DNA of 64,000 nucleotides from Bradyrhizobium sp. AZCC 2176. GTDB taxonomy: Bacteria; Pseudomonadota; Alphaproteobacteria; Rhizobiales; Xanthobacteraceae. The first letter of the stretch is position 1; each line of letters opens with the position of its first letter. Under the pieces are notes generated by a model that was not told the DNA's origin, searched no databases, and saw only the letters and a program-made list of their open reading frames with translations. The translations under genes were made by a program, and so were the position numbers. Shown one piece after another: positions 1 to 64,000 of this stretch. The stretch spans positions 1,984,001 through 2,048,000 of the forward strand of contig NZ_JAZHRX010000001.1 of the NCBI RefSeq assembly GCF_036924645.1. The letters run 5' to 3'.

Positions 1-812
1 GAATTCAGTGCAGCAATGGTTTCCTTGGGCGTGCCCTTCGCCACGTAGAGCCCATGCCACATCGAGTAGCTGACCTCGGGCATGCCGAGCTCGGCGGTGG
101 TCGGCACATCCTTCAACTGTTCCAGACGTTGCGGCGACGTAATGGCGATGCCGTGAAGGGTCCCGGCCTGAATTTGCGGCAGTGCGTTGGTTACCTGATC
201 CCACAGCAGGTCGATCTGCCCTGCCAGCAGATCGGAAATTGCCGGAGCCGAGCCGCGATAGGCGGCGACCGTCGGCTTGAAGCCGAGCACATTGCCCATC
301 ATCACGGCGCACAAATGACTGTTGGTCCCGAGACCGCCATGCGCGAAGTTCGCCTTGTCGCCCTGCGCCTTGATCCAGTCCACAAAATCCTTCGGTCCCG
401 CGCCGGGAATCGACTTGCGGCCGATCAGGACCATCGGCGCGTTGTTGACGAGGCCGACCGGCTCAAACGCCGTTTTGGTATCGTAGCGCAGATTGATGAA
501 CAGGCTGGGCGCCGCAAGCAGCGCGACGTGGTTGATCAGGACCGTCGAGCCGTCGGGTGCCGATCGGGCAACACGGTCATTGGCCAGCGTGCTGCCGCCG
601 CCGACCACATTCTCGATGATGATGGTCTGGCCGAGCGTGCGCGACATCCGCTCGCCGATCAGACGCGCGACGGTATCCGTGCCGCCGCCGGCCGCGAACG
701 GGACCACCAGCGTCACGGTCTTCGGGGTCGATTGCGCATGGGCCTGCGGCACAAGCGCCGCAATCAGCAGACCAAGACCCGTGACGGCGCTTCTAAAGGG
801 AAGATTGATCAC
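1..812 (-). CDS. TctC/Bug-type tripartite tricarboxylate transporter binding protein, 3' end cut by window edge
   Basis: Reading the minus strand from a GTG codon gives a signal peptide and then VTLVVPFAAGGGTDTVAR, the N-terminal signature of periplasmic binding proteins of the TctC/Bug family. Later matches include ENVVGGGSTLAN, the segment around LAAPSLFIN and a C-terminal part with MWHGLYVAKGTPKE. About 270 residues are visible of the usual 320 or so, so the C-terminus lies outside the window. GGAGG sits 8 bases before the GTG, which supports this start. These proteins capture carboxylates or other small organic acids in the periplasm for a TctAB-type carrier, which is not visible here. 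It is divergent from the galactonate genes, so an acidic sugar is a possible ligand, but that is inference only. Confidence 0.88.
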   Translation of the reverse strand, partial: MINLPFRSAVTGLGLLIAALVPQAHAQSTPKTVTLVVPFAAGGGTDTVARLIGERMSRTLGQTIIIENVVGGGSTLANDRVARSAPDGSTVLINHVALLAAPSLFINLRYDTKTAFEPVGLVNNAPMVLIGRKSIPGAGPKDFVDWIKAQGDKANFAHGGLGTNSHLCAVMMGNVLGFKPTVAAYRGSAPAISDLLAGQIDLLWDQVTNALPQIQAGTLHGIAITSPQRLEQLKDVPTTAELGMPEVSYSMWHGLYVAKGTPKETIAALN

Positions 813-1033
813 GATGGCGTCCTCCAAAGTCTTTGTTTTTTGTTGTTATGCCGCATTGTTGCGGACGTGCGCTCGTTGGCGAAGCCACACCGCCAAAAAC
901 AGCATAGCACCGCATGACTTCGATCATGCTGATTGCGGCCCCGCAAATCAATTGTAAAGCAAGCGTAGCTCGCCGGCGGACTGGCGTGATACTATGGCCC
1001 CCGCGATGCGAATGACACTGGGACGGATTTGAA

Positions 1034-1948
1034 ATGAGCGAGGCTGCATACGTCGCGGTCGATTGGGGCACAAGCAGTTTTCGGCTTTGGCTCGTCGATC
1101 GGGCCGGCAATGTCCTGGGAGAACGACGCAGCCACGAGGGCATGCTGGCGGCAGCCAAGCTTGGCTTCGCGGCCGTGCTGCAATCGCATCTGGATGCCGT
1201 CGGCGCCGCGCCCGGGTTGCCCATTGTCGTCTGCGGCATGGCCGGCGCCCGGGGCGGGTGGATTGAAGCCGGTTATGTCGACACGCCGGCGCGGCTCGCA
1301 TCGATCCTGAAGCAGGCCGTCGCGGTGCCGGGACAGGACCGTGACATCCGCATCCTCCCGGGAATCGCGCAGCGAGACCGCCAGGCGCCGGATGTGATGC
1401 GCGGCGAAGAAACCCAGTTGCTCGGTGCCTTGGGCATGGACGCGGCGGACGATGCGGTCGTCTGCATGCCCGGCACCCATTCGAAGTGGGTCAGGGTCAG
1501 CGGCGGGACCGTCGAACGCTTCGCGACGTTCATGACGGGAGAGCTGTTCGACGTCGTGTCGCGCGAAACGATTCTGTCCCATGCGGTGACCGGCGCCGAT
1601 GACGCGGAAGACATCGAGACATTCAAGTCGGCGGTCATCGCCGCGTTTGGGACGCCTGCGTTCGCCGCCAATCTGCTATTCCAGGTGCGATCGGGTCAGC
1701 TTCTCTACGGCGGCACGCCATCGTCGGCCCGGGAAAAAATATCGGGGACCCTGATCGGTCTCGAACTGGCGGCGGGCCTCGCCGGAGAGATACCGAAGAC
1801 CGGCATCACATTGGTGGCGTCAGGCAGGCTTCAGATGCTTTATCAGTTGGCGTTTGAAGCGGTTTCCGTTCCTGTCCGGTCAATCGGAGCCGAGGATGCG
1901 GTTCGTCGCGGCCTTTCGATGGCCGCGCAATCGATTTGGAACGTATGA
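1034..1948 (+). CDS. dgoK: 2-dehydro-3-deoxygalactonokinase
   Basis: The product phosphorylates 2-dehydro-3-deoxygalactonate with ATP, the third step of D-galactonate breakdown (De Ley-Doudoroff type route). The N-terminus VAVDWGTSSFRLWLVD is the phosphate-binding segment typical of DgoK, followed by the HEGMLAA region, GMAGARGGW, MPGTHSKWV and TGELFDVV motifs. At 304 residues it has the usual family length. A purine-rich GGGACGGA stretch precedes the ATG. The next gene starts within a few bases of its stop, so the two are probably cotranscribed. A signal-less cytoplasmic enzyme is expected. Confidence 0.95.
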   Translation: MSEAAYVAVDWGTSSFRLWLVDRAGNVLGERRSHEGMLAAAKLGFAAVLQSHLDAVGAAPGLPIVVCGMAGARGGWIEAGYVDTPARLASILKQAVAVPGQDRDIRILPGIAQRDRQAPDVMRGEETQLLGALGMDAADDAVVCMPGTHSKWVRVSGGTVERFATFMTGELFDVVSRETILSHAVTGADDAEDIETFKSAVIAAFGTPAFAANLLFQVRSGQLLYGGTPSSAREKISGTLIGLELAAGLAGEIPKTGITLVASGRLQMLYQLAFEAVSVPVRSIGAEDAVRRGLSMAAQSIWNV

Positions 1949-1959
1949 AGGATCAGGCG

Positions 1960-2598
1960 ATGAGCGTTATCCCATTCCCCCCGATGAAGCGTCCGCTGGT
2001 CGCGATCCTGCGCGGCGTGAGGCCCGAGGAAGCGGAGGATATCGTCAGCGTGCTGATCGACAACGGCATGACGGCGGTCGAGATCCCGCTCAACTCGCCG
2101 GATCCCTTCCGCTCTATCGAGATCGCCGTGAAGAAGTCTCCTGCCGGAATCCTGGTTGGCGCCGGCACCGTGTTGACGCTGGAAGCTGTCGAGCGGCTCC
2201 ATGACGTTGGTGGACGGCTTCTGGTGACTCCCAACGTCGATCCCGAAATCATTGCCAGCGCCCGGGCACGCGGCATGGTCACGATGCCCGGCGTCTTTAC
2301 CCCGACGGAGGCGCTGCTGGCCGCCAAGGCGGGCGCATCGAGCCTAAAATTCTTTCCGGCGAGCGTGCTTGGCGCCGCGGGGATCACCGCCATTCGTGCC
2401 GTTCTTCCCGCAGACCTGACGATCGCCGCCGTGGGCGGCGTCTCCGACAAGAACTTCGCGGACTACACCAAGGCCGGTATTCTTGCGTTCGGCCTCGGCA
2501 GCAGCCTCTACAAGCCGGGCATGACGGCGAAGGAAGTCGCCGTACGCGCCAAGGCGACGATCGACGCGTACGATATGGCCATTCAACAGGCGGGGTAG
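1960..2598 (+). CDS. dgoA: 2-dehydro-3-deoxy-6-phosphogalactonate aldolase
   Basis: Class I aldolase of the KDPG/KDPGal family. It cleaves 2-dehydro-3-deoxy-6-phosphogalactonate to pyruvate and glyceraldehyde 3-phosphate, completing the pathway begun by the kinase just upstream. Visible family motifs are VAILRGV near the start, the VEIPLNSPDP segment, VGAGTVLT, TPNVDPEI and the SLKFFPAS motif with the Schiff-base lysine. I chose the ATG preceded by AAGGA at 7-base spacing. Earlier in-frame ATGs lie inside the kinase gene, one of them overlapping its TGA. The length of about 212 residues fits the family. The pairing with DgoK, rather than with Edd, is what favours the galactonate assignment over KDPG. 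Confidence 0.93.
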   Translation: MSVIPFPPMKRPLVAILRGVRPEEAEDIVSVLIDNGMTAVEIPLNSPDPFRSIEIAVKKSPAGILVGAGTVLTLEAVERLHDVGGRLLVTPNVDPEIIASARARGMVTMPGVFTPTEALLAAKAGASSLKFFPASVLGAAGITAIRAVLPADLTIAAVGGVSDKNFADYTKAGILAFGLGSSLYKPGMTAKEVAVRAKATIDAYDMAIQQAG

Positions 2599-2695
2599 CG
2601 CGACGGCACTCTGCCTTGCCTGAGGCCCAGAACCGCCATGGGCTGTCCGCGCCGGCGCCTTTGCCCACGCCGCAGCGTTGGTCTAGAACGTCCGC

Positions 2696-3616
2696 ATGAC
2701 CAAATCAGTGAATGCGCCCCTGCCGTTTGACCAACTTGCCAAGGCCATCGAAGCGCGCCGTTCTGTCTATGGATACATCAGCGGACTTCGGCTTGACCGC
2801 GCCGCCCCTGGAGAGGCCTGGTCAAGCCTGCCCTACCGTCCCGTCTTCGTCGGTGACACCGAGACAGGCGTTCTTCACGGCGGCGTCGTCACGGCCATGC
2901 TCGACGAGAGCTGCGGCATGGCCGTCCAGCTTGCCCTCGATGGGACGCGATCGATTGCCACGCTGGACCTGCGCATCGACTATCAGAAACCTGCGACACC
3001 GGGCCTCGACATCAAGGCGCATTCGTTCTGCTATCGCGTCACCCGCTCGATCGCCTTCGTACGCTCAGCCGCCTACCAGGAATCCGAGGATGATCCGGTC
3101 GCCACCGCGACGGCCTGCTTCATGATTGGTGCGAACCGGACCAACATGTTGACCGACAGGCCGATACACGATGGCGCGCCACCGGCGCTCGAAGTCCCGG
3201 AGGATCCGACAAGCCCATTTGCCAACAGCCCCTTCGCGCGCTGTCTTGGTATCCGCTTCGGCGAGAATGACACGCTTGTCATGCCTTTCTCGCCAAAGAT
3301 CATCGGCAACCCGGTGCTGCCCGCCATCCACGGTGGCATGACCGGCGCCTTTCTGGAAACGACCGCGATCGTGGGTGTGACGCGCGAGCTCGGCGTACTG
3401 GCACCGCCCAAGCCGATCGGTCTGACCATTAATTACTTGCGTTCCGGCCGCGCGCTGGACAGCTACGCCAAAGTTTCGATCGTCAAGCAGGGCCTGCGCA
3501 TCGTCGCCTTCGAAGCGCAGGCATGGCAAGACGACCCGACCAAGCCTATCGCTTCGGCGTTCGGGCATTTCATGCTGAGGAGACGCCAGACGCAAGTTGA
3601 CGCGACATCGAAATAA
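2696..3616 (+). CDS. PaaI-like thioesterase with two hotdog domains
   Basis: Two hotdog folds follow one another: the first (about residues 30-150) contains LHGGVVTAMLDESCGMA and the second (about residues 180-300) contains IHGGMTGAFLETTAI. The HGG motif followed by an acidic residue on the long helix is the PaaI/YbgC-type acyl-CoA thioesterase signature. The expected activity is hydrolysis of an acyl-CoA or aryl-CoA in the cytoplasm; the substrate cannot be read from the sequence. The first domain keeps Asp in the helix and the second has Glu. The gene stands about 100 bases after dgoA, and no functional link to it is evident. Confidence 0.8.
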   Translation: MTKSVNAPLPFDQLAKAIEARRSVYGYISGLRLDRAAPGEAWSSLPYRPVFVGDTETGVLHGGVVTAMLDESCGMAVQLALDGTRSIATLDLRIDYQKPATPGLDIKAHSFCYRVTRSIAFVRSAAYQESEDDPVATATACFMIGANRTNMLTDRPIHDGAPPALEVPEDPTSPFANSPFARCLGIRFGENDTLVMPFSPKIIGNPVLPAIHGGMTGAFLETTAIVGVTRELGVLAPPKPIGLTINYLRSGRALDSYAKVSIVKQGLRIVAFEAQAWQDDPTKPIASAFGHFMLRRRQTQVDATSK

Positions 3617-3709
3617 TCGCATCCGCGGTCTCTGCCGGCTGCAGCGTAGGATGCAAATGCGTGCCTTGCAGTTTTGTAACCGGCCAGCCGCGTCGCTGTG
3701 CTTCTGTGA

Positions 3710-4471
3710 ATGCGTGATCATGACCGGAGTGGCCGCCACCTCCTCGCCGAAGCAGCCAAGCACGTCATCTCGTGCTCGATGGAGCTCGGCGGCAACGCGC
3801 CGTTCATCGTCTTCGACGATGCCGATCTCGAGGCTGCGCTCGACGGCGCGATGGTAGCGAAAATGCGCAACGCCGGCGAAGCCTGCACCGCCGCAAACCG
3901 CATCTATGTGCAATCCGGCATCCACGACGCCTTCGCCGAAGGGCTTCGAAAGCGCATGACGGCGCTAAAAGTGGGCGCGGGCGTCGAAGCCGCCACCGAA
4001 TGCGGTCCGATGATCACGAAAAAGGCCGTCGATAAGATCGATCGGCTGGTTCAGAACGCCGTCGCGGGTGGCGCGCGCGTTCTGTGCGGGGGCTCGGTCG
4101 GGAGCGGGACGGGATTTTACTATCCTCCGACAGTCCTCTGCGACGTGCCGGCCGACGCCGCGATGGCGCAGGAGGAAATCTTCGGTCTTGTGGCGCCGAT
4201 CTCGCGCTTCGAACGGGAGAGCGAGGCGATCGAGCGGGCGAACGACACGGAATACGGGCTCGCTGCTTACATCTATACCCGCGATCTTGCCCGCGGCATG
4301 CGTGTAGCCGCGAAGATTGAAACGGGTATGATCGCGCTCAATCGCGGCCTCATGTCGGATCCGGCCGCCCCGTTCGGCGGCGTCAAGCAGAGCGGCATTG
4401 GACGCGAAGGCGGGCACGGGCACGGCATCGCCGAGTTCATGGAAGCGAAATATCTCGCCGTCACCATGTAG
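3710..4471 (+). pseudogene. Succinate-semialdehyde dehydrogenase, N-terminal half missing
   Basis: The reading frame matches only the C-terminal half of an NAD(P)-dependent succinate-semialdehyde dehydrogenase (GabD type, normally about 480 residues). It begins at the GRHLLAEAAKHV segment, just before the catalytic glutamate motif MELGGNAPF, and keeps the catalytic cysteine in NAGEACTAANR and the C-terminal GGVKQSGIGREGG. The whole NAD-binding front of the protein is absent. The preceding bases after the thioesterase gene do not code for it in any frame I could read, which indicates a deletion or rearrangement junction near position 3710. A protein made from this fragment could not bind cofactor, so I regard it as a pseudogene. 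Confidence 0.85.
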
Positions 4472-4565
4472 ACGGGTGCAGCGCGATCCCTTCAACCGTG
4501 ACCATGGGTCCGGGCCGTCAGGCTAAGGCCCTTCGAAGACAAGAGAGAGAGAGAGGAGATTAATT

Positions 4566-5639
4566 GTGCGCACCATCAAGGGACCGGCAATATTCCTGGC
4601 TCAGTTCGCCGCCGAAGCTGCTCCGTTTGATACCTTGGATAACATATGCGCCTGGGCAGCGGGTCTTGGATACAAGGGCGTGCAGATACCTAGCTGGGTT
4701 TCCAGCTTTATTGACCTGGAAAAGGCTGCGACGTCGAAAACATATGCGGATGAACTGCGTGGCACAGTCAATCGTCATGGACTCGAGATTTCTGAATTGT
4801 CGACGCACCTTCAGGGGCAACTGGTGGCAGTGCATCCGGCCTACTCCAGTGCTTTTGATGGTTTCGCGCCTGTTGCGGTCCATGACAATTCCTCCGCTCG
4901 GACGGCGTGGGCAATTCAACAATTGAAATGGGCCGCAAGGGCTTCGAGCAACCTTGGCCTGAACGCCCATGCAACTTTTCCGGGTGCGTTCGCGTGGCCC
5001 TTTATCTACCCTTGGCCCCAACGCCCACATGGCCTGGTCGACGATGCCTTTAGTGAGCTTGGCCGCCGATGGTTACCGATTCTGGATGAGTTCGATCGCA
5101 ACGGCGTAGACGTTTGCTACGAGTTACATCCCGGCGAGGATCTGCATGACGGGGCGACTTTCGAAATGTTCCTCGATCAAGTGAAGAACCACGCTCGCGC
5201 CAATATTCTTTACGACCCAAGTCATTTTGTGCTGCAGCAACTCAAGTATCTCGATTTCATCGATATCTATCACCAGCGCATCAAGGCGTTCCACGTCAAG
5301 GATGCCGAATTCAATCCAACCGGCAGGCAGGGGGTCTATGGAGGATTTCAGTCGTGGGTTAACCGCGCCGGACGTTTCCGATCGATTGGAGACGGTCAGG
5401 TTGATTTTCGATCGATCTTTTCGAAGCTCACGGCCTACGATTACGCGGGGTGGGCCGTGCTGGAGTGGGAATGCGCACTAAAGCATCCGGAGGATGGCGC
5501 TCGGGAAGGAGCCCGGTTGATCTCCGATTACATCATACGGGTAACCGAGCGAGCTTTCGATGACTTTGCAAGCTCCGGCATAGACAGGGAAGCAAATCTG
5601 AAAATGCTTGGTCTGCAGTCAGATGAGGGCACGCCATGA
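4566..5639 (+). CDS. Sugar phosphate isomerase/epimerase (xylose-isomerase-like TIM barrel)
   Basis: The protein has the AP-endonuclease-2/xylose-isomerase-like barrel layout. It shows the GLGYKGVQIPSW segment near the front, ELHPGEDLHDG with a likely metal-binding Glu and His, YDPSHFV, and IKAFHVKDAEF with the His-x-Lys-Asp metal site, then VLEWEC near the end. Such enzymes isomerise or epimerise sugars or inositol derivatives in the cytoplasm. The start is a GTG with an AGGAG box 7 bases upstream, in a purine-rich leader. The downstream oxidoreductase overlaps its stop by four bases, so the pair is translationally coupled and probably acts on one polyol or sugar. Codon use looks more AT-rich than the neighbours, suggesting acquisition as a pair. 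Confidence 0.82.
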   Translation: MRTIKGPAIFLAQFAAEAAPFDTLDNICAWAAGLGYKGVQIPSWVSSFIDLEKAATSKTYADELRGTVNRHGLEISELSTHLQGQLVAVHPAYSSAFDGFAPVAVHDNSSARTAWAIQQLKWAARASSNLGLNAHATFPGAFAWPFIYPWPQRPHGLVDDAFSELGRRWLPILDEFDRNGVDVCYELHPGEDLHDGATFEMFLDQVKNHARANILYDPSHFVLQQLKYLDFIDIYHQRIKAFHVKDAEFNPTGRQGVYGGFQSWVNRAGRFRSIGDGQVDFRSIFSKLTAYDYAGWAVLEWECALKHPEDGAREGARLISDYIIRVTERAFDDFASSGIDREANLKMLGLQSDEGTP

Positions 5640-6775
5640 GAGACGGCGAGACGTCGCGCATCCGATTGGGAATGGTCGGTGGTGGGATCGGCGCCTTCAT
5701 CGGCTACGTGCACCGAATTGCATCGCGAATTGACGACGATTATGAATTGGTTGCAGGAGCGCTGTCCTCCGACCCTGCCCTGGCTCAAGAATCTGGTAGA
5801 AGCCTTGGGCTGGCCGAAGACCGGATATATACAAGCTTCGCCGAGATGGCGGCGAAAGAGTCTGCCCGCGAAGATGGCATTCAGGCCGTCTCAATCGTTA
5901 CACCCAATCACCTGCATTTTGCGCCGGCCAAGGCATTTCTTGAAGCCGGAATTCATGTGATTTGCGACAAGCCTCTCACGTCAACGCTCGATGAGGCTCG
6001 TGCGCTGGCCAAGATCAAGCCCAAGAATGGCGCGAAGTTTTTGTTGACGCACAATTACACGGGTTATCCTCTGGTACGACAGGCGCGTGCCATGGTGGCG
6101 AATGGTGACTTGGGCAAGATTCGGGTCGTTCAAGTCGAGTATCCGCAAGATTGGCTAACTCGCCCACTTTCAAACAAGCAGGCGGATTGGCGCACGGATC
6201 CTGCTCGTTCAGGATTAGGCGGTGCCATCGGAGATATCGGTACGCACGCTTACAACCTTGCACGATTTGTGACGGGTCTAAAAACGGCGGCGGTAAGTGC
6301 GGACCTGTCGACTTTCGTGGAGGGCAGACGGCTCGACGATAACGTGCATATACTGCTGCGTTTTGAAGGCAATGCACGCGGGATGCTGTGGGCCAGCCAA
6401 GTTGCCGTAGGCTGCGAAAACGGTCTGCAGCTTCGCGTCTACGGCGAAAAAGCCGGGCTTGAGTGGCGCCAGGAGAATCCAAACCAGATGTGGTTCACCG
6501 GATTTGGCAGGCCCAAGCAACTTCTTACGCGAGGCGGCGCGATTTCCGGCGACGCTCCTCCGATTCAGGTTCGACTGCCGAGCGGGCATCCCGAAGGTTA
6601 TCTCGAGGCGTTCGCCACACTTTACAGTCAGTTTGCTCAGCTGATCCGCTCTGGAGATGCTGCCTGTCCCGACCTGCCATCGCTCGCTGACGGACTTGAA
6701 GGAATGGAATTCATCGCTGCCGCGGTCCGATCGAGTAACAATCAGAGCATGTGGACGAGCCTCAGCGACGTGTAA
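5636..6775 (+). CDS. Gfo/Idh/MocA family NAD(P)-dependent oxidoreductase
   Basis: The N-terminal Rossmann fold starts with LGMVGGGIGAFIGYVHRIA, close to the family's GxGxxG signature. It is followed by VSIVTPNHLHFAPA and the characteristic CDKPLTSTLDEA (EKP-type) motif, and GGAIGDIGTHAYNLARF carries the catalytic Asp and His. The C-terminal half is the alpha/beta substrate domain. The family oxidises or reduces sugars, inositols and related polyols. The ATGAG junction with the preceding isomerase implies translational coupling. A route in which the dehydrogenase makes a keto-sugar that the isomerase then rearranges is plausible, as in inositol-type pathways, but the substrate is not determinable. 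Its base composition resembles the isomerase rather than the flanks. Confidence 0.88.
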   Translation: MRDGETSRIRLGMVGGGIGAFIGYVHRIASRIDDDYELVAGALSSDPALAQESGRSLGLAEDRIYTSFAEMAAKESAREDGIQAVSIVTPNHLHFAPAKAFLEAGIHVICDKPLTSTLDEARALAKIKPKNGAKFLLTHNYTGYPLVRQARAMVANGDLGKIRVVQVEYPQDWLTRPLSNKQADWRTDPARSGLGGAIGDIGTHAYNLARFVTGLKTAAVSADLSTFVEGRRLDDNVHILLRFEGNARGMLWASQVAVGCENGLQLRVYGEKAGLEWRQENPNQMWFTGFGRPKQLLTRGGAISGDAPPIQVRLPSGHPEGYLEAFATLYSQFAQLIRSGDAACPDLPSLADGLEGMEFIAAAVRSSNNQSMWTSLSDV

Positions 6776-6892
6776 GGCGCGCGGCTAGATCCAACGCCAA
6801 AAGAACTCACGACGCGCATCCTGGTGCATCGCGGCCTGCATGATCGCCGAAACCCCGCCTTCAGCCACACGCGCACCGCTTGGGAGGAAGCC

Positions 6893-7650
6893 ATGGTCGC
6901 CATCTATCCCGATCTCGCCGGCAAGGTCGTGCTGGTCACCGGTGGTGCATCCGGCATCGGGGAAGCGATCGCGCGCGGCTTCGCGCACCAGAAATCGACC
7001 GTCATCTTCTTCGATATCGCGGACGGGGCAGGCATCAGTCTCGCGCGGGACCTTTCCGGCCAAGGACTTGCTGCCCACTTTGCGCATGTCGACGTCACGG
7101 ATATCCCCGCGCTGCGCGCAGGCATCGCGGAAGCCTGCAAGGTCCACGGGCCGATCACGATTCTCATCAACAACGCGGCGCATGACGAACGGCACGCGGC
7201 CGAACAGGTGACGCCGGAATATTGGGACGACCGGATCGCAGTGAATCTCAAGCATCAATTCTTCGCGGCACAAGCCGTGCTGCCGGGCATGAAGGCCGCC
7301 CGGCAAGGCGTCATCATCAATTTCGGGCTCGACCTCCTGGATGGCAACGCAAGGCGGCATGGCGGCCTACACGGCGAGCAAATCCGGTGTCATCGGATTG
7401 ACGCGCTCGCTCGCACGCGACTACGACCCCTCCAATATCCGCGTGAACGCGATCGCCCCGCTGGATCATGACCGAGCGCCAGCTCGAAAAATGGCTGACT
7501 CCGGAAAGCGAGGCCGAGCTCATGCGCCGGCAATGCCTGAAGCGGAAGCTCATGCCGGACGAGATCGCGAGATTCACCGTCTTCCTGGCATCCGACGAAG
7601 CATCGGCCTGCACCGCGCAGCATTACGTGGTGGACGGTGGCTGGGTGTGA
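6893..7650 (+). pseudogene. SDR family oxidoreductase disrupted by two indels
   Basis: Three successive reading frames reconstruct one short-chain dehydrogenase. The first begins MVAIYPDLAGKVVLVTGG with the TGxxxGIG cofactor motif and the NNAA motif. The second carries MAAYTASKSGVIGLTRSLAR with the catalytic Tyr and Lys. The third carries FLASDEASACTAQHYVVDGG, the usual C-terminus. The first shift fits one extra G in the GGG at 7325-7327, and the second fits loss of two bases near 7462-7466, just before ATCATGACC. GAGGAAG precedes the ATG. Without the indels the protein would be about 252 residues, normal for the family. Both changes could be genuine decay or sequence errors. Confidence 0.88.
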
Positions 7651-7814
7651 ATGCGCAGAGAAAGCAAGTGCGGTGGTCCCCCGTTCGAAGAGCGAGAGCC
7701 TCGTGCCGGTTCGTCAGGGCGTTGCATCTGACCGGCCGACTTCAGACCGGCCAGCGTCATGGTCGACGGCCGCGCCACCGGCTGCCGACGCAGGGCGGGC
7801 GGCGAGGGCGGCCG

Positions 7815-8013
7815 GCCCGAATCCACAGTCATCGTCTCCTGCGCGGGAGCGCCAAGCGGTTCCAGGTTTTCAAGCAGGCCGAGCCGCCGCAGGCAGGACA
7901 CATCGGCAGGCTGTATGAAGCGGCCCGACATCGTGTCGCTCGGAAAGGTCGTGCGGTCGATGGCGAGTAGGTTCAGTCCGTCGCAGCGCGCCGATGATCA
8001 CGACGTCGTACAT
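7815..8013 (-). pseudogene. Remnant of FAD-dependent oxidoreductase N-terminus
   Basis: On the minus strand an ATG preceded by AGGA opens MYDVVIIGA, the start of a Rossmann FAD-binding domain. The frame then breaks. In another frame the sequence resumes with LNLLAIDRTTFPSDTMSG, then FIQPADVSCLRRLGLLENL and PAQETMTVD, which is how geranylgeranyl-reductase/halogenase-like monooxygenases of this type continue. The stretch between GxGxxG and the second beta strand, roughly 20 residues, is missing, so the dinucleotide site is destroyed. Everything after the MTVD segment is unrecognisable. It lies 70-odd bases downstream of the O-methyltransferase on the same strand, suggesting a former methyltransferase-oxidoreductase operon. 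Confidence 0.7.
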
Positions 8014-8086
8014 TTTGGAGATCCTTTGGAGTCGGTTATTCTCGGAATTTGAACTGCAGGGCGCCTATTCCACTCCGCTTTGCGCC

Positions 8087-9130
8087 TTACGGCTTGCGGC
8101 CGATCACGGCGCCGTTCGCGGCGGGTGCGTCGAACCAGACCGTCTCGATGTCCCGGAATCCGGCTTCCTCGAGCCACGCCGAATATTCGGCCGGCGTGTA
8201 GTTTCGCCCTTCCGTCTCGATCAGCATGTTGAGGCTCATCAGCGCAGCCGGCGCCGGCCCGGTCTTTTCGTCATTGACGAGAAGCTCGCTGATCACGACT
8301 GCGCCGCCGCTCGGCAAAGCCTCGAAGGACCGGCGCAGCAGGGCGCGGTTCTTCGCCTCGTCCCAATCGTGCAGGATCATCGACAGGAGATGCACGTCGT
8401 GATCCCCGGGAAGCTGTTCGAAGAAGTTGCCGCCAGCGGTCTCGATGCGGTTGGTCAAGCCGGCCTCGGTAATTTTTCCCGCGGCGATCGCGGCCACGTG
8501 CGGCAGATCAAACGCGGTCGCGCGCAGCTCCCCATACTGTTTGCAAAGCTCGATGTCGTACGCGCCCGATCCGCCGCCGATGTCCAGAAGGCGGCGGAAA
8601 TGACTGAGATCCACGGCTTCGCCGAGCTTGCGCGCGGTCATAGTGGAGACCGAATGCATCGCCTCCCAGAAGAGTGCCAGCATCGTCGGATCCTCGCCGT
8701 CGAACATCGAGGATTGCACTGCCGGGTCCCACGTGGTTGGCCGGTTCGTGCGCAGCGCCTCTGTAAGCCTCCCCCAGCCCGCGTAGAGCCGCTTGTCGGC
8801 CATCTGCACGAAGCCACCGAAGTAATACGGTTTCCCGCGCACGAGATAGGCTTCGCTTAACGGCGTATTGCGATAACGGCCGTCCGTTTTCTCCAGAAGC
8901 CCGAGTGCAGCGCAGCCGGTCAACAGCATCTCGGCCGGGCGTGGATGCAGGCCGAGGGCTTCCGCCAGCCCGGCAACCGTGATGCCGGCGCCGCCCGCAA
9001 GGCGGCTGAAGAGGTCCAACTCGTGCGCAGCGGCCAGAGTCTTGAAGGCCCAGAAACCGGTCGAAAGCGCCATCAGCGGGACGGCGGAAGGAAGCTCCGG
9101 CGTGGCGGCAGGAGTTTTTGTTCGAGGCAT
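8087..9130 (-). CDS. Class I SAM-dependent O-methyltransferase (hydroxyindole/plant-OMT type)
   Basis: An N-terminal winged-helix dimerisation domain (about residues 20-110, with GLAEALGLHPRPAEMLLTG) is followed by a SAM-binding fold with LLDIGGGSGAYDIELC (around residue 185), the acidic AFDLPHV strand, GGNFFEQLPGDHDVHLLSMI and ILHDWDEAKNRALLRR, where the HDW triplet holds the catalytic His. This is the acetylserotonin/hydroxyneurosporene O-methyltransferase family, which methylates hydroxyl groups on aromatic or polyene compounds. The length of 347 residues is typical. The FAD oxidoreductase remnant behind it implies a two-step tailoring operon that has lost its second enzyme. Confidence 0.87.
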   Translation of the reverse strand: MPRTKTPAATPELPSAVPLMALSTGFWAFKTLAAAHELDLFSRLAGGAGITVAGLAEALGLHPRPAEMLLTGCAALGLLEKTDGRYRNTPLSEAYLVRGKPYYFGGFVQMADKRLYAGWGRLTEALRTNRPTTWDPAVQSSMFDGEDPTMLALFWEAMHSVSTMTARKLGEAVDLSHFRRLLDIGGGSGAYDIELCKQYGELRATAFDLPHVAAIAAGKITEAGLTNRIETAGGNFFEQLPGDHDVHLLSMILHDWDEAKNRALLRRSFEALPSGGAVVISELLVNDEKTGPAPAALMSLNMLIETEGRNYTPAEYSAWLEEAGFRDIETVWFDAPAANGAVIGRKP

Positions 9131-9290
9131 TTCGGCCTCCCATGTTCCAGACTACGACCGTGGCTTGCATGACCGTGTTGGCGAACATTGCCATCGTAGT
9201 ATCGTAAGAAATTGCAGGACTGGTAGAAGTGCCAATTCATGGATTCTCGGCCAGTCCAATTCTCGTTTGGCATCGCTACGCCTTCAGGAG

Positions 9291-9318
9291 CGACGGAAGA
9301 AAGCTCGGGCGTGGCGGC
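9291..9318 (-). repeat. Partial duplicate of the O-methyltransferase 5' end
   Basis: These 28 bases match positions 9082-9109, inside the start of the methyltransferase gene, at 25 of 28 positions in the same orientation. In both places the minus strand reads as an AATPEL-type N-terminal segment. A 5' fragment of a paralogous gene, or a short tandem duplication, would explain this. The stretch between 9131 and 9477 otherwise holds no recognisable gene. Confidence 0.4.
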
Positions 9319-9477
9319 AATCGGCTGGACGTTTGCATGCTTGGCCGGAGGCGCTGTCCGCGAAAGCTGACTGCCCATAATCACCTCTTTCAGAGCGAGT
9401 CACAGCCGCGACCGGCTGGCTTGTGGCCATCCACTCGGCGAGCTGTGGCTACCGTCTGCTGAGGTGCGAATCTGGCG

Positions 9478-9738
9478 GTGCGAAGTTACGCTACGATTTC
9501 AGAAGGAGCAAAATTCGCCCGCGCCATCCATACGCTCCAGGCGACCGGCGACGTCGGGCGGGTGGCGCTCTGGCTTGGTCATAGCAGTGTCGTCAGCACT
9601 GAAATCTATCTGCGCATCGATCCAGCCGAAAAGCTCGAAATCCCTGATGCCGGCGCGCCACCGCTGATCAAGAAGGGTACTTTCACTGGGGTGTCCGACC
9701 GGCTGGCGGCGATGCTCGCGACTGCGCGGGCCTCATAG
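9478..9738 (+). pseudogene. C-terminal remnant of tyrosine recombinase/integrase
   Basis: The frame encodes LQATGDVGRVALWLGHSS followed by TEIYLRIDPAEKLEI, the last conserved block of phage-type integrases: the LGH motif and the nucleophilic tyrosine in EIYL. The HxLRH box before it is fused away (HTLQATGDV), and the N-terminal 250 or so residues are missing. The protein cannot be active. The preserved C-terminus resembles the last gene of multi-recombinase (recombinase-in-trio) elements, and the palindromes just downstream would fit the end of such an element. That identification is inference. Confidence 0.78.
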
Positions 9739-9810
9739 TTATGTAAAGCGAGCTGGCCCTTTGACCCTCAACGGTCAGGGACCGGATGGCCGTCGCAACA
9801 TAACTTCTCG

Positions 9811-9846
9811 CTCGACATAGTTCGGGTTATGTCGAGTTCGACATAA
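9811..9846. repeat. Interlocked inverted repeats downstream of integrase remnant
   Basis: CTCGACATA (9811-9819) pairs with TATGTCGAG (9828-9836), and TTATGTCG (9827-9834) pairs again with CGACATAA (9839-9846), so one core is shared by two overlapping palindromes. The arrangement resembles recombinase half-sites at the boundary of a tyrosine-recombinase element. It lies about 70 bases after the integrase remnant. Confidence 0.6.
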
Positions 9847-10515
9847 GCCAAACAGAGTCCAAGTTTCAGTAGCGCGAAGCAACTCCGTCGATTTTGGGGG
9901 CTTATCTGGGACCAACGCGAAATTCGATCTAAAATTTGAAATATTATCAACGACATAGCTTGATAAAGTGGCGGAGAGAGTGTCAGTCAACCCCCATTGA
10001 AAGATAATGCATTTTCGACCTTCCTGGGCCAAAATCCACCATTTGAGCTACGGCCGGAAAATGGGGTTTCGCCATAGCGCAGTTTCGCAAGGCAACCTGA
10101 CACGGAGTAAGGAGGCGCGCTTTGGCACGTTGCGCGGGCGCCAGCTTTTCTTTATTTTGCAACGCGATATGCGCGCCCGAACCGAAACTCCAGTTCTGTC
10201 TCATTCGAGCGAGTAAGCAACCTGGAGAAAATCGTCGCCGAGTGCAGATAGCTTGGCAACTGACGATGTCGGCCAGAAGCTCAAAAAACAATTGCTTCCA
10301 TAGGTCGTAGGATTGGCGCTGGCAGGCCGCCGCGAGACCAGCTGGGCACGCGGCGGCACGCATGCGCTGGGCGCCGCCAGATGCGCGGCGGGCTTCTGAG
10401 AGCTGACCTTAGCCAGCGGTCCGGTCCAGGCCAGGCGGCCTCGAACAGAACGGAATTGATCCGCCGATCATTCATGTGCTGCCGGGCACGCGCCTGACGT
10501 GCGGTTGAGCGCGGT
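9847..10515. other. Gene-free stretch
   Basis: This stretch is noticeably AT-rich in its first part and has no frame with convincing coding character. I find no RNA gene or complete repeat in it. Together with the recombinase remnant it probably represents decayed mobile DNA. Confidence 0.5.
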
Positions 10516-10635
10516 TCAGCTTGAGGCGTTGCGGTCGCGCTGGGCCGATGCGGGTGAAGCTATGAGCCCAATTAGCCCCACTCCCAATGCCGCAGTTCTG
10601 AGGTAGCCAATTTTGCAATCGCTCATCGCTTTCAT
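10516..10635 (-). CDS. Very small secreted protein, function unknown
   Basis: A 39-residue frame starts MKAMSDCKIGYLRTAALG, has a hydrophobic core LGVGLIGLIA and a likely signal-peptidase site after SPASAQ, leaving only about seven residues (RDRNASS). A GGAGAGG box lies just before the ATG. A signal peptide with almost no mature part suggests either a truncated gene or a tiny secreted peptide. I do not recognise the family. An earlier start would add a non-signal-like extension and is less likely. Confidence 0.45.
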   Translation of the reverse strand: MKAMSDCKIGYLRTAALGVGLIGLIASPASAQRDRNASS

Positions 10636-10777
10636 GACCTCTCCCCGACATCGATCAGCATCGCATATTATGCATTTCGCAGGGCAGTAAATCGCTTGCT
10701 GGTAGTAGCTTAGCAGCCTCAACCGCTGACGCCAGAAGCCAGAAGCCTCCCGCGAGGTTGCAGCGCCCAATTCAGTT

Positions 10778-11038
10778 TCAGCGCCTCCCGACACGATTAA
10801 CCGGACCCCCGCGATTCATCGGTGTCCCAGGCCGTACTCCAACTCCGGCAGCACCGACGCCGGGAGTGACCACGGCTCGCGCGACCGGCCGCGGCCGCAG
10901 CACCACGCCGGGCCGTGCGACGCATCCCACCGGATACGCAACATATTGGCAATACACTACCGCCCCGGCCGGTTCAGTGCTTGCCGTGATGAACCCAGCC
11001 ATCAGCAACGCAGATAGCGCGATCGAAAGCTTCTTCAT
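10778..11038 (-). CDS. Small secreted Gly/Pro/Val-rich protein, function unknown
   Basis: The 86-residue product begins MKKLSIALSALLMAGFI, a clear signal peptide with a cleavage site near PAGA. The mature part has two cysteines (YCQY and VGCVA) and a low-complexity tail rich in Gly, Val, Pro and Arg, as in many small envelope proteins of Bradyrhizobium. GGAGGTAACG directly before the ATG is an excellent ribosome binding site and fixes the start. A CCGATTTTGCATAG element points at it from about 100 bases upstream, between it and the divergent histidine kinase. Confidence 0.7.
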   Translation of the reverse strand: MKKLSIALSALLMAGFITASTEPAGAVVYCQYVAYPVGCVARPGVVLRPRPVARAVVTPGVGAAGVGVRPGTPMNRGGPVNRVGRR

Positions 11039-11141
11039 CGTTACCTCCGCCCTTCTGACTAAACGGTTCATTGAACAATCCGCGCTGACATACGCCGCGC
11101 GACATCGCAGGCGATAAGGTGAACCTTCTTCATACCGGTGA

Positions 11142-11155
11142 CTATGCAAAATCGG
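11142..11155 (-). promoter_or_regulatory. CCGATTTTGCATAG element, single copy
   Basis: The plus strand reads CTATGCAAAATCGG, so on the minus strand the element reads CCGATTTTGCATAG and points at the small secreted protein gene starting about 105 bases away. A possible degenerate partner facing the kinase (around 11200) is too weak to claim. Its presence argues against a kinase start upstream of it. Confidence 0.55.
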
Positions 11156-11286
11156 ACAGTTTCTGGGGCGGCCTGAGCGGTTCAGCTTTCGGCATTACCG
11201 ACTTCGGTTGCGCGCTGGCAATAGGGCTTAATATCGCTTGCGTCGCACGTTTTGTGCTACATGCGGGGTTCGAGAGAGGCTGCCGC

Positions 11287-13209
11287 GTGCTTCAGGATCT
11301 ACGAAATCAGGTCCAGCGCCGAGTGCTCCCTGTCGCTGATCCGACGCGGCGATGGGTCAGCGTGATCGGGCTCGCTGTGGCGGTCGGCATCGCCTATTTC
11401 CTGGCGGCGCGACTGAGTCTTTCTCTACTGACAAAACCTGACGGCGTAGCCGTGTTCTGGCCGGCCTCCGGTGTTGCCGCCGGCGTCCTGATAGCGGTGG
11501 GCCGGAGTGCACGATGGCCGGTGGCAATCGGTACGATGGCGGCAACGATCGTAGCCAATCTGTTGGGAGACCGAACCTTCGCCGGCGCTATCACCTTCGC
11601 CTTATGCAATGCTGGAGAAGCGATCCTCACGGCTGTCCTTGTCGAGCGCCAATTTGGTTCGGATTTCGGCCTCGACCGGCTGCGCCACGTCCTGGGATTA
11701 CTTTCGGCAGCGGTCTTCGCGGCGGCCGTCTCCGGGATCGGTGGGGCTCTGGGGTTCAAACTGTTCCACGGCTCGACGGCACCGATCCTGACCATTTGGC
11801 AGCATTGGTTTGCGGCCGACGCCCTCGGCATCGTCACGGTTGCACCGGTGTTGGTCGGAGTTGCCGCGGCCGTGCGCAACCCGCCGCCGCAGAGCGAGGC
11901 CATCGAAGGTGCCATGGCGCTCGTGGCGATAACCGCGACAAGCGCGATTAATATCTTTCTACCCCGCGAATCATGGGCGACTTTGGTGCCGCTCGCCTTG
12001 CTGTTCCCACTGTTGCTGTGGCTTGCCGCCCGCTGCCGGCCGGCGTTCGCCGCGGCGGCCGCGTTCATCGTTGCACTGACAATAGTATGGACGACTACCT
12101 TCGGCATCGGGTATTTCGGCGACCCCGATCTCCCGATCGCCGACCGCATCCTGGGTGCCCAAGCCGGCATCCTGACGACGTCGCTCTGCACGTTCGTTCT
12201 TGCCGCGCTGTTCGCAGAGCGGCGTCTGCACGAGGCAGCGCTCAGTGAGGGCGCGGCGCGGCTGCAGGAGGCGTTGACGGCCGGGGCGGTGACGGCTTTC
12301 GAATGGGATGTCCGCACCGGTTCGTCGCACCGCAGCGATAACGCGGCAAAGATTCTGGGATACGACCCGCAAGCGCCCTTTACCGGGACCGATTTTCTTG
12401 CGTCGATTCATCCGGCGGACCGCGCGCACTTCAAAGCGCACGTGAGGAATGTCCGCCCCGACAGCCCTTCGTATGCGGTCACCTTCCGTGTGATGCGTCC
12501 TGACGGCCAGGAAATGTGGCTTGAGGAAACAGCGACGGCCGAGTTCGACGCAGCCGGCCACTGTGTGCGCATCAAGGGCCTGACCCGCGACATTACCGAG
12601 CGCAAGCGGGCTGACGAGCACCAACGCTTGCTGATCGCGGAGCTTGACCACCGCGTCAAGAACGTGCTCGCGCGCGTTGCCGTGGTCGCCATGTATACGC
12701 GGCAGGCCAGCAGTACGATGGACGAGTTTATCCAAGCACTCGATCGCCGCATCCAAGGCATGGCAGTCGCTCATGAGCTACTGAGCCAAGGTCACTGGCA
12801 GGGCGTTCGCCTCGCGGATATTGTCCGCCGCCAGCTAGCTCCCTACGCGACGGACGCAAATACGACGACTGGCGGCCCCGACATCACACTCACCGCCGCG
12901 GCATCCGAGGCGCTTGGGATGGTGCTGCAAGAGCTTGTGACGAACGCCTCCAAATACGGCGCGCTGTCGATTCCGGATGGCCGGGTGTCGGTAAGCTGGG
13001 AGTGCGGCAACAGCGACGATACGGCGGCAAGTGCGACGATCGTGTGGCGTGAGACGGGAGGCCCGCCGGTATCGGCTCCCATTCAATACGGGTACGGAAC
13101 CAGCCTCATTTGCGATCTCATCCCTCATGAGCTCGGCGGTACGGTCGACCTCGCGTTTTCGTCCGAGGGCGTGTGCTGCACAATCGAGATACCCCTCAAG
13201 CGCAGATGA
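11287..13209 (+). CDS. MASE1-PAS-HWE family sensor histidine kinase
   Basis: The N-terminal 300 residues form a hydrophobic multi-pass MASE1 sensor, including KPDGVAVFWPASGVAAG, the conserved MASE1 motif. A PAS domain (about 320-440, FEWDVRTGSSHRSDNAAKIL and ITERKRADEHQ) follows. The kinase core is of the HWE/HisKA_2 type, with LIAELDHRVKNVLARV around residue 455 (phospho-His) and the N box QELVTNASKYGALS around 550. It sits in the inner membrane and should phosphorylate a receiver protein; the convergent single-domain receiver is the obvious candidate. I prefer the GTG preceded by GAGAGAGG. An upstream ATG at 11119 would extend the protein through the intergenic element and adds no recognisable domain. 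Confidence 0.85.
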   Translation: MLQDLRNQVQRRVLPVADPTRRWVSVIGLAVAVGIAYFLAARLSLSLLTKPDGVAVFWPASGVAAGVLIAVGRSARWPVAIGTMAATIVANLLGDRTFAGAITFALCNAGEAILTAVLVERQFGSDFGLDRLRHVLGLLSAAVFAAAVSGIGGALGFKLFHGSTAPILTIWQHWFAADALGIVTVAPVLVGVAAAVRNPPPQSEAIEGAMALVAITATSAINIFLPRESWATLVPLALLFPLLLWLAARCRPAFAAAAAFIVALTIVWTTTFGIGYFGDPDLPIADRILGAQAGILTTSLCTFVLAALFAERRLHEAALSEGAARLQEALTAGAVTAFEWDVRTGSSHRSDNAAKILGYDPQAPFTGTDFLASIHPADRAHFKAHVRNVRPDSPSYAVTFRVMRPDGQEMWLEETATAEFDAAGHCVRIKGLTRDITERKRADEHQRLLIAELDHRVKNVLARVAVVAMYTRQASSTMDEFIQALDRRIQGMAVAHELLSQGHWQGVRLADIVRRQLAPYATDANTTTGGPDITLTAAASEALGMVLQELVTNASKYGALSIPDGRVSVSWECGNSDDTAASATIVWRETGGPPVSAPIQYGYGTSLICDLIPHELGGTVDLAFSSEGVCCTIEIPLKRR

Positions 13210-13234
13210 GCGACCATCGCACGGGAGAACCCCT

Positions 13235-13615
13235 TCATCGATCCACCTTCCTGGCAATGATCGGGCGCAAGTTCGCAAGAAGCTGTTCCTTGCTGACGGG
13301 TTTCTGCAGAATGGCCTCGGCCTTTCCTGGGGCTAGAGAAACTACCGCGTAGCCAGTGAGCACGATAACTGGAATGCCTTGTTCATGCAGCCGATCGATC
13401 AAGCCGTCGGCCCGCTCTCCTTCTCGGAGATTAATGTCGACGATGGCTACATCCGGGGTGCGCTCGGCAACCAGGCGCTCGGCGTCCGCCGTGGTGGCGG
13501 CTGGTCCGGCCACGTCCGCTCCCAATACATGAAGCAAGGTCTTCAAGGCTTTGCCGATGTACCAGGAATCCTCGACCAACAGGATAAACACGCCCTGCAG
13601 TTCCAAATTTTCCAT
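13235..13615 (-). CDS. Single-domain response regulator receiver
   Basis: A stand-alone receiver domain: FILLVEDSWYIGKAL carries the acidic pocket, VAIVDINLREGERADGL carries the phospho-accepting Asp, VIVLTGYA has the conserved Thr, and LQKPVSKEQLL has the Lys. No output domain is present. It meets the HWE kinase tail to tail, 25 bases apart. In alphaproteobacteria HWE kinases commonly pair with such receivers, sometimes in the general stress network, so this is likely the partner. The chosen ATG has GGAAG six bases upstream. An alternative GTG seven codons earlier is possible. Confidence 0.85.
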   Translation of the reverse strand: MENLELQGVFILLVEDSWYIGKALKTLLHVLGADVAGPAATTADAERLVAERTPDVAIVDINLREGERADGLIDRLHEQGIPVIVLTGYAVVSLAPGKAEAILQKPVSKEQLLANLRPIIARKVDR

Positions 13616-13761
13616 CCGGTCTTCCGTCAAAAGCACCCCATAATCGGAATTTTACCAATCAAAGCACACCCGGCCGCTGGCGGGCTAGTGAGCATGATGG
13701 GTTGGAGTTGAATCGACTAGCTGTAAGCGCGACGCACAGTACGAAAGGCCAGACTGAGCAA

Positions 13762-14070
13762 TCATCGGGCCCATTGGTCCAGTTGAAGGCAAGTCAACAG
13801 GCTGACGTAGCTCGGCGTGCCGCCAACGCTTTCGTTCACGGTACAGTTTGCTCTGTTGGCCGCGGGAAACTTCGACCACCGGCTGGCCAGCTGCCGGCGG
13901 GCTTGCTGTTCATCCCTTATGCAGCTTTTTAACGATTGATCGACGGAGAGCCCGGCGGTAGCGGCAACATCGAGCTTGCAATTTCGGGCAATATCGAACT
14001 TTGGCACATTGTCAGCCACTGCAACAACCAACTGAGAACTCACGACAATCATCGAGATCGAGATAGGCAT
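13762..14070 (-). CDS. Small secreted cysteine-containing protein, paralogue of 30920-31228
   Basis: The 102-residue product has a short hydrophobic N-terminus (MPISISMIVVSSQLVVAVAD) that can act as a signal peptide, then a conserved domain with four cysteines: ARNCKLDVAATAG, LKSCIRDEQQARRQLA, ANCTVNESVGG and LTCLQLDQWA. The spacing suggests two disulfides in the periplasm. A second copy with nearly the same sequence occurs 17 kb away. Similar short proteins are common in Bradyrhizobium, but I know no function. A copy of the CCGATTTTGCATAG-type element lies about 70 bases upstream. Confidence 0.75.
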   Translation of the reverse strand: MPISISMIVVSSQLVVAVADNVPKFDIARNCKLDVAATAGLSVDQSLKSCIRDEQQARRQLASRWSKFPAANRANCTVNESVGGTPSYVSLLTCLQLDQWAR

Positions 14071-14141
14071 TGTGGCCTCCAGCTCGCAGTGGCTTCACGG
14101 CATTCTAAGAAACGTGCCCTCAGTCAGCTCTTCGTTCGATT

Positions 14142-14220
14142 TCTATGCAAGTCGGGCGCGCGTCGTCTATGCGAAAACGGATAGGCGTCCATAGAAGTCC
14201 ATGTCTGATTTTTGCATAGC
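14142..14220. promoter_or_regulatory. CCGATTTTGCATAG element cluster (three arms)
   Basis: TCTATGCAAGTCGG (14142-14155) is a variant arm that points back at the small secreted protein gene. TCTATGCGAAAACGG (14166-14180) is a second, weaker one. CTGATTTTTGCATAGC (14205-14220) is the inverted partner. The rest of the gap up to the kinase stop at 14366 holds nothing else I recognise. Confidence 0.55.
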
Positions 14221-14365
14221 CGGATGCGCCCGCTTCGATAATCTTTGACTTCATCAGCGGTGAGGCGGTTCTAGTACGTAACGCATCGCCCGCGTGCCAG
14301 CGATGGACAGATGAAATCATCACGGCAGGTCATATGGGCGCAACGAATGTGACCGCTCATTTTGC

Positions 14366-16189
14366 CTAAGCGCTGGCCACCGGAAGCCTAAAGGAGAACA
14401 CCGCGCCCCCGGTGCGGTTCTCGGCCCACAGCTCGCCGCCGTAGCTTTCGAGTATCGTTCGTGCAATTGGGAGTCCCAGCCCCGTCCCTTGCGGCTTCGT
14501 TGTGACAAACGCATTGAAAATGCTGACCAGTTTATCGTTGGGGATACCCGGGCCGGAGTCGGATATTCGGGCCTCGACCCAGTCGGTATCAGCCAGGTTT
14601 GTTCGGATCGTCAGATTATGCGGGTTGGCCACCTCTTCCATCGCGTCCACGCCGTTCATCACGAGATTGATGATGACTTGCTGCAGATGAATCGGATCGC
14701 AGCGCACCCGTAGTGGCTGCGGCGCAAGAATGGTACGTAAAATCACTCCCCGCCTCGTCACTTCAGGAGACACAATCTTGACGACGTCGCGCACGGTGTC
14801 GTTCAAATCGAGCGTCTGCAGATCGGCTTCCGTTCTGTTGTTGAGCAAATTCCGCAGGCCGCTGATGATCTCGCTCGCACGTTGCTCATCCCGGACGATA
14901 TCGGAAAGGATTTCGCCAAGCTGAGCCACGTCGAGTGGATGAGCCTTGAGCAACATCTGCGCGGCCTCGGTATTGCTCAAGATAGCTCCGAGCGGCTGAT
15001 TGAGTTCATGAGCGATCGAGGACGACAGAACGCTTGCGGTCGTGACCCGATTCAGACGGACGACCTCCTGACGGCGACTGGTCGCCTCCGCTTGGGCGAC
15101 AAGGCGTCGCCGCCGCTCGACGAGCAGCAATGCAATGATGCCCGCCTGCAGCAGGATGGCCGCCATAACAGCCGTCAGTTGCGGGCGATATTGCTCCCAG
15201 AGGCTGGGCACGCGAAAAACAACTTCGCTGCCCGGCGGCAATTGGCTTTCACTGATGTTCCAGCGCTTCAGCTCCCTCCAGTCGTATCTGGGCGATGCCG
15301 CTGGAATCGGAGGCGTCTTGATGCTGCCCGGCGACTCTCCGCCGAGAATGCGCACGGCAACTGCGGCGGTCTGGCGGCTGACGTCGGATATGTTCGTCAT
15401 CCGGCCGCCGACGATCCCTCGGCCGAAGAACGTGTCCTGTTCTGAAAAGATTGGCGCATTTGCGACCGCGTGAATCCGGTCTATGGCTCGACCGCCTTCG
15501 TGCACGACGCCGGCGGCGTCCACCAACATCTGCGCGTAGACGATGATGGTCCGGGGTGGCAGGACAGCCACCTGCTTGAGGATCTCTTCCAGCGACAGTT
15601 CATTGGAATAAGTGATCTCGACCCGGCTTGTCAGCGGTTGGAACAGCTTGCGCATCTCCTCCAGCCATCGCTTCTCGATCGGAGAACTCCCGTGCACGAC
15701 GAAGACCTTGGTCGTCTCCGGAACCAACTTCAGTATCTGTTCGAGAGTGCCTAATACGTCGATAGATACGGAGACCATCGCATCGGTCGCCGGCGCATCC
15801 GGAGAAATCCGCTGCTCGAGGGCCGCGTACAAGGTTGGGACCGAAGGAAAAATCCGCTGACGGTTTTGCTGAAAGAATCGTGCCGCGGGGCCGCCGATCG
15901 TCATGATCAGGTCGAGTTTGCGCTCGGAAAACACCGCATTCAAATAGCTGACAAAGGCATCTTCGTTCCCGTCGGGGAAGCGGGCCGTCGACAGGGAGGC
16001 CTCGAAGATATCGATGGGATCTTTCGACTGAAGCCTCAACTCCTCCCGGATCTTTCTTGCGTAGTCATCCCACGGCGAGAAATCGCGGCCGACGGAATGG
16101 ACAATCAGCACCCGCTTTGGCTGGGAAAAAGCCGCACCGGTCATCGCCAGGAGCAGAACGATCGAACTGAGAAATATTCGAATTATCAT
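14366..16189 (-). CDS. Sensor histidine kinase with periplasmic ABC-substrate-binding-type sensor
   Basis: A signal/anchor segment (IFLSSIVLLLAMTGAAFS) is followed by a large periplasmic domain of the ABC_sub_bind type (PKRVLIVHSVGRDFSPWDDY; LDLIMTIGGPAARFF; TLYAALEQR; AQMLVDAAGVVHEGG). There is one membrane helix around residue 340, then a HisKA domain with SSIAHELNQPLGAILSN (His near 394) and a HATPase domain with INLVMNGVDAM (N box), DSGPGIP and GTGLGLPIA. Kinases of this layout sense small periplasmic ligands. The receiver gene directly upstream on the same strand is its likely partner. The ATG starting the signal segment was chosen; an upstream GTG adds 11 polar residues without a better ribosome site. 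Confidence 0.88.
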   Translation of the reverse strand: MIIRIFLSSIVLLLAMTGAAFSQPKRVLIVHSVGRDFSPWDDYARKIREELRLQSKDPIDIFEASLSTARFPDGNEDAFVSYLNAVFSERKLDLIMTIGGPAARFFQQNRQRIFPSVPTLYAALEQRISPDAPATDAMVSVSIDVLGTLEQILKLVPETTKVFVVHGSSPIEKRWLEEMRKLFQPLTSRVEITYSNELSLEEILKQVAVLPPRTIIVYAQMLVDAAGVVHEGGRAIDRIHAVANAPIFSEQDTFFGRGIVGGRMTNISDVSRQTAAVAVRILGGESPGSIKTPPIPAASPRYDWRELKRWNISESQLPPGSEVVFRVPSLWEQYRPQLTAVMAAILLQAGIIALLLVERRRRLVAQAEATSRRQEVVRLNRVTTASVLSSSIAHELNQPLGAILSNTEAAQMLLKAHPLDVAQLGEILSDIVRDEQRASEIISGLRNLLNNRTEADLQTLDLNDTVRDVVKIVSPEVTRRGVILRTILAPQPLRVRCDPIHLQQVIINLVMNGVDAMEEVANPHNLTIRTNLADTDWVEARISDSGPGIPNDKLVSIFNAFVTTKPQGTGLGLPIARTILESYGGELWAENRTGGAVFSFRLPVASA

Positions 16190-16300
16190 GCGATAAGGCG
16201 GTCCGTTTACGCGGGATGTCACGATATGACCCGGAACCCAATCCTACTCGACTTGCCCAGTACCTATTCCTGCAATCGTTAAGGAATTGGGCTCCCTTCC

Positions 16301-16654
16301 TCAGGGAATCCTGCCGACGGCATCGATCAGCAGCTTTGACAGAAATGGCTTCTTCAAATACGCAATGCAGCCCGCGTCGAATGCCTCCTGCCGGGTGACC
16401 TCACTATCGATGGCCGTCATGATAATGACCGGCAATTCCCTACCTGACGCGATCAACTGCCGTTGCAGGTCGATGCCGGAGATTCCGCCAAGGTGAATGT
16501 CCAGCAGCAAACAATCCGCTTCGCACTCGGCCTGGGCCTCCAAAAACGACTCTGCCGATGCAAACGTCCGGACGCGGTAGCCATGGGCCGACAAAAGGCG
16601 GTTTAGACCTTGCAGCATGCTGGGATTGTCATCGACGACAGCTATGGTGCGCAT
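16301..16654 (-). CDS. FixJ-type single receiver response regulator
   Basis: The product is a receiver domain without a DNA-binding part. IAVVDDNPSMLQGLNRLL gives the acidic pocket, DCLLLDIHLGGISGIDL the phospho-Asp, PVIIMTAIDSE the conserved Thr, and YLKKPFLSKLLIDAV the Lys. It ends about 110 bases before the kinase gene and is transcribed first, so the two likely form a two-component operon. The ATG at MRTIAVVDDN fits the normal receiver start; a TTG codon 15 codons earlier is an alternative. A CTATGCACAATCCG variant (16780-16793) of the region's repeated element lies upstream. Confidence 0.85.
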   Translation of the reverse strand: MRTIAVVDDNPSMLQGLNRLLSAHGYRVRTFASAESFLEAQAECEADCLLLDIHLGGISGIDLQRQLIASGRELPVIIMTAIDSEVTRQEAFDAGCIAYLKKPFLSKLLIDAVGRIP

Positions 16655-16779
16655 GACGAAACGATCATTGGCTGTTTGCAGTTTCGGCAAGAAAAGCAAT
16701 TCCCAGTTACGGATCGCGATCAGGACTGGTTCCAGCGCGCCGCTTGCTATAGCAATCTGCCTCGGCCCTCCCTAGGACG

Positions 16780-16793
16780 CTATGCACAATCCG
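16780..16793 (-). promoter_or_regulatory. Variant CCGATTTTGCATAG element
   Basis: The plus strand reads CTATGCACAATCCG, close to the arm sequence found elsewhere in this zone (CTATGCAAAATCCG at 31310). It points at the receiver gene at a distance of about 126 bases. No inverted partner is visible. Confidence 0.4.
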
Positions 16794-16830
16794 CTCCTTG
16801 CGCAGGGTCGCCGAGATCGTTGTGAAACCG

Positions 16831-17199
16831 CTAGGGCTTCATTTCAATCCCCAGCTTCGCCCGCATGTCCTTGAACACGACGGCGACCGCCTCAATGATC
16901 AATTGACCGGGGTTCGCCTTGCAATAGACAATGATTTCGTGCTCGGCCTCCTTTGATTTGACGATATCCATATAGTGCTTGCGAGCAAGTCCGTTGTACC
17001 AGCCGCTATACCAGGCTGTCAGGCGGTCGGCATCGCCTTGCCAGGTCCCGGCGAGTTGAGCGCATGTCAATTTCTGGACATTCAAGAACCCGTTGGCGTC
17101 GGCATAGGTGCTGAGATCGACCTGGGCGCGGGCAACCGGAATCGCCGTCGCAGACAGTATCGTTGCGAAAATCTGGGCCCTGTACATCTTGCGCTCCAT
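16831..17199 (-). CDS. HdeA/HdeB-like periplasmic protein
   Basis: The 122-residue product has an N-terminal signal peptide ending near PVARA, then LTCAQLAGTW, a WYNGLARKHYMDI helix and EHEIIVYCKANPG. This is the two-cysteine helical layout of the HdeA acid-stress chaperone family, which keeps periplasmic proteins soluble at low pH. AGGAG six bases before the ATG supports the start. The family assignment is from the motif order and length. Whether it is a true acid chaperone in this organism is not shown. Confidence 0.8.
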   Translation of the reverse strand: MERKMYRAQIFATILSATAIPVARAQVDLSTYADANGFLNVQKLTCAQLAGTWQGDADRLTAWYSGWYNGLARKHYMDIVKSKEAEHEIIVYCKANPGQLIIEAVAVVFKDMRAKLGIEMKP

Positions 17200-17238
17200 T
17201 CCATTCTCCTGCTGAGCTCGTCGCCTGGTCGCTGAATT

Positions 17239-17491
17239 GAAGCGGGAGAAGTCAGCATCTCCCCCGCTTCCTCTCAGTAGAACGCGGATAGCGGTAGTAG
17301 CCGCACACAGGCAGCACGTACGCTCCCAACGGTCTAGGCCATCAAGGCCTGGTACGACGGTGCGATGAAGAGTTCATCCGCACGGCGAACGAGGCCGCTC
17401 CACTGGCCGCGAAAGAAGAGAAGAAGTAACCCGCAAGAGACGACATCCTCCGCACCGATGCGGAGCGGCAAGCGCCTAGCCTGCCGCTCCG
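17239..17491. terminator. Two hairpins in the gap between the HdeA-like gene and the DUF1254 array
   Basis: GAAGCGGGAGA (17239-17249) pairs with TCTCCCCCGCTTC (17258-17270) with a small bulge. CGGAGCGGCA (17461-17470) pairs perfectly with TGCCGCTCCG (17482-17491) around an 11-base loop, immediately after the last DUF1254 stop on the minus strand. The second is a likely transcript end for the array, though no T-run follows. A short plus-strand frame ending near 17428 (EFIRTANEAAPLAAKEEKK) looks like a gene tail but has no readable front. Confidence 0.45.
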
Positions 17492-17499
17492 TTACCGCA

Positions 17500-19002
17500 T
17501 CACTGCACGAGCTCGATCTCGCCCGGCTTCCATGTCTTGTTGAACCACGGTTCCAGCGGACCGTAGAGGCGAAGGATCATGAACCAGCCCTTGCCCGGAA
17601 TCGTCTGCACCCAGTTGCTCTCCATTCCCCCCGGGGCCTTGGGTCCGAAGTAGACATCCACCGAGCCGTCCGTATTGACCTTGACACCCTTGTTCTGGCT
17701 ACTGACGCTCGGGGCTTGCTGGTCGGTTTGCACCATCGAGCGGGTCTGGTTGTCGTAGACGATGACCGACCAGAAATCCTTGACCGGGATATTTGGCGGC
17801 AGGCGCAGCTTGTAAGTGTTGCCGCCATCAAAGGGATTGCCCTTCGCATCCTGAACCGACCAGGGATATTGCGAGCCCCGGCCCACCATCTTTTCCTCCA
17901 TCGCCGGCGTCACGGCGATGGCAAAGTAATAGTAGAAGACTGCACCGTCCAGGTTGCTGACACCGGGCGCCACCTCGAACTTGTAGCCGCCGAAAAACGG
18001 CAGGCGCCACGTACTGTCCGGATAGAAATACGCATCCTTCGCGCGAACCTTGAAGGCGATCGTCCGCGCCGTCACGGCGCCAATATTGGCGGCGTCGATG
18101 AGGATCTTCTTCATCCGCTCATCGGGATTGAAGGGCTGGCCCTTGACGATGCCGATCGAGGCGAACAGGCCCAGGGTGGTGGGATCGGAACCGTTGGCCG
18201 GCTCTTCCTGGATGACCTGGTTCAACAAACTCCAGAACGAGTAGTCACCCGGCGAGACGAAGTTCGAGGGAATGCCGGAAGCATTGACGAATTTCATCGG
18301 CGGCGGGTTGGCGGCCTCGGCCAAGGGATAGATCCGCAGGTTCTTCTTGACCGAATCGACCGCAGGCTGAGTGGAGCGGTCCACAACGAAGGCGCGAAAT
18401 ACGAGGTAGCTGCCGAAAGTGCTCGGCCGCACGACGTGATACCCCGGTGGTATGTCGCCCTTGAATCCAGGCGGCAACAGGAGGTATTTGCCGCCCTCAC
18501 CCTTGTCGGCCCCGGTGATGCCGATGTCGCCCACCCACTTGTACCAGAAGTCGTCGATCATCCCCAGCACCTTGGGCGGAATCTCGGCCACCAACGGTCC
18601 CTTGCTGGTGTCGACCCACATGAAGTTGTAGATCGTGTTGTCGTTGCCAGTCAGGGCGACCGTCTTCGAATCCATCAGATTTTCCCAGATCACATTGGTC
18701 TGGTTATCGGGTCCGAACTTGCGCAGCGAGTCGCGCATGCCGGCCTGATTGACGATCGGAATCGCCAGCAGATAAGCCTGGAGCGCGCGCGAACGGTCCA
18801 GGTTGTCGTAGATCTTGTCGACCGTATCGGCCGACGGGTAGCCGTGATTGAGATTCAGCGTCCCGATCGAGGACTCGATCTTGTCCGGCACGGCGACGCC
18901 CGGCGCGATAGGCGTCGTCATCTTGTAGGTCTGTGCGGAAGCGGCGCCCAAGCCCATCAGTACCACTGCAACGGTGGCGCAAAGCAGTCTCGTCGTACGC
19001 AT
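17500..19002 (-). CDS. Secreted DUF1254/DUF1214 protein, most divergent of four tandem copies
   Basis: After a signal peptide (MRTTRLLCATVAVVLMGLG, cleavage near ASAQ) comes a DUF1254 region with the NNTIYNFMWVDTSKGPL segment and a C-terminal DUF1214 region containing FWSVIVYDNQTRSMV, SVDVYFGP and NWVQTIPGKGWFMILRLYGP. These proteins are periplasmic or outer-membrane-associated and of unknown function. I chose the ATG preceded by GAGGAGAGAG. Upstream in the same frame lies a second signal-like N-terminus (MKRYLRLASATLAVAV, from 19068) with its own AAGGGA box, as if the front of another gene had been fused on. At about 500 residues it is longer than the three copies upstream. Confidence 0.8.
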   Translation of the reverse strand: MRTTRLLCATVAVVLMGLGAASAQTYKMTTPIAPGVAVPDKIESSIGTLNLNHGYPSADTVDKIYDNLDRSRALQAYLLAIPIVNQAGMRDSLRKFGPDNQTNVIWENLMDSKTVALTGNDNTIYNFMWVDTSKGPLVAEIPPKVLGMIDDFWYKWVGDIGITGADKGEGGKYLLLPPGFKGDIPPGYHVVRPSTFGSYLVFRAFVVDRSTQPAVDSVKKNLRIYPLAEAANPPPMKFVNASGIPSNFVSPGDYSFWSLLNQVIQEEPANGSDPTTLGLFASIGIVKGQPFNPDERMKKILIDAANIGAVTARTIAFKVRAKDAYFYPDSTWRLPFFGGYKFEVAPGVSNLDGAVFYYYFAIAVTPAMEEKMVGRGSQYPWSVQDAKGNPFDGGNTYKLRLPPNIPVKDFWSVIVYDNQTRSMVQTDQQAPSVSSQNKGVKVNTDGSVDVYFGPKAPGGMESNWVQTIPGKGWFMILRLYGPLEPWFNKTWKPGEIELVQ

Positions 19003-19149
19003 CACAGCTCTCTCCTCGTCGACAGCCACTGCAAGAGTAGCGCTGGCCAATCTCAGGTAGCGTTTCATGGTGCTTCGTCCCTTGTTGCAGTCCGGGCTGC
19101 GCGGCGCCTCATCCGGCGGCACCGTGCATCGGCGGGTCGGAGATAATTA

Positions 19150-20577
19150 CTACGCGGCAATGATACCGGGTGGCTGCCATGTCCCTTTGCCGACCGGCAG
19201 AATTGAAGGCGCTTCTGTTTTCGGCCAGTAGAGCCGCATCACGAGGTAGATCGGACCGTCCGGCGCCGGCAGCCAGTTCGATTCCTTGTCCGCGCCCGGC
19301 GATTTGTGCTGGATGTAGAGCGTCAGCGACCCGTCCGCGTTCTTCTTCAAGGACGAGAGCATCGGCGAATTGATCAGGTAGCGGTTGATCGGATTCTCGA
19401 TCAGCAGTTGGGTCTTGCCATCGTACATCGTCACCGACCAGAAGGCGTTGACCGGCGGCAATTGACCGGCCGGGAAGGTGAGCGTGTAGTTGTGCTTGGC
19501 GCCGTCGAGCGTCTTGCCCTCGGCGTCGACGCGCGTGAGCGGATAGACCGCCTCGACCGAATCGTTGCCGTAGATGCCCGCCTTGGCGCCCGTGGCGCGT
19601 TTCAGCCAGTCGCCGTTGTAGAACGCGGCATTGCCAAAGAAGGAGTGGACCTGCCATCCGTTGAGCGATACGCCGCCCTTTGCGACGGCCTCGTCGACTT
19701 TTCGTTCGCCTTGCTTCATTCCGACGAGAATCTCCGCCTTATGCTCAAGCGGGAGATCCTTGAAGCTGAAGGTCTTTCCCGGCCCCACGCCGATGCGCGC
19801 AAGCTTCGCGCGGATATCCTTCTCGCTCTCGAGCGCCGGCGCGAACTGCAGGCAGAAATCGAGATACTCGAAGAAGTTCGTTTTCGCGAGTTCCTTGTCG
19901 ATCTTCGGAAAATTCACGGGCGAAGCGGGCGGCGCCAGCTGCTTCAGATAGGCGGAAAGCGGCTGCGCCTTATAGCCGGCTTGCACCTTCATCACGTTGT
20001 CGATGTCGCCCGGATCAAAAAGCTGGGTGCGGAAGAGAACGAACGAAAACTGCGTGGTCGACTGGAACACGTTCTTGACTCCGGCGGGAGTTGCTCCCTT
20101 CCACTCCGGTCCGACGACCATGTAGTCGCCAGCCTCGCTTCCAGTGGCGCGGCTGCCGATATAGCCGTAGTTGAATGTGTTGCCGTCGATCAGCTGGACA
20201 GCGTAGTAGCGCTTCGGGTCCACCGCCGGGACCGAAACCACCATCGGCTCCGCCCTCAGGTCCACCCACAAAATCGAATAGGGCGTGTCGCTGTTCGGCG
20301 TAATGACGGCGGTGTCCTTATAAGTAGCGACGTGGGATAAGTTGTTGATCTGATTGAACGGCGCCTTGAACTGCCCCGAATTCCGATCAACGGCAAATTC
20401 GTACATGGTGCCGTAGTTCATCACGATCGGCAGGCCGTAGATGAAGCCGGCCTCGGCGATGTCCTTGGCCTCGATGATACCGGGATAGCTTTGCGCCATC
20501 AGCAGGCTTGGCCTGGCAATCGCGGCGCCGGCGGCGATCGCCACAGTGGAACGAAGTAAATCTCGCTTCGTCAACAT
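19150..20577 (-). CDS. Secreted DUF1254/DUF1214 protein, tandem copy 3
   Basis: The N-terminus MLTKRDLLRSTVAIAAGAA is a signal peptide. The DUF1254 part has AKDIAEAGFIYGLPIVMNY, TPNSDTPYSILWVDLRAEP and KRYYAVQLIDGNTFNYGYIG. The DUF1214 part has PPVNAFWSVTMYDGKTQLL, NRYLINSPML, DGSLTLYIQHKSPGADKESN and IYLVMRLYWPKTEAPSILP. It is very similar to the next gene upstream, pointing to recent duplication. The ATG with AAGGAG eight bases upstream was preferred to a GTG two codons earlier. Function is unknown; related proteins are often annotated as acid-stress or cell-envelope proteins without proof. Confidence 0.85.
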   Translation of the reverse strand: MLTKRDLLRSTVAIAAGAAIARPSLLMAQSYPGIIEAKDIAEAGFIYGLPIVMNYGTMYEFAVDRNSGQFKAPFNQINNLSHVATYKDTAVITPNSDTPYSILWVDLRAEPMVVSVPAVDPKRYYAVQLIDGNTFNYGYIGSRATGSEAGDYMVVGPEWKGATPAGVKNVFQSTTQFSFVLFRTQLFDPGDIDNVMKVQAGYKAQPLSAYLKQLAPPASPVNFPKIDKELAKTNFFEYLDFCLQFAPALESEKDIRAKLARIGVGPGKTFSFKDLPLEHKAEILVGMKQGERKVDEAVAKGGVSLNGWQVHSFFGNAAFYNGDWLKRATGAKAGIYGNDSVEAVYPLTRVDAEGKTLDGAKHNYTLTFPAGQLPPVNAFWSVTMYDGKTQLLIENPINRYLINSPMLSSLKKNADGSLTLYIQHKSPGADKESNWLPAPDGPIYLVMRLYWPKTEAPSILPVGKGTWQPPGIIAA

Positions 20578-20633
20578 TTGCACTACTCCTTAACTCGATT
20601 GAATTGTCGAATCGATCTGCATTCGGACGTCTG

Positions 20634-22073
20634 TCAAACCCGCTTGACGCCGGGCGGCTGCCAGGTGCCTTCGCCGGCCGGCAGGATGGACGGCGCTTCC
20701 GTCTTCGGCCAGTACAAGCGCATCACGAGATAGATCGTGTCATTGGGCGCAGGCAGCCAATTTGCTTCCTTGTCCGCGCCGGGGCTGTCCTTCTGGACGT
20801 AGAGGGTGAGCGAGCCATCCTCATTCTTCTTCATGCCGGGCAACATCGGCGAGTTAATGAGGTAGCGGTTGATCGGGTTCTTGATCAGGAGCTGGCTCTT
20901 GCCGTCATACATCGTCACCGACCAGAAGGAGTTCACCGGCGGCAGTTGTCCCGCCGGGAAGGTCAGTGTGTAATTGTGCTTGCTGCCGTCGAGCGTCTGG
21001 CCGTCGCTGTCAACGCGCGTGAACGGATAGGTCGCTTCCGCCGGGTCATTGCCATAAATGCCGGCCTGAGCGGCGACGGCACGCTTCAACCAGTCGCCAT
21101 TGTAGTGGGCGCTATCGCCCGGAAGACCGCTAACCCGCCAGCCATTGATCGCCTTGCCGGCATTTGCGACGGCCTCGTCGACCTTCCGCTGGCCCTCCTT
21201 CATGCCGAGGCCAAGCTCCAGCTTATGCTCCAGTGGCAGGTCCTTGAAGTTGAGGGTCTTGCCCGGCCCGACGCCGATGCGTGCCAGCTTGGCGCGTATC
21301 TCCTTCTCATTCCCCTGTTCCGGCGCGAATTGCAGCGCGAAGTCGAGATAATCGAAGAAGTTGGTCTTCACGAGTTCCTTGTCGATCTTGGGGAAGTCGA
21401 TGGTTGGCGCGGCCGGCGGCGGCGTCTGCTTCAGATAGGTCGAGAGCATCTGCACCTTGTAGCCAGCTTGCACCTTCTTGACGTTGTCGAGGTCATCCGG
21501 GCCGAAAAGCTGGGTGCGATAGCCCGCGAGGGAAAACTGTGTGCTCGAACGAAACACCTGTTTGATGCCCGCCGGGGTGTCGCCCTTCCAGTCGGGCCCG
21601 ACCACCATGTAGTCGCCGGCCTCGCTCCCTGTGGCTCGGGTGCCGATATACCCGTAATTGTAGGTATTGCCGTCGCAGAGCATGACCGAGTAGTAGCGCT
21701 TCGGGTCGATTGCCGGCACCGAGAGCACCACCGGCTCCGCCCGCAAATCCAGCCACACGAAGGAATAGGGCGTGTCGCTGTTTGGCGTGACGATTGCCGT
21801 GTCCTTGTAGGTGTAGACGTTGGGTTCGTTCTTGATCTGGTTGAACGGCGCCTTGAACTGCCCCGAATTGCGATCGACCGCGTACTCGTACATGATGGCA
21901 TAGTTCATCACGATTGGCAGGCCGTAGATGAACCCTGCCTCGGCGATGTCCTTGGCCTCTAACGGCCTGGGCCAATCGGCTTTGTTCTGCGCAATTGCCG
22001 GGGTGGACTTCGCCGTTGTGACGGCGAGCGCAGTCATCGCAGCGGAACGAAGCAGATCGCGTTTCGTCAACAT
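20634..22073 (-). CDS. Secreted DUF1254/DUF1214 protein, tandem copy 2
   Basis: The product starts MLTKRDLLRSAAMTALAV, a signal peptide with the same MLTKRDLLRS opening as the next copy, and carries the same blocks in the same order (AKDIAEAGFIYGLPIVMNY, TPNSDTPYSFVWLDLRAEP, PPVNSFWSVTMYDGKSQLL, IYLVMRLYWPKTEAPSILP). Differences cluster in the central region. AAGGAG eight bases before the ATG fixes the start. The frame stays open upstream into the neighbouring gene, but that extension is antisense-like composition and not part of the protein. Spacing to the following copy is about 56 bases, consistent with one transcript. Confidence 0.86.
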   Translation of the reverse strand: MLTKRDLLRSAAMTALAVTTAKSTPAIAQNKADWPRPLEAKDIAEAGFIYGLPIVMNYAIMYEYAVDRNSGQFKAPFNQIKNEPNVYTYKDTAIVTPNSDTPYSFVWLDLRAEPVVLSVPAIDPKRYYSVMLCDGNTYNYGYIGTRATGSEAGDYMVVGPDWKGDTPAGIKQVFRSSTQFSLAGYRTQLFGPDDLDNVKKVQAGYKVQMLSTYLKQTPPPAAPTIDFPKIDKELVKTNFFDYLDFALQFAPEQGNEKEIRAKLARIGVGPGKTLNFKDLPLEHKLELGLGMKEGQRKVDEAVANAGKAINGWRVSGLPGDSAHYNGDWLKRAVAAQAGIYGNDPAEATYPFTRVDSDGQTLDGSKHNYTLTFPAGQLPPVNSFWSVTMYDGKSQLLIKNPINRYLINSPMLPGMKKNEDGSLTLYVQKDSPGADKEANWLPAPNDTIYLVMRLYWPKTEAPSILPAGEGTWQPPGVKRV

Positions 22074-22123
22074 GGTGTCGGCTCCTTGTTTGTTGATTTG
22101 TGCAGTTGTTGTTCGCGGCTGGT

Positions 22124-23569
22124 TCAACTCTCCTTCTTCACCGCCGGAGGTTTCCACGAGCCGTTCAGGATCGAAGGCCCGCTGTCCTTCGGCCAGTACA
22201 TCCGTATCATCGGAAGGAAGTCGCCCTTCGGAGCCGGGAGCCAATTGGCTTCCTTGTCCGCGCCCGGCGACTCGTTCTGGAAGTAGAGCGTCAGCGAGCC
22301 ATCGGCATTGGGCTTCGGATTGTTGCGCATGCTGACGGTGAACTTGTTCAGCGGGTTGGGAACAAACCACCAGCCCTGGTCGATCATGTACATGGTGATC
22401 GACCAGAAGCCGTTGACCGGCGGCGTCGCGTCCTTGGCGAAGGTCAGCGTGTACTTGTTTGCGCCGTTCAGTTTCTGCCCGGCGGAGTCGACCTCGGTGT
22501 AGGGATAGACCGCGTCCTTCTCCTGGTTGGCGGGCCAGCCGAAGGCCGCCACCGTGGCGCGCTTCAGGTAGTCTGCGGGGCCATAGGTGCCGAGCCCCTT
22601 CGACACGATCCAGCCGTTGACGATCTCGCCCATGCTGTCCTTGTTGGCTTCGATCTTCTTCAGCGCGGTCTGCGGAAGGTCTTTCAGCGCTGCCTGCACG
22701 GCGGGATCGAGCTTGCTCAGCTCGAACGGCTTGCCGGGCACGATGCCGAGTTTCGCCATGCGCGCGAGCATCGGCGCATCTTCCGTCGCGGGTGGCGCGG
22801 CACCGCCCATCAGCTTGGCCATCAGGTTGAAATAACCCTCCGTTCCCATCCCAAGAATGACGGTCTGCGGCTTGTCGGTCATGCTGAAGCCGGGATTGGG
22901 ATTCACCGGCGGTGTCACCGGGGTATAGGGCTTGCCCCAGGACGAGAGCGGCGTGATCTTGTACTGCGCTTGCAGCGCGTTGACGGCTTTGTAGTCCTGT
23001 TCGGTGCCGTCGGCGTAGGTCCGGCCGAGGATGACCATGTAGCGTGTCGCGACCGGGAAGTGCTTCATCCCTGCCGGTACTTCGCCCTTCCAGCCCGGGT
23101 CGGAAAACAAATAGTTTGCGGCCTTCCCGTCGGCCGTGCGTTTGCTGGGCGATTCCTGCGAGTCCGACATCCACAGGTCCGTCACCTCGAACAAATAGAA
23201 CCGGTCCCCCATGTCGGGATGGCTGAACACCTGCGGTTCGCTAAGATCGAGCCATGTCACCGAATACAGCGTATCTGCATTGGGCGCGGAAACGCCGCGG
23301 TAGTCCGCCGGTGGGTACTTGGGCACGTTGACGAACTGTGCGGTCGGGCTGCTGAATTCCCCGACCTTTGGCACATTGCTCATCTGGACGCGCGTGACCT
23401 CGGTTGTGATGAGCGAATAGCCGTACACGTAGGCGTCGGTGGCAATCTGCTGCGCTTCTGCAGGCGTTAACGCCTGGGCTTTCGCAGGTAAACTCAAAGC
23501 GAAGCAGGATGCTGCAGCCAAACTGCTTGCAAGAGCTGCGCGAACAAAAAATCGTCTGCTGGATTGCAT
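22124..23569 (-). CDS. Secreted DUF1254/DUF1214 protein, tandem copy 1
   Basis: This first gene of the array begins MQSSRRFFVRAALASSLAAA with an Arg-Arg-x-Phe-Phe context, so export by Sec or Tat is possible. The DUF1254 half has ATDAYVYGYSLITTEVTR and APNADTLYSVTWLDLSEP. The DUF1214 half has PPVNGFWSITMYMIDQGWW, LNKFTVSMRNN and MIRMYWPKDSGPSILNGSW. It is clearly homologous to the two copies downstream but more distant from them than they are from each other. The frame remains open well upstream of the ATG, without coding character. Array membership suggests a shared, perhaps multi-subunit or redundant, envelope role. Confidence 0.84.
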   Translation of the reverse strand: MQSSRRFFVRAALASSLAAASCFALSLPAKAQALTPAEAQQIATDAYVYGYSLITTEVTRVQMSNVPKVGEFSSPTAQFVNVPKYPPADYRGVSAPNADTLYSVTWLDLSEPQVFSHPDMGDRFYLFEVTDLWMSDSQESPSKRTADGKAANYLFSDPGWKGEVPAGMKHFPVATRYMVILGRTYADGTEQDYKAVNALQAQYKITPLSSWGKPYTPVTPPVNPNPGFSMTDKPQTVILGMGTEGYFNLMAKLMGGAAPPATEDAPMLARMAKLGIVPGKPFELSKLDPAVQAALKDLPQTALKKIEANKDSMGEIVNGWIVSKGLGTYGPADYLKRATVAAFGWPANQEKDAVYPYTEVDSAGQKLNGANKYTLTFAKDATPPVNGFWSITMYMIDQGWWFVPNPLNKFTVSMRNNPKPNADGSLTLYFQNESPGADKEANWLPAPKGDFLPMIRMYWPKDSGPSILNGSWKPPAVKKES

Positions 23570-23651
23570 GATGAAAACTCCCGATTGCGCATTGAAGCCG
23601 AACCAGTCGATGGAACACGGGGAAGCGCGCCTCCCAGTGTCGTCATCCGTT

Positions 23652-24332
23652 TCAGTAACAAGGCGGATATGGGTAATAGCCGCAGGCCGGACGGGGGTAC
23701 GCGTATGCGTACGGGTGGTAATACGCAGCCGCGCCATACGCTGCCGCCCCGACGGCGCCGGCATACATCGCGCCCCTGAACGCCGTGCGGCGGGCAACGC
23801 CGGCAAACGACAGCGGCGTGAACGGCCGGCCAATGATGTCGATGAAGAGCGCGGCCGCGCCGTCGGCGCCGGCCAGATCGCCTTCAAGGACCTGGACGTT
23901 GAAGGTGAGCTTGTCGCCCTCGAGCTTCGGGTTCTTCAGCACCACAACGGCGTCCTTTACCGAGCCGTCCCTGCCGAGTACCGACACGGTCGCGTTCGGC
24001 GGGTTCTTGGCAAAGCTGTCGTCACCAGATCCCCATTCCGCGATCACGTCCGCGGTTGGCTGGTGACCCGCGGCGCGCACCGGACGGTCCGCGAAGATGA
24101 TCGAGCTCGGTGTCACGCCGGTCAGGGTCAGCGCGTCGCCCTGCAGGGTAGCACCGCGCGAATTAAGCACGAACAGCGACGGCACGAGCTCGGACTTGGC
24201 TTGCCCTGAAGCTGCACCGATTGTTTTCATGTTGTGGGGCACCGGGGCCGTCTGTCCGAAGGCCGCCCCCGGGCCAATCAACGCCGAAACCACGAGCAGT
24301 CCCGCAATCTGTGCCTGCCTTGCGCGCTTCAT
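23652..24332 (-). CDS. Secreted protein with hydrophobic Ala/Tyr-rich C-terminus, function unknown
   Basis: A signal peptide (IAGLLVVSALIGPGAAFG) precedes a domain of about 130 residues with SELVPSLFVLNSRGATLQ, LTLTGVTPSSIIFADRPVR and ADVIAEWGSGDDSFAKNPPN, then VQVLEGDLAGADGAAALFID. The tail is unusual: an Ala/Gly stretch followed by a run of Tyr, Pro and Ala ending in YYPYPPCY, which may lie in or on the membrane. GGAGAGG precedes the ATG. Similar proteins exist in Bradyrhizobium as hypothetical proteins. A perfect-looking element pair lies upstream, shared with the divergent HlyD gene. Confidence 0.72.
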   Translation of the reverse strand: MKRARQAQIAGLLVVSALIGPGAAFGQTAPVPHNMKTIGAASGQAKSELVPSLFVLNSRGATLQGDALTLTGVTPSSIIFADRPVRAAGHQPTADVIAEWGSGDDSFAKNPPNATVSVLGRDGSVKDAVVVLKNPKLEGDKLTFNVQVLEGDLAGADGAAALFIDIIGRPFTPLSFAGVARRTAFRGAMYAGAVGAAAYGAAAYYHPYAYAYPRPACGYYPYPPCY

Positions 24333-24418
24333 GTCTGCCTCTCCTGTTGTGAATGGGATTGACCACGTCTCGCATGGTCACGCTCGTCCACGACTATGAG
24401 AAGGCTTCGCGCGATCGA

Positions 24419-24500
24419 CTATGCAAAAACCGGCGACGCAAAGAATTTGCTGAGATGATCTGAAAATAAAGAGTTCTCGCCGCGAGCCGATTTTGCATAG
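24419..24500. promoter_or_regulatory. Inverted pair of CCGATTTTGCATAG elements in a divergent promoter region
   Basis: CTATGCAAAAACCGG (24419-24433) faces the secreted protein gene 87 bases away. CCGATTTTGCATAG (24487-24500) faces the HlyD-type gene, with its GTG 62 bases further on. The arms are inverted copies with about 53 bases of unrelated sequence between them. Confidence 0.6.
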
Positions 24501-24562
24501 CGCGTTCCGGCGCACATCCGGCAAATGAGCGGTTGGCGCCGCGAAACGAGAGGGGGCCGCCC

Positions 24563-25672
24563 GTGGTTATTATCCTGTGCCTTTATGTGCTCGCGATGTG
24601 GGCGATATTTTCCAGGCTCAAGCTGGTCCGCTGGGGCTGGTTGTCGGGAACGATTTCGACACTGATCGGCGTGTTCATTCTCGCGACCTTCATGGCGCTG
24701 TTCAATTATCTCACGCCATCCGGCAACGTCACAGTTACCGGCCGCGTCGTCGAGGTGACACCCAATGTGTCCGGACAGATCGTCGCTATTCCCGTCAAGC
24801 CGAACGTGCCTGTGAAAACGGGAGACATCCTTTTCCAAATCGATCCAGCCCCCTTTCACTACAAGGTCGCGCAATTAAAGGCGTCGCTCGCCGCGGCACA
24901 GCAACAGACCGAGATACTGAAATCGAACTACGAACAGGCCACCGCGAACGTTGCCGGGCTGGAGGCGCAACAGAAATACAATGCGAAGCGCCTTGATGAC
25001 ATCCAGCGGCTCTATGCCAGCGGCGCCAACACCGAGTTCAAGGAACAGGATACGCAAGTTCAGTACGAAACGATTTCAGCTCAACTCAACGCCGCCAGGG
25101 CCACCCAGCACAGCGCGAAGCTGGCGCTGGATTCCGAAATAGGCGGTATCAACACAACTGTGGCGCAAATCCAGGCGCAGCTCGAGAATTCCAATTGGGA
25201 GTTGTCACAAACTGCCGTGCGCGCCCCTGCCGACGGCTACGTGACCGTCGTAGCGCTTACTGTCGGCGATCGCGCCTTGCAGGCCCGCTCGGCGATGTCG
25301 TTCATCGTCGAAAATGAGATTACAATTGTCGGGATGTTTTCGCAGAACGGCTTCCAGACCATCAAGGTCGGGGCACCCGTCGACATAGTCTTCAACAATG
25401 CACCGGGGCGGATCTATCATGCCAAGGTTACAGCCATTCCCAAAGGTATCGGCCAAGGCCAGATTGCTGTCTCCGGGACGCTTGCCCGCACCACGGCGCT
25501 TGGCGGCACATCATCCTTCCCTGCAGAGATTTCCGTTCCGGATGGGATGAGCCGCGACTCGCTTCGGCTCGGCATGTCCGGCGGCGCCACGGTATTTGCC
25601 TCGAATGCAGGCGTGATCGGACTTCTTGCTTCCATCCTGGTCTGGGTCAGCTCCTACACGGCCTATCTGTAA
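24563..25672 (+). CDS. HlyD/EmrA-type membrane fusion (periplasmic adaptor) protein
   Basis: Two hydrophobic N-terminal segments (VVIILCLYVLAMWAIF and LIGVFILATFMALFNYL) are followed by the first biotinyl-lipoyl half VTPNVSGQIVAIPVKPNVPV with GDILFQIDPAPF. Then come a long coiled coil (about residues 110-220) and the second lipoyl half VRAPADGYVTVVALTVGD, then a beta-barrel region. Such adaptors bridge an inner-membrane pump and the outer membrane. No pump or TolC gene lies nearby, so its partner is elsewhere or lost. The GTG is preceded by GAGAGGGGG; a TTG ten codons earlier is the alternative. It is divergent from the secreted protein gene across a shared element pair. Confidence 0.85.
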   Translation: MVIILCLYVLAMWAIFSRLKLVRWGWLSGTISTLIGVFILATFMALFNYLTPSGNVTVTGRVVEVTPNVSGQIVAIPVKPNVPVKTGDILFQIDPAPFHYKVAQLKASLAAAQQQTEILKSNYEQATANVAGLEAQQKYNAKRLDDIQRLYASGANTEFKEQDTQVQYETISAQLNAARATQHSAKLALDSEIGGINTTVAQIQAQLENSNWELSQTAVRAPADGYVTVVALTVGDRALQARSAMSFIVENEITIVGMFSQNGFQTIKVGAPVDIVFNNAPGRIYHAKVTAIPKGIGQGQIAVSGTLARTTALGGTSSFPAEISVPDGMSRDSLRLGMSGGATVFASNAGVIGLLASILVWVSSYTAYL

Positions 25673-25876
25673 CCGGAAAACCCGATCTGTGCCTTCTTTA
25701 CCACAGATTGCTTGGTGCGCCGCGTAACCGCGGCCAATACCCTCGTCGTTGACTGATATCGCACGTCAAAGCTATTCTCCCTAATCTGATTTTTTCCGAA
25801 TTGCTGCAAGGGTTTGGCATTCCGGTGAATGCTGCGCGACGCGCCCTTTGCGAAAAGTAAAAGATTGCGTGCTGCC

Positions 25877-26518
25877 ATGACAGGAGCGCCTGTAATTCAT
25901 ATCGTGGACGACGACGCATCCTTTCGCGGTGCGCTATCCCGTTTATTGAGCGTATCGGGCTACGAGGTCGCGGATTATGATTCTGCGGCCACTTTCTTGC
26001 GGGGCCTCGCCGACGCCAGACCGGGCTGCGTGCTGCTAGACGTCGAAATGCCGTCTTTCAACGGATTGCAATTACAAGAAGAACTCGCAAAATCGGCCCA
26101 TGACTGGCCTATTATTTTCATGACCGGCCACGGCGATATTCCCACCAGCGTCCGCGCCATCAAGGCCGGCGCGGAAGACTTTCTCGCCAAGCCGCTTTCC
26201 AGGGCGACGCTGCTGGATGCGATCGAACGCGCGCAAGCTCGCTACGCCAAGGCAAGAAAAGGCCTGAACGAGCTTAACTTCTTCAAGACCCTGATCGCAT
26301 CGCTTACTCCCCGCGAGAACGAGGTGTTCCTGTTGATGGTGCGCGGCAAACTCAACAAGCAGATTGCCCATTTGCTGGGTACGTCCGAGCGGACGGTGAA
26401 GGCTCACCGGCACATGGTGATGCAGAAGCTGCAGGTTCAATCATTCGCAGAGGCGGTATCCATTGCAGAGCGCCTGGGGCTGTTGACGCCGCTGCTCTCG
26501 CCCGGCTCCTCCGCCTAG
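25877..26518 (+). CDS. FixJ/NarL-type response regulator with LuxR HTH
   Basis: A receiver domain (VIHIVDDDASFRGALSRLL; CVLLDVEMPSFNGLQLQEEL; PIIFMTGHGDIPTSVRAIKA; DFLAKPLSRATLLDAIERA) is joined to a C-terminal LuxR helix-turn-helix with LTPRENEVFLLMVRGKLNKQ and GTSERTVKAHRHMVMQKL. This matches the FixJ/TodT type that controls target promoters after phosphorylation. No histidine kinase is adjacent. The ATG opening MTGAPVIHIVDDD was taken because the upstream in-frame extension lacks domain character. The roughly 200-base gap before the gene shows no clear operator. Confidence 0.9.
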   Translation: MTGAPVIHIVDDDASFRGALSRLLSVSGYEVADYDSAATFLRGLADARPGCVLLDVEMPSFNGLQLQEELAKSAHDWPIIFMTGHGDIPTSVRAIKAGAEDFLAKPLSRATLLDAIERAQARYAKARKGLNELNFFKTLIASLTPRENEVFLLMVRGKLNKQIAHLLGTSERTVKAHRHMVMQKLQVQSFAEAVSIAERLGLLTPLLSPGSSA

Positions 26519-26664
26519 CAGCAACGACCAGCCCTTCTCATTGCGTGCGCAATTGAGGGTAGTGAAACGGCTGTCCGACTTCCCCAAAGGACAATATCGC
26601 CCGGCCGCTCTCCGTGATGAGGTCAGCCCTGTCGAGCCATTCTACCGAGTTCATGGGGCGTCCA

Positions 26665-27108
26665 ATGACCATCCATCGCCAGATCTCAGGTGTGGCGGAT
26701 TCGTTCGTCACCCCGACGTGCAGAGCCTACTACGATCTCGTCGAACAGGCCGAATCACTTGCCCTTACTGGTTCTGATCAGTCGCTTCACATTTCGGCCC
26801 TCTGTCGCACTCTCGGCGTCAGCGAACGAACGCTTCGGAAGGCATTTCACCAAATCCACGGTGTGCCGCCGTGCCGGCAGCTTCGAATGTTGCGGTTGTC
26901 CCGGGCGAGACATGCGCTCTTATCGGCGGATGTTGGCTCCGCCACGGTCACGGAGATTGCGATATCGTTCGGTTTTGTGGAGCTAGGCCGATTTTCGGTG
27001 GAATACCGCGAAGCTTTCGGAGAAAGCCCGTCGCAAACCCTTCAGCGTGCTGGCCGGACGGAAATCCTGCGATCGGTGGTTCCGGCCGCGGCGGCAGCTC
27101 TTGTTTGA
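26665..27108 (+). CDS. Short AraC-type DNA-binding protein
   Basis: The product carries essentially only the AraC/XylS double helix-turn-helix: ISALCRTLGVSERTLRKAF for the first HTH and a second one with VTEIAISFGFVELGRFSVEY ending near FGESPSQTLQRAG. The N-terminal sensing domain of full-length members (usually 150-200 residues) is absent, so it is either a stand-alone regulator or a truncated gene. Several in-frame ATGs (26614, 26653, 26665) are possible; the last has GGGGCG seven bases upstream. It is followed by a SphA-type gene on the same strand and may regulate it. Confidence 0.7.
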   Translation: MTIHRQISGVADSFVTPTCRAYYDLVEQAESLALTGSDQSLHISALCRTLGVSERTLRKAFHQIHGVPPCRQLRMLRLSRARHALLSADVGSATVTEIAISFGFVELGRFSVEYREAFGESPSQTLQRAGRTEILRSVVPAAAAALV

Positions 27109-27203
27109 GCGCTTGAAGCCGGAATCGCAACTGCCCGCTACAGCGCATAGGCCGGTGTTCAAGTGGCATCGACGCAACATCTGCGACGAATTTTCGATGC
27201 GGA

Positions 27204-27252
27204 CCGATTCTGCATAGTGAACGCCGACAGCACTGCATCAATCTATGCGAAC
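27204..27252. promoter_or_regulatory. CCGATTTTGCATAG element upstream of the SphA-type gene, arms in reversed order
   Basis: CCGATTCTGCATAG (27204-27217) points at the SphA-type gene 70 bases away. A weaker CTATGCGAAC arm (27243-27252) lies inside the gap rather than outside it, so this copy has the opposite arm order to the others. Confidence 0.5.
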
Positions 27253-27286
27253 CTGTAGTTGACGGACGGAAATTTGCGATAGGGGC

Positions 27287-28360
27287 ATGCAGATGACACG
27301 CAACGAACGAACATCGAATCCTCCGCTTATTCGTTCGGGCGCCTGCCTCGCGATTGCGGTACTGGCTTGCCTTCCGAGCGTGTCCCGCGCCGACGAAGGC
27401 GGCGTTTCGTACTGGCTGCCTGGCCGGTTTGGCAGCCTCGCGGCCGTCCCCGCCGTGCCGGGCTGGTCGATGGCTGCAGTCTACTATCATACCACCGTGG
27501 AAGCGTCCGGCGCGGTGGCCGCAGCCAGGCAGATTCAGATCGGCAGGATCCCCGCCAACGTCGCTGTCAGCCTGGACGCAAGTCTGAGTGCGCAAGGCGA
27601 TCTCATTCTGCTCAATCCTACCTATACATTCGCAACGCCGGTGCTCGGCGGACAACTGGCGATCGGCGTCACCGGCCTGTTCGGGCGTTCGAGCGCCAGT
27701 GTCGACGGCACGCTGACGGCAGCCCTCGGTCCGCTGGCGGTGACCCGAACCGGCTTCATCCAGGATTCAATCACGTCGGTGGGCGACCTGTACCCGCAGG
27801 CAACGCTGAAGTGGAATGCCGGCGTGCACAATTTCATGACCTATGTAACCGGCGACATCCCCGTCGGCGCCTACAGCTCAACCCGCCTTGCCAATCTCGG
27901 CATCGGCCATGCCGCCATCGATGGCGGCGGTGGCTATACCTATTTCAACCCGGCGGCGGGCCAAGAGTTTTCGGCCGTTGCGGGACTTACCTACAATTTC
28001 AAGAATCACGACACCAACTACCAGAACGGAATCGACTTCCATGTCGACTGGGGAATGTCGCAATTCCTCTCCAAGCAGTTTTTCGTCGGTTTCGTCGGGT
28101 ATGGCTACCAGCAGATCACCGACGATTTCGGCCAGCACCCGATCCTCGGAGGTTTTCGCTCGCGCGTGTTCGGCATCGGCCCCCAGGCCGGCTTCCTGTT
28201 TCCCGTCGGCGACATGCAGGGATACGTCAACCTGAAAGCCTATGGTGAGTTCGCGGCGGAGAACCGACCGTCGGGATGGAATGCCTGGCTGACGTTCTCG
28301 ATCTCGCCGATGGCGCCGACCAGCACCGTGACACCGACGAAGCATCGAATTGTGAAGTAA
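27287..28360 (+). CDS. SphA/MetA-pathway-type outer-membrane beta-barrel protein
   Basis: A signal peptide ends near SVSRA, followed by DEGGVSYWLPGRFGSLAAVP, the opening of the SphA / 'phenol degradation meta-pathway' (COG4313) family. Later strands alternate polar and hydrophobic residues, with TYTFATPVLGGQLAIGVTG, LYPQATLKWNAGVHNFM and GIGPQAGFLFPVGDMQGYV. Family members are outer-membrane proteins linked to uptake of hydrophobic compounds. The length of 357 residues is normal. No aromatic degradation genes lie nearby, so the cargo is unknown. The upstream element and the small AraC-type gene are its only visible regulatory context. Confidence 0.82.
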   Translation: MQMTRNERTSNPPLIRSGACLAIAVLACLPSVSRADEGGVSYWLPGRFGSLAAVPAVPGWSMAAVYYHTTVEASGAVAAARQIQIGRIPANVAVSLDASLSAQGDLILLNPTYTFATPVLGGQLAIGVTGLFGRSSASVDGTLTAALGPLAVTRTGFIQDSITSVGDLYPQATLKWNAGVHNFMTYVTGDIPVGAYSSTRLANLGIGHAAIDGGGGYTYFNPAAGQEFSAVAGLTYNFKNHDTNYQNGIDFHVDWGMSQFLSKQFFVGFVGYGYQQITDDFGQHPILGGFRSRVFGIGPQAGFLFPVGDMQGYVNLKAYGEFAAENRPSGWNAWLTFSISPMAPTSTVTPTKHRIVK

Positions 28361-28375
28361 TCCGGTAGGCGGATT

Positions 28376-29704
28376 CTACTGTCGGGAGGCCGCTGTCGAA
28401 CGGACCAGCATCCGGCGATGGCTCATCAGATACTGTAGCCTGTGGGCCGCGAGGCCTAGCGCGGCCATCTCGGCACTGTCGGCGCTCTCGCTCGCGCTCC
28501 TGGCAAGCTCGTTCTTCAGGATATCGTCAATCCGCTTTTCGATATCCTCAAGTTCGGCTTCGCTTTTCGCATTCCTGATTTCGTTGCCGAGTTCGTAGAG
28601 CGGCGCCAGCATGCTCTCGGGCCCGGTGCCGGATCGGGCGAAGCGCCAGGCTGCCGCGAGGACGGAGATCAGCGTGCCCAGCAGCAGCGAGGCGTAATAG
28701 AGCTTGTCATCATACCTATCGAGAAAGCTCTGCTGGTTGCCATTGTAATAGGTCGCGGCCCCCGGATGGATCGGGATCAGCGCGTCCGCGTCCGTGCTTG
28801 GTGCTGCGGCCTGGCCCAGTATCGGAAATTGCGACAGCAGGTCCCGCTTCGCATCGACCAGCGACTGCGTCAGGTCGGTAATGGCGTCGGCGTTGACTGA
28901 CTTGTTGGCGACGAGAAAGTACGAAACGCGCAGCGACGTCAGGTCATCGGAGGGGACCGGCGGTGCGCCCCGCAAGGTTCCCTTCGGAATGTCATAGCTC
29001 TCGTAGTACTGCGCGACATCGGCGACCGCGCCGGCCGATTCGATCTCGATCAGCTTTGGCGCCGATCCCTTGGCGCGTTCCTGCTGAAAGAATTGCCTGA
29101 CCTTCACGAGATATTTTTCCGTCAGCGGAATGACGGCCAGCAAAGCGTGAACTTTTCCCGATGCGAGCACTGCTGCGGCATCGTTGACGGTAACATCCTG
29201 AAAACTGACCCTGGCGCGGTCGAATTGATACACCTGCTTCAGTGCCTCGACTGCCGGCTGGTTGATCGCTCCGCCGATGACGCCGATCGTCGTATTGCGG
29301 AGATCGCCCAGACTGTCGGCGCTTGCAGCCGATGGGGTCATGATCAAGACCACGCCGTGGGTAAGGAGCAACACGCTCCTGGCATCGGCCAGACCGCCTG
29401 TGTCGCCGCGGACAACGGCGAGGTCCACCTTGTGCGCGGCCAACATTTCGGCAGCCTTTGCCGATGTACCGGCATCGCTGACCTTCAACCGGACATGCGA
29501 GTTCGATGCCGTCAGGCGCGCTGATATCGCCGAGATCAGCGCCAGCGCCTCGCCATCCGCCGACCCGGCGGCCACCGTAAGCACAACGGGCTTGGCGAAG
29601 TAGCGATACGCGAACCATCCGCCGCCGACCGCCGCGGCTGTCGCTGCTCCAACAATCGATATCCTGAGCCATCGCGGCCACAGGTTGATCGCTGGACTTG
29701 CCAT
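28376..29704 (-). CDS. TAXI-family solute-binding protein with membrane anchors
   Basis: An N-terminal membrane segment (ISIVGAATAAAVGGGWFAY) anchors a TAXI-type TRAP binding domain: VLTVAAGSADGEALALI, KVDLAVVRGDTGGLA, NTTIGVIGGAINQPAVEAL and a segment ending in FLVANKSVNADAITDL. A second helix (YYASLLLGTLISVLAAAWRF) leads to a cytoplasmic coiled-coil tail with ELGNEIRNAKSEAELEDIEK. Most TAXI proteins are soluble periplasmic ligands for TRAP transporters. The two anchors and cytoplasmic tail here suggest signalling or assembly rather than free shuttling. It follows the DUF992 gene by only five bases, so both are probably in one transcript. Confidence 0.85.
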   Translation of the reverse strand: MASPAINLWPRWLRISIVGAATAAAVGGGWFAYRYFAKPVVLTVAAGSADGEALALISAISARLTASNSHVRLKVSDAGTSAKAAEMLAAHKVDLAVVRGDTGGLADARSVLLLTHGVVLIMTPSAASADSLGDLRNTTIGVIGGAINQPAVEALKQVYQFDRARVSFQDVTVNDAAAVLASGKVHALLAVIPLTEKYLVKVRQFFQQERAKGSAPKLIEIESAGAVADVAQYYESYDIPKGTLRGAPPVPSDDLTSLRVSYFLVANKSVNADAITDLTQSLVDAKRDLLSQFPILGQAAAPSTDADALIPIHPGAATYYNGNQQSFLDRYDDKLYYASLLLGTLISVLAAAWRFARSGTGPESMLAPLYELGNEIRNAKSEAELEDIEKRIDDILKNELARSASESADSAEMAALGLAAHRLQYLMSHRRMLVRSTAASRQ

Positions 29705-29709
29705 CGGGT

Positions 29710-30201
29710 TCAGGGCGCCAAAGCCAGCGTGAGGCCCGACACGCCCAGCGATACGTTCAAACCCGCCTGCCCCTCGACCGATAATGGTTGCAGGGCAATC
29801 GTCCGGTTTGAGCCGCCAAACAGGACATTGGCTCCGACCCCTACCCCGACCGCAACGTCGCCACTGGCGCCCACATACTCGCCGGCCAACGCCCCGATCG
29901 GGGCTCCGTGACTAGGAGCAAACACGCCCCATGCCATCACTCCACCTGCGCTGATCCCGAGCTCGAGCCCGACGGTATTCATCACCCCATTATAGTCCTG
30001 AGGCGGATAGGCCCCGTTGGGTGCATACCTGCAACTCATGCGCTGCCTCTCGGCGACAATCAGACCGATGCTCGGAGCAAGGTTACAGGTCAGCATGCCG
30101 GCCTGGACGCCCGGAGGCGGCTGCTGGGCCGAAGCAAACGCGGGAGCCAGAAGCATCGTCGCGGCCAGGCTTATTACCCGAACAAAATGATAGCTGGGCA
30201 T
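29710..30201 (-). CDS. DUF992 family secreted protein
   Basis: A signal peptide (LAATMLLAPAFASA) is followed by VQAGMLTCNLAPSIGLIVAE and RMSCRYAPNG. The pair of cysteines and the glycine-rich tail (GASGDVAVGVGVGANVLFG) are typical of DUF992, a periplasmic family with no assigned function in alphaproteobacteria. It shares a transcript with the TAXI-type gene downstream. An inverted element pair lies upstream, shared with the divergent DUF2721 gene. Confidence 0.85.
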   Translation of the reverse strand: MPSYHFVRVISLAATMLLAPAFASAQQPPPGVQAGMLTCNLAPSIGLIVAERQRMSCRYAPNGAYPPQDYNGVMNTVGLELGISAGGVMAWGVFAPSHGAPIGALAGEYVGASGDVAVGVGVGANVLFGGSNRTIALQPLSVEGQAGLNVSLGVSGLTLALAP

Positions 30202-30302
30202 GATCGATCACTCCCCGCGAGGCTCACACCGCTCGCTGTTATAGATGAGCCCACTCGGGCTGATGTGCGGGAGTAGTTATACGAACCGGCGTAGCCGCCT
30301 GC

Positions 30303-30393
30303 CTATGCAAGATCGGACCGCGATCGACGCGCACGCTGATTATCTGTCCCAATGAATCGACGGCTCAATGCAGACGACGCCGATTTTGCATAG
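30303..30393. promoter_or_regulatory. Inverted pair of CCGATTTTGCATAG elements between divergent genes
   Basis: CTATGCAAGATCGG (30303-30316) faces the DUF992 gene about 102 bases away. CCGATTTTGCATAG (30380-30393) faces the DUF2721 gene, whose ATG is 87 bases beyond. The 63 bases between the arms are unrelated to those in the other copies. Confidence 0.6.
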
Positions 30394-30480
30394 TCGATCC
30401 ATCGGATGATGCGTTACGTGCGACGAACAAGTCGGGCGGCCCAAAAGACGCGGCCTGATCGTGAACCGGAAGCCCGCTCA

Positions 30481-30915
30481 ATGTTGACAGATACGCCATC
30501 CGTAACTCAGCTATCTCACGTTATCTCGCAGTCAGCGGCCCCCGCCTTCCTGCTGGGCGCACTGGGCGCCTTCATCGCTATCCTGATCTCCCGCCTGAAC
30601 CGGATCGTTGACCGGACGGTGATCCTGAACGGGATCCCCGATGACGATACGGTCCGATGCCGGCTGAAGGCCGATCTGCCGCGTCTGATGCAGCGCGCGG
30701 CGATGATGAACCGGGCGATCTTCTGGGCAGTGATCGCAAGTATCTCGGTGACGCTTCTCGTGATCGTCGCTTTTGTAACGGCGTTCTTTCAGATACAGCA
30801 TGAACGCGGAGTCGCCGTCTTCTTCATGATTTCGCTCGGCGCGTTCACCATCTCGCTGGTTGATTTTGCCCGTGAAGTCCGGATTGCGCTGAGCGAATAT
30901 GATCACTACGGCTGA
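30481..30915 (+). CDS. DUF2721 family membrane protein
   Basis: Three membrane segments are visible: PAFLLGALGAFIAILISRLN, AIFWAVIASISVTLLVIVAF and VAVFFMISLGAFTISLVDFA. The LSRLNRIVDR-like positively charged segment after the first helix and the REVRIALSEYDH end are typical of DUF2721. The function is unknown; it is probably an inner-membrane protein. GGAAG before the ATG supports this start over one 25 codons earlier that lies closer to the element pair. It is convergent with the small secreted paralogue, whose stop is four bases away. Confidence 0.83.
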   Translation: MLTDTPSVTQLSHVISQSAAPAFLLGALGAFIAILISRLNRIVDRTVILNGIPDDDTVRCRLKADLPRLMQRAAMMNRAIFWAVIASISVTLLVIVAFVTAFFQIQHERGVAVFFMISLGAFTISLVDFAREVRIALSEYDHYG

Positions 30916-30919
30916 GCTG

Positions 30920-31228
30920 CTACCGCGCCCACTGTCCCATTTGGAGGCAGGTCTGTAAACTGACGTAACTCGGCGTGCCGCCAATGCTCTCTTGCGAGAC
31001 ACAGCTCACCCGGCTTGGCGCAGGAAATTTCGACCATCGGCTGGCGAGTTGTTGCTTGGCTTTCTGTTCGTCATTGATGCAGCTCTTTAGGGACTGATCA
31101 ACGGAGAGGCCAACGGTGGCAGCGACATCGAGCTTGCAACTCCGCGCGATATCGAATTTCGGCACACTGTCAGCCACCGGCATGACCAACTGCGAGCTCA
31201 GAACGATCATTGAAATCGAGATGGGCAT
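30920..31228 (-). CDS. Small secreted cysteine-containing protein, paralogue of 13762-14070
   Basis: The 102-residue product matches the copy at 13.8-14.1 kb along its whole length. It has the same hydrophobic N-terminus MPISISMIV, the same VPKFDIARSCKLDVAAT block, LKSCINDEQKAKQQLASRW, VSCVSQESIGGTPSYVSLQ and TCLQMGQWAR, with all four cysteines kept. The substitutions are spread out, so both copies appear to be maintained. An element arm lies about 82 bases upstream, in the same relation as for the other copy. Function is unknown. Confidence 0.77.
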   Translation of the reverse strand: MPISISMIVLSSQLVMPVADSVPKFDIARSCKLDVAATVGLSVDQSLKSCINDEQKAKQQLASRWSKFPAPSRVSCVSQESIGGTPSYVSLQTCLQMGQWAR

Positions 31229-31309
31229 CTCTTCTCCTCATTCGTGTTTGGCTCAACGGCCACGACGAGACCGCTTTCGCCAATCATGTCTGTCCAGGCA
31301 TGGCCTCGT

Positions 31310-31439
31310 CTATGCAAAATCCGACCACAGGATGACGACTCCCACGATATCGAAAAGAAGGCTGGGAGCCCTATCAGATCGGAATTTGGTTTCTCTCATC
31401 CGAATAATTTGACCTCCGCGACCTGCCGATTTTGCATAG
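31310..31439. promoter_or_regulatory. Inverted pair of CCGATTTTGCATAG elements, widely spaced
   Basis: CTATGCAAAATCCG (31310-31323) faces the secreted paralogue gene, and CCGATTTTGCATAG (31426-31439) is the inverted partner. About 47 bases after the second arm a short frame (ATG at 31487, 30 codons, MTKVISNAASEILSLGGRG) begins; it may be a small gene or debris. Confidence 0.58.
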
Positions 31440-31579
31440 CGGGCGACGTAACATCTTGAAATTTGGCTGAACTACAAGGCCCCGCCATGACCAAGGTGAT
31501 CAGCAATGCCGCTTCCGAAATCCTTTCGCTCGGTGGACGAGGCAGCCCACGCACAGCCGGCGAAGAGCGGCCGGTTTGA

Positions 31580-31876
31580 GCCGCCTGGTTCTTGACTGTG
31601 AATAAGCACCCGAGAGTGACCCCTCCACCGCAAATTGGATCAATAGCTTAACGTGCCGACCGGCGTCGGGACCCCGCGCCGATTCACATCTTGGTGTTGA
31701 GTACCTTGTCACCGGGAGAGGCAGAGGAAGACAGAGCTTCCTCGCTAAACATCAGCCCGCATAGAGGCTGGAAGGATCAGACTTGCCGGTGCAGCCTGAA
31801 GGGGTTGCATCGGTATTTTTCGGATCGGAGCGAAGGCAGCACGTGATTAGCGCACTGCCTTTGCCCGAACGGCACA
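31580..31876. other. Stretch without recognisable genes
   Basis: No frame here has convincing coding character. A short hairpin, GAGGAAG (31724-31730) with CTTCCTC (31737-31743), is the only local structure seen. The area borders an IS481 fragment and is probably scar sequence. Confidence 0.4.
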
Positions 31877-32158
31877 CTAACCGGCCGCGCTGCGGCGCTT
31901 TCGGGCCTTCGGAGCCTTCCTGCCCTTCGGGCGGGCTATTTGCTTGCGGTAGGTGCTGTGGACCTCGAAGAAGGGCACGCCAAACCTGTCCGCCATCTTC
32001 TCCAATGACCCGCCGACTTCATTGGCGAGAGCGTCAAGGTCCTGACTGAGCTTGCTAGCGGCCTGCATCAGCCCCAAAAGCGTTGCGAGGTCAGCAAGCT
32101 GGTGCTTGCCATCGGGAGGGCGGGTGTGGTCTTCGGGTGTGGTTTTACGATTTGCCAT
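31877..32158 (-). CDS. Small basic hypothetical protein
   Basis: The 93-residue product has a helical middle (LADLATLLGLMQAASKLSQD, then LDALANEVGGSLEKMADRFG) and a strongly basic tail rich in Lys and Arg (RPKGRKAPKARKRRSA), which could bind nucleic acid. AAGGAC precedes the ATG. An upstream in-frame ATG would extend it into the IS481 terminal repeat and is unlikely. It lies directly beside the insertion-sequence fragment, so it may have been trimmed or repositioned by it. I do not recognise the family. Confidence 0.5.
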   Translation of the reverse strand: MANRKTTPEDHTRPPDGKHQLADLATLLGLMQAASKLSQDLDALANEVGGSLEKMADRFGVPFFEVHSTYRKQIARPKGRKAPKARKRRSAAG

Positions 32159-32213
32159 TTTCGAGAAGTCCTTCTGCCGCAGGGGTTTCTTGGACTTCTT
32201 TGAGCGGCCCGAG

Positions 32214-32463
32214 ACATAGGTGACATTTCGTACCGGACACATGGGTTACACTTTTTCGCTTTTTGCAAGCGGGAGGTGTGGATGCCGTGGAAAGCGAGTT
32301 CGGTGATGGAAGAACGGCTTCGCTTTGTTGCCCGCCTGCTGGACGGGGAGGCCATGACGGATGTGTGCCGGGAATTCGGCGTCTCCCGCAAGACCGGCTA
32401 CAAGATTTTCGATCGCTACAAGGCGCACGGGCTTGAGGCGCTGAGCGATCGCTCGAGGCGGCC
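32214..32463 (+). mobile_element. IS481-family fragment: one terminal repeat and transposase 5' end
   Basis: The left part (32214-32252, GGTGACATTTCGTACCGGAC followed by ACATGGGTTACAC) matches the type of terminal inverted repeat found on IS481 elements of rhizobia. Thirty bases on, an ATG opens MPWKASSVMEERLRFVARLL and the helix-turn-helix VCREFGVSRKTGYKIFDRYK, ending at LEALSDRSRRP. From there the expected catalytic DDE domain is missing. The frame stays open into the neighbouring desaturase gene only as meaningless translation. The other end of the element is absent, so this is a one-ended deletion remnant. Confidence 0.82.
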
Positions 32464-32657
32464 GGCGACGATTCGTCGCCGGCCGATGCGGTGGAGCGAG
32501 GGCCGAAAATCTCGGGATGCCCGGCGGCCAACGCCCGTGAAATTAATTGCTTCTGCATTTGCGGCGTCGCTCCCTAAGATCGGTCTGCGCTTGACGAATT
32601 CCAACGTCCGCAAGAGCACGGTCAAGCGTGTGATCCCGGAAAGAGGCGACTACGATC

Positions 32658-33617
32658 ATGAGCAATGCCATCACTGCCACCGGAGAGAAGCCGCTGGTTC
32701 CGGCCATGCTGCGCGAGTTGTCGATGCGGTGCAATTGGAGAGGTCTGGTCCGTGCGGCCAGCCACTACGGCGTCATCGTCGTTGTCGGCGCGCTGATCTG
32801 GCTGGTCTCGTCGCGATACGGAATCGTGTGGGCGTTGCCGCTGGTCGTCGTCCAAGGTTACTTCGTCGCATTCCTGTTCATGGTGGTACACGAGACCGCC
32901 CACAAGACGGCGTTTCGCAGCCGCGCTCTCAATCTCGCCTTCGGTCATCTCTCCTCGTTCGCGGTCGGCTTGCCTTACGAATATTACTGCCTGTTCCACT
33001 GGGATCATCATCGGTATACGCAGGATCCAAAGAGGGACCCAGAACTGCTGTCGGTTCCGATCCCGACCTCGGACGCGCAACTGGTGATCGTCTACAGCGG
33101 CTTGCGGCAGGTTGCCTTCCGGGCGCGGCTGATGCTTCGCCATGCGTTGACCGGCAATGCCACGTCACCCTGGATTCCGGAAAGCAAGCGCCACGTTGTC
33201 GTGAGGGAAGCGCGCCTCTATCTGGCAGGCTACGTCGCGCTGCTGCTGCCATCGGTCGCGCTGCACACCTTGTTCCTGTTGTGGGTCTGGGTCGTCCCCG
33301 TGATCGTCGGTCAATTGTTTCTGCGTCCGTATCTCCTTGCCGAACATACCGGTTGCGATCGCACGCGCAGCGCCTTCCAGAATACCCGCACCACCTATAC
33401 CGCCATGTTCGTGCGCTGGTTTGCATGGAACATGCCCTATCATGTCGAGCACCATGCCTATCCTTCGATTCCGTTCCATGCGCTGCCGAAACTGAACGGG
33501 ATCGTCGCCGATCAGATCGTCTACCGGGGCCCGGGCTATATCGCAGTGACGCGGCAGACGTGGGCTTGGTTTCGCCGCGCACGCAACGGCATCGAAAGTC
33601 CGATCGGTTCTGATTGA
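32658..33617 (+). CDS. Membrane fatty-acid desaturase/hydroxylase
   Basis: Three histidine boxes are present in order: HETAHK (about residue 79), HWDHHRY (about 113) and HVEHHAYP (about 263). They bind the di-iron centre of the integral-membrane desaturase family. Hydrophobic segments (IVVVGALIWLV, VVVQGYFVAFLFMVV, LLLPSVALHTLFLLWVWVVP) flank them in the usual topology. The family inserts double bonds or hydroxyls into acyl chains or related lipids; the exact substrate is open. The IS481 fragment ends about 200 bases before the start, in the area where a promoter would be expected. No lipid genes are adjacent. Confidence 0.87.
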   Translation: MSNAITATGEKPLVPAMLRELSMRCNWRGLVRAASHYGVIVVVGALIWLVSSRYGIVWALPLVVVQGYFVAFLFMVVHETAHKTAFRSRALNLAFGHLSSFAVGLPYEYYCLFHWDHHRYTQDPKRDPELLSVPIPTSDAQLVIVYSGLRQVAFRARLMLRHALTGNATSPWIPESKRHVVVREARLYLAGYVALLLPSVALHTLFLLWVWVVPVIVGQLFLRPYLLAEHTGCDRTRSAFQNTRTTYTAMFVRWFAWNMPYHVEHHAYPSIPFHALPKLNGIVADQIVYRGPGYIAVTRQTWAWFRRARNGIESPIGSD

Positions 33618-33955
33618 ATCGGGATCAGGGCTTGATCAAAGCCAGCAGGGTGCAGTTACTGCAGCCGGCGGCGCCTAGATGCCGCCCGCGCTGCGAACGC
33701 GGGTCGCACCAGGCGCCTTCTCCGTTTCTCAGGAGGCGGTTCCGGGCCCGAACAGATCAGCCTCGGCTACGATGCGCCCAAGGTGTGGGCAGCTTGATGA
33801 ATTTTATTGCCCCGGTCACAGTCGGAAGCTGGTCTGCTTGCGGAAAAATTGGACAGCGTCGAGCCTTGTCGATTAATTGCTTCACGGTCTCCCGTCTTCA
33901 GACGACCCTCTCGTCACGGTGATCACTCCGATCGCCGGCATCACAGGGGTTTGGC
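33618..33955. other. Gap before ABC transporter operon
   Basis: I see no gene or clear repeat in this 340-base gap. It should contain the promoter of the ABC operon, but no operator with dyad symmetry stands out. Confidence 0.4.
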
Positions 33956-34954
33956 ATGCGATCGACAACCGCTCTTCGCTCTGCCGCGTTCGTCCTATCT
34001 GCGTCCTTCCTGTTTGCGACGCCCGAGCGCGCGACAGCCGAAGAATTGCTGAAGGCGCGGCTCGCCCAGAATCTTGGGCCGATCTCGGGACTGACGATCG
34101 TCGCCAATGCGAAGGGCATTTTCGCCAAGCAGGGGCTCGACATCTCGGTCTCCAATTTCACCAGCGGGAAGCAGTGCCTCGATACCGTGCTTGGGGGAGG
34201 GGCGGATATCGCGACAACCGCCGAGGCGCCGGTCACGGCGGCCGCGATGGCGCAACAGCCGATCGCCTTCGTGGCGGGGATGGAATATTCGGATCTCAAG
34301 ACCATGACCGCGGCTTCTGCTGGGATCAAGACGACGGCCGATCTGCGTGGAAAGCGAATCGCCTTTACGGCCGGAACCGGCAGCGAAGTTTACACGTCGG
34401 TTCTGTTGAAAGCGGCGGGCCTGACGTCGAAGGACGTGACGCTCGTCAACCTGCGACCTCAGGAGATGCTTCCCGCCATGGCGGCCGGCAGCATCGACGC
34501 GTTCGATACCTGGGAGCCGCACGTCGCGAATGCGAAGAAGGCTCTTGGCGAAGGCGCGATCCCACTTGAGACCAAAGGTCTCTACTCGGAGACCTTCAAT
34601 ATTGTCGTTACGCAGTCTTACCTCGCGGCCAACCCGGCGATCGTCAGTAAGTTCCTGGCGTCCCTCATCGAAGCCGAGGGCTGGCTCAAGGCGCATCCGG
34701 ATGAAGCGATAGACGTCATCGCCGCAGCGACCGGGATGAAACGCGACGAATTGGCTGCGATCTGGCCGGACTATGTTTACCATGTGCGCCTCGACGACAA
34801 GCTTCTCGCGACTCTGAAAACCCATGCCACCTGGCGGCTCGAGACCGGCAATCATCCCCCTGGAGCGAGCATGCCCGATTTCTCGAAAGTCTTGGTGACG
34901 GCGCCGCTGAAGGCGCTCGATCCAGCTCGCGTCACACTGGAGCCGCGCCCGTGA
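33956..34954 (+). CDS. NMT1/SsuA-type ABC transporter substrate-binding protein
   Basis: A signal peptide (LRSAAFVLSASFLFATP) leads to the NMT1/TauA fold: GLTIVANAKGIFAKQGLDIS, GGGADIATTAEAPVTAAAMA, GKRIAFTAGTGSEVYTSVLL, and AAGSIDAFDTWEPHVANAKK, the last being the usual ligand-domain hinge. These proteins bind sulfonates, nitrate, taurine or small N-compounds in the periplasm. The permease overlaps its stop by GTGA, and the ATPase overlaps the permease by ATGA, so this is a complete, coupled importer operon. The nearby amidase and Crp/Fnr regulator suggest nitrogen or sulfur scavenging; the ligand is not readable. Confidence 0.87.
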   Translation: MRSTTALRSAAFVLSASFLFATPERATAEELLKARLAQNLGPISGLTIVANAKGIFAKQGLDISVSNFTSGKQCLDTVLGGGADIATTAEAPVTAAAMAQQPIAFVAGMEYSDLKTMTAASAGIKTTADLRGKRIAFTAGTGSEVYTSVLLKAAGLTSKDVTLVNLRPQEMLPAMAAGSIDAFDTWEPHVANAKKALGEGAIPLETKGLYSETFNIVVTQSYLAANPAIVSKFLASLIEAEGWLKAHPDEAIDVIAAATGMKRDELAAIWPDYVYHVRLDDKLLATLKTHATWRLETGNHPPGASMPDFSKVLVTAPLKALDPARVTLEPRP

Positions 34955-35730
34955 GCGTCGGGGGATGCAGCAGCGCGAGCGCGACCGCACGGCTGAGCGT
35001 ACTGGTCGCCGTTCTCTCCGTGCCCGCCTTCACAGGCGTGTGGGAACTGGTTGCGCGCTCCGGCATCGTGAACGCCGTGCTGTTTCCGCCGCCAACGACC
35101 GTCGCTGTCGCCGTTCTCGAATGGATCCGCAGTGGACAGTTTTTCGGCGACCTGATGGCGAGCCTCTCGCGCGTGGCCGCGGGATTTGCGATCGGGGCCG
35201 CGGGCGGGATCGTGCTCGGCGTCCTGACTGGCCGGTTCCGGCTGGTGTCCAGCCTGCTTTCACCCTTGTTTCACATCCTTCGTCCAATTCCTCCCATCGC
35301 CTTCGTGCCGATCGTCATCCTTTGGTTTGGCCTCTCGGAGACAGGCAAGCTCTTCCTGGTCGTTTGGGGCGTGTTCTTCACGGTATGGCTCGCGACCCAC
35401 ATAGGGGTGCAGAAAGTCGACCGCGGACTTATCCGTGCCGCCCAGATGCTCGGCACGCCGCAACCGCAGATGCTGTGGGAGATCGTCCTTCTTGGCGCGC
35501 TGCCCTATGTCACAGTCGGTCTTCGGACCGCGGTGAGTATCTCTTTCTACACGCTGGTTGCCGCGGAGTTGGCGGGAGCGTTCGCCGGTATCGTCTACCG
35601 TATCGAAATTGCGCAACAGAACATGCAAACGGGTCAGGTTATGGGCGGGTTGGCGGCTCTCGGGCTGCTTTCCTTCGTCGCCGACCGTTCCTTCGCGATT
35701 CTTGCCGAACGAGCCGTGTGGTGGCGATGA
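34951..35730 (+). CDS. ABC transporter permease (SsuC/TauC type)
   Basis: The 259-residue product has about six membrane helices, for example VLVAVLSVPAFTGVWELVA at the start and AAAGFAIGAAGGIVLGVLT-like segments after it. The EAA-type cytoplasmic loop is AAQMLGTPQPQMLWEIVLLG, with the conserved Gly, which contacts the ATPase. ILRPIPPIAFVPIVILWFGL is the typical SsuC helix. It starts with GTG overlapping the binding-protein stop and ends overlapping the ATPase start, so expression is coupled. Confidence 0.9.
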   Translation: MSVGGCSSASATARLSVLVAVLSVPAFTGVWELVARSGIVNAVLFPPPTTVAVAVLEWIRSGQFFGDLMASLSRVAAGFAIGAAGGIVLGVLTGRFRLVSSLLSPLFHILRPIPPIAFVPIVILWFGLSETGKLFLVVWGVFFTVWLATHIGVQKVDRGLIRAAQMLGTPQPQMLWEIVLLGALPYVTVGLRTAVSISFYTLVAAELAGAFAGIVYRIEIAQQNMQTGQVMGGLAALGLLSFVADRSFAILAERAVWWR

Positions 35731-36593
35731 CCCCGAGCCTGCTTCGTCCAGAACAGCCGCTCAGGCTCGTGGATACGTACTCGCCTTCCGCCCCGGCGCG
35801 TCAGGCGATCATCCGGGTCGAGGACTTGAGCATCGTCTTCGATGCGCCGAGCGGACAGGTCATCGCGGTCGACCGCGTATCCTTGGCGGTAGCCCAGGGG
35901 GAATTCGTCTCGATCGTCGGTCCATCCGGCTGTGGCAAGTCCACGCTCCTGAATGCGATGGCCGGCCTCGAGCGGCCATTCGAAGGCCAAGTCCTCATAG
36001 CCGGCGAAGCAATGCTCGCGCCACGGCCCGAGATCGGGATGGTCTTCCAGCAGCCACATCTGTTTCCGTGGAAATCGGTGCGCCGGAACATCGCGCACGG
36101 GCCGCGGGCCCTCGGCAAGCCGAAAGCGGAGGCGCTGCGGACTGCCGACGACCTCATCGAGATGATCGGACTGACCAAATTTGCGTCGGCATATCCGCAC
36201 ACGCTATCGGGAGGCATGCAGCAGCGGGTTGCGATTGCCCGTGCCCTCGCCAATCAGCCGCGCGTGCTGTTGATGGACGAGCCTTTCGGAGCGCTGGATG
36301 CGCAGACCCGGGCGGTCATGCAGGACAATCTGCTCGAACTCCGCGAGCGGATCAACGCAACAATCGTCTTCGTCACACACGACATCGATGAAGCGATCCT
36401 TCTCTCTGACCGCGTGCTGATCATGAGCGCCGGACCAGGCCGCATCCTCAAAGATCTTCAGGTGAGCCTGCCGCGACCGCGCTCCAGCGCCATCGTTGCG
36501 GAGGCTGCCTATCTCGCCCTCAAGCGGGATTGCCTTGACCTGATCCGCTCGGAAGGCCGCAGGGCCTTCGAGCAACTGGAAATCAGGACGTAG
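35727..36593 (+). CDS. ABC transporter ATP-binding protein (SsuB/TauB type)
   Basis: The nucleotide-binding domain contains Walker A GPSGCGKSTLLNAM (about residue 65), the Q-loop in MVFQQPHLFPWKSV, the signature LSGGMQQRVAIARAL, Walker B RVLLMDEPFGALDA and the switch His in FVTHDIDEAI. It powers import through the adjacent permease. The ATG overlaps the permease stop. The frame is open far upstream, but only as an off-frame reading of the permease. About 30 residues precede the domain core, slightly longer than usual for SsuB. Confidence 0.92.
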   Translation: MTPSLLRPEQPLRLVDTYSPSAPARQAIIRVEDLSIVFDAPSGQVIAVDRVSLAVAQGEFVSIVGPSGCGKSTLLNAMAGLERPFEGQVLIAGEAMLAPRPEIGMVFQQPHLFPWKSVRRNIAHGPRALGKPKAEALRTADDLIEMIGLTKFASAYPHTLSGGMQQRVAIARALANQPRVLLMDEPFGALDAQTRAVMQDNLLELRERINATIVFVTHDIDEAILLSDRVLIMSAGPGRILKDLQVSLPRPRSSAIVAEAAYLALKRDCLDLIRSEGRRAFEQLEIRT

Positions 36594-36661
36594 GCGCCTG
36601 ACGACATCGTTTGGCATGGCTCTTGAATGGTTTTCCTTGCGGCGGCAAGGGGAGCGAGCAG

Positions 36662-37387
36662 ATGTCAGCGGCAAGTCTCAGGAATACGACCAGCATCATG
36701 CTGGCGGGGTCGGATGCTCTGGTCGGGTCGCTGCCCGGCTTGTTGGATCCGTTGTGTGAGGCTGACCGGCGTCGTATCCTCGCCATCGGTCGCGAGGAGG
36801 TCCTGCAGGCAGGCAAGCATATCTGGCGGCAGGGCGACCTGCAGAACGGCATTTATCTGATCGAAGAGGGGCGTATTCGCAGCTACTACGCGGCTCCTTC
36901 CGGACGTGAGGTGACGCTGGCCTACTGGTTCGCTGGCAATTTCGTCGGCGGCCCGGATCTGTTCGGTACCGGTGCCCACGTATGGTCTTCGGTTGCGGTG
37001 GAGCGGAGCCAGGTGACGTTTTTGCCCGGCCCAGCCCTGCGCGCGCTAGCGCTTCAATCGGCCAGCATCGCGGTCGCGCTCCTGGATGCACTCGCGTTCA
37101 AGGCAAGGTGCTACTCGGCCATGGCGCAAATGCTGGGGACCCGCTCGGTTACCGAGCGGTTGCACCGTCTGTTGGTGTTTCTCTCGAATATCTACGGCTC
37201 GCAGCAAGGTCGTGAGATCGTGATCGGGATCCCGTTCACGCATGGTGATCTCGCCAATCTGATCGGCTCAACCCGCCAATGGGTTACGGTGCAGCTTTCC
37301 CGCCTGCAGGCAAGGGGCGTCATCCGTTACCACCGAGGCTTGATTGTGATCCTCAATCTACGCGCTCTCGATCTCGAAGTCGTCTAA
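36662..37387 (+). CDS. Crp/Fnr family transcription regulator
   Basis: The cyclic-nucleotide-binding-type domain carries AGKHIWRQGDLQNGIYLIEE and GRIRSYYAAPSGREVTLAYW. The C-terminal winged helix includes FTHGDLANLIGSTRQWVTVQ as the recognition HTH. It has no Fnr cysteine cluster at the N-terminus, so it is not an oxygen sensor of the FNR type. A close paralogue lies at 56.7-57.4 kb, and each sits by an ABC/amidase set, suggesting that both sense a related metabolite. AAGGGGAG precedes the ATG. It ends overlapping the stop of the convergent amidase gene. Confidence 0.87.
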   Translation: MSAASLRNTTSIMLAGSDALVGSLPGLLDPLCEADRRRILAIGREEVLQAGKHIWRQGDLQNGIYLIEEGRIRSYYAAPSGREVTLAYWFAGNFVGGPDLFGTGAHVWSSVAVERSQVTFLPGPALRALALQSASIAVALLDALAFKARCYSAMAQMLGTRSVTERLHRLLVFLSNIYGSQQGREIVIGIPFTHGDLANLIGSTRQWVTVQLSRLQARGVIRYHRGLIVILNLRALDLEVV

Positions 37388-38766
37388 GGCGCGGCCTTCG
37401 GATAAACTTTTGGATCGAACAGTGCTGCCTTCGCATCGGGCAGCCATCGCTCGGCAAGGTCGAGAAGAGCATGGTCACGCCACGCAGGCGCTAGCAAAGT
37501 GATGCCCATTGGCATGCCGTTGCCGAGCGTTGCGTTGGGAACTGCCACCGCGCACAAGTCCACGAGATTGGCAAAATAGGAGTAAAAACCGAGGCGACTA
37601 TTGAGCGTGATAGGATCTTCCATCATCTCCGAGATCGTGAAGGGGCGTGGCGCGGTAGGTACCACCAAGACATCGATCTCCTCGAAAAGCGATTGGATCT
37701 GGCGTCGCAGCTTCAAGAGCCGATGTTGCGCGGCGAACGCATCTATGGCGGAAAACGGGGCAGCTGCGCTCAGCACGTTGCGGGTGACTTCAAGCAGTTC
37801 TCCATGATCGAAGTCCAAGAGCTTACTGATCGCCGCATAACGTTCAGCAATCCAAGGCCCTGAGAAGAGCATTTCACCGGCTTCGGCGAAGGGGGTGAAG
37901 TCAATCTGTCTGGCTTGACCTCCCAGTCCCGAAAGCCTCGCGCAGGCCTGCCTGTAGAGGTCATTACATTCCGGCATACCGAATGAATTCAAATGACCGA
38001 CAGAGACCTGGCCGAACCGGAATTTGCGAGGAAGTGGGGAGGACGAGGCAATCCGTGGGCGGCTAAAAGGATCGGTGTTGTCGAATCCTTCGATCAACCC
38101 GAGCAGAATTCGACCTTCGGCAATGGAATTGCAGAAGATCGAGGGACAATCGAGCGTCGGACAGTTCGGCACAAGCCCCAGGGATGAGACGAGGCCGACG
38201 GTTGGCTTGATCCCAATGATCCCATTGAAGCCCGCGGGAATCCGGCCCGAGCCGCCGGTATCTGTGCCGAGAGCGAAGGCAATATGGCCGGATGCTACAG
38301 CAGCAGCCGAACCGGAACTCGAACCGCCGGAAATATACAGATCGTTGGCAGCGCTGGAACAGGCGCCATAAGGGGAGCGGGTGCCGGACAGTCCGGTTGC
38401 GAATTGATCTAGGTTGGTTTTGCCAAGACAGATCGCACCCGCGGCCGTCAATCTCTCGACGCATCTGGCCGATTGCGCAGCCACATATTCGAATGACGGA
38501 CAGGCTGCTGTCGTTGGCATGTCCTCAACGTCAATATTGTCCTTGACGCCGAATGGCACGCCAAGGAGCGGCAGGACTTCACCCTCCTCCGCTCGCCGCA
38601 CAAGGGCATCAGCCTCCGCGAGCGCTTCTTCCATGGGCCGCACATAGATCCAGCAGTTGCGGCGCCGGTCCCGTTCGATGCGCTCATAGACGGTTGTGAT
38701 GATGGAGGCTAACTCGGCAGGCGAACGTAGAGGCCGGCTCTGCGCGGATAAGATAGCTTGCGGCAC
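37384..38766 (-). CDS. Allophanate-hydrolase-like amidase (AtzF N-terminal domain type)
   Basis: The amidase signature is complete: VKDNIDVEDMPTTAACP (catalytic Lys), GGSSSGSAAAVASG (Ser of the triad) and GTDTGGSGRIPAGFNGIIG (second Ser). LDCPSIFCNS and PTAPRPFTISEM follow, the latter typical of AtzF/allophanate hydrolases. At 460 residues it has only the amidase domain, not the C-terminal domain of full-length AtzF. The GTG preceded by AGGAG nine bases upstream gives an N-terminus aligned with the second copy at 53.5-54.9 kb. An open frame extends upstream but passes through a tRNA fragment and is not coding. Expected role: hydrolysis of allophanate or a related carbamoyl amide in nitrogen release. 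Confidence 0.85.
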   Translation of the reverse strand: MPQAILSAQSRPLRSPAELASIITTVYERIERDRRRNCWIYVRPMEEALAEADALVRRAEEGEVLPLLGVPFGVKDNIDVEDMPTTAACPSFEYVAAQSARCVERLTAAGAICLGKTNLDQFATGLSGTRSPYGACSSAANDLYISGGSSSGSAAAVASGHIAFALGTDTGGSGRIPAGFNGIIGIKPTVGLVSSLGLVPNCPTLDCPSIFCNSIAEGRILLGLIEGFDNTDPFSRPRIASSSPLPRKFRFGQVSVGHLNSFGMPECNDLYRQACARLSGLGGQARQIDFTPFAEAGEMLFSGPWIAERYAAISKLLDFDHGELLEVTRNVLSAAAPFSAIDAFAAQHRLLKLRRQIQSLFEEIDVLVVPTAPRPFTISEMMEDPITLNSRLGFYSYFANLVDLCAVAVPNATLGNGMPMGITLLAPAWRDHALLDLAERWLPDAKAALFDPKVYPKAAP

Positions 38767-38844
38767 GGAATAAAACTCCTGAGGGGCATGACCCCATAAA
38801 TAATGAAGCCGCTGCCCAGCAATGAAAGCAACTAAGCGCCTCTG

Positions 38845-38892
38845 TCGCACCGGCGGGACTCGAACCTGCAACCAAACCGTTATGAGCGGGAG
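38845..38892 (-). tRNA. Degenerate 3' half of a tRNA with CAU anticodon
   Basis: On the minus strand the bases read as an anticodon arm with loop CTCATAA, then GTTTGGTTGCAGG, the T loop TTCGAGT, and CCCGCCGGTGCGA, as in a tRNA 3' half. The 5' half with D arm is absent, the anticodon stem holds only about three pairs, one T-stem pair is an A-C mismatch, and no CCA follows. It is therefore a non-functional fragment, of the kind left where mobile elements integrate at tRNA 3' ends. It lies upstream of the amidase gene. Confidence 0.6.
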
Positions 38893-39017
38893 GAACAAGC
38901 ACGCGATCGTTGATTTTGCTGCATTTTCGTAGGAAATTGATGGTGTTCGTTGCGCTCTAGTGAGATTGTTTCTGGAGCGAAGCTGGTGCGGTAGATTGGA
39001 GGACCGAGGATTTATGC

Positions 39018-40052
39018 ATGAGGACGAACGCGAACGTTGAACTCGACGCCGGCAGCAAGACATTTGCCTCCGGTCTGTTGCCGGATTTGATAGCTGCATT
39101 ACGCCATAGCCGTAAGGGCGATATGGTAGCCGTGATCAGCGGCGATCCAAGTATCGGCCCCGAGCTCGAGGCATGGTGTCGCTTCACCCGCAACAGTTTG
39201 GTCGACACAGCAGTCGAAGACGGCCGCACGCGATGGGTGCTTCGGTACGGAGAGGCTCCCGAGAATGTCGGAGAAGATCGGCTTGTCGGCTCTCGTCTGT
39301 GGCTTTATACCAACTTCGACTGCAACCTGAGCTGCGACTATTGTTGTGTACGCTCGTCACCCAAAGCTCCGCGGCGGGCTCTCGGTATCGAGCGGGTGCG
39401 ACAGATCGCTACCGAGGCAGCGGAACTCGGCGTAGGTGAAATCTTTGTGACCGGCGGCGAGCCATTCATGCTGCCGAATATTGGCGAGATCCTTGCCGCG
39501 TGCGCTGCGGCGGCGCCGACGACAGTTCTCACCAACGGCATGCTGTTTGCCGGAAGTCGGCTCGCAACGCTGCGCTCGCTGCCGCGCGAGCGCGTAACCT
39601 TCCAGATTAGCCTCGATAGTCCCACGCCGGAGCGCCACGACAGCCATCGTGGAAGGGGGACATGGGCACGCGCCTGGAAGGGAATCGAACGGGCCCGCGC
39701 TGAAGGATTCCGGGTGCGTTTGGCGGCTACAGTGTCGACTGACGCAGAGGCCGATGAGTTCCGCAGCTTCCTTGACGCTCATCATATTAGCGAGGAGAAC
39801 CGGGTGATCAGGCGGATTGCGCTGCGAGGCTCGGCCACGCAGGGCATCGCTTTGGCAAGGGCGGATCTGGTTCCCGAGATAACGATTACGGCGGAGGGCG
39901 TGTTTTGGCACCCGGTTGGAGCCGAGGATGACGACCTGCTGGTCAGCCGTGAAATCTTTCCGCTCGCCGAATCGTTCGCAGCCGTGCGCCGCGCCTTCGA
40001 TCGCGAATCCGAGCATCAGCGCAGGTTGGCGATGATTTTCAATTGCGCCTGA
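39018..40052 (+). CDS. TusA-like/radical SAM fusion protein
   Basis: The first 75 residues resemble a TusA/SirA sulfur-carrier domain (ASGLLPDLIAALRHSRKGDM and ELEAWCRFTRNSLVD), but the position of the usual catalytic Cys in the N-terminal CPxP motif is occupied by Ala-Ser-Gly. A radical SAM domain follows, with CNLSCDYCC at about residue 102 (CxxxCxxC for the 4Fe-4S cluster), EIFVTGGEPFMLPNIGEIL and VTFQISLDSPTPERHD. No SPASM domain is evident at the C-terminus. It probably carries out a radical reaction on an unidentified substrate. It is convergent with the PhnD-like gene. The sequence does not allow a specific reaction to be named. Confidence 0.8.
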   Translation: MRTNANVELDAGSKTFASGLLPDLIAALRHSRKGDMVAVISGDPSIGPELEAWCRFTRNSLVDTAVEDGRTRWVLRYGEAPENVGEDRLVGSRLWLYTNFDCNLSCDYCCVRSSPKAPRRALGIERVRQIATEAAELGVGEIFVTGGEPFMLPNIGEILAACAAAAPTTVLTNGMLFAGSRLATLRSLPRERVTFQISLDSPTPERHDSHRGRGTWARAWKGIERARAEGFRVRLAATVSTDAEADEFRSFLDAHHISEENRVIRRIALRGSATQGIALARADLVPEITITAEGVFWHPVGAEDDDLLVSREIFPLAESFAAVRRAFDRESEHQRRLAMIFNCA

Positions 40053-40099
40053 CGAAGGCGCGGCGCGCTCAACGCCGGATCGGGGCTTTGGCTCGGCTG

Positions 40100-40945
40100 C
40101 TAGGCCAAAGGCCGCGTTAGGAAACCTTGCTGCGTCGACGCTTCCCGTAACTGCGCATACGCATCAAGCTGCGGTGCTATCCATTGGCGCAACCCTTCCG
40201 CTTCTAGCACAGGACGATGGGCCGGGTTATCGTAGCTCATCCCAAATAATGCTTTGGCAAACTGCTGCTCCAACGTGGGGTCCAGATCGGACCGAGCAGT
40301 GAACATGCAGTGGTTATAGGGCTGCGAGGTCCAGATCTCGGTCAGCGCACCTTGCGGCACTAGACGCTCGGTACGCACCGCGTTCAAGAATGGGCTGCCG
40401 ATTGCGCCGGCATCGGCCCGGCCGTCGAGAACCGCGCGAACGACCTCGGACTCGCTTGTACCCGTGTCACCGTGCTTGCCAAGGTCGGTGTTGAAGCGCA
40501 GCGTTTGGTAGTCCTTCCCCTCAACCAGTCCCTCGCGGTGCAGAAAATAAACCGGGAGGATTGCCGCATGGCCGCTGTCGCGGCTGCCGAGAGCGAGGGT
40601 GCGGCTCTTAAGATCGGCAAGCGCAGCGACCGGCCCCCCGGTTACCGCAACGATCTTGGTCATCCAGCCCACATCCGTATCGCGCATCGCGATCGGTCGG
40701 CAGCGATGGTCGCTCCAGGCATCGGCCTGGATATAGGCGAGGTTCGTATTCCATCCGATGTCGATGCGCGGCAGCCGTTCGCTCGGCGAGGCCAGGAGGG
40801 CAGCGACCTGCGTCTCGTAACTTTGAAACAGCACCACCTCGACGGCGAGACCCGCTTCCTCGTGAAAGTAGTGTCGCATGCCTTCCCAGATACCAACCAC
40901 CTTCGGGTCATATGCGACGGCGCCTACCCAGATCGTCGGGCTCAT
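40100..40945 (-). CDS. PhnD-like phosphate/phosphonate binding-protein family member without signal peptide
   Basis: The fold matches the PhnD/PotD-type binding domain: WVGAVAYDPKVVGIWEGMRH at the start, AALLASPSERLPRIDIGWNT, KSRTLALGSRDSGHAAILPV, and VVRAVLDGRADAGAIGSPFL. Unusually, the protein begins directly with the mature domain (MSPTIWVGAVAY) and lacks a signal peptide, so it may act in the cytoplasm, for example as a sensor, enzyme or carrier. No upstream in-frame start supplies a signal sequence. Its position between a radical SAM protein and an acyl-CoA dehydrogenase, all in one block, suggests a shared pathway. No ABC partner is adjacent. Confidence 0.75.
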   Translation of the reverse strand: MSPTIWVGAVAYDPKVVGIWEGMRHYFHEEAGLAVEVVLFQSYETQVAALLASPSERLPRIDIGWNTNLAYIQADAWSDHRCRPIAMRDTDVGWMTKIVAVTGGPVAALADLKSRTLALGSRDSGHAAILPVYFLHREGLVEGKDYQTLRFNTDLGKHGDTGTSESEVVRAVLDGRADAGAIGSPFLNAVRTERLVPQGALTEIWTSQPYNHCMFTARSDLDPTLEQQFAKALFGMSYDNPAHRPVLEAEGLRQWIAPQLDAYAQLREASTQQGFLTRPLA

Positions 40946-41068
40946 GATTGCATCTCGCTTCCCGAGCTCAATATTCCAAATGCGATCACTATAGTTTGCC
41001 AGTGGTCCTTTGATCCTAACGCTCGCAAACGTGGTTCCGAATGGAATGCGAATGTTAGGATCGGACCA

Positions 41069-42214
41069 CTAGAACAGCGGTATTCCCAAAACGGCTTTGC
41101 CGATGAACTCGCGCAGCACATCGCCCGTCGGCGCCATGACGGCGCCTGCATGTGCGTCGCGGAACAATCGCTCGATGGCCAGATGCTTGGAAAACGCAGC
41201 GCCTCCGCACGCCCGCATCGCCGCCGAGGTGACGGCGATAGCAACATCACCCGCCGCCGCCTTGCTCTCCAGCACGCGCAGCATAGTGGTGTCTCGGGGG
41301 CGCTCAAGATGATCAACGAGATCGTCGATGCGCGCTGCAAGCCCATCGGTGTCGATCTGCATCGTTGCAAGCTGTGCGCGAAGCGTCGGCAGGCTCTCGC
41401 CGAGCGTCTGGCCCAAATGCTCGAAGCGAGCGCCGTTGAGATGTGCTGCCGTCCCCGACACCGCAGCCCGGCAAAGACCAAGCGCGACCGCCGATGTTCC
41501 GAGGTTGAATAGCGGAAGCACGACCTCCAGCATCGCCTTGAACCCGGCGCCGTCGTCCGTGAGTTGGCGATCGGCTTCAATCTTGCAATCATCGAGGATC
41601 ATCGGCGCGGAAGCGTTGGCGCGCATCCCGAGACCATCCCATGGGCCGGCGACCGACAGTCCGGCCGTGTCACTGGCGACAAGATAAATGGTCGAATCCG
41701 TTGGGCTCTTGCCTTCAGGCGCGAGCGCCGAGACGACATAGCTTTGCGCGTGACCGGCGCTTGTCACCCAGGATTTCTTGGCCGTGAGATGCACGTTGAC
41801 GGCGTTGCGCTTCGCTCGCGAAACGGGCGCCCAGAAGTGGCTGCGCGATCCGGCTTCGCTGAATGCCAGGGTAGTTAGATGTTTTCCGGCTGAAATATCC
41901 TTTAGCGTCTGCGCAACCGTGGCACCCGGACGGGCCGCCGCAATCGTTGCGGTAGCGCTCATGTGCATCAAATAAACCATCGCGGCGGACGCGTCCGCTT
42001 CTGCGAGCGCCGCAACGACGGCAGCGAACGTCCGCGGTCCCAGGGCCGAGCCGCCGACCTCGGCGGGCAGCATCACCCCCAGCAATCCGGCCGAACCGAG
42101 CGCCGCGATTGCCTCGGACGAAAATCGAGCTTCCTTGTCGTTTTGCCTGGCCGCCGGTGCGAGAATGCGATCGGCGATTTCTTTGGCATTCGAAACTGCG
42201 GTCTCGTGATTCAT
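41069..42214 (-). CDS. Acyl-CoA dehydrogenase family protein
   Basis: The N-terminal helical domain (DRILAPAARQNDKEARFSSE; LGSAGLLGVMLPAEVGGSAL) and the beta domain with LAFSEAGSRSHFWAPVSR, SAKKSWVTSAG-like FAD-contact strands and VAGPWDGLGMRANASAPMI are all visible. The C-terminal part (AVTSAAMRACGGAAFSKHLA, IERLFRDAHAGAVMAPTGDV) has the usual helical bundle. The DszC/hydroxylase-like subset of this family includes monooxygenases, so it need not be a beta-oxidation enzyme. At 381 residues the length is typical. It is divergent from the nucleoside phosphorylase operon. Confidence 0.85.
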   Translation of the reverse strand: MNHETAVSNAKEIADRILAPAARQNDKEARFSSEAIAALGSAGLLGVMLPAEVGGSALGPRTFAAVVAALAEADASAAMVYLMHMSATATIAAARPGATVAQTLKDISAGKHLTTLAFSEAGSRSHFWAPVSRAKRNAVNVHLTAKKSWVTSAGHAQSYVVSALAPEGKSPTDSTIYLVASDTAGLSVAGPWDGLGMRANASAPMILDDCKIEADRQLTDDGAGFKAMLEVVLPLFNLGTSAVALGLCRAAVSGTAAHLNGARFEHLGQTLGESLPTLRAQLATMQIDTDGLAARIDDLVDHLERPRDTTMLRVLESKAAAGDVAIAVTSAAMRACGGAAFSKHLAIERLFRDAHAGAVMAPTGDVLREFIGKAVLGIPLF

Positions 42215-42531
42215 GGCGACCCTCGACGCTTAGGTGTTGCGTACCAAAGTTCGAAAATCTCGCATCCGCTACCTTTGCGACCAATGCTACGCCACGCGCA
42301 CCATCGGATCAACACGACTGGCTTAGGGCATGGCAAGCCCTTGCCATGCCAGCAGCGAGTACGGGCCGCGGTTATTACGTTCTTCAAGGCCATCTTGTTA
42401 CACCACCTGAAATCTTTTTTTTGACGTCGCCGAAACCTTGGCGGCGCTTGCCCGCTGTTGCGGAGAGCTTGCCCGTTGCCGGAGAGAAAGCTACCAATGA
42501 CCGGCAACCGGGTGACGAGGCTTGTCTGGTG
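42215..42531. other. Divergent promoter region before the nucleoside phosphorylase operon
   Basis: The 317-base gap separates the divergent acyl-CoA dehydrogenase gene and operon. It contains a stretch of eight or more T bases near 42412-42420 and a short palindromic segment GGCATGGCAAGCCCTTGCCATGCC (42318-42341 region). No clear promoter consensus or gene is visible. The frame of the phosphorylase is open back through this gap, but without coding character. Confidence 0.4.
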
Positions 42532-43341
42532 ATGGCAGTCAATGAGGGCGGGGTCCCGCCCATCCTCGCGCAAAAGCACTATGCGCAGCCGTCCGCCTTC
42601 ACGCCGGAAAATCTGCTGCGCGAAGCGCGCAGGCAAAAGCGGATTACGGACGCCGGCATCCCGAACATCTGCATCCTCGATCCGGACGGCGACATCGTGC
42701 GCAGCCTGCTCGCCCGTGGCGAGGCCCGGCTTGAAGCGGGATGGGCCTGCTATCACACGCAGCTCTACAGCTTCAGTCGCGACGGGATTGAGTTCGGAAT
42801 TGTCGGCTGCGCCGTCGGCGCCTCGTACGCGGTGCTGATCGCCGAGGAATTGTTCGCATCGGGCTGCAAGCTCCTGATCAGCGTCACGTCCTCGGGGCAG
42901 ATCGTGCCGATGCGCCCGCCGCCTTATTTCATCATCATCGAACGCGCGCTGCGCGACGAAGGCACCAGCTATCACTACATGGCGCCGTCCGACTATTCGG
43001 ATGCGGATGCCGGATTGATCGCGGCGCTCAACGGCGCATTCGGTGGATTTCCCGTGCCGGTGCTCACAGGCGCGACCTGGACAACCGACGCGCCGTTCCG
43101 CGAGACCCAGCCGGCGATCGACGCCATGGTCAAAAGGAATCTGATGGCAGTCGAAATGGAAGCAGCCGCGCTCTATGCGTTCGCACAAGTCAGGCAAAAG
43201 CCCGTCCTGTGCTTTGCACATGTGACAAATCAAATGGGGCGCGTCGACGGCGATTTTGAAAAGGGCGAAGCAGACGGCAGCCATGACGCGCTGCAGTTGA
43301 TCGCGATCGCCGCTGATCGCCTGCTGTCACGGCTGCCATGA
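42532..43341 (+). CDS. Nucleoside phosphorylase (PNP/UDP family)
   Basis: The product starts MAVNEGGVPPILAQKHYAQP and shows the PNP-type core: IEFGIVGCAVGASYAVLIAE (phosphate/ribose binding), KLLISVTSSGQIV, and MAVEMEAAALYAFAQVR, with the conserved Met-Glu-Met-type Glu that binds the ribose 2'-hydroxyl. GEADGSHDALQLIAIAAD ends it. Enzymes of this family split nucleosides to base and ribose 1-phosphate. It is the first gene of a tightly overlapping operon with glycosyltransferases and a radical SAM protein, so it may remove adenine from an adenosyl intermediate or recycle 5'-deoxyadenosine. The start is chosen for family length; no strong ribosome site precedes it. Confidence 0.82.
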   Translation: MAVNEGGVPPILAQKHYAQPSAFTPENLLREARRQKRITDAGIPNICILDPDGDIVRSLLARGEARLEAGWACYHTQLYSFSRDGIEFGIVGCAVGASYAVLIAEELFASGCKLLISVTSSGQIVPMRPPPYFIIIERALRDEGTSYHYMAPSDYSDADAGLIAALNGAFGGFPVPVLTGATWTTDAPFRETQPAIDAMVKRNLMAVEMEAAALYAFAQVRQKPVLCFAHVTNQMGRVDGDFEKGEADGSHDALQLIAIAADRLLSRLP

Positions 43342-44042
43342 GCGTCGCGGCGATCGGGATTGTATGCAAGGCGCCGCTGCCCGGCCGCTCAAAGACGCGA
43401 CTTGCGACGGTCATTGGCGACGTTGCAGCATCAGAACTGTCCGCCTGCTTTCTGCGCGACGTGGCCGCGGCAATCGAAGCGGTCCCTGAGGCACTCGGCA
43501 GGCGCGGCTATGGCGTCTACGCGCCGGCGGGCACCGAAGACGTCATGCGGCAACTGCTTCCGGCAGGGTTCGGACTGCTACTGCAGCCTGGCGATGACCT
43601 GGGACAGGTGCTGCTTGGCGCGACACGCGCTCTCCTGGACGCCGGACATGACTGTGTCCTGCTTGTCAATGGCGACAGCCCGACGCTGCCGATCCATTTG
43701 CTGGTACAGGCTATTGAAGCCATGCGCGAGTCCGGAGATCGGATGGTCCTTGGGCCAGCAAGCGACGGTGGCTACTATCTCATCGGCTTGAAGCATCCGC
43801 ACAAGCACCTGTTTACGCAGATCGCGTGGGGAACTGAAACCGTAGCTCGCAGGACGCGCGAGCGCGCTGCCGAAATCGGGCTTGCTACGATCCTGCTACC
43901 GGAATGGTACGATGTCGACGATATCGAAACCTTGCGCTGGCTGCAGGACGAACTGGCCGGGCATTCGACCCGCTTTCGCGGCGGCGGATTTGCCGCGGCG
44001 AGCCGGGCCTTTTTGAAGGACGCGCCGCAGGTAAGCCAATGA
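43338..44042 (+). CDS. DUF2064/TIGR04282-type glycosyltransferase
   Basis: A short GT-A type fold: IGIVCKAPLPGRSKTRLATV (nucleotide-sugar binding start), LVNGDSPTLPIHLLVQAIEA (DxD-like NGDSP), LGPASDGGYYLIGLKHPH and FTQIAWGTETVARRTRERA. This is the DUF2064 (TIGR04282) family, which Haft linked to arsenosugar-type gene clusters; the activity is not biochemically certain. The ATG overlaps the phosphorylase stop, and its own stop overlaps the next start, showing translational coupling. 234 residues is the family length. Confidence 0.86.
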   Translation: MSVAAIGIVCKAPLPGRSKTRLATVIGDVAASELSACFLRDVAAAIEAVPEALGRRGYGVYAPAGTEDVMRQLLPAGFGLLLQPGDDLGQVLLGATRALLDAGHDCVLLVNGDSPTLPIHLLVQAIEAMRESGDRMVLGPASDGGYYLIGLKHPHKHLFTQIAWGTETVARRTRERAAEIGLATILLPEWYDVDDIETLRWLQDELAGHSTRFRGGGFAAASRAFLKDAPQVSQ

Positions 44043-45413
44043 AGCCCTTGCCAGGAGCGATCGCTGGTCAATTCGGTCGACTGGTGCGTTCCGACCACAA
44101 GATATCCCCACTTTGCCTGTTGGCCGGCATCGGTGTTGTCCTGAGCGGTCTTACCCTGGTGACTCCTTATGCCTTCGAGGCTGCCGGCGACAATGCCTTC
44201 ATTGCTCTGGGCATACTTGCAGGTTTGCTGACGATCGTGGCGACAAGTCTGGCGGAACGTTCGCCAACTGGTCGCGCACTATGGCTTATCGTTGGACTTG
44301 GGATCGTGCTGAGAGCTTATGTGCTGCTGTTCGATCCACTTCTGTCCAGCGACGTCTATCGCTACGTCTGGGATGGCAGGGTTCAGGCCGCAGGAATCAA
44401 TCCTTATCGCTTCATGCCGGCCGATGAGTCGCTGGCGTTTCTGCGCGACAGGATGGTCTTTCCTCAAATCAACCGCGCTGATACGGCCGTAACCATCTAT
44501 CCTCCCGTGGGCGCAATTCTTCTTCCTCATTGTCACGCGGATCGGCGAAAGCGTGACGACGATGCGTCTCGCGCTGCTGGGGTGCGAGTCCGTCACAGTG
44601 ATACTGATCGTGGTCCTGTTGCGGCGTTTGGATCGCCCGGTGACGCGCATAGTTGCCTATCTCTGGCATCCGCTGCCTGTGTGGGAGATTGCCAACAACG
44701 GCCACATCGACGCGCTGATGGTTGCGCTGATGCTGCTGGGCATGTGGATCGCCCTGACCGGCCGTGCTCTCCGCGGAGCCGTGGTGATCACTCTTTCAGT
44801 GCTGGTCAAGCCCTATGCGGCGCCGGTGCTGGCCGGGATCTGGCGCCCCTGGGACGTCAAGATGCCGCTCGTCGTGATCGCTACCGTCGCGCTTTGTTAT
44901 CTTCCCTATCTGTCGGTCGGCTCGGGAGTTTTCGGATTCCTGACCAAAGGCTATCTGACAGAACAGGGCATCAGTGGCGGCAACGATCTCTGGCTGTTGT
45001 CACTTTGGCGCCTTGTGTTTGGCTATCATGAAGGTGATGTTGCCGCCTACGTCGCACTGGCCGCGCTGGTTCTTTGGTTCACAGGGCTCTCCGTGGCCCG
45101 CAGCGCTCATCACAGCATCGCATCCCGTCTTGCCGACATCAACATGCTGTTACTTCTGGCGCTCCTGTTGTTGTCGCCCAACTATCCCTGGCATTTTCTA
45201 GTTATAATGCCGTTTGTCGCCCTGTGTGGATCCGCGCCTACGTGGGCCGTTTCGATCGGAGCGCTGTTGCTGTCCGAACAGCTCGACTGGGATTTCTACA
45301 TTCCGCGAATTGTGAGCAAATCAATTCTGTTCGGAGGTCTTTTCCTGGCTTGCGCCTTTACGGCGTGGAGAGCCCGCATGCAGCGAATTGCAGATTCCGG
45401 GGCATCGCAATGA
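44039..45413 (+). pseudogene. GT-C (mannosyltransferase-like) integral-membrane glycosyltransferase with one frameshift
   Basis: The first frame gives a membrane-rich start (LCLLAGIGVVLSGLTLVTPY, LIVGLGIVLRAYVLLFDPLL, SSDVYRYVWDGRVQAAGINP) with the Asp that marks GT-C catalytic loops, ending at TIYPPV. The second frame continues with FFFLIVTRIGESVTTMRLAL, WHPLPVWEIANNGHIDALMV, LVKPYAAPVLAGIWRP and further membrane helices to RMQRIADSGASQ. The break fits a single extra G in the GGG at 44509-44511. Family proteins add sugars from polyprenyl-phosphate donors to periplasmic acceptors. Start and stop both overlap the neighbouring genes by ATGA, so the operon layout is intact despite the shift. A sequencing error is a real alternative. 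Confidence 0.85.
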
Positions 45414-46489
45414 ACGTTTCCGGCGAAGTGCAGGGCACTCGCGCGGCGTTCGATCCGCGCCGCTATCACGAGACGGTCACGGGCGAGCGCGCCGAGGTCG
45501 CCCAGCGTCCGCCGGTCTGCGCTTATCTGGAAGTGACCAACCGCTGCAATCTGCTGTGCACGACCTGTCCTCGCACCTACGAGGAGCTCGAGCCGCCGGC
45601 AGACATGAGCTGGGGTTTGTTCACGTCGATTGTCGACCAGCTTCCCGATCTGGCGCGCGTGGTTCTGCACGGCGTTGGCGAGCCGATGCTGGTCCCGAAC
45701 CTGCCGCGAATGGTCAAATACCTGAAAGAGCGCGGCGTTTACGTCTTGTTCAACACCAATGGAACGGTCCTCAGTGAGCGCAACGGCCGTGCGCTGATCG
45801 ACGCCGGGCTTGATGAGCTGCGTGTATCGCTCGACGCGTCAAATCGCGAGAGCTTCAAGGCGATTCGTGGTAGGGACTATTTCGGTCGGATCGTCCGCAA
45901 TGTTCGTACATTTCGCGAGCTACAGGAGCGGGAGGGGCACGCAAGGCCGCAAGTTTCCGTTTGGCTCACCGGTCTGAAAGAGACTGCCGAGCAACTGCCT
46001 GCATTTGTGAAAGTTGCGGCGGAGATCGGTGTCAAAGAGGTTTATCTGCAACGGCTCGTATTCTTCACTGAATCCGCCATTGGCATGGCGCGACCGGATC
46101 AGGCCCTGTTCGAGCGCCTGACGCAGGCAGAAGCGGCCTACTTGAAAGAGGCGGAGGATCTGGCGCATTCGCTCGGCGTGACCTTCAGCGCGTCGGGCGC
46201 GGCGAGCGAGCCGGGACTAAGCCTAAAGGGCAGTGGTGACGGTTCGCCGTGGTCACTCTGCCGACGGCCGTGGTCGTTGATGTATTTCACGGCCAATGGC
46301 CGTGCCTTGCCATGCTGCATCGCGCCATTTTCGCAACATGGCTACGAGAACTACACGCTTGGCCATGCAGGGCAGCAGTCCTTACACGACATCTGGAACG
46401 GGTCCGCGTATCGGGAGTTTCGTGCGGCCCTGCTATCGGACAAACCACCTAAGTGCTGCGCCAATTGCGGCCTACGCTGGAGCTTATGA
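45410..46489 (+). CDS. Radical SAM protein with SPASM-like cysteine-rich C-terminus
   Basis: The radical SAM core starts at VCAYLEVTNRCNLLCTTCPR (Cys near residues 46, 50 and 53; CxxxCxxC), with VVLHGVGEPMLVPNLPRMV (GGE-like motif) and LRVSLDASNRESF. The C-terminal part has WSLCRRPWSLMYFTANGRAL, then LPCCIAPF and KPPKCCANCGLRW, giving enough cysteines for auxiliary Fe-S clusters of the SPASM/twitch kind. Such enzymes act on peptides, sugars or nucleoside intermediates. It shares ATGA junctions with both neighbours. Together with the phosphorylase it could form and resolve an adenosyl-linked intermediate; this is a hypothesis. The 359-residue length is normal. Confidence 0.86.
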   Translation: MNVSGEVQGTRAAFDPRRYHETVTGERAEVAQRPPVCAYLEVTNRCNLLCTTCPRTYEELEPPADMSWGLFTSIVDQLPDLARVVLHGVGEPMLVPNLPRMVKYLKERGVYVLFNTNGTVLSERNGRALIDAGLDELRVSLDASNRESFKAIRGRDYFGRIVRNVRTFRELQEREGHARPQVSVWLTGLKETAEQLPAFVKVAAEIGVKEVYLQRLVFFTESAIGMARPDQALFERLTQAEAAYLKEAEDLAHSLGVTFSASGAASEPGLSLKGSGDGSPWSLCRRPWSLMYFTANGRALPCCIAPFSQHGYENYTLGHAGQQSLHDIWNGSAYREFRAALLSDKPPKCCANCGLRWSL

Positions 46490-47259
46490 ACGAGGTGACC
46501 CACGGGACCGGTTGGAAGCGGCCCGTGTTTTGCCAACCGCCGGTCGTTTCGGCGATCATTCCATGCCTTGACGAGGAAACGGCAATCGGCCAGGTCGTAG
46601 CTGCAGTGCTGGCACAGAACGTGAGTGAGGTCGTCGTTGTCGACGGCGGTTCGCGGGACCGCACGGCCGAGCGGGCACGGGCTGCCGGAGCTCGCGTGAT
46701 TGTCGAGCCGCGACGTGGCTACGGTCGCGCCATCCAGGCAGGCATCGCCGCTGCGCGCGGTGACGCCGACATTCTGGTCTTTCTCGACGGCGACGGCAGT
46801 GATCCTGCAGAGCGCATCTCTGATCTTGTATCGCCGATTGTGGCTGGGCGGGCCATCTTCGTTGTCGGCTCGCGCGTTCGCGGTTCACGCGAATCCGGCA
46901 GCCTGTCGCCGCAGCAGCTCCTCGCGGCCCATGTCGCCAGGCTGCTCCTGCGCCTCGTCTATGGCGCAGGCTTCACCGACCTGTCGCCGTTTCGCGCCAT
47001 CCGGCGGGATGAGCTCAGACATCTCGGTATGAAGGAGGAGACATATGGCTGGAACCTGGAAATGCTGATGCGGGTTGCAGCCGCTCGCTTGCCGGCACTC
47101 GAGATCGCCGTGGGGCAGCGGCGCCGGATCGGTGGGGTATCGAAGGTCTCCGGCAATCTCATTGCCGGCATCAAGGCAGCTTGGTCGATTTCGACGACAT
47201 TTGTTCGCCTCGCGATTAAGCTGCGACACCAAAGGGGTCCGGGAGAGAGGCGTGGCTAG
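46486..47259 (+). CDS. Family 2 glycosyltransferase (polyprenyl-phosphate glycosyltransferase type)
   Basis: The GT-A fold is clear: VSAIIPCLDEETAIGQVVAA, VVVDGGSRDRTAERARAAGA, GRAIQAGIAAARGDADILVF, and LDGDGSDPAERISDLV with the DxD metal site, then ETYGWNLEMLMRVAAARLPA. It resembles DPM1/polyprenyl-phosphate sugar synthases, which make a lipid-linked sugar on the cytoplasmic face. That would supply a donor for the frameshifted GT-C protein in the same operon. The ATG overlaps the radical SAM stop. The C-terminus is helical and basic, without obvious membrane anchor. Confidence 0.84.
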   Translation: MNEVTHGTGWKRPVFCQPPVVSAIIPCLDEETAIGQVVAAVLAQNVSEVVVVDGGSRDRTAERARAAGARVIVEPRRGYGRAIQAGIAAARGDADILVFLDGDGSDPAERISDLVSPIVAGRAIFVVGSRVRGSRESGSLSPQQLLAAHVARLLLRLVYGAGFTDLSPFRAIRRDELRHLGMKEETYGWNLEMLMRVAAARLPALEIAVGQRRRIGGVSKVSGNLIAGIKAAWSISTTFVRLAIKLRHQRGPGERRG

Positions 47260-47260
47260 A

Positions 47261-48007
47261 TCAGCGAGTGCCGGCACCCCGACAAGCAACGATGTCCCGG
47301 GGGGCTTTTCGATCCCGTGGCTCCGGTGGCGAAAACACCGCCAGGTATCCGCCGTCGCCTGCGAGCTGATGTGTGGCGACCTCGCGATAGCCAATGGCGG
47401 TGAGTTCGCAACGCAACAGCTCGATTGGCGTGCCATGCTCCGACGTCTGACGCTCGAGGTCGACAATTCCGACCCGCGCGCCCGACCTAAAGGCGGGCGC
47501 CAGATTGTAGAGGAAGGCGTAGGGCTGAGCTATTTCGTGATACATGTGCACGAGGATGGCAGCGTCGAGCGAGGAGCCGGGAAGGCGCGGGTCGTGTGGT
47601 TTGCCCAGCGCGAATGTGACATTTGTCAGCCTCAGGCGTTGCGTTCGCCTGGCGAGCGCGATGAGATATTTCCGCGTGACGTCCTGGGCGATGACGGAGC
47701 CGGTGGGACCGACGAGACGGGAGAGACGCACCGTGTGGTAGCCGCTGCCTGCACCAATGTCGCCGACGGTCATGCCTGGCTTGAGTTCAAGAAGGCGGGC
47801 GATCTCACCGGCCTCATTCAGGGAATCGCGGTGCTCCTCGGAGGCACGGCCTGGGCTGACGATCTGCGCAACCGGGCGCTGAGGCGCGGGAAACTCCTTT
47901 GCAGGGACACCCGGCGGAGCCAGATAGCCAATGTCAGCGGCGTGTCCGCAACTTGCGCCTAGGCCTAGGCCCACAAGAAGCGTCACCGCGCGGGCCAGTG
48001 CTATCAT
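47261..48007 (-). CDS. Signal-peptide-bearing SAM-dependent methyltransferase
   Basis: The SAM-binding fold is evident: LKPGMTVGDIGAGSGYHTVR (motif I), GSVIAQDVTRKYLIALA, LTNVTFALGKPHDPRLPGSS and AILVHMYHEIAQPYAFLYNL. A signal peptide opens it (ARAVTLLVGLGLGASCGHA). Class I methyltransferases act on cytosolic SAM, so export to the periplasm is unusual. Either it is anchored facing inward or the substrate is outside the cytoplasm with SAM delivered some other way. It ends one base after the GT2 gene stop, convergent. It is followed upstream by a DoxX-like gene on the same strand, 26 bases apart. Confidence 0.82.
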   Translation of the reverse strand: MIALARAVTLLVGLGLGASCGHAADIGYLAPPGVPAKEFPAPQRPVAQIVSPGRASEEHRDSLNEAGEIARLLELKPGMTVGDIGAGSGYHTVRLSRLVGPTGSVIAQDVTRKYLIALARRTQRLRLTNVTFALGKPHDPRLPGSSLDAAILVHMYHEIAQPYAFLYNLAPAFRSGARVGIVDLERQTSEHGTPIELLRCELTAIGYREVATHQLAGDGGYLAVFSPPEPRDRKAPRDIVACRGAGTR

Positions 48008-48033
48008 GCTCGTCTCCCGTAGAACGACAACGA

Positions 48034-48696
48034 CTAACCGGCGATGTTGAAGAACCGGCCAACAGGTCCCTTCCCATCGCGCACGGCCGGGATTTTGCGG
48101 CGCAACCAGGCATCAAGGCCGAGACTGCGGCCGGCGCCCTCGAGCACAAACAGGAACATCAGCATGGCCAGGAACATGTACGTCCACGGCCACTCGGCCG
48201 GATCGCCCGGCCGATAGATGCCAAGCCAAAGTTGCAGCGTATAGGCGATGGCCAGCACGCCCACGAACCGTACCGCAAGCCCGAGGATCATCGACGCGGC
48301 AAACACGAGCTCGGCAAGAAAAACAATTGGCCCAAAGACGCTCATGTAGGGCAACACAACATCCTTCACGAAGGTGCCGTGAAACTCGAACGCTGCGCGG
48401 GTCGTTTCCTGTTCGGTCCAGTATTGCAGACCGCCGGACACGGGTAGCGGGAGTTTCCACAACATGCCTTCGAACCACATGCAGCCGATCAGGACCCGAA
48501 CCAGCCAGATTCCAAGATGTCGCCCGCTACGTTGCGCCGAATCCTCCCGCCAATTCTGGAAGGCCACTGCAATGCCGGCGAGCAGCAGCGCCCAGAACAG
48601 CGCCAGGATCAGCAAGCGCCAGTTTCCGAGCTGAAGATAGTCGCCGGTAGTCGCGGTCAGGAACTGCCAGACGTCGGTAAATGGATTCTTGGGCAT
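48034..48696 (-). CDS. DoxX/DoxD-like (TQO small subunit) membrane protein
   Basis: The product has four hydrophobic segments: LLILALFWALLLAGIAVAF, LGIWLVRVLIGCMWFEGMLW, VFLAELVFAASMILGLAVRF and MFLAMLMFLFVLEGAGRSL. The WKLPLP segment after helix 2 is typical of DoxX/TQO-small-subunit proteins, which sit in the cytoplasmic membrane and have roles from thiosulfate:quinone oxidation to redox homeostasis. No partner subunit is next to it. GGAG lies nine bases before the ATG; a TTG five codons earlier is an alternative. It is transcribed before the signal-peptide methyltransferase. Confidence 0.8.
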   Translation of the reverse strand: MPKNPFTDVWQFLTATTGDYLQLGNWRLLILALFWALLLAGIAVAFQNWREDSAQRSGRHLGIWLVRVLIGCMWFEGMLWKLPLPVSGGLQYWTEQETTRAAFEFHGTFVKDVVLPYMSVFGPIVFLAELVFAASMILGLAVRFVGVLAIAYTLQLWLGIYRPGDPAEWPWTYMFLAMLMFLFVLEGAGRSLGLDAWLRRKIPAVRDGKGPVGRFFNIAG

Positions 48697-48811
48697 AGGC
48701 GCGTGCTCCAATGAATTGAATAGTTGCTCTACCTATCGGCCAGTTGGTGCACCGCCGCGTGGGCGATCGAAGGACACCTACCAGGTCATTACGCAGTAGA
48801 ACGCGTGGTTA

Positions 48812-49168
48812 TTACGCTGGAAGGGGCGCCGGCATCAAAAGCTTTATCCGCGGGGTGCGGCAGCTCTGGTTTGATCGGTTGCGGCGATTGCCGTTTGCCA
48901 TATTGAGCTCCGGAGCGGTATTCATGTCGATATTCCTGGCACGCGCGTCGGAAGCGCGCGCGGCACGCCGCTGCAGCCCTTTGGCACGAGCAATGGCTTC
49001 CTCGGCCGGCACAAGTGCGGTGAAAATGCAGTCCTCTGCGGCGGCACGGGCGCGCCGGCACGCTTCAGCGATCAGATCACCCGCCCGCGCGCCAGCGCGG
49101 CCAGCCTCGCGAACGGACGCCAGGGTCAACGGGTTATCGAAAGATTCGACATGGCTGTCGCGGAACAT
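48812..49168 (-). pseudogene. Possible remnant of an amidase N-terminus
   Basis: The frame begins MFRDSHVESFDNPLTLASVR and reads AGDLIAEACRRARAAAEDCI and FTALVPAEEAIARAKGLQRR, which resembles the first 60-70 residues of amidase-family enzymes: the helix with alternating Ala and Arg and the 'FTAL' strand that precedes the catalytic Lys region. After that the sequence loses sense. It lies 48 bases downstream of the ABC permease on the same strand, where an amidase gene would fit the operon. The resemblance is by eye; it may instead be a real small protein. Confidence 0.35.
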
Positions 49169-49216
49169 GTCACAGCGTGTTTCCCTTAGAATGGAGGCCA
49201 GATCGGGAACGCCAGA

Positions 49217-50005
49217 TCAGCTCTTGCCTTCCCAATGCACGATGCGGCGCGCGAGATAGGCAATGCCCCGGTCACTGATAAGACCGATCAGGCCGATCAG
49301 AATGATGCCCGCAAAAACATAGGTGGTGCGGAAGAAACTGCTGGCATCCAGGATCACAAAGCCAAGCCCGCGGTCACCGCCGAGCAGTTCGGAGGCAACG
49401 AGGATCGTCAGCCCCGCGCCCATGGAGATGCGAAGGCCGGTCATGATCTGCGGAAACGCCGATGGCAGCACGACAAAGCGGAACGTCTGCCAGCGGCTGG
49501 CGCCCATCGATTGCGCCGCCCTGAGCGCGTCGAGCGCGCAGGAGCGCGAGCCGGCCTGCGCGTTGACCATCATGATCAGGAAGACCGAAAGGAAGATCAG
49601 CAGGATCTTCGACAATTCGCCGATGCCGAACCACAGGATAAAAAGCGGAATGAGGCCGAGTGGCGGGATCGGCCGCACCAACTCGGACGGCACGATGAAA
49701 AGCGCGTCGATCGCCGGAACGCGGCCGCGCAACAGTCCCAACGCAATACCGAGCACCGAGCCGGCCACGAACGCGATACCGACCCGCCAAAGGCTGGCGC
49801 CGATATGGGTCCAGATTCCGACACCGGAATAACCTCGCTGAATCATGTCCAGGAAACTGGTCGCTACCGCTCCCGGCGACGGCAGAATCGTCGCCGGCAC
49901 CGCTCCCTGCATCGTCACGAACGTCCAGAGCAGGAAAATCGTGAGCGGCGAGAGGATTGCCAGCGCCACATACTGCCGCCTTGCCTTGATCGCGGTGGAA
50001 TTCAT
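49217..50005 (-). CDS. ABC transporter permease (SsuC/TauC type)
   Basis: Membrane helices are visible, for example LAILSPLTIFLLWTFVTMQG and GIAFVAGSVLGIALGLLRGR. The cytoplasmic loop ALDALRAAQSMGASRWQTFR and the helix LVRPIPPLGLIPLFILWFGI mark it as a SsuC-like permease. It is the third gene of an importer operon on the minus strand with the ATPase and binding protein upstream. The family imports sulfonates, nitrate or small N-compounds. It is a different sequence from the permease at 35 kb and not a direct duplicate. Confidence 0.9.
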   Translation of the reverse strand: MNSTAIKARRQYVALAILSPLTIFLLWTFVTMQGAVPATILPSPGAVATSFLDMIQRGYSGVGIWTHIGASLWRVGIAFVAGSVLGIALGLLRGRVPAIDALFIVPSELVRPIPPLGLIPLFILWFGIGELSKILLIFLSVFLIMMVNAQAGSRSCALDALRAAQSMGASRWQTFRFVVLPSAFPQIMTGLRISMGAGLTILVASELLGGDRGLGFVILDASSFFRTTYVFAGIILIGLIGLISDRGIAYLARRIVHWEGKS

Positions 50006-50033
50006 GCGAAGCCCTCACGGCAAATGAAAATGG

Positions 50034-50864
50034 TCAATGGCGCATCTTCCGGTAGATCATCTCGCGCAGGCGAATGAACGCCGGATGCAAGCGGTTTTCG
50101 CCGGTATCGCGCGGAGACGGCAGATCGACCGCCAACTCGTCGAATGAACCGTCCTTCAGATCGGTGAGCAGAAAAATCCGGTCGCCGAGGAATACCGCCT
50201 CGTCGATACTGTGGGTGACGAAGAGGATCGTGCAGCCGGTGCGCTCGCGAATGCGCAGCACCTCCTCCTGCAATACCTCCCGGGTCTGCACGTCGAGGGC
50301 GGAGAACGGTTCGTCCATCAGCATGACTTTGGGTTTCGCGGCGAGTACGCGGGCAAGGCCGACCCGCTGCCGCATGCCGCCGGACAGCTGGTACGGATAG
50401 GCGTTCTCGAAGCCCGAGAGCCCGACCAGCGCCGCCATCTCCTCCGCGACCTGCTGCCGCTCCGCCTTCGGGCGGCCTGCGCAGCGCAGGCTGAACGAAA
50501 TGTTGTCCGCGACGGTCATCCAGTTGAATAGCGCGGCCGCCTGAAATACGACGCCGCGATCCGGACCCGGCCCGGCGATCTCGCGGTTGTCGATGAACGC
50601 GACGCCCTCGGTCGGCTGGATAAATCCGGCGACCAAATTGAGTATCGTGGTCTTGCCGCAGCCAGATGGTCCGAGCAGCGCGACGAGTTCACCGGGGCGG
50701 ACGGCGAAGGAGACGTTGCGCATGATCGAGCGGCCGTCATACTCAAAGCCGACCCGTTCGAACTTGAGCATCGGCTTGGCCGGCGCGGGTGCGCCGGTTT
50801 CGTCCACCGTCAATTCCACGGTCTTGTCAGGTACGATGCTCAAGACGCGGGCGCCCGGGTTCAT
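50034..50864 (-). CDS. ABC transporter ATP-binding protein (SsuB/TauB type)
   Basis: Walker A is LLGPSGCGKTTILNLVAGF (about residue 69), Q-loop GVVFQAAALFNWMTVADNI, signature LSGGMRQRVGLARVL, Walker B KVMLMDEPFSALDVQTREV and the switch His in FVTHSIDEAVFLG. The 30 residues before the core are longer than usual. The ATG overlaps the stop of the upstream binding-protein gene, so the two are coupled. It energises the adjacent permease. Confidence 0.92.
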   Translation of the reverse strand: MNPGARVLSIVPDKTVELTVDETGAPAPAKPMLKFERVGFEYDGRSIMRNVSFAVRPGELVALLGPSGCGKTTILNLVAGFIQPTEGVAFIDNREIAGPGPDRGVVFQAAALFNWMTVADNISFSLRCAGRPKAERQQVAEEMAALVGLSGFENAYPYQLSGGMRQRVGLARVLAAKPKVMLMDEPFSALDVQTREVLQEEVLRIRERTGCTILFVTHSIDEAVFLGDRIFLLTDLKDGSFDELAVDLPSPRDTGENRLHPAFIRLREMIYRKMRH

Positions 50865-51877
50865 TTGAGGCCCGCAACGTAGGCCTGAACCGGCTTGGTA
50901 TAAAGCAGTCCCGACCAGTCGGCGGGAGCGGCCTGGATACGCTTCTCCTCGACAAGGAAGGCCGCAATGCCCTGCAGATGCTTGCCGAGCCGCGAATTCG
51001 CCTCCTGGCCGGGAGGTCCGATGAAATCGGCGGTCAAAATCTGCTCGAAAGTCGGATGGGCTGCACCCTGCCCCTCGATGAGTTTGTCGAACTGCTCCGG
51101 GGCCACGTCTACCCGCTTGGCTTCATACTGGCGCACCTCGGCGGGCTTGGCCTTGTAGTCCTTTTGAGCCTGGTCCCAGATCTTTAGGAAAAGCTGCAAC
51201 GTCGCAGGGCTGCCGTCCGTGAACGCCTTCCGCGCGGCCCATACGCCACCGGTGATCATGCCGAGACTCTTCGTCGTCGCGATCGGCTTTGCCCCGGCGC
51301 GTTCGATGGCGCCGACGTTCGGTTCCCAGACAAAGGCGGCATCGATCTGCCCCGCCACATAGGCCGGCGGCATGTTCGCCGGCGTGAGGTTGATGAGGGT
51401 GACGTCGGTTGCTTTGAGGCCGGCTTTCTCGAGCGCCCGCAGCAGATGGTAATGGCTCGTCGATCCCGTGGCGACGCCGATGCGTTTGCCCTTGAGGTCG
51501 CTCAACTCCTTGATGCCCGCCGCTGGGTTGGCCGCAAGGCGCACATTGGTTGCGTCGATCCGCTCCATGAAAATGATCTGGATCGGAAGACCGTTGGAAT
51601 AGCCGGTGACGGCCGGAAATTCACCCATCCAGGCAAGATCAACCTCGCCTGCAGCTATTGCCGGAAGCATGGCCGGGCCGGCCGGAAATTGGGCGGTCTT
51701 CACATCGAGGCCATTTGCCTTGAACAGACCGGAGCCCAGTGCATAGGAAAGGATGACGTTAATCTCACCGGTCTGGAATCCGATTCTGATCGGCTTCATA
51801 TCCTGGGCCGACGCGGCGTGAAGCGGTGCAAGGGCAAGACTGGCGACAAACAACAGCGATCGGGCGAAGCGGATCAT
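50861..51877 (-). CDS. NMT1/SsuA-type ABC transporter substrate-binding protein
   Basis: A signal peptide (LLFVASLALAPLHAASA) precedes IRIGFQTGEINVILSYALGS, FPAGPAMLPAIAAGEVDLAW and MGEFPAVTGYSNGLPIQIIF. Later come KGKRIGVATGSTSHYHLLRA and AGQIDAAFVWEPNVGAIERA, the NMT1 hinge. It is clearly homologous to the orphan binding protein at 54.9-55.9 kb and more distant from that at 34 kb. AGGAG seven bases before the ATG fixes the start; an earlier in-frame ATG would add unrelated sequence. The M20-type gene upstream on the same strand is the likely first gene of the operon. Confidence 0.88.
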   Translation of the reverse strand: MIRFARSLLFVASLALAPLHAASAQDMKPIRIGFQTGEINVILSYALGSGLFKANGLDVKTAQFPAGPAMLPAIAAGEVDLAWMGEFPAVTGYSNGLPIQIIFMERIDATNVRLAANPAAGIKELSDLKGKRIGVATGSTSHYHLLRALEKAGLKATDVTLINLTPANMPPAYVAGQIDAAFVWEPNVGAIERAGAKPIATTKSLGMITGGVWAARKAFTDGSPATLQLFLKIWDQAQKDYKAKPAEVRQYEAKRVDVAPEQFDKLIEGQGAAHPTFEQILTADFIGPPGQEANSRLGKHLQGIAAFLVEEKRIQAAPADWSGLLYTKPVQAYVAGLK

Positions 51878-51915
51878 GGGCCGTCTCCTGAACAAAGAGA
51901 GGAATGCGTGGTCCG

Positions 51916-53226
51916 TCATGCGACTGGACCGACGAGGTCGAGAACCGTGAGCGCGAGGATTTTCGTTGCCGCGACCGACTTGCCGATGTGGATGTATTCG
52001 TTGATGGGCGGCCAACCGTCCTCGCCGGGGCCGAAGGTGATGGCGGCACGCCCCCGCTCCGCGAACCGGATGGTGTCGTTGAAGGCGTTCTTGCGGTAGA
52101 TCGCCGGCGCTTCGCCGTAGATCCGCTTGTAGGCGCGCCCGAGCGAGGCGGTGGGATTCATATTCTCGTCCTGCTCCAGCGTGCCATCGACGAACAGCGC
52201 ACCGGGATAAGGCCGCGCCGTCGCCTTCAGCTCCGGATCCCTCGCCGTCTCGGTATCGATCAGGGCCTGCACGTCCGCCATTACGCTGTCGGGCGTCATA
52301 CCAGGCAGGATGCCGACGACTGCGATCACCGCACGGGCCACGTCGGGCGTGAACTGCATCTCCCGTTTGACGCCGCCATGCACCCGGACCAGCGCCGTCA
52401 TCGGCCGCGTACCACCCGCAATTCTCGCGGGCGTATGGCTGAATGTCATGGTCTCCAGCGCCGTGAGCAGCCGCGCCATCTTGGCGACGGCGTTGACCCC
52501 GGTGTCAGGGCGCCAGATATGGGTCTTGACGCCGCTTGTTTCGATCTCGACCAGGAAGTTTCCGCCGTTGGCGACCGCAATGCCCATGCCCGATCGGCCG
52601 TCAGGCCTGGTCCAGCCGGTCGGCTCGCAGACGATGGTGTAATCGGCATCGAGCCCGCATTCGTCCAGCAGGAAGATCGACCCGTCAGGTCCGTTCTTTT
52701 CTTCATCCGCGGTGTAGACGCATTTGAGCGTGCCGCGCAGTTTGACGCCGGCTTCGCGGATGGCGCGCGCGGCCAGCAGCGTGCATGCAAGATTGCCCCG
52801 CGTGTCGGACGTGCCTCGCGCGTAAAGCCTGTCGCCATGGCGGGTCGGACGAAACGGATGACCGCCGGTCATCGTCCAGGCGTTCCAGTCGCCTGCCGGG
52901 TAGGTGTCGAGATGATCGTTGAGGATCAGGGACGGACCGTCGCCGGCACCTTCAAGGATTCCAACGACGTTCGGTCGGCCCTCGCGCTTGGTCGGGAACG
53001 AGACCGCAAATCCCATCTCCTGCAGCTTGCCCGCGATGAAGATGGCAGCGCCCTCTTCCCGCGCGGGCGCCTCGTCCGGATCGAGCGGGTTCTCGGCTTC
53101 CGGCTGGCCCGCGGGAACCAGTTCGCAGGTCAGATCGAGCCAGGCTTTTTCGGTGACGCGCTCCAGCACCCGCCGCTCGATCTCGGAAAGGCCGTCCTGC
53201 TCCATCACATCTGCCGTCGTCTGCAT
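51916..53226 (-). CDS. M20 family amidohydrolase/peptidase
   Basis: The metal-binding sequence of M20/ArgE-DapE-type enzymes is present: LILNDHLDTYPAGDW (His and Asp), YARGTSDTRGNLACTLLAAR, and VYTADEEKNGPDGSIFLLDE (catalytic Glu pair) and IVCEPTGWTRPDG. Downstream is a dimerisation domain and a final metal ligand His near NEYIHIGKSVAATKILAL. The family removes acyl or carbamoyl groups from amino acids and related compounds. Being first in an ABC importer operon suggests it hydrolyses the imported compound. It is about 40 bases upstream of the binding-protein gene on the same strand. Confidence 0.85.
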   Translation of the reverse strand: MQTTADVMEQDGLSEIERRVLERVTEKAWLDLTCELVPAGQPEAENPLDPDEAPAREEGAAIFIAGKLQEMGFAVSFPTKREGRPNVVGILEGAGDGPSLILNDHLDTYPAGDWNAWTMTGGHPFRPTRHGDRLYARGTSDTRGNLACTLLAARAIREAGVKLRGTLKCVYTADEEKNGPDGSIFLLDECGLDADYTIVCEPTGWTRPDGRSGMGIAVANGGNFLVEIETSGVKTHIWRPDTGVNAVAKMARLLTALETMTFSHTPARIAGGTRPMTALVRVHGGVKREMQFTPDVARAVIAVVGILPGMTPDSVMADVQALIDTETARDPELKATARPYPGALFVDGTLEQDENMNPTASLGRAYKRIYGEAPAIYRKNAFNDTIRFAERGRAAITFGPGEDGWPPINEYIHIGKSVAATKILALTVLDLVGPVA

Positions 53227-53517
53227 GGCTCTCCCCTGGCTGCTTCACCAGATCTAAGAGCAAGGCATATGCCAGCGGCGCCGTTGCAGCATGCGAAGCG
53301 CCGGGCGGACGGTAGCCCTCTATGATTCCAGCATAAAATGGCTCCGGGGCACCGTCTGCCCCTTGTGTCAGAAAATTTCATACAGGCTTCCGATGCGGGC
53401 CTGGTGGGCAGCGGGAGCGTCAGGTGATGTAGGATGTCGCTGAAGGTAGATTGAGGCGAAGCGAACGGTGCCGGTCGTCAAAGCAGGCACAGGGACCCTA
53501 GGCGACCATGCAGACCC

Positions 53518-54888
53518 TCAGGATGAAGGTACGCCGTCATGAATCATGCGGGAGGCAAAACGTTGTGCGAACATCGCAAGCTTTCGATCGTGCCAGGCAG
53601 GGGCGACAAATGTCACGCCAGTTGGCATCCCATTCGGAAGAAAGCCATTCGGCACGCTGATCGCACAGAGATCCAGCAGGTTGACGAAATATGAATAATA
53701 GCCGACTTCGATATTTCGCTCGATCGGCGACGCCCGAACTTCTTCAACCGTAAAGGGACGCGGCGCAGTAGGAACGAGCAGAAAATCGATGTGTTTGAAT
53801 ATCCCCTCCGCCTGACGTCGTAGCGACATCAATCGATACGTCCATTCAAAGACGTCTACTGCCGACCACTGATCGGCGCGCTCGAAAATTTTTCGGACGA
53901 CGTCCAGCAATGCATCGGAATGCTTCTCGAAAAATTCGCTTATCCCGGCTTTTCGTTCGGCCACCCACGGACCATTCAGCATCATATCGCCGGCCTCGCG
54001 AAACAAGGAATAGTCGATCTCGCTCTTTTGCCCGCCCAGATCGACCAACCGCTTAATGCCTGCGGCGAACGATCTAGCCGAGTGTTCATTGCCATACCAT
54101 TCGCATAGGTCCGACGCCGGCGTCGCGAAACGGAATCGGTCAGCCCCTCCATGAGGGACTGAAATGGCGCTAGCCTCGCGCTTGGAGAATGGATCGCTCT
54201 CATCAAAACCGCAAACCACATCAAAGATTTCTGCGGCATCGGAACTCTTGAGCGCGAAGATCGACGGACAGTCAAAGCAGCGCGAATTCGGTACCATGCC
54301 GCTCAACGACACGGCCCCGATCGTTGGTTTCAGCCCGACGACGTTGTTGAATCCAGCGGGGATGCGTCCGGAACCACCGGAGTCGGTCCCCAAGGAAAAG
54401 CTTACCAATCCCTTCGCGACGGCGACGGCCGACCCCGAACTCGAGCCCCCTCCGATATAGCGGCCGTCGTACGCAGACGTACATATTCCATACGGGGAAC
54501 GCATACCTGTGAGGCCCGTGGCGAACTGATCCATATTTGTCTTACCAAGGCAAACGGCCCCGAGTTGAAGAAGCCGATCGACGATCGTCGCCGATTTCTC
54601 GGGATGATACGCGAATTCTGCGCAGGCGGCCGTGGTCGGCATCCCCGCGACGTCGATATTGTCTTTGACTGCAAAGGGCAGCCCGAATAGCGGGAGCCTC
54701 TCCCCGCTCCTCCTTCGTGCAAATTGCTTTTCGACGCTGGCCAGAATTTCATTGGAAGGTGCGCGATAGATCCAGACCGACTGAGTTGAGTCCTTTTCCA
54801 ACAGAGCCAGAATCGCGCGGAAGACGTCCCGAACTGACTGATCATCGCGGCGATACGCTTCGCGCAACGTCGAGAAGCACAGGTTCAT
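53518..54888 (-). CDS. Allophanate-hydrolase-like amidase, second copy
   Basis: The catalytic set is complete: VKDNIDVAGMPTTAACA (Lys), GGSSSGSAVAVAKGLVSF (Ser), and GTDSGGSGRIPAGFNNVVGL (second Ser). FDCPSIFALKSSDAAEIF and PTAPRPFTVEEVRASPIE follow. It aligns along its whole 456 residues with the copy at 37.4-38.8 kb, as diverged paralogues. The domain composition is again amidase only. The binding-protein gene on the same strand ends 16 bases upstream, so the two are cotranscribed. No permease or ATPase is associated with this pair, so it may share those of another importer. Confidence 0.87.
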   Translation of the reverse strand: MNLCFSTLREAYRRDDQSVRDVFRAILALLEKDSTQSVWIYRAPSNEILASVEKQFARRRSGERLPLFGLPFAVKDNIDVAGMPTTAACAEFAYHPEKSATIVDRLLQLGAVCLGKTNMDQFATGLTGMRSPYGICTSAYDGRYIGGGSSSGSAVAVAKGLVSFSLGTDSGGSGRIPAGFNNVVGLKPTIGAVSLSGMVPNSRCFDCPSIFALKSSDAAEIFDVVCGFDESDPFSKREASAISVPHGGADRFRFATPASDLCEWYGNEHSARSFAAGIKRLVDLGGQKSEIDYSLFREAGDMMLNGPWVAERKAGISEFFEKHSDALLDVVRKIFERADQWSAVDVFEWTYRLMSLRRQAEGIFKHIDFLLVPTAPRPFTVEEVRASPIERNIEVGYYSYFVNLLDLCAISVPNGFLPNGMPTGVTFVAPAWHDRKLAMFAQRFASRMIHDGVPSS

Positions 54889-54904
54889 CGGCCGATCCTT
54901 CAGG

Positions 54905-55906
54905 CTACTTTCCCTTGCTCTGTACGAAAGTGGCCACCGGCGCTTGATTGATCAACGGGGCGAACTCCGGCAGTTGATTGATTCGCTGGATATTGAGCAA
55001 GAACCGGCCGATACCGCTGACGTGAGCCAGCAGGCGAGAATCCGACGGAGTATCCTTCGAGCCCAAATAGTCCGGAGACAATTGTTGCTCTACCGGCGGG
55101 AAGATCGCGCCTTGCCGCGCGATCAAGCTCGACAGCTCGCCAACCGTCTGGTTCAAACGCTTGGCTTCATAGGCCAGCACGGCGTTCGGATCCCTGGAAT
55201 AGTCGGACAGCGCGATCGACCAGCCCAGCAGAAACTTCTGGAACTCGGCGGAATTGCCGGACAGGTAGTTCGTATTGATGACGCCAAACAAGCCGGTCAT
55301 CGACCCCAGGCTCTTGGTTGTTGCCAGCAGCTGACCGCCTTGCTTCTCGAGTTCACCGCTGCCGGGCTCCCAGGTGAACGCTGCATCGATCTGACCCGCT
55401 GTATAGGCCGGAACCATTGCTGCCGGCGCCAAGTTGACGAGCGTTACGTCCGTTTCGCTCAGCCCCGCGGATGCAAGTGCCAGCAGCACATGGTTGTGAC
55501 TTGTCGATCCGATCGTCACGCCGATCTTTTTGCCCTTCAAATCCTTGAGGTCTACTATTTTGGCTGCCGGATTGGCGACAAGGCGGACATCTGTCGGCAA
55601 GATGCTTTGTGTAAGCACAATTTGAATTGGCAGGCCGTTGGCGAATCCGGCCGTTGCAGGGAATTCGCCCATCCAGCCGAAGTCGATCTCGCGTGCCGCG
55701 AGCGCCGGCAGCATCGCGGGTCCGGCAGCAAACGGCTTCAACTGGACCTTGACACCCTGCTGTTCGAATTTTTTCGTCTCTACCGCGTATGTCAGGATGG
55801 CATTGACGACACCGGTTTGCCATCCGACGTTTACGTCCGCCCTAGCGGACGTGGACAGCACGATTGCCGCGCCGATCAACACCGTAAATATAGCTGGTTG
55901 AAACAT
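54905..55906 (-). CDS. NMT1-type ABC substrate-binding protein, orphan
   Basis: A signal peptide (ILFTVLIGAAIVLSTSA-like) is followed by NVGWQTGVVNAILTYAVET, FAAGPAMLPALAAREIDFGW, MGEFPATAGFANGLPIQIVL, KGKKIGVTIGSTSHNHVLLA and AGQIDAAFTWEPGSGELEKQ. The block order and wording match the protein at 50.9-51.9 kb closely. With no permease or ATPase next to it, it either delivers to that importer or is what remains of a duplicated operon. It is divergent from the RidA gene across a 330-base gap. Confidence 0.87.
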   Translation of the reverse strand: MFQPAIFTVLIGAAIVLSTSARADVNVGWQTGVVNAILTYAVETKKFEQQGVKVQLKPFAAGPAMLPALAAREIDFGWMGEFPATAGFANGLPIQIVLTQSILPTDVRLVANPAAKIVDLKDLKGKKIGVTIGSTSHNHVLLALASAGLSETDVTLVNLAPAAMVPAYTAGQIDAAFTWEPGSGELEKQGGQLLATTKSLGSMTGLFGVINTNYLSGNSAEFQKFLLGWSIALSDYSRDPNAVLAYEAKRLNQTVGELSSLIARQGAIFPPVEQQLSPDYLGSKDTPSDSRLLAHVSGIGRFLLNIQRINQLPEFAPLINQAPVATFVQSKGK

Positions 55907-56236
55907 GCTGCTCTCCTATATGAGAGCACATCTAGGCAATACCTGTGCCAATGAGCCCTCCAAGGAGTTACGCGGCTGAAGATGCGTGATTTGGCGAATC
56001 GCCGGTTCATTAATGAACGACATTCGCCGCTGCATCGAACGTTCGAAGCAAAATCGCGAAGCGATTTGGCCGGCCGCGAGGCGCCGACGGCTGCAATGTC
56101 AGATAATTTCCTCGGGACTCGAGAATGGCGCGTTAAGCGCCAAGCTGCACAAAGTCGCAACTTGATCGCACCAACGGCTTCTACAAGATATTACCTCCAA
56201 TCGCGTTCATCGCACTCCGTGGAGGCTCTTTGGAAA
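55907..56236. other. Divergent gap between orphan binding protein and RidA
   Basis: The gap is somewhat AT-rich and holds no gene with convincing coding character, although the RidA frame is open back through it. It must carry the two divergent promoters. No pair of the CCGATTTTGCATAG element is present here. Confidence 0.4.
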
Positions 56237-56623
56237 ATGGAGAAAATTGTCGCACACGTTCCAGAACTGGAGCGGAGTCTTGAGGGTTGGTATTCGCCCG
56301 GTATCCGTGTTGGAAACCTCGTATTTCTGAGCGGCCTCGCGGGGAAAGACCGGAGCACCGGACACATTCTCCCATCCGTGGAAGACCAGATTCGACAGAT
56401 CTTCGAGGACATGTCGGCAATTCTGACCGCTCACGGAGCGACGCTTTCTAACGTTGTCAAAATGACGATGTATTTTACCAACCGGAAGCGGGACTGGCCA
56501 ATATTCGACCGGATCAGGCGAGAGCTCTTCCCGGTCAATCCACCATGCTCAATCGGTGTTGGCGTCACCGAAATCGCGTTGGACGCCGCAATAGCGATCG
56601 ATGCAATCGCGGTCGTCAGCTAG
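56237..56623 (+). CDS. RidA family (YjgF/UK114) protein
   Basis: The 128-residue product has the RidA trimer fold: LVFLSGLAGKDRSTGHILPS, VEDQIRQIFEDMSAILTAHG and VVKMTMYFTNRKRDWPIFDR, then CSIGVGVTEIALDAAIAIDA, where the expected catalytic Arg region (usually in the xRxxV context) is not obvious. RidA proteins hydrolyse reactive enamine/imine intermediates from PLP enzymes and related amine chemistry, and are frequent beside amidases of nitrogen scavenging. GGAGG lies 12 bases before the chosen ATG; the frame continues upstream without coding character. Confidence 0.82.
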   Translation: MEKIVAHVPELERSLEGWYSPGIRVGNLVFLSGLAGKDRSTGHILPSVEDQIRQIFEDMSAILTAHGATLSNVVKMTMYFTNRKRDWPIFDRIRRELFPVNPPCSIGVGVTEIALDAAIAIDAIAVVS

Positions 56624-56673
56624 GTCTACGTTGCAAATTCGAGCAAGCTCGGCATCGAGTAGGCGCAATCGGA

Positions 56674-57417
56674 CTACTCGTCGGCGGCGGATGCGGCCGC
56701 TGAAAGCAGATCAAGGCGCCGGATGACGAGCATGCCCCGCTTCTGGCGAAGGACACCCTCCTTCTGCATGCGGTTGAGGCTGATCGTCACCCATTGCCGC
56801 GTCGCACCGATGAGATTCGCTATCTCGGCGTGGGTAAAGGCGGCAGCTATCACAATGCCGCCGTCGCCGGCTTCCGCGTCGAACCCATAGGTATTCGCGA
56901 GGTGCAGCAAGACCTGCGCCAGGCGTTGGGACAGCGAGCGCGTGCCGAGCATCTGAGCCAGCGAGGAATAGCAGCGCGCCTTGAAGCTGAGGGCATCAAT
57001 GATCTCAAGCGCAAGGTCCGGCACTTCGCGGGCCAGATCGCGTAACCCTGCGCCGGGAAGATGCGAGACCGTGCTATTCTTCGCTGCAACGGCGGACCAG
57101 ACCTGAACCCCGCCGTCAAAGATTTCCGGCCCGCCGACGAAATTCCCGGGCAGCCAGTAGGCCAGGGTAATCTCCCTTCCCGAAGGCGCGGTGTAGTAGC
57201 TGCGGATGAGGCCGCTTTCGATGATCACGATCCCATCATGCGGATCGCCTTGAAGGAACAGCGTCTCGCCACGCTGATAGGATTGCTTTCTGCCATGGCG
57301 TTCGACCCGATCGCGCGCGGCCTGCGGAAGGCGGCCGATCAGGCTCTGTTGGCGGGTGACGGCGGCGTCGGCCTCGGTGAGCAGAATGCCAGCCGTCTTG
57401 TCTCCGATGTCCGACAT
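56674..57417 (-). CDS. Crp/Fnr family transcription regulator, paralogue of 36662-37387
   Basis: The sensor domain contains SYQRGETLFLQGDPHDGIVI and IRSYYTAPSGREITLAYWLP, GGPEIFDGGVQVWSAVAAKN, and the DNA-binding part has FTHAEIANLIGATRQWVTIS. These blocks match the regulator at 36.7-37.4 kb, including the SYYxAPSGRE segment that is not typical of CRP itself. No Fe-S cysteines are present. The start was placed at the ATG preceded by AGAGGA; ATG 15 codons earlier has GGAAG and is a real alternative. It lies between RidA and a broken TetR gene and may control the nearby ABC/amidase genes. Confidence 0.82.
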   Translation of the reverse strand: MSDIGDKTAGILLTEADAAVTRQQSLIGRLPQAARDRVERHGRKQSYQRGETLFLQGDPHDGIVIIESGLIRSYYTAPSGREITLAYWLPGNFVGGPEIFDGGVQVWSAVAAKNSTVSHLPGAGLRDLAREVPDLALEIIDALSFKARCYSSLAQMLGTRSLSQRLAQVLLHLANTYGFDAEAGDGGIVIAAAFTHAEIANLIGATRQWVTISLNRMQKEGVLRQKRGMLVIRRLDLLSAAASAADE

Positions 57418-57669
57418 CGCATCCTCTGCACCAGGACTGTCGTCCGCCCCGCAGTCTAACATAGCGGCTTCCGGCTGGTTGCGGACAAGATTGTTCGAAC
57501 GGCGCGATCTCGGATCGTCCAACATGGAGACGCTCGACTGCGCCGGTCGAACACTATCATCTTCTCGACCCGCATTGAGACAGCGGCACATCAACGGCCG
57601 CTTTACGCCAGAACCGTTCCTTGCGGCTTGATTCCAAGCGGGGACATGGCCTTCCGCCGGCCGCTGGGT

Positions 57670-58263
57670 TCAAGAAGCTCTCTCGAGTAGCACCCGAATT
57701 TCGCGAAGCCATTTCTTGAGGCGCTTAACCTCACCTTCAATGAAAGACGAATCATTCTGCGCATAAGCCAGAAGTATTGAGCCGTGATAGCCGGCCATCA
57801 AGGCGCAGGAGTTTTCCTTAGCAACTCCCATCGACATACCTGCAAGCCTGAGTTGCTGCGTGAGCCACCGAAACTGTACCGAATATATCTTCGCAACATC
57901 AGCTTTAAGCGCATCGCTTTCCTAGCGGAGATCACGGGTCAATCCCGCCAGCGGACAACCCAGCGTGACATACGACTCGCTCAAGATGTGGGCCTGTTCG
58001 ACGAAGGCGTGGAGACGCCGCCGGGGGTCGTCGGTCTGCTCCTCAAGGACGGCGAGATATCGGGCGAGCCGGGCGCACCATTCGTCAATCACGGCTCTGG
58101 CCAGATCGTCCTTTGCCTTGAAGTAATAGAAGACATTTCCGGCCGACAGGTCCGCGGCCTTTGCTACGTCGACGAGAGAGGTCCGTGCGTAGCCATTCTG
58201 GTGAAATTGTTCAATCGCCGAGAATACGAGTCTTTCGCGCTTGTCGCTGGCTGGACGGCCCAT
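57670..58263 (-). pseudogene. TetR family regulator interrupted by an in-frame amber codon
   Basis: The frame opens MGRPASDKRERLVFSAIEQF, with the helix-turn-helix SLVDVAKAADLSAGNVFYYF, and the ligand domain continues to LGCPLAGLTRDLR. There a TAG (57922-57924) stops it. Reading through that codon the same frame continues with ESDALKADVAKIYSVQFRWL and ALMAGYHGSILLAYAQNDSS to a TGA at 57670-57672, giving a normal TetR length of about 197 residues. Only this single codon breaks the gene. A truncated protein would keep the DNA-binding domain. Suppression or a sequence error are alternatives. Confidence 0.87.
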
Positions 58264-58390
58264 AGTATGCGGCGCCCCTGAATAGTGAGTTGACCAACAA
58301 ACTATCATTCGACTGGGGGTACGGCCACCGTTAAGCTTGATGGTCGCGGACATGCCAATATTAACGCAATTGCCCAGAATCCGACCTCGC

Positions 58391-58852
58391 CTACGGGTTA
58401 GAGTGAGGTTCGTAAACCACCTCGAGTTTCACCCCATCGGGATCGGCGTAGAATGCCGCATAGTATCTCTGGCCGTATCCGGGCTGGCCTGAATAGTCTG
58501 CAGGAGCGTCCAAGACTTCTGCGCCAGCCGCGAGCATGGCGGCGTGGACCTGATCCACTTTTTCAATGGTTTCGGCGTGGAAGGCCATATGGTGCGGACC
58601 TGGTTTGTATCGATCATAGCGGAGATCGCGGTCCTCTAGACGGGAGGGCCGAACCTCGATTCCGAACGTAACGCCCCCACTAGTTTCAAGTCGCGAGCCG
58701 GCGCGCGTCGGGTTCGCGCTGGTGAACTCGGACGTGAACCCCTCGGTTCGATGAAATCCAAGAGCCGTGAGCAATGCATCATAGAAGGCAATTGATCGCA
58801 CAGGATAGCCTACTGAAATGTCGAGGTGGCTAAGCGGTCCAGTGACAGGCAT
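58391..58852 (-). CDS. VOC family (glyoxalase/bleomycin-resistance-like) protein
   Basis: The two beta-alpha-beta-beta-beta repeats of the VOC superfamily are visible: SHLDISVGYPVRSIAFYDAL and LTALGFHRTEG, then PGPHHMAFHAETIEKVDQVH, and FYADPDGVKLEVVYEPHSNP at the end. The His residues at start and middle and the final Glu are at metal-ligand positions. Members act as lyases, dioxygenases or binding proteins. The activity is not readable. It is transcribed towards the TetR gene from the same strand and could be its former target. Confidence 0.83.
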   Translation of the reverse strand: MPVTGPLSHLDISVGYPVRSIAFYDALLTALGFHRTEGFTSEFTSANPTRAGSRLETSGGVTFGIEVRPSRLEDRDLRYDRYKPGPHHMAFHAETIEKVDQVHAAMLAAGAEVLDAPADYSGQPGYGQRYYAAFYADPDGVKLEVVYEPHSNP

Positions 58853-59008
58853 CACAAGCCTTCCTACTTGCTAGGACAAGCGACGACAGCAAATGTAACT
58901 CGCAACAATCGCTACAGACAACAAGTTCTGTGATTCTGAGCGGAGCCAATAGCTATTGTGATGCAGAGTTTGTCAGTTGGACGACCTACTGGCACATGCA
59001 ACGTTGAA

Positions 59009-59347
59009 TCAGTTTCCTGGACAGGGAGACTCGCTGAAGAATTTACCGAATTTACCCTCGGCGCCCTGGTATTCTTCAGCGTCGACAGGCGGCTCCTTCT
59101 TGTCAGAGGTGTTGGGCCAAACCGCAGCAAGCTTGGCATTCAGCACTAGCCATTTATCCAGGCCCGGCTCGGTGTCAGCCTTGATGGCGTCAGCGGGACA
59201 CTCGGGCTCGCAGACGCCGCAATCGATGCATTCGTCGGGGTGGATAACGAGCATATTATCCCCTTCGTAGAAGCAATCGACGGGGCACACCTCAACGCAG
59301 TCGGTGTATTTGCACTTGATGCATGCTTCGGTGACGACATACGTCAT
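59009..59347 (-). CDS. fdxA: 7Fe ferredoxin FdxA
   Basis: The product reads [20 protein letters not shown] with CPVDCF, then [20 protein letters not shown], the cysteine set for one 3Fe-4S and one 4Fe-4S cluster as in FdxA. It is 112 residues with an acidic C-terminal tail, the family norm. GGAG six bases before the ATG fixes the start; an upstream in-frame ATG adds a non-homologous piece. It is probably an electron carrier for the flavoprotein and reductase downstream of this block on the same strand. Confidence 0.93.
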
Positions 59348-59408
59348 CTGAGGCTCCGAACTATCGCCAATTTTACTCGTTACCCAGATTATCCCGCGGT
59401 TTGGAACG

Positions 59409-60386
59409 CTAAGAACTTGTCTTCGCTTTCCTGGCAGCGATCTGCTGCAACGCCCAGCGCGAATTTTTCCTGACCTCCGGATCGGGATCATTTGCGACAA
59501 GGACGAGAAACGGTTCTGCGGCGGGATCGGCAATTTCTCCCAACGCCGCCGCAGCTTCCTTGCGCAGATTTGCCTGCTCGTGCGTGATACACTTTCCGAT
59601 CGGACGAACCGCCCGGTCGATTTTCATCTTGCCAAGGCTTCTGATCGCCTTGAGCCGCACTTGCCAGAAATCATCCGTCAATGCGGCAATCAACTGATCC
59701 GCCGCGACCATGCCATTGGCGTTCTGGCCCAGCGTCTCCGCCGCCATCTCGCGGACCATCCAGTCTTCGTCCCCGAGCGTACGGGTGATCGATTCAGCCG
59801 CAGGCTTCATCTGCGAAAATGCCAGCGCACTAACCGCCGCTCGCCTGACATGGGCATCCGGATCGCCCGTGGATGCAGTGAGCGCGGGTATCGATTCCTC
59901 AAGCTTCAAGAAGCCGATCACCCCTATCGCCTGTACGCGGACGGCGGCATCGCTGTCCCTGAGCGCCTCCAGGGCCGGCTTGAGCGTGTCCTTGCGCCGT
60001 AATTCCTTCAGCGCACGGAGCGCGCCCATGCGGACAAACGCGTGTCCGTGCTTGACCAGAGGAAGAATCGCGTCGGCGCATGCCGGGTCTTTGAATTCAG
60101 CCATGCTGTCAGCCGCGGCGGAAGCGACCGCCGGCTCGGGATCTACGAGCAGTTTCGCCAGGGCCGCGGCCGACTCCGGGCCGTCGAATTCCCCTAGCGC
60201 CATCGCCACTTGCTGACGTACGCCAATATCAGGATCGGCGACCATGCCGCTAAGATGCCCAACGGCCGCCGGATCCCCGGAATGTCCAAGCGCTATGATC
60301 GCGACCCGGCGCTCGCCCGGATCGGCGGCCCCGAGCCGCTCGTCGGCGTCTTCGAGATCGTCGTAGGATTCGAAAGGACCCGACAT
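59409..60386 (-). CDS. HEAT-repeat protein
   Basis: The 325-residue product consists almost wholly of HEAT-like repeats of about 31 residues: [60 protein letters not shown] units, and so on to [20 protein letters not shown]. Such alpha-solenoids bind protein partners or cofactors, like PBS-lyase repeats. Acidic sequence precedes the repeats. Its position between ferredoxins and the flavoprotein suggests it serves as a scaffold or maturation factor for that redox complex. It ends 62 bases before fdxA and its start is three bases after the stop of the AprB-like gene. Confidence 0.87.
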
Positions 60387-60388
60387 GA

Positions 60389-60622
60389 TTACCTCAGGAG
60401 GTAGGGAATGTTGACGCTAACGGCGCCGGTCGGGCAATCGGCTTCGCATGGCATGCAATACCAACACTCGTCGTAGGCCATGAAGGCCTTTCCGGTCATG
60501 TCACTTATGCGAAGCACGTCGAGCGGACAAACATCGACACACACGGTGCACCCCTTGTCTGCGATACACTTGGCATCGTCAACGACGACCGGCACGGAGG
60601 TTTGATAACTGGCGAGAGGCAT
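60389..60622 (-). CDS. AprB-like 4Fe-4S ferredoxin
   Basis: The 77-residue product has two clusters: CIADKGCTVCVDVCPLDVL, and then DECWYCMPCEADCPTGAVSV. The second, C-x2-C-x2-C-x3-CP, matches the C-terminal cluster motif of adenylylsulfate reductase beta subunits (AprB). It lacks the extra C-terminal tail of true AprB. It ends just before the HEAT-repeat gene and is preceded by the AprA-like gene 33 bases upstream. The two likely form a flavoprotein-ferredoxin complex. Confidence 0.86.
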   Translation of the reverse strand: MPLASYQTSVPVVVDDAKCIADKGCTVCVDVCPLDVLRISDMTGKAFMAYDECWYCMPCEADCPTGAVSVNIPYLLR

Positions 60623-60655
60623 TGCTAAATCTCCTGTTGCTTCGTGGCTAGGCCG

Positions 60656-62398
60656 TTACGCGCTGGCACGGATACGTTGCTTGTCGTAGAGATCCTTCTC
60701 TTCGTCGGCGATCGGAACGACGTACGGCTCCACATCCCGCTTCTCGCTGGTCATCTTGCCGTCCTTCTTGCTTAGAAGCGTGTGGCAGAACCAGTTCTCG
60801 TTGTCCTTCTCCGGGAAATCGGTGCGAAGGTGATACAGGCCCCAGCGGCTTTCCTCACGGTAAAGCGAGGCGTACGCGGCCATGTCGGCACAGTCCAGTA
60901 TCGACTGGGTCTCGAGCGCGCGCAGTAGTTCGTGCGAATTCCGCGCGATCATCTGCTGTTCCATATCCTCTCGAACCTCCGCCAACCGACGCTGACCGAG
61001 TTCGAACTTGCGCGTGACCTTCGGCGGCTGCAGATAATCGTTCACAAGGCGACGGGCCTTGTATTCGATCTGGTTCGGCGGAATGCCGTCTTCCCGCTTG
61101 GTCGGCGCCATCACCCGGTCGCGCTCCTTGGCGACATCGGCGGTATCGAACGCGGCGAAGTCATGGTTGTCCGCAAACTCCATCGCGTCGGTGCCCGCGA
61201 CCGAGCCGTTTGTAAACGCGCCGAGCATGTAGTTGTGAGGTACGCTGGCCATATCGCCGGCGGCATAGAGGCCAGGCACGGTCGTGCGCGCAAAATCATC
61301 GACAAACACACCGGACGCGCTATGTCCTGAACAGAACCCGATCTCGGAGATGTGCATCTCAATCGATTCGGTCCGATAGTCGGTACCCCGTCCTTTCTGG
61401 AACAGCCCGCGCGTCGGGCGCTCGACCTTGTGGAGCGTGGACTCGATCTCCTCGATCGTCTTCTCGTGAAGATGCGAGAGCTGAAGAAACACCGGTCCCT
61501 TGCCCGACGACAATTCGTTGTAGAACTCGAGCATCATCTGGCCAGACCAGTAATCACATTCGATGAAGCGCGATCCTTCATTGTTGGCGGTGAACGCACC
61601 GAAGGGACCGGCGACATAGGCGCAGGCCGGTCCGTTGTAATCCTTGATCAGCGGATTGATCTGGAAGCATTCGAGGTTCGCGAGTGCCGCGCCGGCATGA
61701 TAGGCCATCGCATAGCCGTCGCCTGAATTGGCGGCATTCTCGTAGGTACCGAACATGTAGCCGGAGGTCGGAAGGCCGAGGCGTCCCGCCGCACCCATGC
61801 AGAGGATGACAGCTTTGGCCTTGATGACCAACATCTCCGCTGTGCGCGCATTGACGCTGATGGCCCCCGCCACACGTCCGTCGCTCGACGTCAGCAGGCG
61901 CGTCGCCATATACCGATTCGAGATCAGGATTCTCGCGCGCCGGAGTTGCCGGTAGATCGCCTTCTTCACCGTCTCGCCGTTCGGCATCGGCAGCACATAG
62001 GTGCCGATATGATGTACCTTCTTGACCGCGTAATCGCCGTTTTCGTTCTTCAGAAATCGGATGCCGAAGCTGTCGAGTTCCTCGATGATCTTATAGCAAT
62101 TCTGCGCGTACTTATAGACAGCCTTCTGGTCGACAATGCCGTCGTTCGCGATGGTTATTTCCTTGGTGTATTGCTCCGGCGTCGCGTAACCGGGAATGAC
62201 GGCGTTGTTCAGCCCGTCCATCCCCATTGAGATCGCACCCGACCGCTTGACGTTCGCCTTTTCAAGCAGAACGACATTAGCCTTCGGATTTTTCAGCTTG
62301 GCCTTGAGTGCAGCCATCGGACCGGCCGTACCGCCGCCGATAACGAGCACATCGCAGGAAACTTCCGAAAGCCCGTCGATGATCTCATCCATTGCCAT
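60656..62398 (-). CDS. AprA/fumarate-reductase-like flavoprotein
   Basis: The FAD fold starts CDVLVIGGGTAGPMAALKAK (GxGxxG) and LLEKANVKRSGAISMGMDGL. The later blocks GCAGR-like MGAAGRLGLPTSGYMFGTYE, AYVAGPFGAFTANNEGSRFI and YAAGDMASVPHNYMLGAFT belong to the fumarate reductase/succinate dehydrogenase/AprA superfamily. Together with the AprB-type ferredoxin just downstream, it resembles a two-subunit Apr-like oxidoreductase rather than a four-subunit Sdh; no membrane anchors are near. At 580 residues it is shorter than AprA (about 650). The ATG preceded by AGGAG at six-base spacing was taken as start. The substrate is open; sulfur compounds are one option. Confidence 0.86.
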   Translation of the reverse strand: MAMDEIIDGLSEVSCDVLVIGGGTAGPMAALKAKLKNPKANVVLLEKANVKRSGAISMGMDGLNNAVIPGYATPEQYTKEITIANDGIVDQKAVYKYAQNCYKIIEELDSFGIRFLKNENGDYAVKKVHHIGTYVLPMPNGETVKKAIYRQLRRARILISNRYMATRLLTSSDGRVAGAISVNARTAEMLVIKAKAVILCMGAAGRLGLPTSGYMFGTYENAANSGDGYAMAYHAGAALANLECFQINPLIKDYNGPACAYVAGPFGAFTANNEGSRFIECDYWSGQMMLEFYNELSSGKGPVFLQLSHLHEKTIEEIESTLHKVERPTRGLFQKGRGTDYRTESIEMHISEIGFCSGHSASGVFVDDFARTTVPGLYAAGDMASVPHNYMLGAFTNGSVAGTDAMEFADNHDFAAFDTADVAKERDRVMAPTKREDGIPPNQIEYKARRLVNDYLQPPKVTRKFELGQRRLAEVREDMEQQMIARNSHELLRALETQSILDCADMAAYASLYREESRWGLYHLRTDFPEKDNENWFCHTLLSKKDGKMTSEKRDVEPYVVPIADEEKDLYDKQRIRASA

Positions 62399-62560
62399 CA
62401 CTTGCTCCTGTTCGGCGTGTTCGCCGTCTTAGCGCTTAGGTTTGTTCGGTTGGCCCTTCGACGATAGCAATTAGTTGTCGCCGGTGAGAGAAACCCAATG
62501 TTTGGGCCTGCTGCCGAAATCGAAGTCAGCCCTTGAACAACAAATAGGCAGGCGCGGCCA

Positions 62561-63334
62561 TTATCGTTCAACAAAGGCTTTCTCGACCACGAAATGCCCC
62601 GGCTCGCTGTGATTGCCTTCGACAAAGCCGCGCTCCATGAACATCACACGGAGTTCCTCCAGCATGCCGGGGCTGCCGCACAACATGACGCGGTCGGCTT
62701 CCCGGTCCAGCACGGGTAGCCCGACATCGTTGAAGAGTTGACCCGATTCGATCAAGTCGGTGATGCGGCCACGGTTGCGAAACGGCTCGCGGGTCACGGT
62801 CGGATAGTAGATGAGCTTGTCGGCGAGCAGCGGCCCGAACAGTTCGTCCTGTCGAAGCTTCTCCACCAGGCGTTCGCCATAGGCCAATTCGGAGACCTGG
62901 CGGCAGCCATGAGCGACAATGATCGTCTCATAGGACTCATAGACGTCGGGATCCTTGATGAGGCTGGCGAAGGGCGCGATTCCGGTACCGGTCGAAAGCA
63001 GCAGCAGGCGCTTTCCCGGTATGAGGTTTGCGGTGATGAGCGTACCGGTCGGCTTGCGGCCAACGAGAATGATGTCGCCCTCCTTGATCTTCTGCAGGCG
63101 CGAGGTCAGCGGTCCATCGGCAACCTTGATGCTGAAGAATTCGAGGGCGTCCTCGTGATTGGCGCTGGCCATACTATAGGCACGGACAAGCGGACGCCCT
63201 TCGACCTCCAGCCCGATCATCGCGAACTGTCCATTCTGAAAGCGAAAACCCGGATCGCGCGTGGCTGTAAAGCTGAACAGGGAATCGGTCCAGTGTTTCA
63301 CTGAGAGAACCGTTTCCTTCTGAAAAGCGCTCAT
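62561..63334 (-). CDS. fpr: Ferredoxin-NADP reductase
   Basis: FAD and NADP domains are clear: FRFQNGQFAMIGLEVEGRPL, VRAYSMASANHEDALEFFSI (RxYS FAD motif), GDIILVGRKPTGTLI, LLLLSTGTGIAPFASLIKDP (NADP GTGIAP), and VMLCGSPGMLEELRVMFMER (CGxP). Its C-terminus ends FVVEKAFVER, with aromatic and Glu contacts near the flavin as in Fpr. GGAGAAGGACG lies directly before the ATG. It should couple NADPH to the two ferredoxins coded in the same block, feeding or draining the flavoprotein complex. Confidence 0.9.
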   Translation of the reverse strand: MSAFQKETVLSVKHWTDSLFSFTATRDPGFRFQNGQFAMIGLEVEGRPLVRAYSMASANHEDALEFFSIKVADGPLTSRLQKIKEGDIILVGRKPTGTLITANLIPGKRLLLLSTGTGIAPFASLIKDPDVYESYETIIVAHGCRQVSELAYGERLVEKLRQDELFGPLLADKLIYYPTVTREPFRNRGRITDLIESGQLFNDVGLPVLDREADRVMLCGSPGMLEELRVMFMERGFVEGNHSEPGHFVVEKAFVER

Positions 63335-63474
63335 CGTCCTTCTCCTCCTTCGATCGCTTGATCGCCACAACGCGCATGAGAGCGCGATGATGGAACGTTG
63401 GGTGAGAAGCGAAAATGCCGCAACGACAGACTTGAGTTCTTGGTCGATTAGTTTCTAATTTTTCGCCGACTTCA

Positions 63475-64000
63475 TCAGAACGAACGATATTTAACGTAAG
63501 TTAACGACAATCCGATCAGGATCGCAGAAAGAATAAGCAGAAGTATGATGGGTCTTAAGCCGAAGGCGCGGATGCTTCTCCAGGGTAACGTCAATCCGAT
63601 TGCCGCCATCGACGTGACGAGACAGAAACGCGAAAGCGGCGTGGTCACCTGAGATAGTTCGTGCGGGACAAGCCCCGAAGCATTGAGCAACGCCGCCACG
63701 ACAAAGCCGATCAAAAAGACTGGCGGCAACGGCAAAAGGGGCTTTTGCGAAACTTCCCCACCCGTTGCGATGAAGGATACAGCGATGCACGCTGGTGCAA
63801 GGAGCGCCACACGTAGAAGCTTTGCCACCGTGGCCATATCGCCGGTCTCGGGATTGACGCTGTAGCCGGCGGCAATCGCGTGGGCCACTTCGTGAACACT
63901 CCCACCGAGAAAGATGCCGCCTGCAGCCGAGCCCAGTCCGGCCATGTGAACCAGGAGCGGATATAGGATCATCGCCACGGACGAAATGATGCTGACAGCG
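63475..64000 (-). CDS. YeiH/UPF0324-type putative sulfate exporter, N-terminal part outside window
   Basis: Hydrophobic segments and the conserved block FLGGSVHEVAHAIAAGYSVN, then GDMATVAKLLRVALLAPACI, identify the YeiH (UPF0324) family of inner-membrane proteins, often described as sulfate exporters. The last helices are PVFLIGFVVAALLNASGLVP, FCLVTSMAAIGLTLPWRSIR and LRPIILLLILSAILIGLSLT. About 175 of the usual 330-350 residues are seen; the start is outside the window. Export of sulfate would fit oxidation of sulfur by the Apr-like module upstream. The exporter role is family annotation, not proof. Confidence 0.83.
   Translation of the reverse strand, partial: AVSIISSVAMILYPLLVHMAGLGSAAGGIFLGGSVHEVAHAIAAGYSVNPETGDMATVAKLLRVALLAPACIAVSFIATGGEVSQKPLLPLPPVFLIGFVVAALLNASGLVPHELSQVTTPLSRFCLVTSMAAIGLTLPWRSIRAFGLRPIILLLILSAILIGLSLTYVKYRSF

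Follow-up and report, generated by a model that had tools for sequence, protein, structure and literature searches.

The question that this locus raises is why a 14-base element, CCGATTTTGCATAG, recurs upstream of genes in a short part of the genome of Bradyrhizobium sp. AZCC 2176, and which protein may read it. The stretch of DNA that was analysed (the window) is 64,000 nucleotides long, and the copies are gathered in 20 kb of it, between positions 11142 and 31439. Comparison of the sequences makes it quite likely that the element is a candidate class II activator site of an AraC-type protein encoded in the same cluster, which would thus have a private regulon in which paired sites are promoters placed back to back.

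An element confined to one gene cluster

The 7.15-Mb genome contains eight copies of the element with at most one mismatch, seven of which lie inside the 20-kb stretch (binomial probability 1.2e-17); the whole-genome search that the initial annotation suggested thus yields a distribution that is not random. When two mismatches are allowed, 27 copies are found, 10 inside the stretch and 17 elsewhere, and the latter number is little above the 11 matches of a reversed control pattern. A genome-wide regulon was therefore rejected: the proposed regulon would be private to one gene cluster. In the window, there are 15 matches with at most three mismatches, compared to a mean of 4.64 and a maximum of 8 in shuffled sequences. 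A position weight matrix, whose training set consists of the window cluster and of 32 loci from relatives picked by motif matches, finds 11 window sites with a score above 12, all between 11142 and 31439, compared to a mean of 1.0 in eight order-1 Markov sequences. A scan of the window returned no Rfam family and no tRNA.

All the copies named in the initial annotation were found. The first (11142–11155, minus strand, no mismatch) points toward an 87-aa secreted-looking ORF starting at 11038. Three arms had been described between 14142 and 14220, of which the one at 14167–14180 (minus strand) is an ungapped match with two mismatches, upstream of a 102-aa ORF (13762–14070, minus strand), a proposed target; the other two are variants with a one-base indel, one shorter (CCGACTTGCATAG, 14143–14155, minus strand) and one longer (CTGATTTTTGCATAG, 14205–14219, plus strand, weak with a score of 13.7). 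The copy described as weaker (16780–16793, minus strand) indeed has two mismatches; it is upstream of the gene of a single-domain receiver (16301–16699, minus strand), also a proposed target. Several relatives (L010, L022, L028 and L030) have a one-mismatch copy at this position, before the receiver gene. Downstream of the receiver is a histidine kinase gene (14366–16222, minus strand), whose product has an ABC_sub_bind-like sensor, a match under the curated cut-off.

The remaining sites lie further along the cluster, where the genes directly preceded by a site are proposed targets too. The sites at 24419–24432 (minus strand) and 24487–24500 (plus strand) are divergent partners. The former is upstream of the gene of a secreted-looking protein with no Pfam match (23652–24332, minus strand), the latter upstream of the gene of an HlyD-type membrane fusion protein (24563–25672, plus strand), which is followed by those of a LuxR-type response regulator (25829–26518, plus strand) and of the AraC-type protein (26614–27108, plus strand). 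The next site (27204–27217, plus strand) precedes a Phenol_MetA_deg family, SphA-like gene (27287–28360, plus strand). In a second divergent pair, the site at 30303–30316 (minus strand) is upstream of the DUF992 gene (29710–30201, minus strand) and of the gene of a TAXI-type (NMT1_3) solute-binding protein (28376–29704, minus strand), likely a member of the DUF992 operon, and the site at 30380–30393 (plus strand) is upstream of the DUF2721 gene (30481–30915, plus strand, whose start is probably 30481). The site at 31310–31323 (minus strand), a conserved island in upstream alignments, precedes the gene (30920–31228, minus strand) of a 102-aa paralogue of the product of 13762–14070. Last, the site at 31426–31439 (plus strand) is an orphan with no intact gene ahead of it; in a relative (L021) it is followed by an ABC exporter, which is missing here. 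The inverted pairs in the window, whose spacing from start to start is 68, 77 and 116 bases, are best read as divergent promoters. Most copies would each activate a single cluster gene or operon, and the products are largely envelope, periplasmic or secreted proteins; the earlier suggestion of a regulon rich in envelope proteins is supported.

The AraC-type protein as candidate regulator

The likeliest regulator, judging from the sequences, is the AraC-type protein, which has 164 amino acids and whose sole recognised domain is HTH_18 (E 5.3e-20, 71.9 bits compared to a cut-off of 33.6). A sequence search of the PDB with this protein returned AraC-type chains, including SoxS (E 0.17), along with many weak chance matches to antibody chains. 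Among 51 loci picked via the HlyD target gene, sites are present in 17/17 loci with the AraC type and in only 1/34 loci without it, and this one locus (L159) is truncated by the end of a contig; if only AraC matches above 100 bits are considered, the fractions are 15/15 and 3/36. In the loci that have no regulator, the orthologues of the same target gene (78–82% identity) are free of sites. At the level of genomes, at least four copies occur in 28 of the 48 genomes with an AraC match of at least 80 bits, a cut-off chosen after the scores were known, compared to 3 of the 147 others (Fisher 9e-18). The other 20 AraC-bearing genomes have fewer than four copies, and G017, G018 and G104 have six, four and four copies, respectively, and no AraC match. 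It is important to note that the related genomes and genes in these co-occurrence counts are non-independent samples.

Similar observations were made with loci picked by AraC similarity. A site is present in 28 of 36 loci of the clade (the other eight have the right AraC type and no site), compared to 1 of 29 loci of the sister clade, and this single site is weak and 8 kb distant; within 4.5 kb the count is 0/29. In the first recognition helix, the site-associated proteins have E71 (80/81) and R75 (81/81), where the sister clade has R71 and H75 in 29/29 proteins. Nine clade members without a near site keep E71 in seven cases and R75 in eight, which suggests that this helix marks the clade and not the site.

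It may be, as an alternative that we consider improbable, that the LuxR-type response regulator, driven by the histidine kinase of the cluster, binds the element as a dimer. Its gene adjoins the AraC gene, and the site alignment shows a partial palindrome once the flanks are included (CCGATTTTG/CATAGTCGG), a symmetry that would fit a dimer and counts against the AraC-type protein. Of 195 genomes, 18 encode an orthologue of this regulator (E at most 1e-76), and at least four copies of the element are present in 17 of them; all 18 also carry the AraC type. However, the LuxR-type regulator is absent from 14 of the 31 genomes with at least four copies, four loci (L015, L036, L040 and L176) have sites and the AraC type but no LuxR-type regulator in the retrieved stretch, and the loci of LuxR paralogues that are about 57% identical have sites in 0/12 cases. 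The co-occurrence thus rules out the LuxR-type regulator as the necessary reader of the site.

Regarding the AraC-type protein, we infer that it binds the element, and that it activates rather than represses. Its gene is probably part of the HlyD operon, so that it would feed back on itself, and the inducing signal may perhaps come through the kinase and the response regulators of the cluster.

Placement of the sites and promoter architecture

In a wider set of 183 non-redundant sites, 172 are outside predicted genes, compared to about 30% of random positions. A start in the same direction is found 40–250 nt ahead of 121/183 sites (7.8% for random positions), and the opposite way for 53/183. 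The claim that the element reads toward a start codon thus holds for most sites, the orphan at 31426–31439 being an exception. The same genes are preceded by the element in other Bradyrhizobium genomes, and copies occupy the same promoter across diverged genomes; single elements keep their orientation, their distance to the −10 tends to persist, and the flanks diverge. A functional upstream site, which had been favoured from the start, is supported: the sites are mostly intergenic, oriented and kept before the same genes.

The sequence TAnnnT is present at +33 to +36 from the first base of the site in 50/183 cases, compared to 0–12 in 18 shifted controls, with a peak at +34 (25 of the 183 sites, the mean being 1.3 per position); 133/183 sites have no strict TAnnnT at that spacing. 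In the window, the strict motif occurs at +33 to +36 in 0/10 sites, which show near matches only (CATAGT, CATGAT, TATAAC), so that the evidence for a −10 comes from the wider set. The enrichment of a −10-like box about 20 bases downstream suggests that the element covers the −35 region, like the site of a class II activator. The element would then lie over the −35 of a sigma-70-type promoter and face the gene, and each inverted pair would consist of two promoters of this kind that point away from each other.

The preferred distance to a −10-like box could also mean that the element is itself the −35 part of promoters of an alternative sigma factor, but this is very improbable: some 20 bases separate the element from the −10, a long distance for a −35, the box that is enriched belongs to the sigma-70 type, and there is no sigma factor gene among the proteins scanned (30 in the window, 11 in L015 and 8 in L062), the Sigma70_r4 models matching the LuxR-type protein, as GerE-type helix-turn-helix domains may. 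A sigma-54 reading of TTTTGCA as a −24/−12 promoter was rejected, as the copies inspected by eye have no GG with the required spacing. Finally, the many copies, several of them in inverted pairs, had also suggested a family of extragenic palindromes, but a repeat or mobile family gathered upstream of genes by chance is hardly credible, since only about 14–18 bases are conserved, flanks and pair spacing vary, orientation and promoter are kept, copies elsewhere are few, and neither the conserved unit between arms nor the genome-wide spread of REP- or MITE-like elements is found.

Known AraC-type systems and meaning for the cluster

The proposed activation by the AraC-type protein resembles known systems. 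MarA and SoxS are stand-alone domains, and the protein of the cluster, according to Pfam, would also bind DNA as a stand-alone domain. Like MarA, SoxS and Rob of Escherichia and Salmonella, it would combine an AraC-type DNA-binding domain with an asymmetric, oriented site. According to PMC6900184 and PMC10268841, the class II promoters of these activators have a degenerate −35 hexamer and a site that overlaps the −35, the sites clustering near −41 with a single orientation; the marbox consensus is GCAHWWWWTGYYAAA (PMC6900184). Contrary to the marbox, the present element matches by eye the first half only, on the reverse strand (GCAAAAT), the TGYYAAA half being missing, and contrary to MarA, SoxS and Rob, the regulon is limited to one cluster.

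GadX and GadW are AraC-type regulators of the acid fitness island of E. coli. In the relatives, two AraC-type regulators often lie side by side, and their cluster contains, as in that island, envelope genes, HdeA-type and HlyD-type ones among them; otherwise the gene contents are different. XylS, for its part, binds two direct repeats. The longer AraC relatives, two of which have an AraC_binding_2-like stretch under the curated cut-off, adjoin their proposed targets, as XylS-type local activators do; contrary to XylS, no second conserved block is seen in the site alignment. The proposed regulon would be a new one, of a kind that is already known. In literature searches with the motif letters and with Bradyrhizobium AraC/HdeA/DUF terms, the operator is absent, judging by title, among the matches listed; a search for DUF1254 together with DUF1214 found no paper, and DUF1254 is mentioned once in PMC6710368.

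Tentatively, and with more doubt than confidence, we propose that the cluster may be a patchy envelope module of Bradyrhizobium whose private operator is common to regulators that are built differently, either a MarA-like domain beside a two-component system or paired longer AraC proteins with an N-terminal part of their own, the sensory input being swapped. If so, the regulator and its promoters would be inherited together, forming a single exchangeable unit. The operator appears to move with the regulator, and the two form a candidate regulator–operator pair for a cluster of DUF992, DUF2721, DUF1254/DUF1214 and 102-aa family proteins. With such a pair at hand, the trigger and the role of this cluster would become accessible experimentally.

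Occurrence of the element in the genome and in relatives

Every copy of the 14-base element CCGATTTTGCATAG described in the initial annotation is confirmed. With at most one mismatch, the genome of 7,146,351 bases contains eight copies, seven of which lie within 11142–31439 (the chance of at least seven of eight falling there under random placement is 1.2e-17), and the reversed control pattern has one match in the whole genome. With up to two mismatches, 10 of 27 genome copies are in 11142–31439, and the 17 elsewhere compare with 11 reversed-control matches.

The element has a copy in 140 of 195 genomes (AZCC 2176 and 194 others of the genus), and at least four copies in 31, which we call motif-rich. 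Thirty-two stretches around motif matches were retrieved; some represent halves of a single cluster, and two, L019 and L020, contain an isolated copy. Sites recur at the same promoters in most of the retrieved cluster stretches. A solitary CCGATCTTGCATAG is found in many genomes of the genus (at 7669 in L019, for instance), several of which have no AraC match.

The window encodes two paralogous 102-aa proteins (MPISISMIV..., at 13762–14070 and 30920–31228, both on the minus strand), each with its own site and of unassigned family. In 16 aligned upstream regions of this family (14 from relatives, two from the window), GCATAG is present in 16/16 and the element is a conserved island in drifting surroundings; in L035, a related stretch, it is shorter by one base.

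Proposed promoter layout and an orphan site

The extended form of the element, from 135 non-redundant sites, is gG-CC-G-A/T-TTTT-GCATAG-n-C, in which GCATAG is nearly invariant; these sites were preselected at two mismatches or fewer, which accounts for some of the conservation within the 14 bases, though not for the uneven distribution of that conservation, nor for the flanking C and G. A 20-column matrix was built from 110 non-redundant sites of motif-selected loci; the tests on HlyD-chosen and AraC-chosen loci use other loci. The ten window sites and the retrieved-locus sites scoring above 20 total 230, of which 183 are non-redundant.

Of these 183 sites, 172 are outside predicted genes (simple codon-usage calls), compared to about 30% of random positions. 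A same-direction start codon lies 40–250 bases ahead of 121 sites (7.8% for random positions), and 53 have one at that distance in the opposite direction. In the window, eight of ten sites have a predicted start 63–102 bases ahead, and the ninth (11142) reads towards an ORF starting at 11038, overlooked by the gene call, whose 87-aa product looks secreted. The DUF2721 gene probably starts at 30481, the longest-ORF start (30406) being too near the site for transcription from it.

The tenth site (31426) faces just a 30-codon ORF. In the related stretch L021, the equivalent site is followed by an open frame of 626 residues that reads as an ABC exporter, and similarity to the window stops at about 31523, slightly inside this frame. 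In three other stretches (L009, L024, L025), the alignment continues across this start, and ABC-type matches follow. The L021 exporter, used as a query, left no trace in the window between about 31523 and the next gene, and site 31426 is therefore an orphan; 31426–31523 is probably a promoter left over after gene loss.

In 50/183 sites, a strict –10 pattern, TAnnnT, begins 33–36 bases past the first site base, while 18 shifts of the test gave only 0–12 matches. None of the ten window sites has it at that spacing, so that the window alone would not reveal the promoter spacing. If the TAnnnT box is placed at –12 to –7, the site would cover approximately –46 to –33. A –35 hexamer at 17-base spacing would then be TAGnCG, which shares bases with the site and usually agrees with TTGACA in three positions. 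Excerpts of PMC6900184 and PMC10268841 describe class II MarA/SoxS promoters with sites near –41, in one orientation, and a degenerate –35; judged from sequence, the element would have the same layout, over a degenerate –35 hexamer. Since the site would lie over the –35, we propose a putative activation, rather than repression, of the target genes.

Candidate regulators

Three association tests point to the AraC-type protein (26614–27108, plus strand) as the candidate reader of the element; because sites, genes and genomes are related by descent, the test values overstate independence. By genome, at least four copies are found in 28/48 genomes with an AraC match of at least 80 bits and in 3/147 others, the cut having been set after the scores were known, with at most 18 candidates scored per genome. 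In a tree of 119 AraC DNA-binding domains, a split with support 99 separates a clade of 90 rows from a sister clade of 29; 81/90 and 0/29, respectively, are within 4.5 kb of a site, and the "motif" label changes 8 times on the tree, compared to 32 with shuffled labels. Among loci retrieved by AraC similarity only (motif-retrieved loci left out), 28/36 with the clade contain a site, the other eight having none, compared to 1/29 with the sister clade, whose single site is weak and about 8 kb from the AraC gene.

Other loci were picked via the HlyD-type target gene (24563–25672, plus strand), blind to both site and AraC, some being the same contigs as other loci under different handles. Sites are present in 17/17 loci with the AraC clade (two, L177 and L179, with a weaker AraC match only) and in 1/34 without, that one truncated by a contig end; at an AraC cut of 100 bits, the counts are 15/15 and 3/36. 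HlyD orthologues of 78–82% identity at loci without AraC (L155, L156, L157, L161, L163, L164, L168, L194) have no site.

In the first recognition helix, E71 (80/81) and R75 (81/81) characterise the 81 site-associated proteins, and R71 and H75 (29/29) the sister clade; both groups share R72 and L74. Residues 71 and 75 presumably face DNA, as in MarA. The nine clade members without a near site keep E71 (7/9) and R75 (8/9) in most cases, so that this helix is a marker of the clade but is not in itself a predictor of a site.

The window AraC protein has 164 aa and no recognised sensor domain. The AraC open frames of other relatives are mostly about 330–400 residues long and often paired; an N-terminal AraC_binding_2-like stretch, below cut-off, was seen in two of six proteins scanned (L015, L062, L105). 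Matrix column 4 is T in 48/95 sites at long-form-only loci and in 106/122 at short-form loci, many of these sites being related to each other. In other genera (149 genomes of the family searched), AraC matches score 70–81 bits, compared to at least 130 for the short form. In three stretches (L103, L105, L106), two or three full-length AraC genes follow one another with just two or three sites, the nearest of these being weaker variants (CCGAATGTGCATAG, CCGTTATTGCATAG).

The main rival is that the element is read by the LuxR-type response regulator (25829–26518, plus strand), whose gene directly precedes that of the AraC protein. It is present in 18/195 genomes, always together with the AraC protein, but it is absent from 14 of the 31 motif-rich genomes, and none of 12 loci around its nearest paralogues has a site. 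Considering that the window AraC protein has no recognised sensor domain and that the LuxR-type gene adjoins it, it may be that the LuxR-type regulator acts upstream of the AraC-type candidate.

Genes of the cluster

A recognisable set of genes is partly retained in most cluster stretches of relatives: kinase, receiver, HdeA, DUF1254/DUF1214, HlyD, LuxR-type, AraC-type, SphA-like, TAXI, DUF992, DUF2721 and 102-aa protein. In the window, three consecutive DUF1254/DUF1214 genes occupy 17500–23174; the product of 20634–23174 is predicted to have 846 aa, with about 440 residues ahead of the DUF1254 domain. On gene type only, the combination of HdeA, HlyD and twin AraC regulators resembles the E. 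coli acid fitness island. Going by family or signal-like start, the proposed targets of the element would largely be envelope, periplasmic or secreted proteins.
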